Source: Globomyces pollinis-pini (Eukaryota; Chytridiomycota; Chytridiomycetes; Rhizophydiales; Globomycetaceae). Taken from it: a stretch of 64,000 nt of DNA. Shown one piece after another: positions 1 through 64,000 of the stretch (the stretch's first letter is position 1; each line of letters opens with the position of its first letter). The DNA lies in NCBI GenBank assembly GCA_025399215.1, contig MU621116.1, positions 1-64,000 on the forward strand, in the 5' to 3' direction. The notes beneath the pieces were generated by a model, which saw nothing but the letters and a program-made list of their open reading frames with translations, did no database searches and was not told the origin of the DNA. Position numbers and translations under genes: made by a program.

Positions 1-3000
1 TGGGAAAACAGATTGATACGTTGACCAAGAAAGTGACTGAATTGGAGCAAGTGATAGAAGAAACAACAAAGTCTGAGGTGAATGTTAGAAAATCCGTTGA
101 AGCAAAGAATACTGAACTTGAAAACGGATATTTGACGTTAAAAAGATCACTTAGCGAGATGGAACAGGATTATAGTGAAGCAGAAACGCATATTTTGGAA
201 TTGGAAAAAGTGATTAATCAAAATCGGGAACAATTTGAATCTCTTTTAGGAGAAGGAATTCAAATTAGGGTTGAATTGGAAAACCAGCTAAAAAAATCAG
301 ATCAACAACTTGCTGGACTAACCGAAAAATATGACACTCTGAAACGTAGGTGTGAGAAAGAAGAGTTAGCGAAGAAAGATTTAGAGAGTGAATTAAACAA
401 AATTAAAAGTACACTGTCAAGCGAAATTAGTGAGCTGACCAAAAATTTGACAATGTCTTTGGAGAAGCAAGTACAACTGCGAGACCAAGTAGATTTACTG
501 AAGCGAGAATGTGGTGAATGTAATGATTTATTAGTTGCTTCACAGCACGACTTGGAAATGAAAAACAAGGCTGTAGAACTTATGCAATCGGATTTAGAAC
601 GTATGTCGATGGCGAAAGATATAGATGGTAAAAACATTGAACAATTACAGCAAGAAATATATCAGGCGGAGATGAAGTCATTAGATAAAGAAAAAGAGCT
701 TATCTCAAACCTGAAAGTGTTGAAATTAAAATTACAGGACCTAGAAACAGAAAACGTACAATTGAAAGAGGCTGCGATTGAAGCTAATAGGAGCCATCTG
801 CAATTGCAATCCAGCCAGGAAGAAATGAAAGCTTTGCTATCAACCAAAGAAAATGCATTGAGTGATTCTCTTCAACAAAAAGCGGTGCTTGAGTTGAAAA
901 AGAAAGCTATCGTCGCCGAATATGAGGGAAAATTAGAGTCGAAAGAATTGAATATAAATAGTTTGACTCAAAAGGTGAACCAATTGTCAATCGAATGTGA
1001 AGAGCTTAAATATCAATCAAGTCAAGCAAAAGCGCAATTGGAATTGAAACACAGAGATAGCATTCTAGAGCTGCAAAACGTTGTAGAAAAGTCCACAGTG
1101 GATTCTCAAGAAAAACAGAAACGTTTTGAATCCTTAGTGTTGGAAAAAAAAATGGTGGATCAACAATTGAAATTAATTAATGACGAATTCAGGGATGTGT
1201 ATCAAACTATTTTCAACAGAGAATACCTTGGAGAAACAACATTGGTATCGGAATTGAAGGACCTATTTAGAACTCAGCAATCAAAAGAATCAGAACTATT
1301 AGACCAAATTAATAATCATAAGACTCAATACGAAAAAAACACGAAGTTGATCGAAAGCCTTGAGGTTCAGTTAGAAAGCGAACAAAAGTTACTAATACAA
1401 TTAAAATCGGAGCATTTAGAGAATCAAACACAGCTAGTTGAAAAATTCAATCAGTCCCAGGAGATGCTGCAAAAAACGTTAAATGAGAATGACTTGGTGA
1501 AAGAGGAATCAGAAAAAAATTTGGCATTGGTTAAATCAATTCAAGAAAAGACAAATGAACAAGAGAAGAAAATTTTCGACTTACAGGATCAGCTGAAGGG
1601 TGAGAATGAGAAGCGGGTCGAAGAACAGTCAAATTATGTCAAGTTAAATGAAACACATCAGCAACTACAAACAGAATTTGACGAATTGAATGGAAAATTT
1701 AGTGATCTGCAGAGTCAGTTGGACTTTGCAAACCAAATCAATCAAGATTGGCAGCAATATGGTCATGATGTTGCAGAAGAACAAGAGCAACTTAAGGAAA
1801 AGGTAGCATCGCTTGAGATAATAATTGATGACTTGGAAAATAATATTCATAAGAAAAATGAACAGCTGGATTCAAACTCCAAAAAATTGGTATGATATGT
1901 GTTCTAACATATTATTCTTTAGGCTACAATGGAAACCGCTATAAAAGAGCTAAAAGCGACCATAAAAGATTTAGATGAATCACTCGAAGACAAAGAAAGT
2001 GATTTAATTAATTGTGAAAAGCAGCTCAAATTAGCCAAACAATCAATTGATACATTGAAAATGAATTTCACAACTGAAATGGAAAAAAATTCTAAAAAAG
2101 AATTGAAATTGAAACGGGAGATAGATTCATTCCATGAAAATCTACATAAACGTACTAGCGAATGTCAAGATTTACGCTCAATGGTTGATCAACTAGAAAG
2201 AGAAAAAATCAAGCTGAAGGCAAGTAAAGGACAGTTAGAATGCAAGTTTGAACAAAGTGAGCAAAATTTAAAATCATTGCATCATCAGCTTAATGAAATG
2301 AGAGAAGAATTGAATTCAAATATATTCAGAGAGAGTGAATTGAAGGAGGAAATAGAGGAACTTAATAGAATAATGAAATCTAAAGAAAGGTAAAAACATG
2401 TGGCTTAATCATTACTAGTGTTCTTAATTCGAAAACAAGCTATGACGGTAGCAACAAATTGTCGAATGCATATTCAAGAATTCACAGCTTAGAATATGAT
2501 GTTCTCAAGTTGGCGGATATTATTAAAAAGTACGAAAGAGATGGCGAGAACGCGAGTGATAGCCCAACAGCTGTTACTTTTCAGACAGAGTTTACAGAAA
2601 ATGCATTGCAAGAACGGGAGAGACTGGCACTCAATAAATTAATAGAATCGCTAGAAAATGAAAGAAATAGATTAGTTACAACAGTTGAAGAACTGAAATC
2701 AAAACTAGAAGATGAGTCGAAGAAATTGTTAGAGGCTGAAGTGACTGTGCAAGAGACTCGCATCAAACTAAAAGAAATGACTGTAAAATATCAAACCTGC
2801 AATGTCACAAATCAAGAGTTGAAAGTTCAATTATTGAAAAAAAATTCAACAACTAAGCTCAAGTATCATGAAAGACAGCAGCCCACTGATTTAATTCCAT
2901 TATATCAACGTGAAATAGAGAAACTAGAAGAAACAATACAAACCGAACGGTTAAATGTTCAAGGGGAAATTGAATCAACCATTCAGAGAGAGAAGATAAA

Positions 3001-3728
3001 ACTCTATGAACAGTCCAAATTAAACCTCATTGAATTACGAAATCAATATGATTACACCATAGAGAAAATGATCAGCAAGCAACAGGACACTGAAATATTG
3101 TTAAACGATATTGAGAAAGTAGTATATGAGGAAAGAGTGGCATTTCAACAACGAGAGGACAAATTACTTGATGAAATACACTTACTAAAATCAAATTACT
3201 ACAACATCAACAAAAAACCACCACTAGTTGAAAATCTAAATCAAACACCAAATGAAAGAGAGTTGGAGAAAAGAAGGTTGGAAATCAAAATATTTGAATT
3301 ACAAACCGAAATTCGAAAATTGAGATCATTTATCGATTCACAAGAAAATGAATATTTCAAGGAACGAACTTCTTTTTTGAGTGAGATAAGTTTGTTGAAG
3401 CAAGATATTGAATCATTAAAACTTCAATCTCAAAAACATACTCACTCACCAGATGAATTCAATGTATGCAGTTTCAATTCTTAACTTTTTAGAATTTAAA
3501 GCAAATTCTTAAAGATCGACAAGATAAATTATCACAAAATGAAATTCAAATGAAAAATCATTTGCAAGACTTTGAAGAATTCAAGGTTCAGTATAGTATT
3601 TTAGAAAAGCAAAAAGAGGTAAGAGTTGTTTAAATATTGATGGTGTTTAGACGTTGGAACGGTTGGTATTGGGGCGTGAGAATGAGATTGAAAGATTAGA
3701 AAACCATTTGAATCAAAGTCGACAATGA
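1..3728 (+). CDS. Long coiled-coil protein, 5' end outside window
   Basis: The frame is open at the left edge (codons from base 3), so only the C-terminal ~1200 residues are seen. Exons read as 1-1889, 1923-2389, 2419-3463, 3493-3618 and 3651-3728; the four introns are 33, 29, 29 and 32 nt. Almost the whole product is heptad-patterned and rich in Glu, Lys, Gln and Leu, with no globular domain, membrane segment or zinc motif. It ends at a TGA after a short charged helix. This composition fits a structural filament or tether: a golgin, nuclear-pore Mlp-like, centrosomal or ciliary coiled coil. I cannot choose between these, because coiled coils look alike by composition. Ciliary genes elsewhere in the window make a centriole or flagellum role possible, but that is inference. 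The next gene converges on it 121 bp downstream. Confidence 0.8.
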
Positions 3729-3849
3729 TCAATTTTAAAATTACGGTAGAAAATAAAATTAACTGTATCTATGGTATTTTCGAACGATTTCTCAATTACT
3801 TGACTAAGAGATTGCATTTTCACCATTTATATATTATTCAATGCAATAC

Positions 3850-5672
3850 TCAAGGACCATCTCGTAACAATCTTCGTAAGATTTTACCAGCAGCAGATTT
3901 TGGTATGGCGTCAATAAATTGTACTCCACCTCTTAATTTCTTGTGTGGACTCACTTTGCTAAAATGATGAATAGAAAATATCATTACCTAGCAACAAAAT
4001 CAAAAACTTCTGATTCAGTTAAGATAGAGCCGGGATTTAACACCACAAACGCTTTGGGTAATTCACCGGCAGATGGGTCGGGAATCCCAATAACAGTAGC
4101 ATCTTTAATCTGTGGGTGTGATATAAGAATAGCTTCCAATTCTGCTGGGACGACTTGAAATCCGTTATATTTGATCAACTCTTTTAATCGATCTACAATG
4201 AACAAATAACCATCTGGGGTTTTGATTGCCATATCCCCTGTATGAATCCAATTGTCATTGTCAATAGTTTCTTTGGTAGCCTTAGGATTGTTCAAATATC
4301 CTTTCATCACATTTCTTCCTCTAATACATAACTCTCCTTTTTCGTTGTATCCCAATTCTTTGCCGTCTGAATCGATTAATTTTGCTTCTTGGTTTGGCAA
4401 GAGAACCCCAACTGACCCATCAACAATATTTTCAGTTGGTGTGTAATGGCATAATGGTGACATTTCAGTCATTCCATAGGTTTGCTTTACTGGAATTCCA
4501 ATCGTTTGCAAAAACTCCTCACATAATGTCTTACCCATTGGAGCCGCAGCACAAATGGCGATACGTAAACTGGACAAATCATAATCTTTAACTATAGGAT
4601 CTTTAGACATCTGTAGGACAATGGGAGGTACCACATGGAGATATTGAATTTTGTACTTTTCGATAGATTTGAGAAATTCGGTTAAATTAAATCTTGGATG
4701 AACGACAATGCAAGCTCTCTGCCATAGCCCTACAGTTACCACTGCCATTAAAGCGTAGATATGGTAAAAGGGTAAAGATCCCATCATAACAGCTGAGGAG
4801 TTGAATTTTTCAACATACTGTACTTGGTGACAATTAAATACTATCATCAAAAAATATAATTCAAACTTACCAATGTTGTCATGAGTCGTTTCCACACCTT
4901 TTCATTAATTAGACAATTTACCAAAATACCTTTCGATCGACCAGTAGTTCCAGAGGAGTAACACAAATAAGCTGGGTTTCCACTTTTGATATCTTCTTCA
5001 GTATAATGATGGTTTGGTACAATATCAATATTTTTTTGATTTTCAAGAATTTCACCCAAGGATACTTGTCCATCGACAGATTCATTTCCAAATACTATAA
5101 TATTTTTATGGTCCATTCCAACTTTATTTGCAGATTCTTTAGCAATATTTAACCTAGTTGGGCAGGTGAGTAGTATTTTTGCTGAGGAATCTTTCAATTG
5201 ATAACTCAGCTCATCAACTGTGTACAAGGGATTAACAGCGGTCATCGATCCACCAATTCTTAGTGGACTGAAAATCGCAGTTGGATATTGAATTGAATTT
5301 GGTGCATAAATTGCTAATACATCACCCACATTAAATTTATACTCCTTTGCCAAAACTGCAGAAAATGTCTGTATTTGAGTGAATAAATCACCGTATGTGA
5401 CGGTTTTTCCAGTAGATGCTAGTGAAATTAACCCAAGTTAACAAACCTTCAATCAAAGCAGGTTTTGAAACATCTGCTTTGGAGATAGTGTCATTTGGAA
5501 ACAACATAGAGTAAGTATCAATATAAGGAACATTGATATGATCATAAGAACTTTTGAATGTAGCAAGGTAACGATTTTGATTCAACTTCTTCCTAGTAGA
5601 GAGTATGAAGTTAGGCCTACGAACGAAACTCCCGAACAAATTATGTGATAAGCTGTTCAATACTGTCGCCAT
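3850..5672 (-). CDS. 4-coumarate-CoA ligase-like acyl-CoA synthetase
   Basis: An ANL-superfamily enzyme that activates a carboxylic acid as an acyl-AMP and transfers it to CoA. The AMP-binding P-loop reads [10 protein letters not shown], followed by GV-ETTHDN across a 32-nt intron. Further motifs are [14 protein letters not shown], the hinge [14 protein letters not shown] and the C-terminal catalytic-lysine motif [13 protein letters not shown]. Four introns of 28-32 nt separate the exons. The last exon, 3850-3960, restores the canonical C-terminus, so the ~545-residue enzyme is complete. I chose the ATG at 5672, since the longer frame above it begins at GTG. The first ~30 residues are basic and Ser/Arg/Asn-rich, compatible with a mitochondrial presequence. 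The end (RDGP) is not a PTS1. Substrate is unknown; in fungi such enzymes usually handle medium- or long-chain or aromatic acids. Confidence 0.88.
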
Positions 5673-5911
5673 ATAAGAAAGTTGATAACAATATTGTGAA
5701 GATTGGGCGGGGTGTGAAGAGAGAAAAGAACTTGTTGTCAGCCTGCGGATGAGTGCTTGGATCACTTTGGTTGTTGCCTATATAATCGATCCAACTCTAA
5801 CTTTTTAAGATATACAGTTTTGTGTATTTAATTAGCACAGTTGACGATTGTAGCTGAACAAGTTGAACAAAATCAGAATTGCAAGTAGAATGATGTAGAA
5901 TCGAGGAGGAA

Positions 5912-6088
5912 TTAGTATTTTATTATAATATACAAAGCATGAATGATACCCGGAATGAATCCCAGTAAAGTGAGTAGAATACTGACCCAAATATGATTTC
6001 CTTCGAATCCCTTCTCCATAAAGACACCAATTGGAGGCAAAATAAAAGCAAAGAATACTTTAAAGATATCGGAACAAGTGATGGCCAT
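5912..6088 (-). CDS. PMP3: Pmp3 family plasma-membrane proteolipid
   Basis: A 58-residue intronless frame from ATG 6088 to TAA 5912. It has the two hydrophobic segments of the Pmp3/UPF0057 family, the family motif LPPIGVF after the first segment, and FIPGIIHALYIII in the second. Pmp3 proteins are tiny plasma-membrane proteins that affect membrane potential and cation sensitivity. The length matches the family norm of 52-60 residues. It sits head-to-head with MED16 across about 600 bp. Confidence 0.9.
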   Translation of the reverse strand: MAITCSDIFKVFFAFILPPIGVFMEKGFEGNHIWVSILLTLLGFIPGIIHALYIIIKY

Positions 6089-6704
6089 TTGATTGATTTA
6101 ATTCAGTAAAGAAATAGTAGAATTGAAAATCTTTAAGTACTGCTGAGCCACGGGTACAGCCCAAACGTGAATGTCGATTCCAAATGGTTATTCGTCAGAA
6201 TCATTCAAAATTATTCGGAAATACAAATTATCCACGAACACAAAAAGTCATGAACTTGGTATTCGTAATTGGTTAAAGTGTTTTTCGAAAATTAATTCAT
6301 TGGTAGATGTGATCTACAAAACGTGTCCATTGCTCCGTTTACTATAATTATCTCGGTATATTGTATTATCATGCTCAAACTGATCACCAATTACATGTCA
6401 TGCATATTTGTGTTTTCAAGAGACCAATTAATGGATTTCATATCTTGAGCAATGGTATGTTAACACTGAGGCTGACCGTCTCTCTCAGTCATTCTGTTTT
6501 CTTATCAACAAATCTAATAATCTTCAAGTGCTTTACTTCATAAACCAAAAAGTAAAGAGTGTGACCTAATTCTTTGCTGAGTATTTAGCTAAGTCTAAGG
6601 ATTATAATTTCAGGTCATGTTATCATATTCAACTGTTCAATGGAACCATCATCATAGTTCGAAAACACTCATCAACTCACTCTTCGCCATTTTTTGTCGT
6701 TTTT
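6089..6704. promoter_or_regulatory. Divergent intergenic region, PMP3 / MED16
   Basis: 616 bp between two gene starts, so it must carry both promoters. Short AT-rich frames occur here but none has a recognisable product. I see no clear TATA element at a fixed distance from either ATG. Confidence 0.4.
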
Positions 6705-9671
6705 ATGGATTGGTCTCGAAAACACATTGGTGCAGTGGTTCTTCCTCCTAAAGGACAATTATTATATAAACAAAATCTAATCAATCCAGACTTGGACCAC
6801 GATACGATCGCCATATTACAACGGAATCATAATGTTCTTCCTTTTGCCATTCTTGATTCTCAAAGCTCGATTCATTCTACGCAAAATCAGACTCAGAATG
6901 CAATAAAGGATAACTCAGCTATTCAAATTCAATTTTTGCTTTGGGACTTTACTGGTGATTTCCTTCTATCTTTGAATAATCACAATACGATTTTGATCTG
7001 GACTATGGGAGTAATCAGCTTTCGCTCAATTTAGGAAACTATACAAGATTGGAATATCATTCAAACCATTCAACTTTCAGATAGTCCCTTGTCAGTTTCA
7101 TTTTATCAACAAAGGCCAAAGGTATTATTAATCCCCAACTTATACTAGTATGATGTAACATACGACCTAACAGACAATATCCCAATATTAAACTATTCTA
7201 CCATCGGACCGTCCTTTTTATTTGGCCAGTTAGCTATCAACATTGTACTCTCAACTGGACTAGTAATTTTACGTAGAGATTGATTTTTAGTTCCAAACAT
7301 GGTATTATAACGGGGAACAGGTTTTGTCACACTTGGATTATATGCTTGATGATCTATTACAGGATACTTTGACCCATGTGGATACTTTTGTACATAAACG
7401 TATTGAAATTCTTCTTATATTCACTGATAGAAAACACTGTACGAATTGGTGCCTGTAGCAATTCGAAAGTATGGTTCTATGAATTAAATATTGATTTGGG
7501 ATCAGAGAGTAAGCATATGTGACTGAACCGACAGCCCTTACAAAATCTTTTGGTTTTTGTTTGTCTTTACCATCAAATATTTTGAAATCGACACATCTCA
7601 CCTTTTTGGATCAGAGTCACTTGATTATAGTATCTGAAATGGCAAACGGCCAGAATTCTATATCACTGTTTAAAGAAAATATGCAGGTATTATAACCAAT
7701 TTTGACAGTAGTTTGGTTGGCAATTTGTGACAGATGCTGTTGTGGATCAAGTTACATGTATCAAGAGTATAACCCGATTGAATTCTTTACTGGGCGAAAC
7801 ATCTCCATTTTGTGTTGGATTTTTAGATGGAACAGTAGAGTATCGTTCGGTTCCAACTCTTCAGAGAGTGGACTTGAAAGACGTTTTGTTTCCTTCAATG
7901 CTGAAGTCAGTCAAAACAGATGGCAGTATCAATCTCGATGTAAAGGCAAAGAATTTTGGTAGCGATGGAACCGAGAATCTATTTGAGTCCGAGTTTTTCA
8001 AAGGTACCAAAGTGGAAAATGATTTATTCAACAATGCTCAAGAGAAATCCAATCGATTGGATATTGATACCAAAACCGATAATATTGTTGGTCAAAGATT
8101 TCCAAACCTTATTCCTGTTTGTATCTCTTCTTCTCCAAATGGAATGTATACCATGTGTTTGTGTGTGAATGCAGAAGGTGATAGTAACCGTGCTACTATT
8201 GTCGTCGATTCTATTTACACAGAGAAAGCAATAATTCCAGAAAAACGGGACCAGTTCTATGCACGTGCAGCAACCATCTTGGTGACCTCTTTCAAAAAAA
8301 TGTTTTGTATGCATGATATAGTTACTTTTCTAAAATCATTAAATGAACCTATTGGTATGATCATTCTTGATTTGATATTAGAGTTTTCTCAATCGCTTTT
8401 CAACTCAGTGCTTTCAATTCAAGAAAAGAATTTTGGAATTAAGAATGCCACAAGTTTGAACTCTGGAAAAAGTACAGATGAGCAGATTTTAATGCTGCAG
8501 TTTTTTATATCCAGGTATGCGATTCAGTTACAGTTTTTAATTGTTTAAAAGGTTTGCTGATTGTATATGTTTTCATTTTCAGGTCATTACAAGAGCATAG
8601 TTGGCTTTGTAAAAACAGTTACCTGTTAATTGAATTATACTATGTGCGAGACTTATTCCTTCGGAGCTTATTGAATCGCTATGAGTCTATCAATCTGATC
8701 GGTAACTTTCAATGATGTTAATGGACAGGTGAATTTATTAAAACTCGATCGGCTTTGTCAAACTTTCAAATCCAGAACTTTAAATTTGAAACCAAATCAA
8801 TCCATCATATTCCTCCGTTATGTTTGTGGGTATTGGATCTATTTGGAATGTTGATTCGTCACTTGTATCGACAAAGCAAAATGAAAGAAACAGACATTAT
8901 TCTTGGTATGTTTTCCATACTAACATTTGATTAGAAGAATCACCATGGATGTTGATATTGCACCGTTCGTCTCGATATCTCCTAATGGAAGTATTAAGTC
9001 TTCTGAAATTATTTCTTCAGAACTTGGACGTAAAAGAAGATCCGAATGAAACGATACCAATGAAAATAGTTGAAGGGATTTACTTTCGAAAACTACAGTC
9101 ATACCTGACCTCTAATCGGCCGAGCGTGGATCAATTATACTCACTGTTTTTAGCAATAGATCAATCCCTATCCACCTTGTCGCCAGACTTGGCTGATCAA
9201 TCAGAACGTGTTTTGCTAACCACAGCAAAAGTTACTGAAACCTATCTTCCTTACCTTAAGCAAATTTATACTCATCTGGAATCACATCTGCCCTCATTAT
9301 ACAAACTCTCGGAGAATGGAAAGGCGGATGGGATGTCTCAATCCATTGAGATGGTATTCAATCAACCATCTCGAATCGATTTTCACAATAGTGTCGATCT
9401 GATTACCAAACATAACATTCGCTCCGGCTCAAGATTACTTCAATGCACGAGATGTAAGTACTTTCACTATCGATAATAATTTCAATTTAAACTTGAATGA
9501 TACCTTCTTGCCTTGCATTAAATTTGACGATACTAATATATAGGTCGGCGAAAAACTCAAGTAGATATGGAAACAGATCGAATCATTGGTGCGTATCAGA
9601 GTGAACCGAGTTGGGGTGGTTCTTACCAAGACTATTGCTTCTGTGGTGGCCATTGGCTACCGTGCGTGTAG
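6705..9671 (+). CDS. MED16: Mediator complex subunit 16 (Sin4)
   Basis: MED16 is a tail-module subunit linking activators to RNA polymerase II. The N-terminus carries WD-type beta-propeller sequence (WDFTGDFLLSLNN, ILIW). The C-terminus has the family's zinc-like signature: CTRCRRKT spanning the last intron, a conserved Trp (PSW), then CFCGGHWLPC before TAG 9671. About ten introns were joined. Most are 24-31 nt, but one near 8516 is about 68 nt and the last, 9454-9543, is 90 nt. The product is about 880 residues, in the usual MED16 range. The start is the first ATG in frame. The exon joins between 7000 and 7710 rest on keeping frame and on donor/acceptor fit, so single boundaries there may be off. 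Confidence 0.85.
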
Positions 9672-9839
9672 TGCAGTTAAAATAAATGAATACCACATAA
9701 ACAACCATAAGGTGTTGATATTGATAAAACTACACTCGAAATTATTGATTGATTGACAGAGGTAATCATTTTAAGGAGAAAGAACTATTCAGAATGATAG
9801 TTGAATATTGAAGGTTTTGCATCAAGTAATGTTTATTTT

Positions 9840-10640
9840 TCAAATTAAATGAAGAGCACCAAGAAATGCGACTACGGCATAAGAAACTGCTGCATTTAGA
9901 GATGAAGAGGTAGATGCATAACCCTTTTCTTTTTCATCTGCAGAATATTCTTTATAGTTTTCTGTAACTTTAGGAGTGGCAGAACCAGCGTTGGTAGGTT
10001 TTGAAGTTGTAGTGGCATTTACCGTGGTGGTAGTGGTTGGGGCAACAGTTTCCACAGAAGTAGCAGATGTAACAATACCAGTAGCAGTGCTATCAGAACT
10101 AGAGGTAGAAGTTGAAAGTGAACTAACGGAAGTTTCTGAATTGATGGTAGTTGTTTGATCAATCACGGTAGTAACAGATACGACAGTAGTAACAGATGCC
10201 ACGGTAGTAGTTGTTTGGATAACGGCAATCCCACTGAGGGACAAATCAGCACACATGTACTTGATACCATCTTCAGCAACATTGATAATTTGGATTGTAG
10301 CAGGACCATTGGTGATACCTGATACTTTTGTGAAATCCAAATCAATTTGTTGATACCCAGCTTTACCATACTTTTGAGAAAACAACTTAGTTGGAAATGT
10401 CTTTGGATTATCACCGGTTGCAAAGTTGACATCAATTTGAGCATCTGGATCACCAACACCCAATCGGAACGATAATTTCCCACCTTCGACAATAGCTCTT
10501 TCTCCTGGACTATCATATCCTTCACCACAAGGACCAGTCAATTGGGCAATGATATCATTGCCTCTAGGAGCAGGCTTCGTGAGGATCAGATGAGCTTGAG
10601 TGGAAGCTAAAAGAGCAAATAATGTAGTAAAGGACACCAT
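9840..10640 (-). CDS. X325/BIM1-like copper protein, GPI-type (copy 1, long)
   Basis: A 266-residue secreted protein with no intron. A signal peptide ends at Gln-Ala and the mature chain begins with His (HLILTKPAPRG), the N-terminal copper ligand of this LPMO-like family. Later features match X325: GPCG, a GG-K-L strand, NP..F, NGPATIQI and the CADL motif holding the Asp ligand. The second copper-ligand His of classical members reads as Asp (GDPDAQ). After residue ~155 comes a long Ser/Thr/Val-rich stalk and a hydrophobic C-terminus, typical of GPI anchoring at the cell surface. Family members bind copper and, in known yeasts, help copper uptake; they are not shown to cut polysaccharides. It lies head-to-head with a short X325 gene at 11257, an arrangement repeated at 30-32 kb. 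Confidence 0.85.
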   Translation of the reverse strand: MVSFTTLFALLASTQAHLILTKPAPRGNDIIAQLTGPCGEGYDSPGERAIVEGGKLSFRLGVGDPDAQIDVNFATGDNPKTFPTKLFSQKYGKAGYQQIDLDFTKVSGITNGPATIQIINVAEDGIKYMCADLSLSGIAVIQTTTTVASVTTVVSVTTVIDQTTTINSETSVSSLSTSTSSSDSTATGIVTSATSVETVAPTTTTTVNATTTSKPTNAGSATPKVTENYKEYSADEKEKGYASTSSSLNAAVSYAVVAFLGALHLI

Positions 10641-11256
10641 CTTTTTAATTTTATGATTGAAACTAGATGCTTTGTCTTACTATTTATGAGAATCTCAAAG
10701 CGGCCTTTCTGCGGTACACAAAATCACACAAATGAAAAAAACGATTCGATAGTTATTAAAATAAAAGTATGGCGTACGATTCAGGCAAGAATGATTGCAT
10801 TTGTGAGTGATCTTTAAACTATGTCTGTTATTTACATTTTATTTTAATTTTGGAGGACTGTTCACAGATTGAGTTTCGGTTACAAAGCTGAAATCGCTCA
10901 TTTTTGGAATTGAAGACGTATGGTTCTCAAATAAAACTTGTCTTCCATTCTACGCGAAGCATACAATACATGATGTTGAATACTGTGCAGTGTTATACAA
11001 ATGCTTGTATTCAAGTCTTGTATTGCTCTGTATTGCTGTATATATTATTTTCATATATTCTTATCAGACATTCATCAATACTACTGAAGAAATGTTGCTA
11101 CAAATTAATCCGCTTCTCTTTGATTGACCATAAGGTGCATTGACTTAGTTATCCAATTTAGAAGTAGTGCCGCACAAATGACGCTTCCTCACACATGTGT
11201 CTACATAACCCATCTATAAATGAAAGGCACTTTCATTGATCAATACCACTAAACAG
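10641..11256. promoter_or_regulatory. Shared promoter of divergent X325 pair 1
   Basis: 616 bp between two divergent starts. TATAAA lies at 11215-11220, 42 nt before the ATG at 11257. On the other strand an AATA/TATA-like element (reverse of 10681-10688) lies about 41-48 nt before the ATG at 10640. The 40 bp just above the minus-strand gene is nearly identical to sequence above the decayed copy at 32819. Copper-responsive control would be expected from the family but no metal-response element was identified. Confidence 0.5.
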
Positions 11257-11673
11257 ATGAAATTCTTCGTATCATGTATGGCTATGTTAGCAGCCGTTCA
11301 AGCTCATTTACAACTCAAAACTCCTATTCCTCGTAGTAATGATGAATTTGGTCAAGAAGTTGGACCTTGTGGTAAAGATGCCAACACTCCAGGTGTTCGT
11401 GCTATTGTATCTGGTGGTAAATTGAATGTTCGTTTGGCAGTTGGACATTCAAACTCTTTCATTCATTTGAATTTGGCTAATGGTCCTAATCCAACTGAAT
11501 TTCCTTTGGAAGTCTTTTCAAAATTATATAGCAGACCATCATGGCAAAATATCCCTGTTAATTTAACGGCATTTTCTTCTGTAACTAATGGACCAGCGAC
11601 TCTTCAAATTGTATCTGATTCGGAACACGGGTTGCAGTACATTTGTGCTGACTTGACTATCGAAGGCATTTAA
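11257..11673 (+). CDS. X325/BIM1-like secreted copper protein (copy 2, short)
   Basis: A 138-residue intronless gene. I chose the ATG at 11257 over the upstream TTG in the same frame because it gives a clean signal peptide (MKFFVSCMAMLAAVQA) cut before His-17. The mature domain follows the X325 pattern: N-terminal His, VGPCG, NGPATLQI and YICADL. Unlike its three relatives here, it keeps a His at the second copper-ligand position (GHSNSF). It stops right after the domain, with no Ser/Thr stalk or GPI signal, so it should be freely secreted while its divergent partner is anchored. Confidence 0.85.
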   Translation: MKFFVSCMAMLAAVQAHLQLKTPIPRSNDEFGQEVGPCGKDANTPGVRAIVSGGKLNVRLAVGHSNSFIHLNLANGPNPTEFPLEVFSKLYSRPSWQNIPVNLTAFSSVTNGPATLQIVSDSEHGLQYICADLTIEGI

Positions 11674-11826
11674 GCATGTAGTATCTGAAGATTGGATAAT
11701 GAATAAAATTCTATCACTATCACTTGCTTTATTTCTTGCACAAACTTGATTTAGGACCAATCCTAATGAAGCTCTTTACAATGTAAATGGTCAAGAAGGA
11801 AAATGAGTCACCATTTTTATTCAAAT

Positions 11827-12908
11827 TTACTTCAACAAATCAGAAAGCTTAGTTTCCAACTTGACACCATCGATTCCAAAATTACGGATACCTTCAGAGA
11901 GCTTTTCAGTAGCCTAATAGAAATTAAAATCAAATAAAAAACATACCATAGCATCTTGGTTTAAGGCCCATCTGAATGATTTTTCATCAAAAGTGACCTT
12001 TGTGATATCTAAAGCCTTGGCCTTTCCAACATCCAAACGAGGAGTGAAAGTTTTGGAACCAGACTCTAATTCAGCCAATAAACTAGGAGAGATAGTTAAA
12101 TAATCACAACCAGTCAATTCCTCGATTTCACCAATATTACGGAATGAAGCACCCATAACAATAGTTTTGTAATCAAACTTTTTGTAGTAGTTATAAATAC
12201 TTTGAACTGAGAGAACACCAGGATCTTCTGGTGCAGCATAAGATTGAACACCAGTGGATTTCTTATACCTAAGATTAATAATGTGTCATGATTTACCAAT
12301 CCATGATACGACCAACAAAAGGAGAGATCAAAGTAACTTTTGCTTCAGCACATGCAACGGCTTGAGCAAAAGAGAATAATAGAGTTAAATTACAATGAAT
12401 GCCATAATTAGCTTCCAATTCTTTAGCAGCTTGAATACCTTCCCAAGTTGCAGCTAATTTAATTAAAACTCTTTCTTTTTCAATTCCAGCTTCTTTATAC
12501 AATGCAATAATTCTCTTTGCTTTTTCAATGGATGCATCTTTATCAAAAGAAAGTCTGGCATCAACTTCAGTAGATACACGACCAGGAACAGTTTTTAATA
12601 TTTCAGTACCAAAATTAACCAATAATTTGTCAAGTGCCCAAGATAACTGTTCTTTTGGATCACTAGGATAAGAAAAAGCAACTCAACATACGAAGATTTT
12701 GCCTTTCCAAAAGCAATGGCTTCAGTTAACAGATGAGCATATTGAGTTTTTTGAGAAGCAGCCAAAATTAAGGAAGGATTTGTGGTAGCATCTTGAGGTT
12801 TGAATTTTGCAATAGATTCAAAATCACCGGTATCTAGAATAGTTTAAATGGGATTGAATTACCAGCAACTACGGTAGTATACTTTTTTAAAGATTCCAAA
12901 GATGTCAT
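11827..12908 (-). CDS. TAL1: Transaldolase
   Basis: Pentose-phosphate-pathway enzyme that moves a dihydroxyacetone unit between sugar phosphates in the cytosol. Motifs include [10 protein letters not shown] near the N-terminus, [12 protein letters not shown], the Schiff-base lysine in [10 protein letters not shown], and ISPFVGRI. Four introns of about 28-33 nt were joined, giving about 320 residues, the usual class-I length. ATG 12908 begins [16 protein letters not shown]. It neighbours the copper-protein pair only by position; ribulose-phosphate 3-epimerase of the same pathway lies 47 kb away. Confidence 0.93.
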
Positions 12909-13227
12909 TTGTGTGGAAGAATAGAATGAGATGAAATTGGAATTTTATATGGAATTTTGCCACACTTCATCTTGATGAGCCAAAAAAACTATAAATGAAT
13001 ATCGGAATTCTATTGTAGTTGAATGATGATTGAAAAGTTTTCTTTAAAGAAATGGTTCCGTTTCTTTTCATAGTATTTCATACAAGGGTGTAATGATTCA
13101 TATCCATTTGAATTATTGGGCGGTTCAAACCGCCTCAATTTTAATTTCACGTTCATTTAATGACATCACCAAAAAAAAATTTAAAATAGTGAATTCTAAT
13201 GTAATAATTTTATTGATGAATTTAAAT
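12909..13227. promoter_or_regulatory. Transaldolase upstream region
   Basis: 319 bp upstream of transaldolase and downstream of the large minus-strand CH/IQ/DH gene. It is AT-rich; I see no further gene. Confidence 0.4.
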
Positions 13228-16200
13228 TTATTGATTTTGACTACTTCGTTTGTTGACGGAATCAAAATGTTCTTTGATTGCTGCTGAAATACATCCAAAC
13301 TTTATACTACTGATTCTTAATTTACGATTATCCATGTCGATTTCATTTCTTAACCGAATCTTACTTTCGCCATGAATGGCTGATAACAATTGAGGATACA
13401 CGGATAATCGATGAATAGGCCGTGTAAGGTACCAATGCCAATCTTGAGCTGATGGTTCTTCTACATTGGAATCACCTGATAAAGTACCAGTAACATATTT
13501 GTTGACCACTCGATTCACAAATTCTGATCGTTCAACTTCTCCACGTGATGTAAGTGTCAAGAATGATTTATCTGTTCCTGATAATGCTACTACTGCATAT
13601 GTAGTATATGGTCTTTGTAATTTTGCAGTAAAGTTGGCTAAAGGTCTACCAATAACAAATGTTTGTAATTCCTTATTCCAACTATTTTTCAATGATTCAA
13701 TAAACTCGGTGTGGATGGCTACCATTCCTTGCAGAACTGTCAGTATCCTGGTGATTTCTTCAATTTCAGTGTCCAAGCGAAACTTGTATGCTCGTTCAGA
13801 TTCATTTGGTAATTGCTGTAAGCTAGATCCTGAAAATGAAAAATTATTAGGTAATGGTATGGTCTTTCTGTCTTCATCTGAGATAGGAGGCAATAAATTA
13901 CTACGTCTACGTCTTTGTTTCATTAAAGTAGAGAGATAATCAGCCACATTAGAGAGGTTGTCTGTATAAGTTTGCTAAAGATGAACAATAATTAAAATTA
14001 CCTCTTCAAATACCAAATTATCAATTTCGGTGGTTCGTTTGGCTATTCGGCTTAAAATGGCCTCTTCTAACACCATTTTCGGATCAGGTGTATCCTCTCG
14101 TGATTGAAGGGGTCTTTCCAAACTCTCTGTAAGCCTTAATGATTCGTTCATTAGTTTAGACATTTCGGAGGCTTGTGATGCCGGCGAATACGGCCGATTT
14201 CCACCATCTCCTTCATCGGAACTTGTATCAGAGTACATATGATTGTCAGGAGTAGGTGAATTGTTAGAATCACCACCAAATGAACGGTTTTCGAACCCTG
14301 CAAAAGACCTTTCACTCAATGGCCGTTGTCGATCAATATACGAATCACGGTCATTCTGACTACTATTACTATTTGGACGTTGATAATCGGCATTCTTTTG
14401 TTGTTGATGCTGAGGAGTAGCACTCTCTTGATATTGTGAAGTTTGTGGAGCGCTGCCCTTATACGGCCCCTTGTTTTGTTCCGAATTCCTGAGATATTCA
14501 TTTGAAGAGCTTCTAATAGGTGGCTGTCCGTTGGGAAATTCATTTGAGGGTCTTCTCATTGGTGGTGAGTTGTACTGGTAATCTTTAGAAGAACGCCTGA
14601 CTGGAGGGGTTATGGTTTGATTTTCATTAGAGTAGCGATTAATTGGGGAAGAGTTGTTTTGATAAGTATTTGGCTTTCCTGGCCCAGCATTACCTTGGTA
14701 CTGATTTGGTTGTCTTTTTGAAGGCGGACTATTTTGATATTGATCTGAAGGAGGTCTATTTGATGGCGGGCTATTTTGGTATGGATCAGATACTGATCTG
14801 ATTGGTGGTGGGCTATTTTGATATTGATCAGATGTAGGTCTGTTGGACGGTGGACTGTTTTGATATGGATTAGAGAATGGTCTACCATTATTCATTGGAG
14901 GTGTATTGAATCGTTGTGGTGGAGTATCCATCCTCTGTGGTGGGGTGTTAAACCTTTGTGGTGGTCCTTCTTGATGCTGAGGTGGTGTATTGTACCGTTG
15001 TGGTGGTCCTTCTTGATGTTGTGGTGGTGTATTGTATCGTTGTGGTGGACCGTTTGGTGGTGTATTAAATCTTTGAGGTGGTGCCATATTGCTTTGAGGT
15101 GGAGTGGCCATACGTTGAGGTGGGGTTTCAGACCTTTGTGGGATATTTGGATGCTGTTGATCAGGTACATTTTCAGCAATTTCTGGTAACAGAGACAGTT
15201 TGCTAGGGCGACTGCCTGCTTTTCGAAGACCCTTAGGTGAAGATGATGCAGAATTCGTTGATGTATTACGTAACATACTCTCTCTAGAAGTAACACCCAG
15301 GTTTAATGATGCAATAGGTTTTAGGTCAATGGTAGGACCATCCCATCCCTTTGATTAGTATCAACAAAGTCACTTACAGATTTTCTTGCATGTTTTTCTA
15401 AAGCAATGATAGTTCTCAAAACGATCAATGCAGACTTTCTATGTGGGTCATTGTCTGGCCAAACAAGTAAATCAGATACTTGGAATAATAGGGATCTTTT
15501 CAAGTGAAGTGATTTACATAACTCCAAGAAAAATATAATTTTATGAATTCCATATTCTAATCCTTTGTCAAGTAATTGACATTCTACTCTTTGGTAGAGG
15601 GAGCATGCAATTCGACATAAAATATCACCAGAACGTAAAATATATAAAAGATCTTGGTTAGGCTTGAATTGTATCTTTAAAATTTTACTGATCCTAATGG
15701 AATAATTAGAAGACCTTTACGTTTACCAGATTAATACCAGTGGGGCGTATTCGGTATACATTAACATTGTATTTTGAAGTTCTATTGACCCAGGAAGAAG
15801 TGTCATTCGATTATTTGGCGATTTGGGACTCTATAATATGTTAAATGATATGAATAAATAATAGAAAGCAAGATTGATAATTAAATGAAAAAGTTTCAAC
15901 TTGAACTTACTGCTTCAACTTGGGCTAATAAAGTCAAGTATTCTTGACAAACTCTATAAGTTTCTGGGTGACTAAGTTTCCGCATAAAATCCAGTTCACT
16001 TCCAGTTGGTGCTTGATTCGCCTATAATTTAAAAAAGGTGTTTAATATACATTTGTAGGTCTTTGAGCATTTAAAATAGTATGATAAAGTACAGATATTC
16101 CAGAAATGTATTGTTCTAGATATAATACTTGTTTTTTTGGGTCGATATCATTATGGTTTGCAAACATGTAAGCTACTTTCTTTCTTGTAACATAACCTCT

Positions 16201-16527
16201 CCAAACTTTTTGTATATTAGTAGCGGCTTTTGATTGTTGTTTAAAATTCAAGAATTGTACTATATGTTGTAAACCAAAAGAAGTTAAAGTGATAGTTCCA
16301 CCGTAATTATCTTCGTGTAATGTAACATCTTGAGGGTCTAACCTAGCAGCTTGTAATAATTGAATTGAAGAAGTTCTAATTAAAGCTCTTGATAAAGGTG
16401 TAGGTAAAGGAGTTCTTAATAAACCTTTTTCATTTGCTGACCTAACGAACCTATCAAAGAAATCCATCATAGAGAAAGAAATGACATCATTATCATTTAT
16501 ATTTTTAGAATCATTTTGATTCTTCAT
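13228..16527 (-). CDS. CH/IQ/DH-domain protein, RhoGEF-like, with proline-rich linker
   Basis: About 1000 residues in several exons. In order: an N-terminal region with one IQ motif (ATNIQKVWRGYVTRKKV) for calmodulin or a myosin light chain; a calponin-homology-like domain with LRSGDILCRIA and WPDNDPHRKSAL; and about 300 disordered residues of repeats such as PPQRYNTPPQ and YQNSPPSNRP. A C-terminal DH-like domain follows (RIAKRTTEIDNLVFEE, then RPIHRLSVYPQLLSAI, the helix that contacts Rho GTPases). CH plus DH recalls fungal Cdc24, which activates Cdc42 for polarity. Here, however, the protein ends about 45 residues after the DH helix, with no PH or PB1 domain. The CH and DH calls were made from motif patterns by eye. 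Introns near 13975 and 15340 are clear; those between 15660 and 16040 are less certain. Confidence 0.65.
13985..15130 (-). repeat. Proline-rich degenerate coding repeats
   Basis: Two unit types lie in tandem inside the CH/IQ/DH gene. Units of roughly PPQR-x-x-TPP fill about 14890-15130, and units of YQNSPP-x-x-RP-x-S fill about 14500-14890. They encode a disordered linker and vary enough between units to be old. Confidence 0.6.
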
Positions 16528-16891
16528 CTTTTGTTTCTTTGGTTTTTTGTTTTAACAATTTAAAAAAGAATCGAACCTTTTTTAAGTGGCGTGAAAAACT
16601 GTTTGTGAAAGCAATTTCGTTTCAATTGACTGCATTAGGTAAAACATTACCACTGTAATTTGGTACCTTAACTCTGTATCTTACTTGTATCTTAATCATA
16701 AACTTGTATAATTAATTTGTATCTTGTGTATTTTGTGATAGTATCTTAGTAACTTGTATTATTATAGAATACTAATTATAACGCGATTATAAACTAAATA
16801 TTATCCTAAATAATATATCAATTAAATGTTTTTTTAAATAGTTTCAATGTATTTTTTATAAAGATTGTCATTTCATTGAAAAATTTCTTTA
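16528..16891. promoter_or_regulatory. Divergent intergenic region, CH/IQ/DH gene / AP-3 mu
   Basis: 364 bp between divergent starts, very AT-rich, with many short ATCTTGTAT-like and TTAGTA-like words around 16670-16760. No gene seen. Confidence 0.4.
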
Positions 16892-18391
16892 ATGATTGAT
16901 TCACTATTCATTGCAGATGATAAACATGCAAAAATTATCATTGAAAAACATTGGAAAACTCCTGCATTAGATACTAATACTATCTTAAAGTATCCTTAAT
17001 TTAATAACAAATTAGTACCGTATGGAATCAAAAATTAAAACCAATAATCAAATTAAAATCAATCACTATCTTTTTAATCAATTCAAATGGTTTATTGATC
17101 TTTGCTATCGTCACCTCAGAAAGTATTCAATTTCAATCTCATCATAGCCCCTCCATTAGGTGTCTTTTACTTTTTAGAACAACTATTGGAATTATTTCAA
17201 ATTTATTTTGGTTCGGTTAATGAATCCATTTTAAGAGATAATTTCTCAATCATCTACCAAGTATTCAATCTACCGTACTGATATCACAGTTATTGGAGGA
17301 ATGGGTCGATAGTGGAATGCCTTATATAACAGAACCAGCTTTATTAAAGCAGTTAGTACCTCCTCCCTCATTATACACTACAGTCATGAATGCTGTTTCC
17401 ATCGCTCAAAGTACACCATCTGCACCCATTTCAATGGTAACTTCATGTCCTTGGAGATCTACTGGAACTAAATACGCTCATAATGAAATATTCTTTGATA
17501 TAAATGAAGAACTTGACTGTATAATGGATCAGTATGATGGTTAAATGAACTTTAACGCAATAGATTTGGGAATTTGATTTCTGGTGGAATCTTTGGTCAA
17601 ATCGAATGCATCTCTAAATTATCAGGTAACATTATTCAAATACTTATTCCAAGGTAATTAAAATATCAATGATGAACATAAAAGGAATGCCACATTTACT
17701 ATTGACTTTGGGAAATAGAAAGTTATTACCACAAGGATCCATTGGATTTCATCATTGTGTAGAAATTGATAAATTTGATTCAAATGGTACTATATCTTTC
17801 ATACCCCCTGATGGACAATTCGTTTTATTAGATTATTCGTAAGTTATATATCATTACCAATTGGTTTTTTAGATTAGATTTAATGCCACAACAGATACCA
17901 TTGATTGTAAAACCTACACTTTCCAAAACGTTAACTGGCAGTAATGATTATTTACACCCATTTATCCTAGTCAAAATCGATGTTTCTATTACACCAAGAA
18001 TATCCCATGATAAAACGTTTGAAAGTTTGACTATTAAAGCGCATTTACCAAACGCATCATCAGTTAGTTTTTCATCAAGTTTTGGAGTCTGTTCGTTTGA
18101 TCAAATCTCTCAAGTAATGTTGTTGTTTAGTAACCTTAGACATTTATGTGGGATTTAAATGGATACAACACCAAAGAAATTACCAAACGACCTTCCGTCA
18201 CCATTACCGTTAATGGAGTCTCAAGTACTGGATCTATTTATGATTTTCATACTGACTTTCGTATTAATATGTCGAATTTAACGGGAATACGAATTGATGC
18301 TCTGTCAGTACATGCGGAATCTTATAAACCATTTAAAGGTGGTCGTTCAATGGTGAAAACAGGTCGATTCCAAACTAGATTTAGATTCTGA
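16892..18391 (+). CDS. APM3: AP-3 adaptor complex subunit mu
   Basis: The medium subunit of AP-3, which sorts cargo from Golgi/endosomes to vacuole or lysosome-related organelles. ATG 16892 starts [21 protein letters not shown], the longin-type N-terminus of mu3. The linker [18 protein letters not shown] and the signal-binding domain markers [17 protein letters not shown] and [14 protein letters not shown] match metazoan mu3 rather than mu1/mu2. Joining about eight introns, mostly 25-33 nt, gives roughly 410 residues, the family length. Its 3' end converges on the esterase gene, leaving 74 bp. Confidence 0.92.
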
Positions 18392-18465
18392 TATAAATCC
18401 TTACAACTATCCTCAAATTCTTTTATACTCATCATTATAAACTGAGATCATTACATGTGATACAT

Positions 18466-19554
18466 TTATTGTTGAAATGGATTAGGTTCTTGTACAGCAG
18501 TTTTTAATTCTGGTTCAGTGGTACCTTGAATAGCTTCACCTTGCAACATCACTTTTCCAAAGTTGTCCAACATGAGTTGAATTCCAGATCCAAATCCTAG
18601 CCCATCAAAAGCACAATGTCCACCGTTAGGAGCTCCATCCACTGTTAATTGGTTTTGATTGACACCAGCAGTTGTGAACGCTTGTTGGATTTGAGTAATT
18701 GCATCAGGAATAGTTGCTTTTAAACTAGCCAATTCGTTTTGAGTGGTTTGTACATGAATACGTGTATTTGCATTCACTGCATTGGCAGGAATATCTTGTG
18801 CAGCTTTTAAACCACCACAGAGTAAAAACATTCCTGATGGAAATTGATTACCAAATAATGGAAGCATTGCTGAAGTTAATGTTAATGATCCACCAGAGAC
18901 ACCTGTAAAGAACACTTTGGATGCATCAAATTTCATTCGTTTTGGTAATTCATTGGTAATGAGATCAGCAATTAATTTTGCATGTGCTGGACCATCAGGA
19001 CGATCATTTCCATTGCCTCCCCATTTCATTGCTGCATTTGGGGCTAATACAGAAACTCCAATAAGATTATTTTCAGCTTTTGCGTTTGGAAATGCAAAAA
19101 ATGATTGACCTCCATCACCATGAAGTAATACGTTAATTCCTTCATTTCCAGTTGCTTGAAGTGGCATTGCTATTCGAAATTGTAATTGAGTATTAACACC
19201 CGCACTTGGTGCAACAATATCTTCTAGGATTTTGACATTTCCAGCCCTTTGCTCAGCAGCTGCAATGCCTTTTCCCGGTTGACGTAAAGCATTTACATTC
19301 TGTTTTCCAACTCCTTTTCCTTTACCGCCTTTACCACCTTTACCACCTTTACCGGCTTTACCAGCTTTCTTTCCCTTTGCTCTGCCTTTACCTCCCTTCC
19401 CAGCCTTACCAACTTGACCTTTCCCCACTCCGGCTTTACCGTTTTGTCGAGCTTTTCCCTTTGCAACACGATTTTGTCGCTTATCAAGTGCAGCAGAGGG
19501 TATAACAAATGCAGATACAAGAGACACTAAATAAATAACAATACAAAATTTCAT
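18466..19554 (-). CDS. Secreted alpha/beta-hydrolase with Lys/Gly-rich N-terminal region
   Basis: 362 residues, intronless. A signal peptide (MKFCIVIYLVSLVSA) is followed by a dibasic LDKR, a likely Kex2-type site. About 75 residues dominated by Lys and Gly come next (KAGKGGKG units), then an esterase domain. The domain has the oxyanion-loop motif LLHGDGGQSFF, the nucleophile elbow GVSGGS, and a late GGHCAFDG supplying the catalytic His. It resembles the secreted fungal esterase group often annotated as poly(3-hydroxybutyrate) depolymerase-like or cyclin-like F-box; substrate unknown. The cationic segment could bind an acidic surface or polymer, or be removed as a propeptide. That part is inference. 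Confidence 0.78.
   Translation of the reverse strand: MKFCIVIYLVSLVSAFVIPSAALDKRQNRVAKGKARQNGKAGVGKGQVGKAGKGGKGRAKGKKAGKAGKGGKGGKGGKGKGVGKQNVNALRQPGKGIAAAEQRAGNVKILEDIVAPSAGVNTQLQFRIAMPLQATGNEGINVLLHGDGGQSFFAFPNAKAENNLIGVSVLAPNAAMKWGGNGNDRPDGPAHAKLIADLITNELPKRMKFDASKVFFTGVSGGSLTLTSAMLPLFGNQFPSGMFLLCGGLKAAQDIPANAVNANTRIHVQTTQNELASLKATIPDAITQIQQAFTTAGVNQNQLTVDGAPNGGHCAFDGLGFGSGIQLMLDNFGKVMLQGEAIQGTTEPELKTAVQEPNPFQQ
19300..19500 (-). repeat. Lys/Gly coding repeat in the esterase
   Basis: Tandem GGTAAAGGTGGTAAAG-like units on the minus strand encode GKGG/KAGK repeats just after the signal peptide. The purest part is about 19315-19360. Confidence 0.65.
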
Positions 19555-20555
19555 TAACGAAAAACTGTAATGAATCGTTCATTATAAAGTACTTGGAATG
19601 TTCAAGCCCAACAATTCGTCATGTAGTAGCCAAGGACCCCCTTCAGCTTCACCTTAAACCCGACTTTTCCGATTCGTCTACCAATAGTCCATCATTCAAT
19701 CACTGAGATAAAAAAGACTCTATTCCATTTGAGTATCTGGTTTGTAGTTTAAGGATTATTGTACAACTGCAAACTGGCTTGTGACTGTTGGAGTAGGCTT
19801 TCAACATGTGATTTCAAACTGTGAGGTACTGTAAACTAAAGCACTTTAAATGAAGATAGTAATTTTATATACAACAACTACCACCATCCCCTTAGTGAAC
19901 ATGATCTTTATAAGGGGTGTACATTAGCAATTTAACGCGAAATTTGTCCATTACAACTCTGATCAAGATGGCTAATACTACCATGTATCTATAAATTATT
20001 GGTATTACTATGTATTACTATCTACTTCATACTTACAAAAATTAAACACTAAGTACTTCCAATTACAAGGGATCTGGCCCAACTCCCAATTTCCAACAGC
20101 CAATTGGCTCCTCTAACCAAATGAAACAATCATAAACAGTCTCACCGTGCCAATAAAAATCATTAGTAAATTTTAAAGTTTCAAATCTTGAATTTTAGGA
20201 TATTCTAAGGAATGGATCCAATTTGAATTTCATGGACATTTTAGTTTAATATCACAACATTTTAATTTCATGCTGAGTTCGTTTTAATGCAACACCACAA
20301 CACCAAAACATCATAATTTTATAGGTTCTTTTAAGATTCATTTGAATTACAAACAATTAGGTACTTTTGATTCAATTTTATTCAACAAGACTTGAGAAAA
20401 AACTTATCAATCCTATCTCTGATAAGATCAATTGTACTTCCATGTGAATCACATCTCTACCATAAAATCAATGTGAGTCAAAATTATGTATGAAAAAACT
20501 TTGAATATTTAAATACATTTGGAATGAATATTAAAGATCCATTGAAAATAAACAA
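19555..20555. other. Intergenic, no gene recognised
   Basis: About 1 kb between the divergent esterase and stress-protein starts. AT-rich, no long frame on either strand, no tRNA-like fold noticed. It must hold both promoters. Confidence 0.4.
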
Positions 20556-21020
20556 ATGACTAAATCAAGTGAAAGAAAAGTGATGATTGCAGTGGATGGT
20601 AGTGAATATAGTACAAATGCTATTGAGTGGTTTAAAAATCAAGATTTTCAAGAAGGTGATGAAATTATCCTAGTTCATGTTCGACCTAGTCGAGTGATGC
20701 CATCGGTTCGATTCCCTCAAACAGATCAAAAAGATTCTTGGACTTTACGTGAAGAACAAGAAGTACTTCATTCAAAAACTATATTGGAAGAAGCTACTCG
20801 TACATTTAGTGATTCCACAAAAGTATCTCAAACAATATTAGTTGGAGATCCAAGGGAAGAATTAGAATTATTGATCAAAAAGTTGTCTCCAACGGTAGTC
20901 ATTATGGGATCAACTGGTAAAACTGGTCTAAAGAGGATGATTGGTTCCGTTACTGACTACATTATCCATCATTCTGCTTGTCCTGTATTGGTTTATCGTA
21001 AACCTCAACCCCATGCTTAG
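20556..21020 (+). CDS. Universal stress protein (UspA domain)
   Basis: A single-domain, 154-residue intronless protein. It begins with the strand KVMIAVDGSEYSTNA and ends with the nucleotide-binding signature MGSTGKTGLKRMIGSVTDY. That is close to the ATP-binding G-x2-G-x9-G-S pattern of this family but one residue shorter between the glycines, so ATP binding is likely, not certain. The C-terminal strand SACPVLVYR is typical. Such proteins are cytosolic and linked to stress or energy sensing. Confidence 0.92.
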   Translation: MTKSSERKVMIAVDGSEYSTNAIEWFKNQDFQEGDEIILVHVRPSRVMPSVRFPQTDQKDSWTLREEQEVLHSKTILEEATRTFSDSTKVSQTILVGDPREELELLIKKLSPTVVIMGSTGKTGLKRMIGSVTDYIIHHSACPVLVYRKPQPHA

Positions 21021-21093
21021 TTTTGATTGAAAATAAAGCCCACTTTTGTTTGAAAATTGTTGAACTTTTACCAATTCAAATTCATCTTATCTA

Positions 21094-22422
21094 ATGAGTC
21101 CTCAAGAAAATTGGAGTAAACGTGGATTGAAAGTCTAACTTTACTAGGTTCAAATAAAAAGTTGATTGTTTATCATACAGTATTGGTTTATGAAACTTAC
21201 ATTTAGAATTGGTCCACCTATGGACGCAATTTCCAAGTCAAAGTAACCAATAGGTTTAACTTAGGATAGGATTTACCAATTAACTACATCTCAGATGTGA
21301 ATTACGCATTTCTTGATTTAAAACAGAATTCCATGGGATTTTATGTCCCTACAATTACAGATGCTTGGTCGGATATTGAAAAGAGATACACAAATGAGAG
21401 TGACTGTGTCCCCCCAGTGGATACATATCAAGAAGAACACCCATACTTTGGCAACTTTAGACAATTTGCAAATCTAAGGGCTTTAGGATACAAATTTAAC
21501 CTGGGATTATCTATTGGAGGTTGGACATTTTCAAAGAATTTTTCTGGTTAGCCATTTCAATTTAATGATTAGTTGCGGTTTCTACCGAACCAGCACGAGC
21601 AGCTTTTGTGAATGAATGTATCACTCTTTTAAACAAATTTCCAGGATTATTTAATCGAATTGATTTGGATTGGGAACATATTTCACCAAATAATCAACAA
21701 TACGGAAATGAAGGAAATGTTACCCATCCTGATGACGGTTTCAATACCCGGCTACTAAACTATTAGGAGTTCATTTTGGACTATTTCTTCAACTATTAAG
21801 ACGTAAGTTGGATGAATCAGGATTAGGACATGTCACAATCACTGCATGTGCTACTGGTGATCCATCAAAAATATCAGCCCTTCCTTTGTCCATCATGTCA
21901 TCAGTGCTAGAAAGTATCAACATAATGACTTATGACTTTTCTTCTTCTTCATTTGGTCCATGTTTATCAGGACATCAAAGTAATTTGTGGTCCACACCAT
22001 ATTCACCACTTTCTATTGACAACGCAGTGAAAGGCTACTTGGCAGCAGGTGTGCCAAGTCACAAAATTGTCATTGGTGCTGTTTTGTATTCGAGAGGATT
22101 TGCAAATACTGATGGATTAGGATGTCCATCATCTGGAACAGTCTCTGAACAATCTTGGGAGGCAGGTGTTTGCGATTACAAGTCGCTTCCTCGACCAGGA
22201 GCTGTTGAATACTATGATGAAAAAGCCTGTGCTTCTTATTCATACAACAGTACGTTACGAATTTTAAATTCCTATGATACTCCAGAGAGTATTGATGCGA
22301 AATGTAGATATGTGCATCAACATAATCTAAAAGGTGTGATTGTATGGGAATCCTCTGGTGATTATGAGATTAATCATCCTAGATCTGTCATAAGGGCACT
22401 CTATGATGGCTTGAACAAATAA
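21094..22422 (+). CDS. GH18 chitinase-like protein without signal peptide
   Basis: About 385 residues from five exons; the introns are 26-32 nt. The start MSPQENWSSNKKLIVYHTNW lacks a signal peptide, although a missed upstream exon cannot be excluded. GH18 features are YHTNWSTYGRNF, YAFLD, LSIGGWTFS (the SxGG motif) and the catalytic strand LFNRIDLDWE. The canonical catalytic motif is DGxDxDxE: here the acid/base Glu and the two inner Asp are kept, but the first Asp-Gly reads Asn-Arg. Later strands (INIMTYDF, IGAVLYSRGF, VIVWESSGD) complete the barrel. It could remodel the cell's own chitin from inside or be exported unconventionally. Activity is plausible, not certain. Confidence 0.85.
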
Positions 22423-22921
22423 ATGATATTTTTACAATTCTATATACGAAGTCGTCTTTTGAAAATGTCCATCGTTAAACCGTGATGGCATTAGTTGATG
22501 TCATTATTTCCAGATTACTACATACTACACGTACTATCGAGATAATATTTGAATAAGTCTGTGTGTGCACCAGATCAACATTATCAGAGAACATACTATT
22601 ATAAATACAAAGGATAATCTTGATATTTCATGGTAATACAGGTAAATAAAACCCATTCAAATTAAAAATTTGGGAATTGGGGATTGTGAATTGTTGACGT
22701 AAAAAAGGGCTTTGTTGTTACTTGTGGCATCATCACGCTTTGTGTGACGAAATTGACATTTGAAATAAATAACTTTGAAACAGAATTGCAAGCAACAAAA
22801 TACCTTATTGAAGTGCATGCGATTACATCGAATACCCGGGAAATTGAAATCACATATAATTGTTTTTCAAGGTCGTTATTCTAGTGTTCTCAATGAATAT
22901 GTAGCATTTTCATTATTAAAA
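22423..22921. other. Intergenic plus probable unplaced first exon(s)
   Basis: 499 bp after the chitinase. The membrane-protein gene that follows needs an upstream start. A stop-free stretch at about 22690-22870 could supply it, for example ATG 22630 joined to 22707 and then a donor at the GTG after Ile-Glu near 22815. The joins are not secure, so I leave it unplaced. Confidence 0.35.
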
Positions 22922-24105
22922 AACTAATTATAGGTGTCCAATGAAAAATATGATTCAATTGTTAATGATTTAAATGCCATTGTCCAAAAGTTCAAGTATC
23001 CGTGGTTTATTCGGAATTTCTCATTTGTATTGATGACAGTTGTTTTTGGTGGAATTGCTCTTACTGTGTTGGCATGGCATATAAATTATGGCTTCTTTTT
23101 GATGGTATAAACAGCTGAATGACAATCTAATTCATTGTTAGTATCCGGCATGGATTTTGGTTGAGTTCATTGAAGAACAATTCTTTAAGAACATTCGGAA
23201 CAAGGTATTAGGTTTCCAATTCATAAAGTTTAGATTAAAAGGGCCGGAGAAAACTACAGTGCTGAATTAACAAGTCAGTATGCAGATACTGATTTAAGTT
23301 TTTCATTCACTGAACAAAAAGTCCTTGATACATTCGTAACTCAATCCTGTCTGACTTTCATAAGTTTTTAGAGTTCATAGTGCCCGGTGACGATGTGATA
23401 TTTACTGGTGACTTGGAACAAGAAGAGTTGGAATACTTACCAGCCTACGAGGAACCTCCTGTTTATACAGACACTGCAACAGAAAGAGATGTGGGTGCCG
23501 TCGAGCAGCAGGATAACACAGAGGAAGGGACAAGCGTCACTATAACCGCCGATACGATGGTTCACTCGCCAACCATCAATCCAGATCACCTTACTCTTAA
23601 TATACCAGATGTGGACAACATTCCTACAGAACCCGCACCATCTTATGAAGTGATTATGTCGTCAGTACTGGAACCAGCGGTCCCCGAAATTGAATATCAG
23701 ACGATTGAAATGGTTGTAGCCCCAACAACTGCCAATATAATATCAGAATCTTCGAATGAAGTATCGTCAGCTTCCAATGTAGTATCAGAATCTTCAAACA
23801 CAGTATTGGACTCCTCGAATGTAGTAGTATCGGAACCTTCGAATGTAGTATTAGAAACTTCGAACGTGGTATCAGAAATTGCCCAGTCTGTAGATGAACA
23901 CATTAATGTAACACAAGGGCAACTACAAGAGAATCAAACAAATGAAGTTAGCATTCCTATTGAAGCAGACTTTGAAGCCAGCAATTTGAATCCGTCAGAA
24001 AGTATCATTAATGCAGTTCCTGAATCGGATCTATCGGATCGAAATCATTCAGTAGAGGACAGCTCATTACGCGTTGAATCAGATGCAGATAGGAATGTAA
24101 GATAA
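22922..24105 (+). CDS. Unknown membrane protein with acidic Ser-rich tail (5' exon unresolved)
   Basis: I do not recognise this protein. Exon 22922-23104 encodes a short amphipathic helix and then one or two hydrophobic segments (WFIRNFSFVLMTVVFGG, ALTVLAW). After a 37-nt intron comes YPAWILVEFIEEQFF. Two more small introns lead to a 240-residue acidic, disordered tail from about 23380, with PPVY and PSYEV motifs and a run of SSNVV-E units. The tail ends at TAA 24105. A small membrane anchor with a long acidic cytoplasmic tail and PPxY-like motifs would suit an adaptor for a WW-domain ubiquitin ligase. That is inference. Confidence 0.55.
23746..23885 (+). repeat. SSNVV-E coding repeats
   Basis: Five to six imperfect 18-24 bp units encode serine-asparagine-valine words (SSNEV, SASNVV, SSNTV, SSNVV, PSNVV, TSNVV) in the acidic tail of the membrane protein. 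Confidence 0.6.
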
Positions 24106-24263
24106 ACAGTAGTTAGTCTGAAGAGTAATAGATATTATTTAGAATAAAGAATAGAAAACCATAAACTATTGCAACTCCTTATAGATTTACTATAATCCCA
24201 ACTATTGGGTAAGTTTTTGTTTACACGCCACTTTCTCAACTTTCATCAACGTTAAACATATTC

Positions 24264-27087
24264 ATGCCTCAACACTCTTTGCTTGATCTAAAGGAAATAA
24301 CCTACCTGAAATCGATATATTTAAGCAAATTTACAGATCCATCCATTAGACAAAGTAATATTTTCTTAGCCATCTCAGAAAACAATAATGAAAACACAAA
24401 TCCAGATAATCACCGGAAAGATACCCAAAATAAAGAAGAACCGTATAAATCATTGTTTGTATGCTGCTCTCCTCAGAGAAAAATTACCAAACCAGTATTT
24501 GTTGTTGCTTCAACAAAAGTATTCTAGATTATTATTTATAAAACAGGCAGCTGTGGAACTGGGAATAGAAGTTGCATCTTTACATTTCCCTCTAAGCTTA
24601 GATATTTTATCAGGTGGTTTATTTCCAGATGGTACAAATCCTTATTCAAATCATTATGGCGGTCATCAGTGTACAAAATTTTTAATTCATATAAATAGTT
24701 GGTGTGTACAATATTCTTGGCGAAGGAAGGTCAATCAATCTAGGGGATATATTGGGTAAAGAGAATCAACGATATACGTTGCAACTCAAAGGAATTGGTA
24801 CAACTCCTTATGCAAAACAAAATGATGGTCAAGTACCATTGACAACGTGTTTGTATGAAATGTTTATGACGGAAGCCCTATCACAGTGCCGGATTCCTAC
24901 TTATAGAAGTCTCTCAGTGGTAGGATCTACGTCTCCATGCTATAGACCTAACTATGAGCTGGGTATCGAAGTTCCATATACTTCAGGAGTTATATCTCGA
25001 TTCTCTCCTAGCTGGATTCGTTTTGGAACTTTTGAGTTGCTCTATTATCGAGGTATGATACTATTGGTAATCTGTAGGGGACACAAAATCATTGAAAGCT
25101 TTAGCAGATTTTGTAATTCAAGAATATTATCCAGATTGCATAGCATTAGAAAATTCAGAGAAACTCAATTCTAGTCAGCTGTTATCTGCAGACTTTTACG
25201 ATAAATACCAAGAAAGTTTAGACGGTGGAATATTGGCTCCAGATAAAGAAATTGCAGATAAGCTAAAGACTGCTGGAAAACCATTATCAATACCGCTAAA
25301 TCGCTATGCTATACTTTTAAGGAGGATTATTGAAAAAACCGCCACATTGATTGCTCATTGGCAAGCAGCCGGCTTTGTTCATGGTTTAATGAATACGGTA
25401 TTCTGTATATCTTAATGATCAGGAAAACATGTCTATTGTTGGAGTCACTTTAAATGTAGCGTGTGGTGTAATGTGCCTTGAGTTAAAATGTTAGGGATTT
25501 ATGGATGCTTATGACCCAGAATGGACACCCAACAGACAGAGTAATATCTTTAAAATGTAAACAAGTTAGTGGATCCAGACGGAAGGTATCGGTTTGAAAT
25601 GCAACCAGCTATGGGTCAATGGGCACTTTCTAGGTTAGGTCAAACATTTGTTGGATTGATTGGCGACTCTTGGGTGTCTTCAAACATTCGCCCTACAACC
25701 AGACCTTCCACTGAACAAAAGGATATTTCTACATTAAAGGGACCAAATATCCCTTCCATTCCAACCCAGAGAAAAATCCCACTTGGATTTCTTTTCAACG
25801 CCTCTAAATCTGAAAATATTATCCGAGAGTTAATAAGAGAGTATGAGACAGTGTTTTCAAACAAATTTGGGGACATTATATGCCAGGTATTTAAGTACAA
25901 TTAATTACAGAAATTGGGATTAAAAGAATTCCTTCCAGATGATTATGATAGGTTAATTAATCCACTTCTGGAATTAATGGCATCTACAGGCGTTGACTAT
26001 ACAACTTTCTTCAGGACTCTTTGTAGTTTTGGATGTAGTGAAACGAAATACGCACAGATTGTAACATATAATCCAAAAGGATCCCATTCAATTGATAATC
26101 TTAAAAGTAGTATCCCCGTTGATTCATTGGGGGTGTTGCTGAAGGCACTTCTGGTATTGAAAGAACAGGATCGTATTTTTGTTGAGACTGAAGTGCAAAA
26201 ATTGAAAGATTCAGGACTCGCAATTTCAGATTCAATATCACCTCGTTCGCCAATCCCAGGAGATTCGAATCCACCTCGATCACCAATCCCAGGAGAGTCA
26301 TTGCCACCACGATCTCCAATCCCAGGCGAGACACTACCACCGCGCTCACCAGTACCAGGAGGGGAAAGAAAAATGGATTTTCCAATTGTAAATGTTGAAT
26401 CGAATGATGCAGCTACTGAACCTATCGAAATTGAGGCTTTGGCTCAGAAATATGGAATTGAACCATTATCTTTACCAAGCGTAGATGAAGTGGCAAACTC
26501 ATGGAAATTCTGGTACAATATCCTAAAATAATTATTTCATAGGGCTCATATGTACAAGTCAAGGTTATTGAACCAGATTCCAGTTGATAAGAGAACACCT
26601 GAAACTATTTTAGAGGAAGATGTTCGACGACAGAAGCGAATGAAAGCATTAAATCCCAAATATGCACTACGTGGTTGGATACTAAAAGAAAAACTAAAAG
26701 AGGTTTCAGATCAGTTGGCAGTTGTCCCAGATCCTTCTCGAAAAATAGTTCAACATAGTAAAACTCAAAAAGTCAAAAAAAATGCTGGACTTGTTATGTA
26801 ATGACTACTATTTTGACATTTAGAAAACCAATCAAACGAAGGGTTAAAAAAGAGACTGTAGAAGAAGAAAAATCGAAAGATGCAGATGTTTTCGAACCCC
26901 CTCCTTCATTTAAAGAACTGGAGAGATTAATGAAGGTTCTAATAGATGACCTTCCTGGAGACATAGCAGATTCCAGAGGCGGTAAATTATTTTGGTTTTC
27001 ATGTTACCAGGTTGGAAGAATGAAGATGACATCAAAATGGCAACTAGATATGCATTAGTACCAGATCCAGTATTGCTGCTTTTTTAA
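24264..27087 (+). CDS. SelO-family pseudokinase (protein AMPylase family), altered active site
   Basis: SelO proteins transfer AMP to Ser/Thr/Tyr, usually in mitochondria. About 860 residues from a dozen exons; the introns are 24-31 nt. Matching motifs: HYGGHQFG, then [24 protein letters not shown] (ATP lysine), a Glu in the Y-E-M-F helix, [59 protein letters not shown], and [13 protein letters not shown] near the end. The motif normally reading T-I-D-Y-G-P-x-G-F reads T-L-N-V-A-C-G-G-F when joined over a 27-nt intron. The metal-binding Asp is therefore Asn. The preceding MNTDN Asn is kept. An 11-residue proline-rich repeat interrupts the C-terminal half. No C-terminal Sec/Cys tail is seen. 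It may be an inactive paralogue. Confidence 0.82.
26241..26363 (+). repeat. 33-bp coding minisatellite in SelO gene
   Basis: Nearly four copies of a 33-bp unit encoding [15 protein letters not shown] repeats. The units differ by a few bases, mostly silent or conservative, so the array looks recent. The insert is absent from SelO proteins as I know them. Confidence 0.8.
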
Positions 27088-27190
27088 CAATAATTTAGGA
27101 TAAATCAAATCTAATATTTACTGGAGAAACAATAGAAATGCACATAAAGTAATAAACACATAGAATTAGTGGTCCAATATATCAATTTAT

Positions 27191-27803
27191 TTATTGATTT
27201 GGAAGTCCCAATCCACGTTGAGTTTTCATAGCTTGAGCATACCATACTAATTCTTTGATAAACTCTTGAGCGCCGGTGGTGACAACAGGTAATTCCACAG
27301 TACCATCTTCTTTGATTGATTTTTGGGCTGTTGGAAGAGCAAACAATTTTGGAATACTGATACATCCCAATTCAGCCAAAAAAGGACGTAGGGCCATAGC
27401 AGCACGAACCCCACCAAAAGGTCCCATAGAGTACGTACAAATTCCACTTGGCTTAAACTTGTAGACTGGGGCGAAATGAGACATTAAGTTGGTCAGAGCA
27501 GGAGGAATGGTATGGTTGTATTCAGCAGAAACTACCACAAACGCATCCGCAGATTCAAGAATTTTGGAAATACTGACCAACTGAGCAGGAGCTTTTGATG
27601 GATCTTGAAAGTGTAATGGAACTTGAAGTAATGGGAGGTTAAATTCTGGCTTGGAAACATTAGATGATGAAATCATACCTTGATTGGATCAATAACCAGG
27701 GGTTCGTGGCCAAGGTTTTTAATCTCATTGATCACGACCTTGGCAACTCTGTCATTTAATCGACCTGGTCTGACAGAAGAAAGGATAACTGCGATTTTAA
27801 CCA
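27191..27803 (-). CDS. NAD(P)H-dependent FMN reductase (flavodoxin-like)
   Basis: Two exons with a 29-nt intron, about 194 residues, ATG 27803. The N-terminal VKIAVILSSVRPGRLNDRVA is the FMN phosphate-binding loop. VVVSAEYNHTIPPALTNLM and YSMGPFGGVRAAMALRPFL are the other two family signatures of FMN_red proteins. These cytosolic enzymes reduce flavins, quinones or azo compounds. It is divergent from CFAP45 across 332 bp. Confidence 0.9.
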
Positions 27804-28135
27804 TTTTTAGAAGGAAGATGCGAAAAGGTACACAATCGGAATAAATGGTCTAATTGCGGAGAATTTCTCGGAGTTATTCGCGTTGGTCACAACCATTAAC
27901 AAATTCCTTTCTAATGGAAGAACCACTCAAACTTCCCCAATTATATTTCTAGAAATCTGAACAGCAATACTATCACTAAACGTGAGATTAATAAGATTTT
28001 TTGTATTTTACATATAGAATTTGAGTGACCAAATAATTCAATATTTGCAATAAATAAAACAATTGCTTTATTTTGCAACAGTATCAGATAGTAATCATCT
28101 TATAGGCTTACTGAACGACCAATTAACTTGTACAA
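27804..28135. promoter_or_regulatory. Divergent intergenic region, FMN reductase / CFAP45
   Basis: 332 bp between two starts; AT-rich; no gene seen. Confidence 0.4.
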
Positions 28136-29894
28136 ATGAAGGTAAGACAACAATGGTTTGAAAACGCGTTATTGTAATCTTTATAGAAAACACATTATTC
28201 TCGAAAATCATACATTCTAAAAATGGAGGTAATCAATAATATAAGGAATGGAATACTGATTTGTTCCTAGAAGCCGATCACAGTCATCACAAGGGATAAC
28301 ATTCGAAAATTAAAACCACATGGCTATCATAATGTTTCTGAACCACTTAAGAAACGAGTTATTTTATTACAAGCAGACGAATTGGAAAAAATTAAAGTAA
28401 TTCAATGTATTCATTTAATGATTATTTGTAGAAAGCTTCCAAATTCTTAACTCCTGCTGAAAAGCTGGATCGGGAGAAACAGATAAAACAAGAAAGACAA
28501 GAACAATCAAATATAGCATTACAGCGCAAAGTAAACCATTGAATGAAAAGTACTGATGTACATTTTATAGGTCCAAATGGAACATTACGACTTGCAACGT
28601 ACCAAAAATGCTAAGTTGTCTGATTTGGACCGTGAAACATTGGAGAAATCAAACTATTTGTTGACAAAAGCACAAATGCAAATAGAAGAGCAAGAGGATG
28701 AGATCAAGCATATGAATGAATTGATGTTGTACGCAAAATGTGTATCCATTCGAGACAACCAAGTGGAACAAAAAGTGAACTATAAATTGGTATTAATCAT
28801 TGTTAGAAATTTATCCATCGTCAAAAAAAGGAAGAAGAATTGAGATTGGATGCCATGATGGAAAATGAAAGAGTGAGAGAGTTAAAGAAATTGGAAGAAA
28901 GAGAAAGAAAAAGAGTTGAAGAATTACGTAAGGGGGCTGCTAAGATTAGACAGCAGATTGAAGAGCGCAGAGAGGCTGCCTTACTCGAGCAAGAACGACG
29001 AGACCAAGAAACTAAGCAAATTCTGAAAAATATTGCAGATACAGCTGAGCAAGAGAAGCGTGAAAAGGCCGCAAAGGTCAAGGCTCAGAGATTGTTAATG
29101 CAGGGGGTTACAGCAGCAAACCAAGAGTCTATGGAGCTGAAAAGGAAAGAGAAGTTACTGGAAGAAGAGGAAGATCGCAAAGTTTTGAATTACATCCTTG
29201 AAAAGGAAAAGAGAGATGTTGAAAATGATAGAATTCAAGCAATGAAGAAAGCTGAAAGAGAACAAGAGTTATCAAGACTAAGAGCAGCACAAGAAAAGGT
29301 ATATTTTAGCAAGGTTTGATAATGTAGATGTCCGATAAACAAGCACATCAAGATGCTCTTAGAGCGCAGCGTGCTTATGAGGCTTATGAAAGAGAATGGC
29401 GAAGAAAAGAGAAAGAAACAGCCGAAAAACATGCCCAACAAGAACGCGAATTGAGAGAAGAGCGATTTAGACAACAACAGGCAAGAGAGGCTGCTATCGC
29501 ATCGGAATCACAAAAGTTGAAAGAAGAATTCTTTGCTTCTTTAGATCGTCAAAAGGAAGTTGAAGCCAAAATCAAAACGGAGGAGGAACTCCGAGCACAG
29601 AAAAATCGCGCTTATGCTTTAGAAGTGAAGGCTCAGATAAGAGAAAAGGAAGCAGCACGACTTAAACAACGTGATGACTTCTTTTTGGAAGGCATACATT
29701 TGTGCCAAGAAAGAAAGGAAAAGAAACATAAGATTGATATCATCAAGAAACGTAAAATTCAAGTAATTATACATTCAATTCTGACTATCTAGGAATTACG
29801 TGCTATGGGCGTCCCTGAAAAATATTGTGGAGAAATTGAGCGTCAAGTAAATTCTACCAGTAAACATTTCTTTAGTATGGGTGCCAAGTCATAA
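28136..29894 (+). CDS. CFAP45: CFAP45, flagellar axoneme microtubule inner protein
   Basis: About 510 residues from eight exons, starting with a two-codon exon (ATG 28136). The trichohyalin/plectin-homology-type helical protein matches CFAP45 (CCDC19) region by region. ITRDNIRKLKPHG and LTPAEKLDREKQIK lie near the N-terminus. The diagnostic block ELMLYAKCVSIRDNQVEQK aligns with the animal ILNAKCHAIRDAQILEK. LRLDAMMENER and long RER/REE helices follow, then GVPEKYCGEIERQV just before the C-terminus. CFAP45 binds inside doublet microtubules of motile cilia. Introns are about 29-45 nt. The gene is strong evidence that the organism builds a flagellum at some life stage. Confidence 0.92.
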
Positions 29895-30137
29895 CTCCAA
29901 GTTATCGAATAAAGACTTTTTTGTGTATTGCTCGCCTTTTTCTTCTTTAACTATGAATGCTGTGATACAAATCTTCCTACTATTGCTTCGTAGTTTCGTC
30001 TTCTAACCCATCACCGTTTCTCAACTAATATATGCCAAAAAATTTAGAGTTTTTGTCATGAACTCCACCACAGTCTTAATATTTTAAGTTTTGGGTTAAA
30101 CACTATTGTGTAATTTTTAGTTTTATTCATTTAAAAG

Positions 30138-30845
30138 TTACTGAAAGATAAACGCTGTAAAAATCAAGACAGACATTACTGAGTATGATCCACAATGAGC
30201 AGAGGAAGTGATGGAATAGTCACCAGCGTTATTTGAAATGTTATTTTGAGCTTCGGTCTCAATTGGTTCTGCGGATGTTTGGGTACTAGAGACAGAAACT
30301 GTACTTGTAGAAAGAGGTGTGACAGTAGCAGAGATGGTTCGAGTTAAACTTGAAATAGAAGTGCTTGTGCTGGCAGATTGAACAGTAGAAGTAGGTCTTG
30401 CATCAGTTATTGTGCTTGATGTCTTGTCAAGTCCATTTAAAGCTAAGTCTACACACATATGTTTAACTCCATCTCCAGCGATTTGAATTAACTGAATCGT
30501 AATTGGGCCGTTGTTAATCCCAGATACTTTTGTAAAATCTAACTCGATTGGTTGGTACCCGGCCTTAGTGTAATTGGCGGAAAAGATTTCCTTAGGGAAT
30601 TTACTTGGGTTGGCACCGAGCCCAAGATTAACAACAAGTTTAGAGTTTGGATCTCCAAGCCCTAGTCTGAACGACAGCTTACCGTTTTCTACTGTAGTTC
30701 TGGCACTACCAGCTGAGTCTAGACCTTCACCACAAGGTCCGACTAATTGACCAAGCATATCAGAGCCTCTAGGAGCAGGAGTTTTAAGAAGAAGATGAGC
30801 TTGCACACCAAGCAAAGAAGCGATCAGGAAAGTGAGGCATACCAT
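30138..30845 (-). CDS. X325/BIM1-like copper protein, GPI-type (copy 3, long)
   Basis: About 235 residues, no intron. ATG 30845 is chosen because it gives a signal peptide (MVCLTFLIASLLGVQA) cut before the mature His; the longer frame above it starts with GTG. X325 marks are HLLLKTPAPRG, GPCGEG, NGPITIQL and MCVDL. The second ligand position is Asp (GDPNSK). A Ser/Thr-rich stalk and a hydrophobic tail imply a GPI anchor. It is the paralogue of the gene at 9840-10640 and also sits head-to-head with a short plus-strand X325 gene. Confidence 0.85.
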   Translation of the reverse strand: MVCLTFLIASLLGVQAHLLLKTPAPRGSDMLGQLVGPCGEGLDSAGSARTTVENGKLSFRLGLGDPNSKLVVNLGLGANPSKFPKEIFSANYTKAGYQPIELDFTKVSGINNGPITIQLIQIAGDGVKHMCVDLALNGLDKTSSTITDARPTSTVQSASTSTSISSLTRTISATVTPLSTSTVSVSSTQTSAEPIETEAQNNISNNAGDYSITSSAHCGSYSVMSVLIFTAFIFQ

Positions 30846-31327
30846 TGTTTTAAGACCCAGGAATCGCTGACAGACTGGCCTTTTATATTTCACGGTAGTG
30901 TCTATATAGCCAAGCCACTTCGTCGACGTATATCAATAGACGAATTAAGATAGGTTCAAATTGAATCGGTTGGTTGGTGTGATATTCAAGGCAATAACGT
31001 GAAAGGTTCCCAATTGTCCAACCACAAGCCACATAAGGCGAACTTGCACAAACTAATTTTTTTCAGCGCTTTGTAGGTGAGGGAAGTTCGCAGTCCTTTT
31101 CATTTACGACGATTCTATGACCCTTTCTCTCACAAACATGATATGCTTTTCCTCCTACTCACATCAGCAATTCTCAAACTCAAAGGTGGCGGATTGTAAC
31201 CGTTAAGGTTCTCAAAGTGAAATGAAAAGCAGGGAACTACAAGCCACATAACCGGAAAGGTACAACAGTAATCGATCACTCTAGAATATAAAAAGAAGAC
31301 CTGGAATAGGTATCTATCCAAACCAAA
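30846..31327. promoter_or_regulatory. Shared promoter of divergent X325 pair 2
   Basis: 482 bp between divergent starts. TATAAAAA at 31287-31294 lies 41 nt before ATG 31328. On the minus strand TATAAAAGG (reverse of about 30879-30887) lies about 40 nt before ATG 30845. The geometry matches pair 1. Confidence 0.55.
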
Positions 31328-31735
31328 ATGAAATACATCGCTTCTTTGATTGTTATGTTGGCTGCCGTTCAAGCTCATCTCCATCTTGATTTCCCAACCC
31401 CCAGAGTAGATGACGAGGTGGGCCAAAATGTTGGACCTTGTGGTGATGGAGCTAATACCCCAGGTGTCCGAGCCGTTGTTACTGATGGTAAATTGACTTT
31501 GAAATTAGCTGTTGGGGATTCCGAAACTTTCGTGACTGTCAATGTCGGTGCAGGTTCCAATCCAGATACCTTTCCTACCGAATTATTTTCTGACTTCTTT
31601 GCTCAACCTGCATGGCATGAAATCCCTCTTGACTTTACTTCCATTGGTTTAACTAATAGTGATGCCACTGTTCAAATCATTGCTGATACTGACCATGGAA
31701 AGCATTACATCTGCGCTGACTTGAAAATCAATTGA
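31328..31735 (+). CDS. X325/BIM1-like secreted copper protein (copy 4, short)
   Basis: 135 residues, intronless. The signal peptide MKYIASLIVMLAAVQA is nearly the same as that of copy 2, then the mature His (HLHLDFPTPR). VGPCG, SDATVQII and YICADL match the family; the second ligand position is Asp (GDSETF). It ends right after the domain, so it should be soluble and secreted. Paralogue of the gene at 11257. Confidence 0.85.
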   Translation: MKYIASLIVMLAAVQAHLHLDFPTPRVDDEVGQNVGPCGDGANTPGVRAVVTDGKLTLKLAVGDSETFVTVNVGAGSNPDTFPTELFSDFFAQPAWHEIPLDFTSIGLTNSDATVQIIADTDHGKHYICADLKIN

Positions 31736-32818
31736 TCACTTTGACAAATAAACCCTATTGAAACATAATCAATCTGTTTTTCCTTTATTCGGTCTGAGAT
31801 GAGTTGTATTGAAAGATTTTAATGTATTCCAGCGCCTTTGTCTCCAAACGAGCGGTTCCGGATTGACAGCTAGGTACGGCACTTGAAGCCGACAATGTTG
31901 CTGCTGATGGGCAAGCTTCAATTGTCTTTGAGAGAACGATGAAATTAAGAAGATTTAACAAAAACTAACTTTGTTACGCGGACTTTACTAATAATTTGAA
32001 ACTGATTAGGAATAAGTCTCAGTCCTACATTTGGTACGATAATTAATGCGATGCATTTCATGGAGCTAGTATAGGAAAGGGTACCTATTCTGATTAATTA
32101 TCTAAGTCTTGGAGTTCTTGAAGATCTGAATATTTGTATCGTTGAATTTTGGATTGTGCAATACCTTTATGGCGAACCAAAGCAGTGTTTGTACAGCTGC
32201 GTTTTTGAACTGACACTGTGGACTGATGGATGGTGTGTGACACGAATATCAATTCTTCGGGAGTTGAAAGAGAAAAGCGTAACACTTATAAAGTCAAAGA
32301 AATCAATTTCTAGTGTAAGTTAGGTACTGTTCTATTTTGAAATTTTGCAAACATCAATACACAATACTGTAGTACATACAATATGCGTTATGGTAAATCA
32401 AATCACAAAGCTGTGAGTAATTTTTTACAGCCATCTCAAGCTGTACAAATGGATATTTGACACGAAGATCAGAAGTTAAAAGAGAAAATGAAATATTTAA
32501 TATAAGAATTAAACAAAATAAGATTAGAGTGCAGCCTTAGGTATACTGATCGTTATGCTTCTATATTCTTCGTGATAAAAGGTTTATTAGTTTCCAAAGC
32601 TTAAGACCATTTTCTTGTTTCACTGAGACTCAATCTCCACGAAACTGAAGATAATATGAAATCACTCAAATAAGGCCCACATTTTCCCCTGAATCGTACG
32701 CGATATTTTCACTTCTATGACCGTTGAAACTTTTTTGGCACTTGGAACAGAAAAACCGTTTCGAGAGAAGTAAAAATAGTTAGACAACACATTTAGTTTC
32801 AATCATAAAATTAAACAG
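31736..32818. other. Intergenic with possible X325 remnants
   Basis: Just over 1 kb with no intact gene. A 60-codon minus-strand frame at 32094-32285 has no ATG start. It lies about 530 bp before the decayed X325 copy, the distance expected of a short divergent partner, but its similarity to the short genes is too weak to call. Confidence 0.35.
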
Positions 32819-32955
32819 ATGGTGTCCTTTACTATAGTACTCGCTCTTTTTGTATTTCATCGCCCAATTGACTGGACCTTGTGGCAATTGATATGATATT
32901 CCAGTAGAAAGACCTGTAATGAAGGTGAAGAGATTGTCGCTCTAATTGGTTGTTA
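32819..32955 (+). pseudogene. Decayed X325 copper-protein gene
   Basis: It begins with ATGGTGTCCTTTACTA, matching the start of the gene at 10640. The 40 bp above it is also nearly identical to that gene's 5' leader. After about 43 bp a stretch equal to roughly 55-60 bp of the intact gene is missing, including the codon for the mature His and the PAPRG segment. The match resumes in another frame at GCCCAATTGACTGG (AQLTGPCG) and runs on with in-frame stops. Similarity fades after about 32955. The upstream TATA-like word is also changed. It is a broken copy. Confidence 0.8.
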
Positions 32956-33467
32956 TTATAATCCTTTATGTCAGAATATACCATATCAGTCCTATTTTAG
33001 CTGAAACCACCGTTCTTTATTCGAATATCGAACAAACGGTAATAATTTGCCTGTGGTTTTTAATATTTATCGTCTGTTGATGATGTGGTCTGCAATTTGT
33101 ACTTTTCACTATATCCTCATTGATTTACAATTAAACAATTTCAAGCAAACGTCTTTATTTTGGATCAACCATTTCGTTCAAAGATAAAACTAGTACTATT
33201 GAAGTGCCTAAAGCTATTTTAAGAGTCGAACGACACACACTCGTAGCTGTAGATTTGGGTAGGTAATCTTGAACACGCGCCAATTCATAACCTATTGGAT
33301 TGTCTACGTTAAAGTATATGTTCAGTAAAGAAATCTATACTGTCCAGAGTGCACATCATGATGGAACGTTGATGATACCTCAATTGGATTTTTCCATACG
33401 TTCATGAAACGAAACTATTGTAAGCCACGAAGATTTCATTTTCACAGTTGAGAATCTTCACTTTAGA
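32956..33467. other. Intergenic, exon-like stretch not assigned
   Basis: About 500 bp before the palmitoyltransferase. A stop-free stretch around 33178-33265 has protein-like composition (IEVPKAILRVERHTLVAVDL) followed by a GTAGGTAA donor-like site, but I could not join it to other exons. Confidence 0.3.
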
Positions 33468-34489
33468 ATGAATATTTACCAATGTATATCATACTTGCCT
33501 ATAGTGGTCGTATTTGCCATTTTGATATGGTCTCAATATGCTTATGTGTCCACCTTACTTGGTCCTTTAAATACTGACTTGAATGCTGGTAAGTTCAGTT
33601 AACTTAACATATTTTAGCATTATGCATTTTATTGTATGAACTTATCTTTGCCATGTTCACTTGGTCATATACAGCAATAATTCAAAGTGATCCAGGTGGA
33701 TATGACTTTGACGATGGAGATTCAAAATCATCATCAATGTTTATTCCCCCAATTAATCCTTTAAATCCTGCTAATAATCACTGGAGAAGTGTTTCAAATG
33801 ATGATTTGGAAGAGGGAGAAGAACAACTCATTTGTTATCAACTGAAACTGGATGGTTCTTTTAGATTTTGTACAAAGTGTGACTACATTAAACCAGATAG
33901 AACCCATCATTGTAGCACTTGTAATCGATGTATACATAAAATGGATCGTAATATTTATTGATTAATGTTAGATCACTGTCCATGGGTGAATAATTGCATA
34001 GGTTACAAAAATCAAAAACTGTTCCTCTTGTTTTTAATTTATGGATCCTTATACTGTATATACATATTCATTACTACCGTTGGATTGGTAAATGAGATTT
34101 TGAACAATATCGATTTGGTACAAACACTGATAATCTAACATTAGGGAATATACACATTATTGAATGGATTATTATTACCAATGCTTTCCGGAATATTTGG
34201 ATTATTGCTTATTATATTTACATGTATGCATGTATACTATGCCATTTCAAATCAAACTACAATCGAAAGCTTAGAAGGTAGATGTACCATTCGTATGGCC
34301 AGTGGAAAATTAATCAACACCAAGGAAAATATCTTCAATATCAATTATCGATATAATCTACTTCAGGTTTTTGGTGAATTTGATTGTATTTCCTTCCTTC
34401 CCATCACCACAACAAAAGCAAATGGAAGAAATTTCAAAGTGAATGACCAGGTACTTGATAGATTAGAAAAGTTATCTCAATGCACTTAA
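33468..34489 (+). CDS. DHHC palmitoyltransferase
   Basis: Integral-membrane S-acyltransferase. Four exons; the introns are 29, 24 (33948-33971) and 27 nt. The N-terminal part has two membrane segments. The Cys-rich domain reads [19 protein letters not shown] then [18 protein letters not shown]; the DHHC box itself is split by the 24-nt intron after GATC. Two further membrane segments follow, then TTIESLEG (the TTxE motif). About 310 residues, no ankyrin repeats, so closest to fungal Pfa3/Pfa4-type or Swf1-type enzymes; I cannot tell which. Confidence 0.93.
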
Positions 34490-34518
34490 AAAACTTACAT
34501 TAACTGATTAATAAATTT

Positions 34519-36018
34519 TTATACTATATTAATGAAATCTGTGGATCTATTTTTGTTGAGCAGTAATTGCTGTCGTACTTCCATAAAACTGCATCGAGAA
34601 TTATACATCAATTTTCCAATATTTGGTCTCAGTAAGAAAAATTGACAGAAGAGTAGCTTATCCGTATTGTCCAAGAATGATAAGCTGGAAGAAAGGATTT
34701 CTGATAATATGTCAAATGGTAATCGATTGGATAAGAGCAATACTAAGTTTTTGCTAATCTTCATTCCAATTTTGACGCATTCAGTTCGAATTAGGGCCAA
34801 TCTGGTATTCCTCTCTTGAATGGACAGTACGTAATTTTGAATGGATAATTGGCCATCGTGCACTATCCCACTGGGTAAAGCTGGGACCACATGAAGAGCA
34901 TTTTGATTGATTAAATCATACAACTCACTGGCTGTATTACCTTGAGATTCATTATTGAGTAATGTTGAAGATTCTTTGTATTCTATCCAATTCTTCCCTT
35001 TATAATGAGTTATCCAGGTATCAAAAGCCATCAGCTGAACGCCAATTTGAGTAATGTACGTATTGGAATTTAAAGCAGTTAAAAAGGGGATGACATTGCA
35101 TAAATCATTGATGGTGAAGATGAGTAGAAACCGATTGATATTTTTTGAAGTTTTTAGCAAATTAATAAAAGATATTGGCAAACTACTAGATTGGTTAGAT
35201 TTGAATTGCATTTCAATTGTATTTAATCCCTTGTTTTTTATCAACGATTTCGAAATTTTTTCCAAGATTGCAAAATCAAACTTTATGTCTCTACAGATTA
35301 ATTCCTTCAAAGTCAAATTTGATTCTAGTGCTTGAAATAGATCAATTAAAACTTCTTTTTCAAAATGAGTATTGGAAATGGAGAGATATTGTAAAGATTG
35401 ATTACGTGACAGGCATTTGGCTATTGATTTTAATCCTGCGTTACCAATCGGGTTGACACTAATATAAAGTGCCAAGAAAGTTTTTGATCGTGAAATACTA
35501 TCTGTCAACGAAGCAACACCATTTTCTTCAATCGAACAATTAGTCAAAACCAACGTCTTTATAACAGAATTTGAATCGAGAATGTCAGCCAATATTCTCG
35601 CACCATGGTCGCCGATTGGATTGAAAGGAATGGAAAATTCTTCCAAGGTCTTGCTTGACATCAACGATTCCTTCATGATAGATAAATCTGACGCATCCAA
35701 CTTGTTGAAACCCAAACCTAACGTGGTTATCGATGTGCTAAATAACAATAGATCACTGATTAATTTAATATCGTAATTTCCAAGTTTAGTACGACACAGT
35801 TGGAGTGATTTTAGATATCGATGTTCCATAATTGGTTTGATTAACTTGAAGAGATTGAATTCGTTATATGATAAATCAATAGTTTCAACTGATTTGTTTC
35901 CTTCCAATGCAAATGCAAGGTTGTCAATGTCTGAGTTTGTCAAATAACAACCATCGAGCAATACTTTGGATATTTGATTTCCTTTCACCAATTGAATGAT
36001 TGATTTACTGTCTGTCAT
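34519..36018 (-). CDS. Leucine-rich-repeat protein, ribonuclease-inhibitor type
   Basis: 499 residues, intronless, which is notable in this intron-dense region. About eight 28-residue LRRs of the RNI class fill residues ~15-290 (for example LGLGFNKLDASDLS and FSIPFNPIGDHGARILAD). A helical C-terminal half without recognised motifs follows. There is no signal peptide, F-box or nucleotide-binding domain. Proteins of this kind act as scaffolds or inhibitors; function unknown. Its 3' end is only 29 bp from the palmitoyltransferase stop. Confidence 0.75.
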   Translation of the reverse strand: MTDSKSIIQLVKGNQISKVLLDGCYLTNSDIDNLAFALEGNKSVETIDLSYNEFNLFKLIKPIMEHRYLKSLQLCRTKLGNYDIKLISDLLLFSTSITTLGLGFNKLDASDLSIMKESLMSSKTLEEFSIPFNPIGDHGARILADILDSNSVIKTLVLTNCSIEENGVASLTDSISRSKTFLALYISVNPIGNAGLKSIAKCLSRNQSLQYLSISNTHFEKEVLIDLFQALESNLTLKELICRDIKFDFAILEKISKSLIKNKGLNTIEMQFKSNQSSSLPISFINLLKTSKNINRFLLIFTINDLCNVIPFLTALNSNTYITQIGVQLMAFDTWITHYKGKNWIEYKESSTLLNNESQGNTASELYDLINQNALHVVPALPSGIVHDGQLSIQNYVLSIQERNTRLALIRTECVKIGMKISKNLVLLLSNRLPFDILSEILSSSLSFLDNTDKLLFCQFFLLRPNIGKLMYNSRCSFMEVRQQLLLNKNRSTDFINIV

Positions 36019-36272
36019 AAAGTATTTTCAACAGTATTAGAGCGCCAGATATGGTTCTCCATGAACGTCAGATGGATATCAGGAACCCTCGAGAAGGCCC
36101 AACGAGAACGTTACCACTTGAGAATCAAGTCCATTTCCAACTTAATTCTTTCTATTTTATGTGATTTAAACCTTCATTTCTGATGGCCATTTCAATATTT
36201 GCAAGATCACGTGGTTTTGATGGTTTTCATTCGAAAGTGAAAAATTTTCAAATTTACTTTTCAAAGAACATC
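36019..36272. promoter_or_regulatory. Divergent region, LRR gene / RPS18
   Basis: 254 bp between the two starts. No TATA element is evident near RPS18, in keeping with many ribosomal-protein promoters. Confidence 0.4.
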
Positions 36273-36959
36273 ATGGTAAGAATACTCACAGGACACTTCA
36301 TTAAATTCATGAAATCATTCACATTTTCACAATACATACTTGAATCCTAATTGCATCCTGGAATGGATGGATGGATGGATGGATTAATGGATGGTTCAAC
36401 AAATTCACAATTTTAATGTCAAATGTTATTTCATATTACCTTTTTCAGAATTAGTTCTAATTTGTTTAGTCTCTCGTCGTTCCTGATCGTTCCCAATTTC
36501 AATATATTATTCGTCTTTTGAATACCAACATTGATGGTAAACAAAAAATCCAATATGCTATCACCTCCATCAAGGGTATTGGTGCTCGTTACTCCAACTT
36601 GGTCTTGAAGAAGGCTGATATTGATCTTAACAAACGGTATGGGTGTTATATTATTGATTGTTAGTGCTGGTGAACTTACCAATGACGAACTTGAACGTGT
36701 TGTCACTATCATGCAAAACCCACGTCAATATAAGATCCCAGATTGGTTCCTTAACAGACAAAAAGATATCAAGGACGGTAAATACACCCAAGTTGTTGCC
36801 AATCAACTTGACAACAAATTCCGTGAAGATTTGGAACGTTTAAAGAAGATCCGTGCTCATCGTGGTCTTCGTCACTACTGGGGTGTCAGAGTTCGTGGTC
36901 AACACACCAAGACCACCGGTCGCAGAGGTCGTGTTGTTGGACACTCCAAGAAGAAGTAA
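36273..36959 (+). CDS. RPS18: 40S ribosomal protein S18 (uS13)
   Basis: Small-subunit head protein. ATG 36273-36275 is an exon by itself. A 194-nt intron (36276-36469) follows, then [20 protein letters not shown], a second intron of 28 nt (36637-36664), and the last exon to TAA 36959 ending VVGHSKKK. The protein aligns end to end with animal uS13 ([20 protein letters not shown]). This conserved gene gives firm proof of the mini-intron size. Codons lean to C-ending forms (GTC, AAC, ATC), as expected of a highly expressed gene. Intron 1 holds a GGAT repeat. Confidence 0.97.
36361..36394. repeat. (GGAT)n microsatellite in RPS18 intron 1
   Basis: About five perfect ATGG units followed by a diverged stretch and two more. 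Confidence 0.85.
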
Positions 36960-37335
36960 ATTTAGTGGTAAGTCAACTATATACAATCTGGTTAGAGTGA
37001 TGATTATATAAAAATTCTTATCTACATTGTCTGAATTACATTGAAGAAACTCTTAATCTGACTTTCCAGTTCACCAAAAAAAGAATGTACTCATTGTTTA
37101 GGCTGTTTATACTTGGCTATTTAGTTAACGTCAATAAAATCATGTTCCCAGTAGATATTTTGTCTGTTTTTACCTTGCGTATACTGTTTTTAAGCCTCAA
37201 AAGAGTTTCAACAACATATGGTTTGGGAGTGTTTCTGGATTACACTGGTAAATACCATTTTGACAGATGTACAAAAATAGAATGAATGTTTAAGATGCGT
37301 TAACATGTAGATTTATTAATAGAATTACAGAAGGA
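36960..37335. other. Intergenic, convergent genes
   Basis: 376 bp between the stops of RPS18 and the CCCH/CHY gene. A 66-codon ATG frame at 37085-37285 has no recognisable features and probably lies in 3' untranslated sequence. Confidence 0.4.
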
Positions 37336-39213
37336 CTACTTTCCAAATTTTTTATCTTGTGCTTTCCTGCTCATAGTTTTAGTGAGACCAGCAAATTTTC
37401 TCGTATCATTCCTAGCCATCAAACGTTGATTCCGAGTTCCTTTTCCACCTTCCCAAAATCCACCGGAAGTAGTTCTAGTCAGCTCCTTTCCACAACTGCA
37501 AGGTTTTTGAGAATAATTCTGTTCTTTGGAACAAAATCCGCATAACATTTTATTTGCCCAAACCATTTCATGGTCTGATTTATCATCATGACAAATATCA
37601 CAAGCAAACAATTTCTGACAACAAGGGAATCGAAACCAACGATATGATCTTTTGTAATGAGAACATACACCATTATTTGGTAATGGTTTACCCAAAACAA
37701 TCCCTAATTCAACCTTGTCATTCACTCGTTTAACCGATTTTCGTTTCAATTGTAATTGATTTACTTGTAATTGAACAAATTTGAGTTGTTGTATTCCAAT
37801 AATCATCAATTGATGACAAAATTGACAGGTTTTGGAATGAGTTGAACTTTGAGTCAAATTTTGGAAATTTTGATTTGGTAATTGCTCTTTGTTACATGAA
37901 GAACATGTTGCGAAATATTGACTTGGTAGTAATTCAAATGGTGTACACCCTTCAAGATCCAAATATCCCAAACTAATCGAATTGGTATGAATGTAATCTT
38001 TTCGATATTGAACTGATAGAATGGTTGAACATTTGAAACATGTTTTTTCTTGAATATGTTTGTCCGTTTCTGTTGAAGGTTTGATGTTCAAGAAATCACA
38101 AAATTCTTTACATCGAGAACATTTTACAGTGAGCGATAACGATGAACAATGTAAAAGTGAGATGTTTTGAATTGAAATGTTTGGGAAACGGATTTGAGTC
38201 CCTTGATGTTTTACACTTTGGGGTTGAAGAGTTTGGATATCTTCTTCTGATTCACTGTCATCCATTTCTTCAGTTAATTCGCTCTTCAAATTTGAAACAG
38301 TTTCCAAGTTCATGTTTTGGACACTTTGATCAATATCAATCATTTCTTCATCTGTAGATTCAATATTTTCATCTGAATTTGATTGCTCTGAATTCATTCC
38401 TCCATAATATTTCTTTCGATCATGAATAATGGTATCTGGTTGATGAAAAGTGATTTTCACTTGTGACGCTTCGGATTTCTCAATTAGAAATCCTTCCAAT
38501 TCTCTATCTAGCCAATCGAATAGTTTCAATAGTGGTAAAGTAGAAGCAGCAGTTTTCTTTTCAAATGCTTTTTGAATGATATTGGTATATTTAATAGGTA
38601 TGTCCGAGTTTTGTATTTGTAACTGACAATTTCGATCAATAGGATAATAAGCTAGACGATGAATCGAAATTAATTTACCTGGCACTGTTAAATGCAATGT
38701 TAATGATTCCAAATCAAATGGGAAGTCTGGATCAGTAGGTTTCATCGAAAACTTGAGTAATAAGTCATTGTTTGACAAAGTTTGTTTAACGCAATCGTTA
38801 AACCTACGAGTAATCTGATTCACTTCTATATCTCTGATGAGTCTATTCTGTTCCACAGGATCAGTGGTAGATTTCAATTGCGCTTCCAATGATTTACTGA
38901 TGGGTTTTTTAACAGGTAATCTTTTTGAACTTTGGGTATTCTTATTATCTTCTGGTTGGACCACTTCTGGTTTGACAACTTTGGTCAAAACCAAACCAGG
39001 TTTAATAACTCTTGATACTTTATGGATATTTTCGGTAGATTCTGATGGTTTTGAGGATTGGTTTTGATTGTTCCTTTTTCGATTATTTGATCTTTTATGT
39101 TGTATTGGAGTTGTTTCTTCAACAACATTTACCGGTCCAAGATCGTGAGAATTTCTACAATCAGCACCAAAGGTACATCCATTTGAAGTGATAAAGAATT
39201 GACAGACAGCCAT
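37336..39213 (-). CDS. CCCH and CHY zinc-finger protein
   Basis: 625 residues, intronless. A single CCCH finger opens the protein (C-x8-C-x5-C-x3-H, starting at residue 4, with FGADCRNSH). Then come a Lys/Gln-rich linker, an RWD-like alpha/beta region around residues 140-270, an acidic segment, two CxxC pairs (TVKCSRCKEFCDF and KTCFKCST), and the CHY finger (CSHYKRSYRWFRFPCC, ACDICHD, CGFCSKEQ, CSCG). Fungal proteins with this order exist but are uncharacterised. The C-terminus is Lys/Arg-rich. CCCH suggests RNA binding; CHY proteins include ubiquitin ligases and redox factors, but no RING is seen. Confidence 0.8.
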   Translation of the reverse strand: MAVCQFFITSNGCTFGADCRNSHDLGPVNVVEETTPIQHKRSNNRKRNNQNQSSKPSESTENIHKVSRVIKPGLVLTKVVKPEVVQPEDNKNTQSSKRLPVKKPISKSLEAQLKSTTDPVEQNRLIRDIEVNQITRRFNDCVKQTLSNNDLLLKFSMKPTDPDFPFDLESLTLHLTVPGKLISIHRLAYYPIDRNCQLQIQNSDIPIKYTNIIQKAFEKKTAASTLPLLKLFDWLDRELEGFLIEKSEASQVKITFHQPDTIIHDRKKYYGGMNSEQSNSDENIESTDEEMIDIDQSVQNMNLETVSNLKSELTEEMDDSESEEDIQTLQPQSVKHQGTQIRFPNISIQNISLLHCSSLSLTVKCSRCKEFCDFLNIKPSTETDKHIQEKTCFKCSTILSVQYRKDYIHTNSISLGYLDLEGCTPFELLPSQYFATCSSCNKEQLPNQNFQNLTQSSTHSKTCQFCHQLMIIGIQQLKFVQLQVNQLQLKRKSVKRVNDKVELGIVLGKPLPNNGVCSHYKRSYRWFRFPCCQKLFACDICHDDKSDHEMVWANKMLCGFCSKEQNYSQKPCSCGKELTRTTSGGFWEGGKGTRNQRLMARNDTRKFAGLTKTMSRKAQDKKFGK

Positions 39214-39814
39214 AAGTATTTGTTTTGTTGGTGTAGCTTTTGATTTCCAGTTTTTATATTGTCACTAGAGTGTGGCAAAGTGAGTCATCCAACATCATCC
39301 GGAACAACACAGAAGATGATATCTGTGTCATAGTGAAAGGGACACAAACCAGCTTTTGTCGTATCGTATAGGATAGTACCAAACAATCTTCCTATTCAAA
39401 GATCGTCCAAAGCATGTCCTTCTGGGCGTTAGCTGGTGGCTCAATGACCAAAGTTTAGTATGTCAATAGAATACAACAATAAATTCTAGTAATTAATTGA
39501 GGGGGAAATGACGACGTGCTCAATCATATAATTACAAGTTTTCCGGCTGGTGTTTAATACTGTCAAGTTTTTAAAACAATTTGTTTTAGATGGGGTCAAA
39601 ACAATTTAAAACAGTGTTAAAGTGAACTTACAACCAAAGATAATGAGGATGTACAAACACAAACTGATTGAATGCACTTATTCATCCATTCCTATTGTGC
39701 TGTTTGGTATTGTACAGACTTCATCCGTTTTAAACTCAATGGTGTAGGGAGCTGTACGTTGACCGTCATATTTAAGGAACGTTCAAGTTTCACCATTTTT
39801 TAACCAAAGCATCA
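39214..39814. promoter_or_regulatory. Divergent region, CCCH/CHY gene / LRR kinase
   Basis: 601 bp between starts. TATTTAA at 39769-39775 lies about 46 nt before the kinase ATG. A short ATG frame near 39643 encodes a hydrophobic stretch that could be an upstream signal-peptide exon, but I could not join it. Confidence 0.4.
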
Positions 39815-42063
39815 ATGTCCAACACTACATCAGCTGATTGTGATGTACTTTTTGACGTAGTCCTGCGTGCAATGACTGGAACTGGAATTGACTTGAACAA
39901 GGCATTATGCTGCAATTCACCCTCATATATATGCAGTGAAGGAAAAGTTACCCAAATGTAATGATACTTCTGTCAAATTAATTGTAGTAATTTAAGCAGT
40001 AAAGGACTCACGGGTGACATCAGTCCTCAATTAATTCAATTGAACAAATTAGAAATTTTGTATTCATTATCAAATTCACTGATATACTAGAGATTTATCC
40101 AGCAACAGATTCATTGGAACTCTTCCTCCTTTTTTGGGACAATTAAATCAACTAAGAAAGCTGTAAACTCATCAATCATATTAATAAGCAGTGACGTTTC
40201 CAGCAACGAGTTTTCGGGAGATGTACCAGCTTCACTGGCGAGTATGAAGAGTTTAGAAGAATTGTATGTTGAAACGATTTAATGTTAGGGATATCTCTAC
40301 AAATGGCCGATTTAATACCCCATTACCACAAGCATTGTTATTGTTAGCGGAGAAAGACCCAAAAAAATTTAGGTGATCGTTTTGTTATCTTATAAAGTAG
40401 ATTGGGATCATATGCTACAAAACCTGCGGTGACTTCGGTAGGTTCAACTGAATCTGTAACTGGGATATACCCAACAGTTAGTACTACACCAACCATCGGG
40501 AGCAGTGCTAATAGCGACGCTCCTAATCAAACACTACTAGTTGTTTTGACATCTTTGATCGTGATTGTCATGATTTGCATCGGTTTGGGAGTAGCTTACT
40601 TTCTTTGGAGAAAGAAGGTTGCTGAGGATGAATCTGATGAACTTGAAGCAAATGAAAAAGAAAACCAATCACCATTTGGGCTATTGCAGGTCCCAAGATT
40701 TGAAATTGCCAACTTTCCAAGAACAACATCAACAGATTTTGCAGAAACAACCATTGTATCAGAAAATACACTAAGCAGAAGACCTACAAAAGTGTCTGAC
40801 TTGATGTACGACATGCGTCTAGTCATTCAACAAAAGTTGATTGGAAGTGGTGGTAGTGGTAATGTATACAAGTCTACCTATGGTGGTATTCCTTCTGTAG
40901 CAAAAATCCCAATTGATTTAGAACATCGAACACTTTTGTATACCGAAAGTCAGATAATGGCATCATTAGATTCACCTTATCTGATTAAATACTTAGGGTT
41001 GGTTGTGGATGCTCCAATCGATATACCAAATGAACCAAAACAAGTACGAACGGCATTATTACTCGAATTTATGAATTTTGGCTCTTTTGCACAATACCTG
41101 GACCCAACGTTTCCTGAAGATCGAGCTGTTGAACAGGATCTTGTCTTAGGAATGACTCTAAAGTTGTTGATACAATCCGCTAAAGGATTGGAATATATGC
41201 ATGGACTGGGACTAGTTCATTTGGATATTAAACCAAATAACATTTTGCTGCATATGGATGATGATGGTGAGTTGGTAGCCAAAATATCCGACTTTGGTTC
41301 AACCCTGAAAGAAGGTTCAACAGAGAGTGTCTTTCAAACACCTGGCTTTATACCCCCTGAAGCTAAAACGAACAAGAAGGTAATTGATAAGTCTAACATT
41401 TAGAAAACTTGCAAATACGATATATTTGCTTTTGGATTTACCATCATCAATATTATAACCAGAACCAACTTTGCCTTCATGTGGGAAGGTAGTGGAAAAA
41501 CATTGGAAGCAAAAAAGAAATTCTTGAGTCAACACATTCACAATATCAGTTTATTGGAATTGATCATGTCATGTATTGATGATAATCCAACTAGTAGACC
41601 TAGTATAAAGATGATTATAAAGAAGCTATCTGTTTTGAAGCAAGAGGATTTCAACATCACCATTCTGAATCAACGTGATTCTTTCAGTACCGAAAACCGT
41701 TCTTTACAGTCCAGGACATTTGCTTACAACACCAATTATTTGACCAATAACAGTTTATCAGGCTTATACAAAAACAGTCCTGGTAGATATCTCCTCGATT
41801 CACTCTCATTAAAATCACCTGTGGACTATCAAACGTTTCTAACTGCCTTTCAATCCACTTATGTTAAAGAGTTGGAAACGTTTGATGAACAGAAATTTAG
41901 AGCCAAAGTAAAACCAATCAACAATCAAGTCACTTTCAACATGATTAATAATCATATGTTGAAGGATGTTCCTTCTCTTGATTTTAATGAAGATGAAGAA
42001 GTTTGGACATCTACGGTAACTGATGGAATAGATTATGTGGTATATAAATGCAAAAGGGATTAG
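39815..42063 (+). CDS. LRR receptor-like protein kinase (plant-style architecture)
   Basis: About 680 residues. The outside part has a Cys-containing N-cap (ALCCNSPSYIC) and four LRRs of the plant form L-D-L-S-S-N-x-F-x-G-x-x-P, separated by mini-introns (25-31 nt) after Leu, all in phase 2. Next come a Ser/Thr-rich stalk, one membrane helix (LLVVLTSLIVIVMICIG) and a WRKK stop-transfer. The cytoplasmic kinase has LIGSGGSGNVYKS (Gly loop), VAKIP (Lys), HLDIKPNNILL (catalytic loop, HLD for HRD), DFGS, a P-E in PPEA, and DNPTSRPS. A 24-nt intron (41380-41403) splits the kinase. About 125 residues follow. No signal peptide is evident at ATG 39815. It is probably an active surface kinase; ligand unknown. 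Confidence 0.85.
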
Positions 42064-43201
42064 ATTCGGATTTGTGAAGTTTAACGGTCAAACAATAGAA
42101 TAATAAAATATCATTAATAGGCTTTGTTTGCTTGTTGTGTCAGATTACATAAGGACAATCGAATTAGTAAGTGAACAACACGAGGGATCTTGGGCTTAAC
42201 ATACTACATTCCGATATAAAACAATTTGTGATACAATTTTGAAGGCCATGTTTTTATCGTTGAGGGCTTTTCTCTCTTGGGCCTACGTTGTACAACACTA
42301 ACAAACATATTATTTGAGTGTATTGAATTGGATCGACATTCTATGATATTGCATTTAGTCTTGAATTAAAATCTCCAAAATTCATTTAGTACACAACTTG
42401 ACCGGAACCATTCCAAGTATGTTAGACTCATAGTCAGAATACTCTTGAAAGTAATGGTTTGAGTTCAGCATCCGTATTACCTAATCCAAATAAACCCATA
42501 TCCTAATTTGTACATTTACAAATCTAGTTCAGTCGACGTTCCAAACGCCTTTGAGTCGATCCGCTTTTTGGCCGTCACATACTCTTTTGTGTGACCAGGT
42601 GGGATTACAATCGTTTTAATTGTCGTTTCAAAAGAGTGACTATTGATAGGAGTAACTAGTAGTATTAGCGTAACGCTCCTAAATAGGACGCTGATTATGT
42701 TTAGAGAGTCAGTGATTAGTTGGTGAGAGTTCGATTGCATTTAAAGCCATTGAAATGATTTCAAGTTAAGCAAGCGGTTAATACATCTCTAGTTATATAA
42801 TCAAAGGACAGCAACGTAAAACTGTTGTATCTACAGTACATCTAGTGAGTCAATGGTGTATGTATTTCGTAGGCTTAGATCCTTTTTTTCACGGGCGCTA
42901 AATTTTTTATTTGAAGGGAACTTGTTCAGGATTAATAGACCACCAAAGACTATTGTAAATGAACAGTAAAGGATCGGAACAACCTGGCCAAGCAACACGC
43001 ACAAATGTGGCCCAAAATGCGACTGTAACTCAGCAGATAAATTTGGGGGTTGATGCAATAGTACTTACTATTCAGTACAACCCAACATCACCTCCCAATT
43101 GCAAACAGGTGATAATTGTCCAAAACGGAAAGTGCCACTGAACCATACAATGTGGTCATCAAATATTTAAATAGTGAGAGTTATTGGTAATTCGATTTAC
43201 A
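42064..43201. other. Intergenic, no gene supported
   Basis: About 1.1 kb upstream of the first zinc-finger gene. It holds short ATG frames on both strands (for example 42959-43141 plus, 60 codons) with no family resemblance. A TATTTAAATA element at about 43163-43172 lies roughly 35 nt before ATG 43202 and probably belongs to that gene. Confidence 0.4.
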
Positions 43202-43937
43202 ATGACCTACTATTCCGAGAATTACGAACAGATGCAACTTCCAGCTATTGTCTACCCGATCTCGCCAATGACCAGCTACACAACACAGGAACAACAGCAT
43301 TATCATTCAAGTACTGGCTACCCTACATATCATTCGCAATATTACTCTCATGGTTTGACTGGCTCAAACTCCAACTATCATTCAATGGATGATATTTTGA
43401 GAGATATCTTTGTTCCAATTCAAGTACCTGCACATCAGCAACCTACCCAAGAACGTATACCCTATGATAGTTATCCAACATCTAATGATCCTTCTGATTC
43501 TCCTTTGGATAGTCCACCATATACAAACTCTATTGGGTCACCACTTGAGTCGTTGAAGCATGATCAATTTGAGGATGATTCACTGGATAAAGCTTCTAAA
43601 GCTGTGTATCGATGCACACATGAGAATTGCACCAAAGGTAAGATTCTATCATCATTAACGTGTTAGCTTATAGCAGACAGTATACATTGAAAATGCATGT
43701 CTCAACAGTTCATGAAAAGTACCGCCCATTCCAATGTGATTTTAATGGATGCACAAAATCTTTTGCTAGACGTCATGATTTGAAGAGGCATAAAAATATT
43801 CACAAGTAAGCTTTCACATTTTCTTATCCCATAGTGTTGAAGGAAAGTATAGCTGTCATCATTGTTCTGAAAGATTTGCGAAAAAGGACCAACTGAAGTC
43901 CCATATAAAGTCAGGGCATATCGCTCACAACCATTAG
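43202..43937 (+). CDS. Short C2H2 transcription factor, DDIL family (member 1)
   Basis: Three exons, about 225 residues. The Tyr/Ser/Gln-rich N-terminus carries the family motif SMDDILRDIFVP at residues ~60-72. Three fingers follow. Finger 1 is split by a phase-1 intron of 29 nt, between C-x4-C-T-K and A-Y-S-R. Finger 2 has FARRHDLKRHKNIH. Finger 3 starts after a second intron and is C-x2-C-x12-H-x4-H, the only member whose last ligand is His. The linker after finger 1 is VHEKYRPF rather than TGEKP. Likely a nuclear DNA-binding regulator; targets unknown. Confidence 0.85.
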
Positions 43938-44848
43938 TTTAATAATCATTGAATATATTTATTTTAGATAATGTAAGAACTGTTTTCAGTGTTTTGACAG
44001 ATCATGATTGACAAGAAGTCACAGTCAACATTCATGAACCTTCTTCCTTCATTCGCTCCATCATGTATGCAATTTGTCCTTTGGATCGCTGAACGACTGT
44101 AGTTGGCTATTAAAGTGTCACTGTTTAAAGAGTTGTCCTTTCAGTTCCTTACATGAGTCTTGAAATACTATGGGGTGGTAATGGATTCGTCTATGATATC
44201 CCCAACAAACATGGTATGACATCGTGTGTGTAATCCATTCAATGATATCATGGGAATTGACGACATTGCTTTCTTGAACGACACTTGCTTAGTCAAATCT
44301 TGGCTTCGTTTGAAAGATCTTACCAATTGCTTTTACACCAAAGAAGCCGAAATGTGTACACTTTAAAATTCGTTGTGCAGGTGGTATTGAACCTGTTAAC
44401 AACGCATTCTTTGTGAACTGCCTCAATTCTGTTTTTTTTTTCATTACGATTAACTGATTCTCGAGATCCCTCCGTAAACGACTAGACTTGGCACTTTGTG
44501 AAACTCATGGCGTCATCTGATCTCAAAATTTGTTTCAAATGCCTTTCCCCTCAAAAAAAATAGAGATTGGGTTTGAGGTTTCATCGCAGAAAAGGGGGAC
44601 GACACCCAAATCAACGATGCAAAATGCATCAAACACACGATGCTCAATATCGTAAAGGTGTGTTGATGGAAAAGCGAAATTGTGGATGGACTCTGGCTAG
44701 TGATATCGCCCAATCAGTGTCCAAAGTTAGTCATAGTGTGTTTCATTTGTCCATTACTGTATATATAGATGGCTAGTCAGTTGTTTGTCATAGGTGAAAC
44801 AAACCGTAATATAAAAGAGTAAATTGTTTGTCACAAGTCCTCAGAGCA
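43938..44848. other. Intergenic, no gene supported
   Basis: About 0.9 kb. TATAAAAG begins at 44810, 39 nt before the next ATG. Nothing else is recognised. Confidence 0.4.
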
Positions 44849-45461
44849 ATGTCTACATATCCTTCCAACTTCTTCACGGAAGATCCTCCTAGCCCTCCGT
44901 ACACTATTTGTCCTTCAATAGCATCGTCTCCTTCATATTCCATTAGCAGTCCGGGTATGACAGGATTCAAACAAGAATTCAATCCTTTTCAGAATGCATA
45001 CACAAACATCGAAGATCTTCTACATGATGTTTTAACTCCAGTTATTGAGCATCCTTGTAGTGAAGAACGGTCCAAGAATTTGCAGTCCAACGTGGATTCC
45101 AGTCCAACAACAAACAAAGAGAAAGCTCATATATGCCCTATCAAAAGCTGTCAAAAAGGTACTTGATACCCATTTACTAACAATAGTTTATAACAGACCT
45201 TACTCTTTGAAAATGCATGTATTGACTGTTCATGAAAAATACCGTCCCTTTCGTTGTAACTATGACGGTTGCATCAAATCATTTGCCAGACGACATGATT
45301 TACTCCGACATGAAAGAATACACAGTGGTGAAAAGACATTTGTTTGTACTGGTTGCTTCAAAACATTTGGTCGTAAGGAACATCTAAAATCTCACTTTCA
45401 TTCTTCAAGATGTAAAAGTACTGGTATAATGACACCGATCAATTCAGGAAACCTTACTTAG
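44849..45461 (+). CDS. Short C2H2 transcription factor, DDIL family (member 2)
   Basis: Two exons joined by a 28-nt intron inside finger 1, about 195 residues. Family motif [12 protein letters not shown] near residue 53. Finger 1 ends [17 protein letters not shown], finger 2 has [18 protein letters not shown] (here with a classical linker and no second intron), and finger 3 is C2HC ([10 protein letters not shown] then C after five residues). The promoter has a clear TATA box 39 nt before the ATG. Confidence 0.87.
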
Positions 45462-46457
45462 ACTTACCATCATTGTACTCTATACCATTCTATAATAACA
45501 TTTTTAATTTAACTCAATTTGATTGTTTATAATTTCTTAATGCACATGAGTGTAAGGTTTTATTAATTAAAAATGAAATATTATATATCATGACCCATGA
45601 CTTCATTAATCAAAGATTAAACTACTGGTACTCGCCTGTTCTACTAAGATGAAGATATTTCGACATGTGTCGCGAAGGAGTCAAGCACATAAGTAGTGAA
45701 GTAAACCTTTAGTTCAATTGTGTGACGTATCCGTTCATTGTTGTTTTAAATTCTCATAGTTATTAAAATAAATGAGAGCCGATTTATCCAGGTCCCAGTC
45801 TATCCTTTGTTGTACCATTTTTTGATCAATTTCAGAACGTTTTCTATTGAAGTATTATTAAATATAAAATGAATTCAGCCAGTTATTTTATTAACATTTC
45901 CTTCTGACTGTCATTTGAAGTCAGTTTATTTTGAGAAAACAATTAAACATGTCGCATGACTTTTAGAGCAAATAACCTATTAGCCTGCTTTCTATCAATA
46001 CAAGTTCAAAGAGAGAAACTTGCAGTTTTTCCTATGATGTAATTTTGAGAATTGAAAAGATTAGTACAAATCACACAGGGGCTTTATCATTCATTCTATG
46101 ACTAATCTGATTAATACAAGATGAAGAATCTTGTACTTCAAAAAGTTGTTTGTAGTTAGTTCCCCTGAAAACAGGAGTCCCAAATTGCCATCGGTCCGAT
46201 TGTAACTAGATAGTTTTTAAATGCAATATCATAAAAGTCGTCAACATTTAACCGCACAATCATTTAAATTAAAACCTTATGATTATGATCCGCAAATTTT
46301 CAGATTAATGTTGATTGTTAATCCAAAGTATATGAACACGTATCGTTTAGGACCCGAATCCCAAAGCCATGAAAAAAAGTCATCACATTTAAACCCACAA
46401 TCGTTTTGTATAAATACAGAATTCTATCGCTTTTTATCCCATTGTAATAAATCTATC
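45462..46457. other. Intergenic, no gene supported
   Basis: About 1 kb, AT-rich. It contains an upstream in-frame ATG at 46221 discussed with the next gene, and TATAAATA at 46409-46416. Confidence 0.4.
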
Positions 46458-47072
46458 ATGGTTTTGAATAGTTATTCCTTCACTGAATCTCCTCAATCAT
46501 CGACATCTGACACACTTGATTATCAAACTCCATATTACCAGAACAATAATTTCAATTCGCTGACAGATCTACTGCTAAAATGTCCATATAGAAGCGTAGA
46601 TGAAATTTTGATTGATGTACTAAAACCAACCTGTTTCAATACCCAATCTCAAATACCATATGTGCCGCTTTCTAACCAAAACGATAAATTTCATACCAGC
46701 ACTCCATTTTATCCACAAATTGAACACCATACAGTCATCAAAAGATACTTTTGCAGTTTCGATGGGTGCAGGAAAGGTAACAGAAAATCAATACCTAAAG
46801 ATAGGCTACACTCGTGCATGTAGTTTAAAAAAGCATATCAAAACCATCCATGAAAATTTAAAGCCATTCGAATGTGAATACAAGGATTGTGAACAAAAGT
46901 TTGCAAGGAAACATGATCTAAAACGACACTTACAAACACACACGTAAGCTATCCCGTTTATCATTTTTTGATTTGTAGAGGTGAGAGGACGTTTGGATGC
47001 CGTCATTGCCCTAAACGATTTTCAAGAAAGGATCACCTACAAACTCATTTGAAGTCATTGGCTTGCTTGTAG
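46458..47072 (+). CDS. Short C2H2 transcription factor, DDIL family (member 3)
   Basis: About 185 residues from ATG 46458, which lies 49 nt after TATAAATA. An in-frame ATG at 46221 would add 79 residues of unusual composition, and I think it is upstream of transcription. The family motif is SVDEILIDVLKP. Three exons: the 28-nt intron 1 splits finger 1 at the family position, and a 35-nt intron sits between fingers 2 and 3. Finger 2 is FARKHDLKRHLQTH; finger 3 is C2HC with FSRKDHLQTH. Same predicted role as its neighbours. Confidence 0.83.
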
Positions 47073-48044
47073 TCCTGGTTGGAAAATCAAATATAATTTA
47101 TTGAAGTGTCATACTTTGTGTCAAATAAGGTTTCTTTTCAGCTCAGAACTAGCTTGGCATGCCAAGAATTGGTTTATTGTAGCATAACATTAGTTGAGGC
47201 CCAGGGTTTAGGGGGATTAAAATTTACCCGTTGGGATTCTCCCATTTGAATGGTAGAGATTTGTGGTCTTCGATCTCATTCAATTACAATTGTCGATTAC
47301 CCAAATCTAGTAGGTAGATATTCTCTGTGTTCGGCAATACCAGCCTGAAGCAAAGTCGCATTCCAGGTGTAAATTTTATAAGATAGTTCTTTGTAATCAA
47401 ATTAAGGTGCCAAAAACGAGTACCTTTCTAAGTTTTTCAAGAGGCTTTTTCGTGTCAAATATTATCGTGCATGTCTGCTTACGTCACAAGAAGTGAGTTC
47501 AATAGCGATTGAACAATAATCGATTTTTCAAATTTGTGGTTGGAATAGTGATTGAAGCCTGATTGAACCGCTAGTGTTCTTATCACTGCTGGTGACAGTT
47601 CTGAGTCAGATCAAATATGGCTGTAATACGACTATGATTCACACAACCATTGTATGAATAATCACTATCTGCTTTGTATACCTCAAATGCTTATGAGCTG
47701 GAGCTCTCACAAAAATCATTAAATTGAAATACTTTTAAACTCTTTATTAATTTTGTTGAATTTTGATGATAAGAGAAAGCTTATAGATCTGTAAATTTGA
47801 TACATATACGAAATTTTAAAAGTAAAAAGAAACTTCGCTTTAAGTTGTTACTAAACAAGGATTTTGATGTTTGATGGTCCCATTTGATTGAACTAGAAGG
47901 GACTGGTGAAACCTAAACGCATGGTAGTCTCACTGTGCTTGAACAGCACATTGTCACACTAACCCATATAACTTACAATAACTCAATGTAAAAAGACATG
48001 ACTCATTCGGGCTCTTTTATATTGAGTTATTCCTTATTCACTAA
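47073..48044. other. Intergenic, no gene supported
   Basis: About 970 bp with no long frame, repeat or RNA gene recognised. It holds the promoter of the next gene. Confidence 0.4.
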
Positions 48045-48075
48045 ATGAGCTCCGCAGCTCAAACCCATTTTTTTA

Positions 48076-48752
48076 ATGAAATTCGTATTAAAAAAGTTGA
48101 TAGGATGGATCTCCTTTGTCTGAATTGGGAAATGAAAATGAAATTGACATGTTTCATGTTCCTTTTGATTCGAATTGGGACAGTTGTGAAACAACGAAGA
48201 ACATTAAAAAGACCATGTTTAAGGCTTGACCTAAATATGAAAAAACCTATGGTCCAACTCCCAAGCCCATTCCAGTCACCACCCTCAACGTTAGAAAGTA
48301 ATGCTCTCACATTGGATTTCCAAAACCTAACGATGGGCAATCAAGAACGGTCTCCAGCACCTTCACCCTTTTCTGGTGCTGACCAACAAGAGTATCCTTG
48401 GGGATTAAGCAACCATAATACCAATAACTGTGAATCTCTGGATGATATTTTACAAGACGTTTTAAAGTCTGATCGGGATTTGGAATCCTTAACTGGTTCC
48501 CCATTTTCGTTAACAGACTGGGAAGATATTTGCTATTCGACAGCATTGCTAGGTGCTAGCAGGAATAGAGGAGATAAGCGATTGGGAAAACTGAATTCCA
48601 ATAATATTGGTGCTAGTGCAAGAGTGCACAAACGATCCAAAGGCTTAGCCTCCAAAGGTTATGATGAACATTCTATATACCCAAACAAAAGAAAAGTACA
48701 AAATTGCGAAGAGTCGGATCAGCAAAATTGGTTTTTTGACGCCTTCCTGTAA
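48076..48752 (+). CDS. DDIL-family member lacking zinc fingers (member 4)
   Basis: The 3' exon carries the family motif SLDDILQDVLKS and, 20 residues on, DWEDICYSTALLGAS, shared with the next gene (DWEDLCYSTALPRAS). It then ends with basic segments (KRSKG, NKRKV) and no finger. One continuous frame runs from ATG 48045. However, its first ~70 codons look non-protein-like, while another frame over 48104-48216 reads acidic and natural (DGSPLSELGNENEIDMFHVP). A model starting at ATG 48076 with introns 48085-48103 (19 nt, very short) and 48217-48265 (49 nt) joins everything in frame. A third option is to start at ATG 48237. It may be a co-regulator that competes for the motif's partner. Confidence 0.6.
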
Positions 48753-49253
48753 CTTTATTAATGTAGATACCGTAACTTTTAATATATCCTAGTTTATAAT
48801 CAAAGTAAGAAGTGACTTATTTACAGTACCCAATTAAGTGAGTAACTATTTATATACCACGAGCATTTCGATGTTCGCTCAGTTTGATATTGTACCAACA
48901 ATTTCTGGCAACGCAGGCCATCTGTTAGAATGGATCCCTAAATTGGTTGTGGATGAATAATAGTTAAGCCCTTTTTCTACAGCCTTTTTTTGCGATGTCC
49001 AAGAAAAAGAAACGCCCAATTTTTAATGCATCCAGAGATTCAGGTCCATTCAGAGGGGAATCAAACGTTAGTATCCATTATTGTAAGAGTTTGAGTGAAT
49101 AAAATGATGGTGTTTCTTTTGGCTTGAACAGTATTTAAAGCGGAGCGTTTTAGAGTCTCATGATTCAATCTCGATTAAGGTGCTGCTTTTCACTGCTTTT
49201 CAAACACAACACCCAAAAAATATATAAAAGAGAACTGGAAATTGTTCCACCTT
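48753..49253. promoter_or_regulatory. Upstream region of zinc-finger member 5
   Basis: 501 bp. TATATAAAAG at 49221-49230 lies only 24-33 nt before ATG 49254, implying almost no 5' leader. Confidence 0.5.
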
Positions 49254-50356
49254 ATGCAACATCAACATTGTCAACAATGTCCTCCAGCTAGAGAGCAATA
49301 CTATAGTCCACACCACCAATACTCATATCCCGACAGTAGAAGGGGAGTAATGGATCATTGCAATCCACATAGTATATCGCAAAGTCCTAGAGAACATTAT
49401 TATAGCCCAAAAGAACATTATTATAGCCCAAAAGAACATTACTATAGCCCAAAAGAACATTACTATAGCCCAAACCCCCATTATTCATATCCAGAACAGA
49501 GCAATAGAGTGTATTCTTCCCAAAAGATTCACTTACCATCACCAAATTCAACTCCAACTTATCCTTCCTCTCATCCTTCCGAAGGCATTACAAGATCAGT
49601 TCAAATTATTCAATACAACCCCGCTCCTATTATCCGAAAACCAGAAGTGTATGAACCATACTCAAAGCCAGCTCCTCATTTACCATCACCAAATAACACC
49701 CCAACCAACCAAACCTTTAAACCTGCTGATGCTCCTCCTCGTGAGATACAAAAGTTCAGTTTCTATAGTAAAGCTAGCTTTCCCAATCAGTCCCTTCACA
49801 ATATTTTGAACGATGTGTTGCGAACGGATGAGAAGCAGCAGAATAAAGAAATTGAACCCCACAAAGGAGATTGGGAAGACTTGTGTTATTCAACAGCACT
49901 TCCTAGAGCGAGCAAGCAATTTGCACCTTTGAATGTTGAGCCTTCGACAACACCCAAAAGCCTGAATTCCTTCACTTGCTCATATGTAAACTGTGGAAGA
50001 TGTAAGCCGTATTTACAACTAACTGTTTAGCCTATACAAGATTACATACTCTAAAATTGCACATTTTAACTGTACACGAAAACATTAAACCTTATGCTTG
50101 TAAATATCAAGGTTGTTCAATGTCTTTTGCACGGAATCATGATTTAGTGAGACATAGCCAAGTTCACAGGTAATTCATTTACATGTAATTAACCTTTAGT
50201 GGTGTTAAAAAATTCAGTTGTGAAATATGTGATAAACATTTTGCCAGACGAGAACATTTGCGAAGCCATTTTCAAAGTTCAAGATGTAAACGGATGAAGT
50301 CTATCCTAGAACAATCACAAACTAGAGGCCACGATAGTTACACATACAGTATGTAA
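49254..50356 (+). CDS. Short C2H2 transcription factor, DDIL family (member 5)
   Basis: Three exons, about 345 residues; ATG 49254 is just after a TATA box. The first 90 residues are His/Tyr/Ser/Pro-rich with four HYYSPKE heptads. Two LPSPN words follow, then the family motif SLHNILNDVLRT and the DWEDLCYSTAL block shared with member 4. Finger 1 is split at the family intron (C-x4-C-G-R-S | Y-T-R). Finger 2 is FARNHDLVRHSQVH; a 30-nt intron precedes finger 3, C2HC with FARREHLRSH. The shared block suggests members 4 and 5 arose by tandem duplication. Confidence 0.87.
49392..49475 (+). repeat. 21-bp coding repeat (HYYSPKE) in member 5
   Basis: Four near-perfect copies of a 21-bp unit encoding EHYYSPK, differing by single silent changes. 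Confidence 0.85.
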
Positions 50357-50457
50357 TATACATCGTTTTTAAATATACTATTTAAACTTAATTTTGCCAT
50401 TCATTATAAAGTAAGATATAACATTTTATTCAAAAGACAAGCATAGATAAAGAAAAC

Positions 50458-50841
50458 TTAGTTTGATTGATACTTAGTGACAGCCTTGGTACCTTCAGAC
50501 ACAGCATGTTTCGCAAGTTCTCCAGGTAAAATCAAACGTACAGAGGTTTGAATTTCTCTTGAGGAGATAGTTGATCGCTTGTTGTATGATGCTAGTCTGG
50601 AAGCTTCTTCAGCAACTCTTTCAAAAATATCATTCACAAAAGAGTTCATGATGGACATTGCTTTGTTTGAAATACCAGTGTCTGGATGAACTTGTTTGAG
50701 CACTTTGTAAATATAAGTATTGAACGTTTCCTTCCTGGTCTTCTTCTTTGTTCGGACACCAGCTTTGGTTTGCTTTTCTGCTGTTTTAGCTGGTGCTTTT
50801 CCTGCTGGTTTTTTTCCTGCTGATACTTCTTTTGGTGGCAT
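50458..50841 (-). CDS. H2B: Histone H2B
   Basis: 127 residues, intronless as usual for histones. A Lys/Ala-rich tail is followed by the H2B fold: [78 protein letters not shown]. The C-terminal AVTKY lysine is the conserved ubiquitylation site. It is divergent from the hydrolase gene; no H2A is in the window. Confidence 0.97.
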
Positions 50842-51017
50842 CTCTGTATTTGTTTTCCCAAATTTTGTAGTTTATATCATCAAAGACTGTCACAGTCACA
50901 ATCGCGCGATTTCATTGGTCAAAATAGAAGGATATGATTGGTTGATTGAAACCTGGAGTGTGGCAGACTCAAAACCATCTAATTTGATTCGTGTGATTTC
51001 TCACTGTCTAAGCAAGA
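50842..51017. promoter_or_regulatory. Compact divergent promoter, H2B / hydrolase
   Basis: Only 176 bp separate the two ATGs. It contains GATTGG/CCAAT-like words near 50909 and 50937, which often flank histone genes. Confidence 0.45.
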
Positions 51018-51881
51018 ATGGACTTCACCACGTTTAGAGATAAAGCGATAGAAGCCAAAGCTACTGTCCCAGAACCCAAATTTATTGATAGTGATGGCAT
51101 CTCACTTGCTTACCGTGTGTATCCTGCAAAAGAAGCTAAAGCTATTCTTCTTTTCTACCATGGCGGTGGTGCGCATAGTGGTGGAGGCTATCCAATTCTG
51201 GCCAACAAACTCTCTGATACTGGAATAACAGTATATACTCCTGATATTCGTGGTCATGGTGAATCAAAAGGAGAAAGAGGAGACACGCCTTCAAAGACAC
51301 AGATTTGGAAAGATGTCGACAAAATGATTCAATTGGTAATTTCTGAGCAACCAAATCTTCCTCTTTTCCTTGGTGGTCATTCTTCTGGTTGTGGCATGCT
51401 ATTAAACCACTCAAGCTTTACGAAAGAGAGTAATATTACAGGATATATATTTTTGGCTCCTCAGTTTGGATTTCGGTCAAAAACATTAAAGCAGAGTGAA
51501 TCTCCATTCGCAGTTGCCAAAATTCCACTATTTGCATTTAACGCCATGTCATTTGGACTTCTTTTTGGTCACAGCAATGCTGTTACGTTTAACTACCCAG
51601 ATTCAGTATTAGAAGATAAGCGGTATGTTCAATTTAACACAGTGGAGATGGCGAACGCGCTCACACCGTCCAATCCGTTCTCTCAGTTTGAAAAAATCAA
51701 TTGTTATGGTCTATGGATTGGGGAAAATGATGAAGCTATAGATGCTCAAAAGGTTGTGGAAATGCAAAAGCTCAATACCAATGGAATCTGTGAAATTGTT
51801 CCCAAAGTAGCTCATTTAGAAATCATTCTTGATTCTGCTTCTTACATTGGCCCTTTCATTATTAGCAAAATCTCAAGTTGA
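51018..51881 (+). CDS. Alpha/beta hydrolase, monoacylglycerol-lipase/S33 type
   Basis: 287 residues, intronless. LLFYHGGGAHSGGGYP supplies the oxyanion loop, PDIRGHGESKG is typical of monoacylglycerol-lipase-like enzymes, GGHSSGCG is the nucleophile elbow, IGENDEAID holds the catalytic Asp, and the His is in KVAHLEI. Cytosolic lipase or esterase; substrate unknown. Lack of introns in an intron-rich genome, together with the HGGGAHS form, leaves room for bacterial origin, but other local genes are intronless too. Confidence 0.85.
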   Translation: MDFTTFRDKAIEAKATVPEPKFIDSDGISLAYRVYPAKEAKAILLFYHGGGAHSGGGYPILANKLSDTGITVYTPDIRGHGESKGERGDTPSKTQIWKDVDKMIQLVISEQPNLPLFLGGHSSGCGMLLNHSSFTKESNITGYIFLAPQFGFRSKTLKQSESPFAVAKIPLFAFNAMSFGLLFGHSNAVTFNYPDSVLEDKRYVQFNTVEMANALTPSNPFSQFEKINCYGLWIGENDEAIDAQKVVEMQKLNTNGICEIVPKVAHLEIILDSASYIGPFIISKISS

Positions 51882-51966
51882 ATATCAGACAGGTTTACCA
51901 TTCCAATGGATACAAATACAGATTAAAAATATATATTAACAATAGAATAAAGGTTGTTACAAGAAA

Positions 51967-53102
51967 TTAAATGACTATTTTGTCACGACAAGATTTAGAT
52001 TTTTCATGGGTTTTTAAATGCTCTTTTCTTCCAAATGATTTTGAACAATGTGGACAATAAAAATCTCGAACTCCAGAGTGAGTTTTCAAGTGTCGCTCTA
52101 AATCATGACGTCTTGCAAACCTTAAATGACAAGATCCAGCTTCACATTTAAATGGTTTGATATTCTGATGGACGGTTTTAATATGTAGTTTCAATGTATA
52201 TTTCTGAAAGTATGCTACGTTTGTTAATTGAACGATTTCATTACCTTTGTCACATCCTGGCTCACGGCAAACAAATTGCTTTTCATTATTCTCTCTAGTA
52301 TTATCTTGTGCCTGATGGGCGGTTTTCATGTGTACATTCAAACTATACTTTCTTGTGTATTCTAAATCATGGTCAATATAAAAAAAAACATACCTTTGCT
52401 ACAACCAGGAATATCACATTTGAAACTGTTGGCTGTGGGCAGATTAGTTGTTGGACTTTGTGAAATTTGACCAAGTCCAAGTTGGAAAATGTCTTCATCA
52501 ACACAAGGTGATATATCGTGTAAGATTTCATCAATGCTATCGTATTGGAAATTGAAGGACTGCATTGGTTCAATCGGTTGATTTTCGAAGCTTCCAAAGG
52601 ACACAGGCGAATCTTGATAGTAGGGCTGACTGCAAATTGGACTAACGAATTGTGATAGTGGATCCATTAGCAATGGCGAAGAGGAGTTGGATGGTTGAGG
52701 TGAGGGCATAAAAAACAATGACTGTTCATAAATGTTACTTTGGTTGAGGTTTGGCGAATAACCATACACGGATAGATTTGGAGACAAGTAGTGTGAAGCA
52801 GCTGAATTATTTTTACCAATAGATAAATCAGGGGATGTGCAAAAGGTGGATTCGTTTGAGGTTAAATTAAAAGTGCACTGTGAATTGAGAGATTCGGCAT
52901 TTTGCGTCTTTTCGTATTGATCAGTCAAGATTAACATGTCACTGGATAGATACATACTGGTTGTCATATTTAAGAGAGTAACTAAAACACCCACTTTGGT
53001 GAGCTTAAGTACAAGAATGTGTAAGATGGGCTTGATCTTTGGGCTTTGTCCATTTGCAGAATATCCCAAATTTTTGAATATCAGTTGCTGGTTTTTCTCC
53101 AT
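51967..53102 (-). CDS. C2H2 transcription factor, DDIL family, four fingers (member 6)
   Basis: About 355 residues from ATG 53102; an in-frame ATG at 52967 is a possible alternative. A Ser/Pro/Asn-rich region leads to the motif FQYDSIDEILHDISP. Unlike plus-strand members it has an extra N-terminal finger (C-x4-C-S-K | EYTRKYSLNVH), so four in all. Both of the first two fingers are split by introns at the same family position. The second of these introns (30 nt) has a length divisible by three and no stop, so retention would insert ten residues. Finger 3 is FARRHDLERHLKTH, joined directly to C2HC finger 4, [10 protein letters not shown]. Confidence 0.86.
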
Positions 53103-53452
53103 GAACTTTAGTCTTGAGTAAAACCGGAACTGTATTAAGTAGAAATATTCTTTTAAATTACTAAAACTGTCATTGTGTAAGAGATGTCTTTTGATTGTGA
53201 AATTGAAAGTGAAACAGTAAAAGGATGATTGATTGGGACCAGCGTGTTACCTCGCCATAGTGGCTTCCGTCATTATTAGCCTTTACAACTCCCAAAGTTC
53301 CAAAGTTCGATAGGAAACAATTAACTATGACGTTTAATCCACCTATTTTGCTTGTCTAATACATATCATATGTTCATCTTAGTGTCCAATGGGTACACTG
53401 TAGCCCAATAGTACAAGTGATCTGTGAATCATTATTACAAATTAAAGATATA
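53103..53452. promoter_or_regulatory. Upstream region of member 6
   Basis: 350 bp between member 7's stop and member 6's start. A TTTAAAAG-like element (reverse of about 53150-53157) lies some 50 nt before ATG 53102. Confidence 0.4.
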
Positions 53453-54773
53453 TTAATCATATATAATAGGCAAACTTCGTTGATCTTTACATTTTCGGGA
53501 TTGCAAATGAGATTTTAGATGCTCTTTCCTTCCAAATCCTTTGGAACACGATTGGCAATAAAAACTCTTCTCACCACTAAAATATTATATAACTTGATTA
53601 TTTACCTGTGTGTCTTTAAATGTCTTGAAAGGTCATGCTGCCTTGAAAATCGCATTTTGCAACCTTGTTGGTCGCATTTGAATGGTTTTATCTGATTATG
53701 AACGCTGTTGATATGTAGCTTCAATGTGTATTTTTGGTTGTATGCTTCAAAGGTTATTGATATAATGACTTACATTTGTCGCAACCGGGAATAGTACATC
53801 GAAAAACTTTGTGCTGACTTTCCTCTTGTGAAGAAGGGCTATTCTGTTCATGTGTAGTCTTTATATGTAATCCTAAACTGTATTTTCTTGTATATACTTT
53901 ATCACAACCAATATAGGTACAAGGCCAAGGTTTGTTTGCACTTTCATTATCTGTAATTGATGTTTCTTGCAACTGCTGTGTTACTTCGGATGAAGAATCT
54001 GTTTGACCAGAAGCAACTACATGATCCATATTATAAATATCCAAATCAGCCATTGGGTCGATTGGAGATAAATTATCCAATATATCGTCTATACTATCAT
54101 ACTGGAAATTAAAATTAGACTCTATTTTCTTTCTTTGAAGTTGTTGATTATCATTTGAAATATAAGGACTAGTTATGAATGGACTAGTTATAAATGGGCT
54201 AGAGATGAATGGTGTATCCACATGAGGTGTTCCCATTTGTGGAGTTCCGATTTGAGGAGTTCCAATATGAGGAGTTGTTGAGTACATATTTCCAATATAT
54301 GGAGTGCCCATATGAGGTGTGCCGTAGGTTATAATTGGAGTTGTAGAAGAGCTAAACTGCAAATAAGGGGATTTTGTGGGCAATTTGGGTGTATTCGACA
54401 TGGGAGCTGGAGGAAGCATTGGAGTATGACTGATATAGCCATTCAGCATTGGACTGTATATGGCATTCAAGTCGACGTTAGGAGAAGCAACATAACCATT
54501 GTTATTCATAGGTGGGGTGGGCATATAATGGTTGGTATCGACACTATTCATGAATTTGCCAGAGTTTGAAATGAATTGCGGGGTTTCTAAATAAGGACTT
54601 CTATCTAGCTTATGTCCATTGGCATTGTTTTGAGAATAAAACATCTGTTGTTGGTTTTGAGTACTCAATTGCTGTTGACTAAAAGGAGCCATTTGTTGTT
54701 GAGGGGATTTAAATAGTTCTTCGACATTAAACTGCATTCCTTGCTGATTATTTGGGAAATATCCAGTATCCAT
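53453..54773 (-). CDS. C2H2 transcription factor, DDIL family, four fingers (member 7)
   Basis: About 420 residues, the longest member. The N-terminus is Gln/Asn/Pro-rich, with many short GTPH/IGTPQ words encoded near 54190-54320. The motif FQYDSIDDILDNLSP is almost the same as in member 6, its tandem neighbour. Finger 1 is uninterrupted here (C-x4-CDKVYTRKYSLGLH), while the intron is kept in finger 2, and a 29-nt intron lies before the last finger. Finger 3 is FSRQHDLSRHLKTH and finger 4 is C2[12 protein letters not shown]. Members 6 and 7 are recent duplicates. Confidence 0.87.
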
Positions 54774-55278
54774 AGTAAAAATAATCTTAGAGAAAGAATC
54801 CCTTTACTTCACTTTAAGTGGCTGCAGCTTAAGGCTTTTTCAAGGGACCTGAGGCTTTCTAGCCCAAACGACACATAATCGAACTTGGATGGTGAATTCA
54901 ATCCATGGACACTTTAATCTACAGTTTGTTTTTCGTTCATGTCTTTCTTGTCACTTTGTACAAGTACGCGTTACAGAATTGAAATGAAACACTTGAAAAA
55001 AAGAGTCAGATGGTTTCAGTACCAAAACAATTGCCTTGGATTTTCATTGATTATGGATGTCTACTTTAGACAGATGGTGGATAGGTGTCTAATATTGACT
55101 CATTTATGGATGATGTCTGATATTAATTGATTATGGATGTTTGATCCTAATAATGCCAAGGTTTCATGTCTGATGAAAGCTCACACATAAAGTTTTTTTT
55201 TTCGCCAAGGCCACTTTGCACTTGCATGGAGATGTTTGATAAATACAGGTTTATTATGATTATGTTGTAATTTTTACG
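54774..55278. promoter_or_regulatory. Upstream region of member 7
   Basis: 505 bp between member 8's stop and member 7's start; no further gene seen. A diverged direct repeat (GATTATGGATGTNT) occurs at about 55048 and 55131. Confidence 0.4.
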
Positions 55279-56391
55279 CTATTTGTTACGCAAGCATTTC
55301 CTAGATTTTTGATGGGATTTCAGATGCTCTTTTCTTGCAAATGATTTTGAACAACTGTAGCATGGATAGTTTTTCTCTCCTGTATGTGTAGTACTGTGTC
55401 TAACAAGATCATGTCTTCTAGAAAAGGCCATTTTACAACCAGCATGGTTACATAAAAATGGTCTGATATTATTATGAACACTATTTATGTGTAATTTAAG
55501 GGTATGTTCTCTTGTATAAACTATGGATTAGTCGATATCTTACAATTACCTCTATTGCAACCTTCAATTGGACACATAGATAAATCTTTAGGACTAGCAT
55601 CTTTTGAATTTTGTTCATTTTCATGTACAGTTCGATAGTGCATTTTTAAGGTGTACTTTCTTGTATAAACTAGAAACGTTAGTTGTGAAAAGCATGTTAC
55701 CTTTTTGACAACCTTCTACTGGACAGGTCCAGGTTTGATTTTGTTCATCAGATTGAAGCATGTCAATGTTTTGATGTCTTTTCTGACACTGAGAGACATT
55801 GTCTTCTTCAATGGGATAACGTGATTCAAAAGTTTGGATATCGGATTGGAAACTGACTGGAGAGATATCATTCAAAAAGTCATTGAATGAACTGTATTCA
55901 AACGGTTCAGGATAGTATGATGGAGAGTTTTCAATTTGAGTATTGTATTGATGAGATGGTGTTGGAGACAATACATAACTATTGTTTGAAGGGACTGGTG
56001 ATGTGCCCATATATTGCATATGCATAGGATTCAAGTGGGATGGGGAAACCATTTGTGGGCTATTTGGGGATGGCAAGTGAGAGACAGAGGACACGAAGAT
56101 AGGAACACCGGAATATGGTTCAGGGGAGATATGATTAGATTGATAATCCAATTGAGTTGGTGATCGCACAAAGTGATTGTCCACTGACACATTTGGTGTG
56201 ATATAAGGCATATCAACAGGAGAGGATAAATGAGAAGTAGAAGCGAGCAACTGTGGATCAAAGAACCAGTCAGAGTGTGAATTAGAATTCTTTTTTGGAT
56301 AAGGTAAAATCATATCTGCCTGTAAACGAGTGTTATTAGATTGATGGTATGAATTTTGATGCGTATAGGCATTAGAGTAATGATGTGACAT
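55279..56391 (-). CDS. C2H2 transcription factor, DDIL family, four fingers (member 8)
   Basis: About 350 residues, ATG 56391, with TATAAAAG (reverse of 56424-56431) about 40 nt upstream. The Ser/Pro/His-rich N-terminus has the motif SSFNDFLNDISP. Fingers 1 and 2 are both split by introns at the family position (C-Q-K | VYTRKYTLKMH and C-N-R | VYTREHTLKLH). Fingers 3 and 4 are continuous: FSRRHDLVRHSTTHTGEK, then [10 protein letters not shown] with the C2HC ending. It groups with members 6 and 7 by its four-finger plan and strand. Confidence 0.87.
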
Positions 56392-56808
56392 TTAATTGGT
56401 TCCAAATGTCATCCCCCTCTTTGCTTTTATACGGGTCATCTGTTGTGTCTCTGTTTCAAAAAAAAAAGATCCCTCGCTCAACCGCAAGGTCAAATAGTTC
56501 TATGGTCTTTGAAAGGATACATTTTTCAAGGGGCCTACTGCACCCAACTGTTGCTGCACCCCAAAATACAGCACAAAAAGTAAGATTAGCATCATTCTCC
56601 TTGAAAGCAGTAAATTTTGTTAATCAGAAAATGTTTGTATTTAGCGGATTTGGTAGTTGCTTCTTACTTTGAGGTTTCTGAGCACTTTCACATTTCCACT
56701 TAAAGGCAGGCTGTGGGGACTTTGTCTCCATTATGGCTCCCAAATACTTCAAAAGTCTTATCAAATCAATACGGGCCGTTTTATAAAATGCTTATATTGT
56801 TTATATAA
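56392..56808. promoter_or_regulatory. Upstream region of member 8
   Basis: 417 bp; contains the TATA element at 56424-56431 (minus). No gene seen. Confidence 0.4.
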
Positions 56809-57837
56809 TCACAAAGTCTCCAACTTCGTTTCATTGTAGTATGTGGTAATCTCACCCACAATTTCGGCTTCAGGTGTTGCTAAAATCCAATCATCCATCC
56901 CAGGTCCTTTATGTTCTTTAAAATTTTTAATAAAGGTTCCAAGATCTTTCCCAGTGTACGATGTAATTTGTTCCACGATTTTCCCATTGTACTTTGACTT
57001 CAGCAATTTGACACGCTGTTGTTGCTTTATCAACTGTTCATATGCATGTAGTTGATTAAACGTGATCAGAATAGTTTTCAGTTCAGATAATGTTAAACCA
57101 TACGTCTTCGAAAGACTCAACTGGTCGAAATCTGCCAAAACTTCAGTGTCTTGATCTCTCAGCCATTCAACCATTTTCTTATACATGGGTCTGTGCGCAT
57201 GCATATCTAATTTCTTCTTTGAGTCAAAGATAGAACGTTTGAATTTTGGACTACTCTGGAAAAAGAGAAAGCATTCCTCCATTGATGTGAATCCTTTTGC
57301 ATAGCGATCTGCATCAAATCCAAAGTATTTCAAAGCTACAACGGGATCTGAAGTCAGAAATAGAGGTATAAACTCTCCATGACTTGGGTTTATCTTCATT
57401 TCACTATCAGATTCTTGTCCAGAAACGAGAACACTGAGACCCTTGGGACTGAATTGATAACCATAAGCTCTGGCGAGAATTCCAATAATCATCCCAAAGT
57501 CTAGCCAATCGTAAAACATTTGACTCCAGGCCATATTTGGTATAGCAATAATGTCAATCTGTGCTTCACGATATTCAAATGACATTATATTTCCATTGAT
57601 AGATACTCCTTTTGATAATATTGAGGGATGCGTGATCGGATCAAGTTCTTGCTTGGTGCTATCTTGCACAACTAGAAAATCCACATCACCAAAATCTGCT
57701 TTCTCTGGAAAACATTTTGGTACCTTGACGTCAGAATAATATTCATTCAAGATGGGTGTCAGATATTCGATTATTTCTGTGTATTTATCTCGAGGTATCC
57801 TGTTAATGATACAATCTTTCAGCGCATTTCCACCCAT
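56809..57837 (-). CDS. Nucleotidyltransferase-fold protein, unknown family
   Basis: 342 residues, intronless. It opens with MGGNALKDC, the GG of a nucleotidyltransferase fold. Then FGDVDFLVVQD gives the paired metal-binding Asp residues, and AQIDIIAIP a third acidic strand. This is the pattern of polymerase-beta-like enzymes, with an unusually long gap between GG and DVD. The middle (YGYQFSPKGLSVLV) and the C-terminal helices have no recognised domain. The first residues leave almost nothing before the GG motif, so an earlier exon is possible. Substrate and role unknown. It differs from poly(A) and CCA-adding polymerases. Confidence 0.65.
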   Translation of the reverse strand: MGGNALKDCIINRIPRDKYTEIIEYLTPILNEYYSDVKVPKCFPEKADFGDVDFLVVQDSTKQELDPITHPSILSKGVSINGNIMSFEYREAQIDIIAIPNMAWSQMFYDWLDFGMIIGILARAYGYQFSPKGLSVLVSGQESDSEMKINPSHGEFIPLFLTSDPVVALKYFGFDADRYAKGFTSMEECFLFFQSSPKFKRSIFDSKKKLDMHAHRPMYKKMVEWLRDQDTEVLADFDQLSLSKTYGLTLSELKTILITFNQLHAYEQLIKQQQRVKLLKSKYNGKIVEQITSYTGKDLGTFIKNFKEHKGPGMDDWILATPEAEIVGEITTYYNETKLETL

Positions 57838-58294
57838 TCCAAGATATCAAATGAAGAAAAAAAAATGTTTTTATAGAAATATTGTGACTGGAATGACTCC
57901 GCCAACAAGATTTGTAAAATTCTCACTTTGACCTACTTCTACATTCTAGGAGTTTAATTTGGTATTCCCAATCTGGAAGTCCCTAGTCAGTCCCAAGGTC
58001 AAAGTGGAAAACTCACGTCTCACAATTTAATACTCCATGTGTGTGACGCCCTAAACTTAATAAATCTTACGTAATTCAGGTACGACGCCCTAACATTAGT
58101 AATTGCCGTTGCTTTCTTTTGTCTCAGAACACCACATTAAACATGACAGTCCCCACAATACTTCTAGTGAGTAAATGCTTCGTATCGAATAGTATCTCCG
58201 CCAATGCAGTTCAAAAGCTCATTGATTAACAATAGCAGAACATAGATATTGTCATGAAGTTGTTTTTTAAAAGTATATTTTATTGAATGACACA
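57838..58294. promoter_or_regulatory. Upstream region of nucleotidyltransferase gene
   Basis: 457 bp. GACGCCCTAA occurs twice in direct orientation at 58045-58054 and 58084-58093, start to start 39 bp apart, a possible factor-binding site. Otherwise nothing seen. Confidence 0.4.
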
Positions 58295-59314
58295 TTATAC
58301 AGTAAGAACTATCTTTCCAACGGTGCGATTAGATTCAGATTGCAAATGTGCATCTACTCCATTTTCAATCTTAAAGCTATGATTCACGATGGATTTTACT
58401 TCTCCTGATTTCAATAAATCATCAAGGATTTTTGGAAATTGGTTAGGCAATGCTGAAATGAATTTGTAACTAGTTCTTCCAAACAAATATCTAGGACCAA
58501 TAGTCAACCCCATTCCAATTATTGTACCAAATGTGAGCGGTCCATGGCCTCCATGCTCAACCGGACCTGCTGCAGTACTGTATACCCCACCTTTGGTTAT
58601 AAATGGTTCCGTAGTTTTCCAATAATCATCCCCACCAACACAATCCACAACGATATCATAATGTTGATCAAGAGTTGTTAATGCATCTTTTATGTCCTGT
58701 TTCTTGTAATCAATAAGGTGATCTGCGCCAAGTGATTTGACAAATTCAACGTTGGCAGTGGAACAGATACCAGTAACATTAGCTCCTAACGCTTTTGCCA
58801 ATTGCACAGTCCAATAACCAACACCACCAGATGCACCAATGACAAGCACTTTCTTTCCGTCATTTTTCTCTAATTTACCATGTTCAACCAATGCTACAAA
58901 TGCGGTAAATCCAGTGACACCAACAGCTGCTGCTTCTTCAAAAGATAAATTTGATGGTTTTAGTAAAAGAGGATCTTTCTTTGTATCCACTTTAATAAAT
59001 TCAGCATATGATCCATTTGAATTTGGAGTTCCAAGTTTACCATACACTTCATCCCCAATTTTAAAACCATGAACATTTTCACCAACCGAATCCACAATAC
59101 CAGCAAAGTCAATTCCAAGGATAGCAGGCATATTCATTTTCAGAGCAATTTGAAGATATCCTTTACGAATTTTGAAATCAACTGGATTGACACCTGCAGC
59201 TTTTACTTTGATTATCAGTTCATCTGATCCTTGAATGACTGGCTTTTCAATATCTTCATACTTCAAATTTTCTGCAGGACCATATTCATGAATTACTAAC
59301 GCTTTCATTGACAT
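58295..59314 (-). CDS. Medium-chain dehydrogenase/reductase, quinone-oxidoreductase type
   Basis: 339 residues, intronless. It begins MSMKALVIHEYGPAENL. AAGVNPVDFKIRKG and LGIDFAGIVDSVGENV are the GroES-like domain signatures. VLVIGASGGVGYWTVQLA is the NAD(P)-binding loop. It lacks the Cys/His zinc ligands of alcohol dehydrogenases, so it belongs with zeta-crystallin/quinone reductases that use NADPH to reduce quinones or enones. A second in-frame Met two codons later could serve as start. Confidence 0.9.
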   Translation of the reverse strand: MSMKALVIHEYGPAENLKYEDIEKPVIQGSDELIIKVKAAGVNPVDFKIRKGYLQIALKMNMPAILGIDFAGIVDSVGENVHGFKIGDEVYGKLGTPNSNGSYAEFIKVDTKKDPLLLKPSNLSFEEAAAVGVTGFTAFVALVEHGKLEKNDGKKVLVIGASGGVGYWTVQLAKALGANVTGICSTANVEFVKSLGADHLIDYKKQDIKDALTTLDQHYDIVVDCVGGDDYWKTTEPFITKGGVYSTAAGPVEHGGHGPLTFGTIIGMGLTIGPRYLFGRTSYKFISALPNQFPKILDDLLKSGEVKSIVNHSFKIENGVDAHLQSESNRTVGKIVLTV

Positions 59315-59504
59315 TTTTACAATCCTAGAAGCTTCATCCGCTTCTTTTTATAGAAATTTAAATTTTCCCTCAGAGTTTTTCCAGTACGGCCATTACGCAC
59401 CACACACTACGTGTTATCGTACGGCCGGCTAATAACCATGAATTATCACATCATTATGAATTAGGATTAAAAATTGTCAGGAGTTTTCAGTGATTATATT
59501 ATCG

Positions 59505-60343
59505 TCATGCACTAACACTGTTTACCGCATCATTCATGATCGAAATAGCTTCCTTTGGATCTTTATGTCCAAATATTCCTGTTCCAGAAACAATAACATT
59601 AGCTCCACTTTTGCTAACGATATCAATGTTATCTACACCAACTCCCCCATCTACTTGAATATCCAAATCAGGGAATTGTTTTCTTAATGCCGCTACTTTA
59701 TTTAAGCAACTCAACATTATTTTTTGACCTCCGAATCCTGGTTCTGAAATATGTTAGACCAATAAGATTTACCAACGGTCATGATCAATATCATATCAAC
59801 TTTTGAGCAAAATGGAATAACAGTTGAAATATCAGTTTGAGGTTTTAAAGCGATTCCAACTTTCATTCCAGAAGCTTTGACTTTATCAATTAAATCATCT
59901 GCATTTTCTAGAGAATAAAAATATCAAGTAATTACTGGTAGCTTCAATATGAAAAGTAAAGTTATCTGCACCGGCCTTAGCGTAATCGTCTACCCACTAA
60001 CCATCAATATTCATTCATTTACTTGTTCTGGATTTGTTACCATCAAATGGCAATCTAGTTTAATTAATCATCACATTGGTTGGTTACCAAGAAACATATC
60101 AGTGTGTTTCCTGAGGCATTTAATAATTGGAGCACCTACACATGAATTACAAGATCCTAACCAAGCGTCAAGTTTGGGACAAAATGACCGTCCTAAATAA
60201 TTTGTAAATTAAACGTTGAGACAACATACCATCACATCCATATGCAAATAATGCGCTCCACATGCCTTCATTCTTGCTGATTCATTTGCTAAATCTGCAA
60301 AATCAGACGAGAGCATTGATGGACAAATCTTGGCTTTTACCAT
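59505..60343 (-). CDS. RPE1: Ribulose-phosphate 3-epimerase
   Basis: Interconverts ribulose-5-phosphate and xylulose-5-phosphate in the pentose-phosphate pathway. Seven exons, joined through introns of about 26-37 nt, give roughly 220 residues. Motifs: MVKAKICPSMLSSDFADL, YLHMDVM-DGHFVPNLTLG (catalytic Asp and metal His), DCHLMVTNP, FHIEAT, EPGFGGQKIM, and QVDGGVGVDNI with the second catalytic Asp. The window thus holds two enzymes of the non-oxidative pathway (with transaldolase), but they are 47 kb apart. Confidence 0.92.
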
Positions 60344-60475
60344 TGTTGTGATATTTGTGGTTAAATTAAAAAAAATTGAATTTGTGGGCTTTCGTACTCA
60401 GCCAATCTAAAACTCAGTGAGGAGCGCTTAAATTGCATTACAATTTATTTAAAGACAAAACAAACTAATAGCTGT

Positions 60476-61280
60476 CTATTCCGCTAAAATTAGCATCGAA
60501 AGTATCGAACCTTTGCCTGCTGGAGATCTGGAACGACGATCATCTCTGCGATCATCCCTGCGATCGTCTCTTCTACGATCATTTGAACGAGACCTATTTC
60601 TTCGGGGTGGTGTACGGGAACGGGAACGAGAATCGCGTCTGTGAAGGTCAATAACGGATACAGTAGAGGATAAGTGGCAATGGAATGTAAAGTCTGGAAT
60701 TCTCAGCATATGCATGGCAGACAAGAATCGGATGGGTAACGACCGGAGAGGAATACTCTTTTAGGAATGGCCCGCATATAGCAGAAATATTTACCTTCGT
60801 CTAGGACTACGATCACGATTTCGGTATCCGCTAATGATGAGTAACAAAATATCTTACCCATCAGGACAATCTCTAGCCCAGTGTCCAGGTTTACCACACT
60901 TGAAGCAATCAGATGATCTTTCATCTCTATCATCTCTACGCTCACGACGACCACCACCTTTAGCGTATTCGACGACAATTCGGTGACCGAATAATTCAAA
61001 CTATCACTGGTTAGTGTTGAAAGGGTATACTTCTTTTTCCTCATGAGCTTTTACAACATCATCAGCATCCCTTTTATCTTCGAATTCAACGAATCCAAAG
61101 TTATAAGATTGACCGTTCTTTATATCACATCTTTTTATGAACTGTTGCAAAAATAATACCTGGAAATACGTCCGTATTTCTCAAAAATCCCTTCCAGATC
61201 ACTGCTTCTAGCATCTAAACGTTCCAATAAGTTCAAATTTTGAATATACCTGTTGGAATTCTACCAATGAATAGTGCCAT
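60476..61280 (-). CDS. SR-type splicing factor: RRM, CCHC zinc knuckle, RS tail
   Basis: ATG 61280 begins MALFIGRIP (RNP2). RNP1 reads YNFGFVEF. The RRM is followed by a Gly/Arg-rich linker, the zinc knuckle CFKCGKPGHWARDC, and an RS/RD tail (RSRSRTPPRRNRSRS, then RRDDRRDD repeats). This is the SRSF7 / plant RSZ22 plan. Most introns are 27-37 nt. One in the RS region, 60639-60794, is about 156 nt. The last candidate intron (27 nt, before the stop) is stop-free and divisible by three, so the tail may end either K-A-E or with nine extra residues. It acts in the nucleus in splice-site choice. Confidence 0.87.
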
Positions 61281-61334
61281 TTCGAAATGAAAAACGAAAA
61301 AAAAAACTTTGATCAAAATTCAATGTCAATATTT

Positions 61335-61865
61335 TCAATTTGTGTATTTCAAAACAACTACTCTAGAAAGCATGACTAAATCAACTAAAATAGGGATGAC
61401 ACTTGAATGTAAAGCTGATCTTGAATTACCTGCAGAAGAAGAATATATACCAGTAGCATCCAACAACCCATATATCAGAAACAAACATACTGAGACAAAT
61501 TGATGCGCTCGCATGTGCTAGTATGTCTTGAATTGAGTGTTATCATATCTTACATAGCGTGTTTAATCGCTTCTGAAATATGGATAAACCATAAAATATT
61601 CCAACCATCTCAATGAAAAATCCTATCCAAGTGAGTCCCAAAGCTGCTTGTATCCTTCATTTTAGTGATTGCATTGTATTACGATGAGTTCACGGCTTGG
61701 AAGTTGGAAAGGTCTCCAAGGGGTATGGAAGCTAAAACGTTGGCGTCCTATTTATTTAGAAGGAGAATATATTACTTTGGTGAAAGACACCATGATCACA
61801 AAAAGGATATGGCTAATTGTTAGCAAGAATCTTGTTGGAAGTAATGTATTGGTGACCGAAAGCAT
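61335..61865 (-). CDS. TMEM107: TMEM107, ciliary transition-zone membrane protein
   Basis: Five exons (61776-61865, 61683-61747, 61554-61654, 61430-61526, 61335-61401) with introns of 27-28 nt give 139 residues, one fewer than human TMEM107. The match is end to end: LPTRFLLTISHILFVI for the first membrane segment, DANVLASIPLG in the lumenal loop, AALGLTWIGFFIEMVGIFYG for segment two, ILAHASASICLSMF for segment three, CYWYIFFFC, and VIPILVDLVML for segment four. TMEM107 is part of the MKS module that gates the cilium base. Short plus-strand frames here are shadows. Confidence 0.88.
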
Positions 61866-62379
61866 AATAAATCACGCTAATTTGTAAACAAACTTTTCCA
61901 AAAATTTCAAACAACATCATTAATCACAACGACATCATTAGAATGTGCTTATGTTCTGAATAATGACACTTTAAAGAAGATCACTTCGGAAGATACCAAA
62001 AAACATCGAAATTTGTGGGAGATCCACTTGCCCCTCCGTTTCAGCTATTTTAATTAGCTCGCTTTGAACTAAGGAACTACTGCCTTTGAAAGGGTAGAAT
62101 GATTATCGCGCTCAACGACTTGGTATTAATAGTCATTACAATAAATTCAATATGAATTGAATATAAGGTATAGACCAATATGCTAAGTTTCAATCTCAGC
62201 TTGAATCTGAAAAAAAATTACCCTAAAAATTGAATAGTAGTAATAGACGTATGTTGTAATTCATGATTATGTCCCTTTCATTACAGAGTTGGGTGTTCGC
62301 GTTGGACCATGCAAACAAACAACGGCCAAATTAAAAGTATAAATCCTGAAACCAATACTTACAGGTCGTAAAATAGTAC
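61866..62379. other. Divergent intergenic, TMEM107 / zinc-finger member 9
   Basis: 514 bp; AT-rich; no gene seen. An AAAAGTATAAATCC-like TATA element near 62333-62343 lies about 40 nt before ATG 62380. Confidence 0.45.
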
Positions 62380-62979
62380 ATGTGCGTTGGTGATGTCATT
62401 ATCAATAATCAAACCACATTCCCAGAAGACTCCACTGAATGTTACTTGAATAATCCATTCTCTTTCACATACAACAATGTTGAAGATATACTAAATGATA
62501 TTTTGGATTGTCCTACTGAGATCGGATCCGAATCTTCAAGTCCAAGTTCTGGTAAAGCTGAAAATGCTCAGTACACATTTTCTAAAGACCGGCAATTTAC
62601 GTGCTCATTTGAAGGATGTGGCAAATGTAAGTAAAGATATTGTTCATTGGACAGCATATACACGTTTGTTTACATTAAAGTTACACATTAAAACCATTCA
62701 TGAAAACATCAAACCTTACAAATGCACATTTGATGACTGTACTTTAAGTTTTTCCAGAAGGCACAACTTGATACGACACACTAAAGTTCACAAGTAAATA
62801 GCATCGCTAATGATAGAGGTGATAAGATGTTTTCATGCGATACTTGTATGAAATCTTTTAGCAGGAAAGAGCATTTAAATTCCCATTTAAAGTCAAGAAA
62901 ATGTCAACAGGCTAGAAAATCAATATCCAGTTTGACACGCTTTGATCATACCCTAATACAATACCTTCAATGGAAATGA
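62380..62979 (+). CDS. Short C2H2 transcription factor, DDIL family (member 9)
   Basis: Three exons, about 180 residues, the smallest member. The family motif NVEDILNDILDC is at residues ~33-44. Finger 1 is split at the family intron (28 nt) between C-x4-C-G-K-S and Y-T-R. Finger 2 is FSRRHNLIRHTKVH. The next intron, 62794-62816, is only 23 nt. Finger 3 is C2HC with FSRKEHLNSH. About 30 residues follow. It stands 12 kb from members 1-5, separated by members 6-8 and housekeeping genes. Confidence 0.87.
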
Positions 62980-63026
62980 TTGAAGTAAATAATATATTGA
63001 AGTTGTAAAATTGAATCAAAAAAAGG

Positions 63027-64000
63027 TCATTTCAAATAATCTCCAAAAGATTTTGGAATCATTCGTACAATCGTTTGGTTAGTTGTTAGATTTCGTAAGC
63101 CATCAGATCCAAACCAAAACAATGTCCAATCATCTACTTTCAAGTGACCATCACTTTTTTCAAAGTACCTAAAATTAATACACATATATACCATTTATTG
63201 ACAGGATTATTGGATCTCGACCTCCATGAAACATTGCCATACTTAGTAAGAACTTTCCAAAGTATATCAGCTACTCCCAATCCTTGGCTTGAAGGATCGA
63301 CTGCAAATTTATCAAGATATATGATGTCCTCTAGTTCTTTGGTGACAATAACAGCACCATCATAGTCTCCCGCGATTACAATTGAGTAGCAAACGGTTTC
63401 CAACCTTTCCCAATAATCTTCAAGCAACTTTTTACCAAAAGACAGTTCCAAAAGTTGTTGAAGTTTGTTTTTGTCTACATTGGACATGTTATTGTGGATT
63501 GAAACGGTCATTCCTTTTCTAAAAAGGGTTGGTGGGACCGTATGAATATCAGCTCTTGGACTAACAGCAATGGGCTTCTCAGTTATCAAGTTAGTGATAA
63601 GGTGAGATTGAGATTGAGATGATGCAATTATTGCAGATGCATTAGACGGAAGTACTTGGAGTAATTCATGTATTGTTTTGATATCTTCTACAACTTCTTT
63701 GTCGGTCAATTGAATGACTCTGTTATTTGATCCATTAGAATCATATATTTTTGATCCCTCTCCTTCCGAGAAATTGTTGGAAGCAGAATGTGAATGGTAT
63801 TCTAATGATTTTAACTCTTTCATTTGTTGACTGCTCAAACAAGGAATATCTTGCAATAGATTAATGAATCCTTGATGTACACCATCAATTGCAATTCCAC
63901 CAGATTGATTTATGATTATGAATTTAAAGGGAGATCCTAATTCTTCATCTTCCCCTAAGGCTTTGCAAATAGCTTTCAACACGTAGTTTGTTGGTATCAA
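63027..64000 (-). CDS. ARG2: N-acetylglutamate synthase, C-terminal part
   Basis: The first step of arginine synthesis, in mitochondria: acetyl-CoA plus glutamate to N-acetylglutamate. The gene runs off the right edge, so the N-terminal part is missing. The C-terminal GNAT domain is clear: IVIAGDYDGAVIV, LDKFAVDPSSQGLGVADILW (acetyl-CoA loop), [20 protein letters not shown] across a 23-nt intron (63169-63191), and LFWFGSDG. Before it lies an amino-acid-kinase-like region with a Ser-rich insert. The last exon, 63027-63168, gives the true C-terminus GDYLK. Confidence 0.9.

What the first reader, a model, noticed from the sequence alone, without database searches (positions are those of the whole stretch)
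43202..62979. Nine-gene zinc-finger family defined by an undescribed acidic-hydrophobic motif
All nine genes share one short motif ahead of the fingers: [105 protein letters not shown]. The rest of each N-terminus is disordered and not conserved. A helix with one acidic and one Ile/Leu/Val face is what a transactivation or corepressor-docking motif looks like. So many copies in 20 kb suggest a lineage-specific expansion of regulators that use one common partner. I know no named family with this pairing; novelty is inference.
Basis: partly seen in the sequence, partly recalled or inferred. Interest (0 to 1): 0.82.

Follow-up and report, generated by a model that had tools for sequence, protein, structure and literature searches.

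The report
Chytrid zinc-finger family with shared helix
A chytrid fungus carries clustered DNA-binding zinc-finger genes that keep one short acidic, greasy helix-like motif, probably a plug that lets them recruit the same partner for switching genes on.

Summary
The motif is real: nine copies at the stated places. Eight of the nine genes carry it ahead of C-terminal C2H2 fingers. The ninth (48045-48752) has the motif but no fingers. The genome is Globomyces pollinis-pini, a chytrid. A second cluster on contig C38 holds six more finger genes; a profile trained only on the window's nine finds the motif in six of six. Seven other finger genes of the genome lack it, one of them 9 kb beyond the window. 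Among the 177 proteins listed by three homology searches, only Globomyces or window-encoded ones carry it; those searches have limited reach. The fingers are of a known kind, near Swi5/Ace2/KLF. The motif matched no Pfam or NCBIfam family and no solved structure. All 15 copies fit phi-x-x-phi-phi, the pattern of KIX-binding activation helices, and resemble the CREB KID helix (SYRKILNDL, post hoc). The same genome encodes a Med15 KIX domain. Best reading: a lineage-specific set of activators docking on Med15 or a similar coactivator. The docking is inferred, not shown.

The parts
43202..43937 (+). Gene A, 225 aa, exons 43202-43637, 43667-43805, 43835-43937; motif + 3 fingers (public P0058)
43382..43408 (+). 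motif SMDDILRDI
44849..45461 (+). Gene B, 194 aa, exons 44849-45158, 45187-45461; motif + 3 fingers (public P0059)
45005..45031 (+). motif NIEDLLHDV
   Evidence: only helix outside the fingers in the model of gene B, low confidence
46458..47072 (+). Gene C, 183 aa in my model, 262 aa in public P0178 (start further upstream); motif + 3 fingers
46593..46619 (+). motif SVDEILIDV
48045..48752 (+). Gene D, ORF of 235 codons (true start uncertain); motif and a DWEDxCYSTAL block shared with E, but NO zinc finger
48435..48461 (+). motif SLDDILQDV
49254..50356 (+). Gene E, 347 aa, exons 49254-50001, 50031-50169, 50200-50356; motif + 3 fingers (public P0057, BC833DRAFT_618061)
49791..49817 (+). motif SLHNILNDV
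51967..52967 (-). Gene F, 312 aa; motif + 4 fingers
52512..52538 (-). motif SIDEILHDI
53453..54773 (-). Gene G, 420 aa; motif + 4 fingers
54069..54095 (-). motif SIDDILDNL
55279..56391 (-). Gene H, 350 aa; motif + 4 fingers
   Evidence: P0001 is an unspliced ORF over its first exon
55864..55890 (-). motif SFNDFLNDI
62380..62979 (+). Gene I, 182 aa, exons 62380-62626, 62655-62793, 62817-62979; motif + 3 fingers
62476..62502 (+). motif NVEDILNDI

Best explanation
A lineage-specific family of sequence-specific transcription factors in the chytrid Globomyces pollinis-pini. SHOWN by sequence: 14 genes in two tandem clusters carry a three-finger C2H2 domain and, 31 to 182 residues ahead of the first finger, one conserved core, mostly S/N-phi-[D/E]-[D/E]-[I/L]-L-x-D-phi, preceded by Y-x in 12 of 15 copies. 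A fifteenth copy lies in a gene without fingers. INFERRED: the core folds into a short amphipathic helix on binding and docks on one shared coactivator, most likely the KIX-type activator-binding domain of Mediator Med15. Each paralogue would then recruit the same machinery to nearly the same DNA sites, because base-contact residues are nearly the same, while expression and phosphorylation of the variable N-termini set when each acts. The finger-less copy D could compete for the partner.
For: Motif generalises: window-trained profile finds 6 of 6 C38 paralogues, shuffle p <= 0.0035. Protein-level constraint: at position 1 Ser is written TCN in 10 and AGY in 3 genes; at position 6 Leu by four codons. 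Amphipathic: best 11-mer of the whole N-terminus in 7 of 15, among the ten best in 13 of 15. phi-x-x-phi-phi in 15 of 15 (my reading of the rows), the pattern the KIX review gives for KIX ligands (PMC3936767, passages). CREB pKID (sequence from PMC9067669, passage) scores 8.6 bits in the same register, shuffle p 0.007. The only helix outside the fingers in the model of gene B is 54-62, the motif. Candidate receptor present: Med15-like locus on C131 with KIX_2, E 6e-11, best PDB match Med15. Yeast Ace2, a relative in kind, needs Med15 for its targets (PMC3750046, passages). 73% of yeast activation domains bound Med15 (PMC8137143, abstract in listing). Finger-2 contacts R-H-D-R in 13 of 14 motif genes with fingers.
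Against: No binding, complex model or expression data. The pKID match is post hoc (three peptides tried; MLL p 0.13, Brachyury p 0.76); pKID has R-K where the motif has mostly D/E, and 0 of 15 copies have its RRxS site. At least eight listed proteins of other finger families have a best window above pKID's 8.6 bits, seven of them at 10 to 13.7, so 8.6 bits is not a strong score in itself. Helix confidence is low (block pLDDT about 50). Sanborn et al. (PMC8137143, passages) find activation driven by composition rather than motifs, so a fixed motif need not mean activation. Paralogue J keeps fingers without the motif. CBP-type KIX (PF02172) and zf-TAZ gave no match by exon search (the TAZ control was silent, so absence is not shown); PF02172 also touches the Med15 region, under its cut-off.
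Confidence: 0.42

Rival explanations
1. The motif is a generic acidic activation domain core of the 9aaTAD sort, binding many coactivators loosely, without one dedicated partner.
For: Acidic plus Ile/Leu/Val content; yeast activation is mostly composition-driven and Med15 binding is fuzzy (PMC8137143, passages).
Against: Composition-driven domains need no fixed order, yet order, spacing, first Ser/Asn and sixth Leu are kept across diverged copies. Gene E has net charge zero.
Confidence: 0.22
2. The motif is a corepressor dock (eh1-like) for the Tup1/Groucho WD40 domain, and the family are repressors.
For: Superficially like eh1 (Brachyury LQYRVDHLLSA in PMC1310626, passages); Tup1 N-terminal domain present at C13:53558-53824.
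Against: An aromatic residue two before the first aliphatic, as in eh1, is present in 1 of 15 (gene A, His); Brachyury eh1 scores -9.2 bits against the profile.
Confidence: 0.13
3. The motif serves regulation of the protein itself: nuclear export signal, degron or phosphorylation dock.
For: Ser first in 13 of 15; an export-signal-like spacing in 3 of 15 (A, H, C38_26059); N-termini with 0 to 21 S/T-P sites, as in the CDK-regulated Swi5/Ace2 (recalled).
Against: Export spacing absent in 12 of 15; first Ser is Asn in B and I.
Confidence: 0.13
4. The motif is only inherited similarity among recent duplicates, without function.
For: Tandem duplicates; one origin of the motif is not rejected (p-AU 0.2).
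Against: The rest of the N-terminus is poorly alignable while the motif persists with many silent codon differences.
Confidence: 0.07

Closest known systems
Swi5/Ace2 three-finger C2H2 activators (fungi)
   Same: C-terminal three-finger block; fingers 1 and 2 CX4C as in Swi5; finger-2 helix of the RxHDLxR kind; last finger ends HX5C in 13 of 14; long N-terminus with S/T-P sites; in yeast Ace2 depends on Med15 (PMC3750046, passages).
   Different: Finger 1 is HX4H; finger 3 CX2C instead of CXC; finger-3 helix mostly RK(E/D)HL instead of REDAL; the tree separates them from Swi5 and chytrid Swi5-like rows (96/92); the shared motif. Swi5 letters are recalled, fingers 1-2 checked.
KLF/Sp family (animals)
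   Same: CX4C, CX4C, CX2C spacing; KLF5 and KLF4 are the top two fold matches.
   Different: HX4H in finger 1 and HX5C in finger 3 (KLF HX3H recalled); different N-terminus; fungal.
CREB/CREM KID helix alpha-B (KIX ligand)
   Same: S-phi-x-x-phi-phi-x-D-phi: SYRKILNDL against SVDEILKDI.
   Different: No RRxS phosphorylation site; mostly D/E at positions 3-4; zinc fingers, not bZIP; no Pfam match to the motif. Works-like at most.
eh1 (Groucho/TLE dock)
   Same: Short aliphatic-rich motif in a transcription factor N-terminus.
   Different: Aromatic spacing not met in 14 of 15.

Membership tests
C2H2 zinc-finger proteins | Pfam zf-C2H2 match | tested here: met
   8 of 8 window finger genes match PF00096 at E <= 1 (cut-off shown for gene A only, 46.8 bits over 25.2); gene D none
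Swi5/Ace2 | Three C-terminal fingers with CX4C, CX4C and a last finger ending HX5C | tested here: inconclusive
   CX4C twice in 14 of 14; HX5C in 13 of 14 (gene A HX4H); but finger 3 CX2C and finger 1 HX4H (rows; Swi5 recalled, fingers 1-2 checked against 1ncs, 1zfd)
Swi5/Ace2 | Groups with Swi5/Ace2 in a tree | tested here: not met
   Separated from Swi5 and chytrid Swi5-like rows at 96/92; short alignment, long branches
KLF/Sp | CX4C/CX4C/CX2C with HX3H throughout (recalled) | tested here: not met
   Cys spacing met, His/Cys spacing not (rows)
CREB KID | RRxS site ahead of the helix | tested here: not met
   0 of 15
CREB KID | phi-x-x-phi-phi helix core | tested here: met
   15 of 15; with D-phi after it 13 of 15 (rows)
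eh1 | Aromatic two before the first aliphatic | tested here: not met
   1 of 15
KIX ligand | Physical binding to a KIX domain | not testable with these tools
   -

The most novel reading that the evidence does not exclude
A chytrid lineage independently evolved a constitutive KID-like helix (acidic in place of the phosphorylated arm) that plugs a whole clustered family of Swi5-like zinc-finger factors into Med15's KIX domain, together with a finger-less family member that titrates the same partner.
Probability: 0.2. Interest if true: 0.6.

Novelty: new variant of a known kind. Interest (0 to 1): 0.4.

Why it matters
Linear docking motifs usually evolve too fast to follow. Fifteen paralogous copies in one genome, with little else kept in their N-termini, form a natural alignment of one motif. 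If the partner is Med15 KIX, it offers a motif-specific activator-coactivator contact outside Dikarya and animals, testable with short peptides. It would also show how a chytrid expanded its regulators while keeping DNA contacts and partner nearly constant.

Tried and rejected
Motif as part of a known domain: no Pfam or NCBIfam family besides zinc fingers and weak noise; best solved chain E 0.52 (photosystem II extrinsic subunit, chance). Literature: five motif strings gave three unrelated papers; searches on Globomyces, chytrid C2H2 expansion and Rhizophydiales zinc-finger duplication (8 of 1,520 rows shown) gave no description of the family in the listings. Opened, all as passages by 'find': PMC8778642, PMC3936767, PMC8137143, PMC1310626, PMC9067669, PMC3750046. 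Orthologues elsewhere: searches list 56, 120 (of 190) and 1 proteins. Of the 178 proteins held (177 listed by the searches and one translated here, P0177), the strict regex matches five, all window-encoded or named Globomyces; the best other row scores 13.7 bits against 17.5 to 28 for family members. The word filter limits this: one search scored one candidate, and no listed row is recognisably one of the C38 proteins. Genome-wide motif pattern: 37 hits against 20 for the reversed control; 8 are family copies, 1 is C27:71796, 28 lie elsewhere; I opened 18 of these 28, in pieces of 262 bases. CBP-type KIX and TAZ domains: none found by exon search; TAZ control silent. The C413 finger locus was not tested for the motif, because its first exon was not identified. 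The first tree lost C259 and C21 to my regex; one search added them by hand. An earlier wording of mine, that export spacing fits gene A only, was wrong: one search finds 3 of 15.
Full report
WHAT IS THERE. Nine motif copies lie at 43382, 45005, 46593, 48435, 49791 and 62476 on + and 52512, 54069 and 55864 on -. The regex written from them finds nothing else in the window or on the rest of the contig. Spliced gene models give eight proteins of 182 to 420 residues with the motif upstream of C-terminal C2H2 fingers. Genes A, B and E equal public proteins P0058, P0059 and P0057 of Globomyces pollinis-pini on a contig of the same 108,118 bases; gene C equals the last 183 residues of P0178. The models of F, G, H and I rest on my splice sites alone. 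The ninth copy, gene D, sits in a 235-codon ORF without fingers and with no finger remnants downstream. It shares with gene E both the motif and a DWEDxCYSTAL block. It may be a finger-less regulator or a decaying copy; I cannot tell.

BEYOND THE WINDOW. The finger domain of gene I finds 64 matches in the own genome (a lower bound, exon by exon). Reading the best loci gives six family genes on contig C38, plus C259:10696, C21:113940 and J, which starts at C27:73773 on the - strand. All six C38 genes carry the motif: SVDDILKDV, SVDDLFNEV, SVDEILKDI, SLDDVLGDV, SLDDILGDV, SVTDILDDL. This is an independent test: the profile was built from the window's nine only, and the best-scoring place in each C38 N-terminus is that motif, shuffle p 0 to 0.0035. 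C259, C21, J and four further finger genes (C66 twice, C18 in two pieces, C36) show no motif, shuffle p 0.23 to 0.89; exon models of the last four are incomplete. On the tree of fingers the 14 motif genes fall with J in one group (88/80). The label needs two changes on this tree, and one change in 11% of 200 bootstrap trees; holding the 14 together is not rejected (p-AU 0.2). The simplest history is one gain and a loss in J. Support is modest and several branches, J's included, are long.

IS IT CONSTRAINED? Alignment of whole proteins leaves the N-termini largely unaligned except for this block. Across 15 copies position 6 is Leu 14 times, written with four codons; position 1 is Ser 13 times, ten TCN and three AGY, two codon families that no single silent change connects. 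Position 8 is Asp 13 times. The 11-mer has the highest helical moment of the N-terminus in 7 of 15 and is in the top ten in 13 of 15; net charge of the 12-mer is negative in 14 of 15. AlphaFold2 of gene B with three relatives gives one helix outside the fingers, residues 54-62, which is the motif, at low confidence (block pLDDT about 50). The model otherwise shows an ordinary three-finger domain, best matched by KLF5 and KLF4. The motif by itself is short enough to occur by chance: a degenerate DNA pattern gives 37 genome hits against 20 for its reversal, and 2 of the 18 non-family hits opened fit the strict regex. What is special is its presence in one group of finger genes.

FINGERS. Finger spacing is CX4C-X12-HX4H, CX4C-X12-HX3H, CX2C-X12-HX5C (gene A ends HX4H). 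F, G and H add one finger in front. Predicted contact residues hardly vary: finger 2 reads R-H-D-R in 13 of 14 motif genes with fingers (gene I has Asn), finger 3 R-(E/D)-H in 13 of 14 (gene A differs). By the usual zinc-finger rules (recalled) the paralogues should bind nearly the same sites. Targets are unknown.

MECHANISM. The copies fit phi-x-x-phi-phi in 15 of 15, the pattern the KIX review gives for activator helices on both KIX sites (PMC3936767, passages). The CREB pKID sequence printed in PMC9067669 (passage) aligns in register, SYRKILNDL, at 8.6 bits, shuffle p 0.007; MLL scores 3.4 (p 0.13) and the Brachyury eh1 -9.2 (p 0.76). I chose these peptides after seeing the motif, so this is a lead, not a test of membership; family members score 17.5 to 28 bits, and at least eight listed proteins of other finger families have a best window above 8.6 bits, up to 13.7. 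A plausible receptor exists in the same genome: a partial PF16987 match at C131:39152 becomes a full KIX_2 domain, E 6.1e-11, over the cut-off, when three exons are read together, and its best solved relatives are Med15. In yeast, Med15 loss lowers Ace2 targets, and the authors postulate that Med15 transmits Ace2's signal (PMC3750046, passages). Against a purely generic acidic domain, fixed order is more than composition would ask for, given that yeast activation is mostly composition-driven (PMC8137143, passages). Tup1 is also encoded, so a corepressor role stays open, though eh1 spacing is met in only 1 of 15.

NOVELTY. Zinc-finger families expanded by tandem duplication are common. New here is a family-wide fixed linear motif not matched in Pfam, NCBIfam or PDB and not seen in the listings of four text searches. 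Of the 178 proteins held after three searches of 5.8 billion, only window-encoded or Globomyces ones match the strict regex. The word filter is coarse and showed none of the genome's own C38 proteins, so restriction to this lineage is likely, not shown.

VERDICT. A real, specific and probably functional docking motif in a lineage-specific family of ordinary DNA-binding factors; coactivator docking is the best reading, Med15 KIX the best named partner, neither shown.

Noticed in passing
43637-62817 (introns of genes A-I): The 15 introns of the eight finger genes as I modelled them are 23 to 35 bases long; the 23-base one at 62794-62816 would be very short for any eukaryote and rests on my model only.
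   Followed up: partly
48045-48752: Gene D: motif plus DWEDICYSTAL block but no fingers; possible natural competitor or decayed copy.
   Followed up: partly
49391-49474: Four near-perfect 21-base repeats coding a PKEHYYS unit in gene E; gene G has GTPxx-type and some C38 genes PSPSY-type repeats.
   Followed up: no
L014, L018, L019, L021 (C38): Four C38 members share a second block after the motif, about F(I/L)xxDM(N/K)...FS(D/E)xVTI; a regex for it hits none of the other family proteins.
   Followed up: partly
C27:73773 (-), C259:10696 and C21:113940 N-termini: The three dispersed relatives without the motif begin MQDNWLEQLFNTD, MNTWLSKLFSAS and MSMWSENIFADS, perhaps another short N-terminal element.
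   Followed up: no
window 56809-57837 -: 342-residue ORF with no Pfam match at E <= 0.001, beginning MGGNALKDCIINRIPRDKYTEIIEYL.
   Followed up: no
window 40402-41403 +: Protein kinase with an upstream membrane-like segment, PF00069 E 6e-22, beside the cluster.
   Followed up: no
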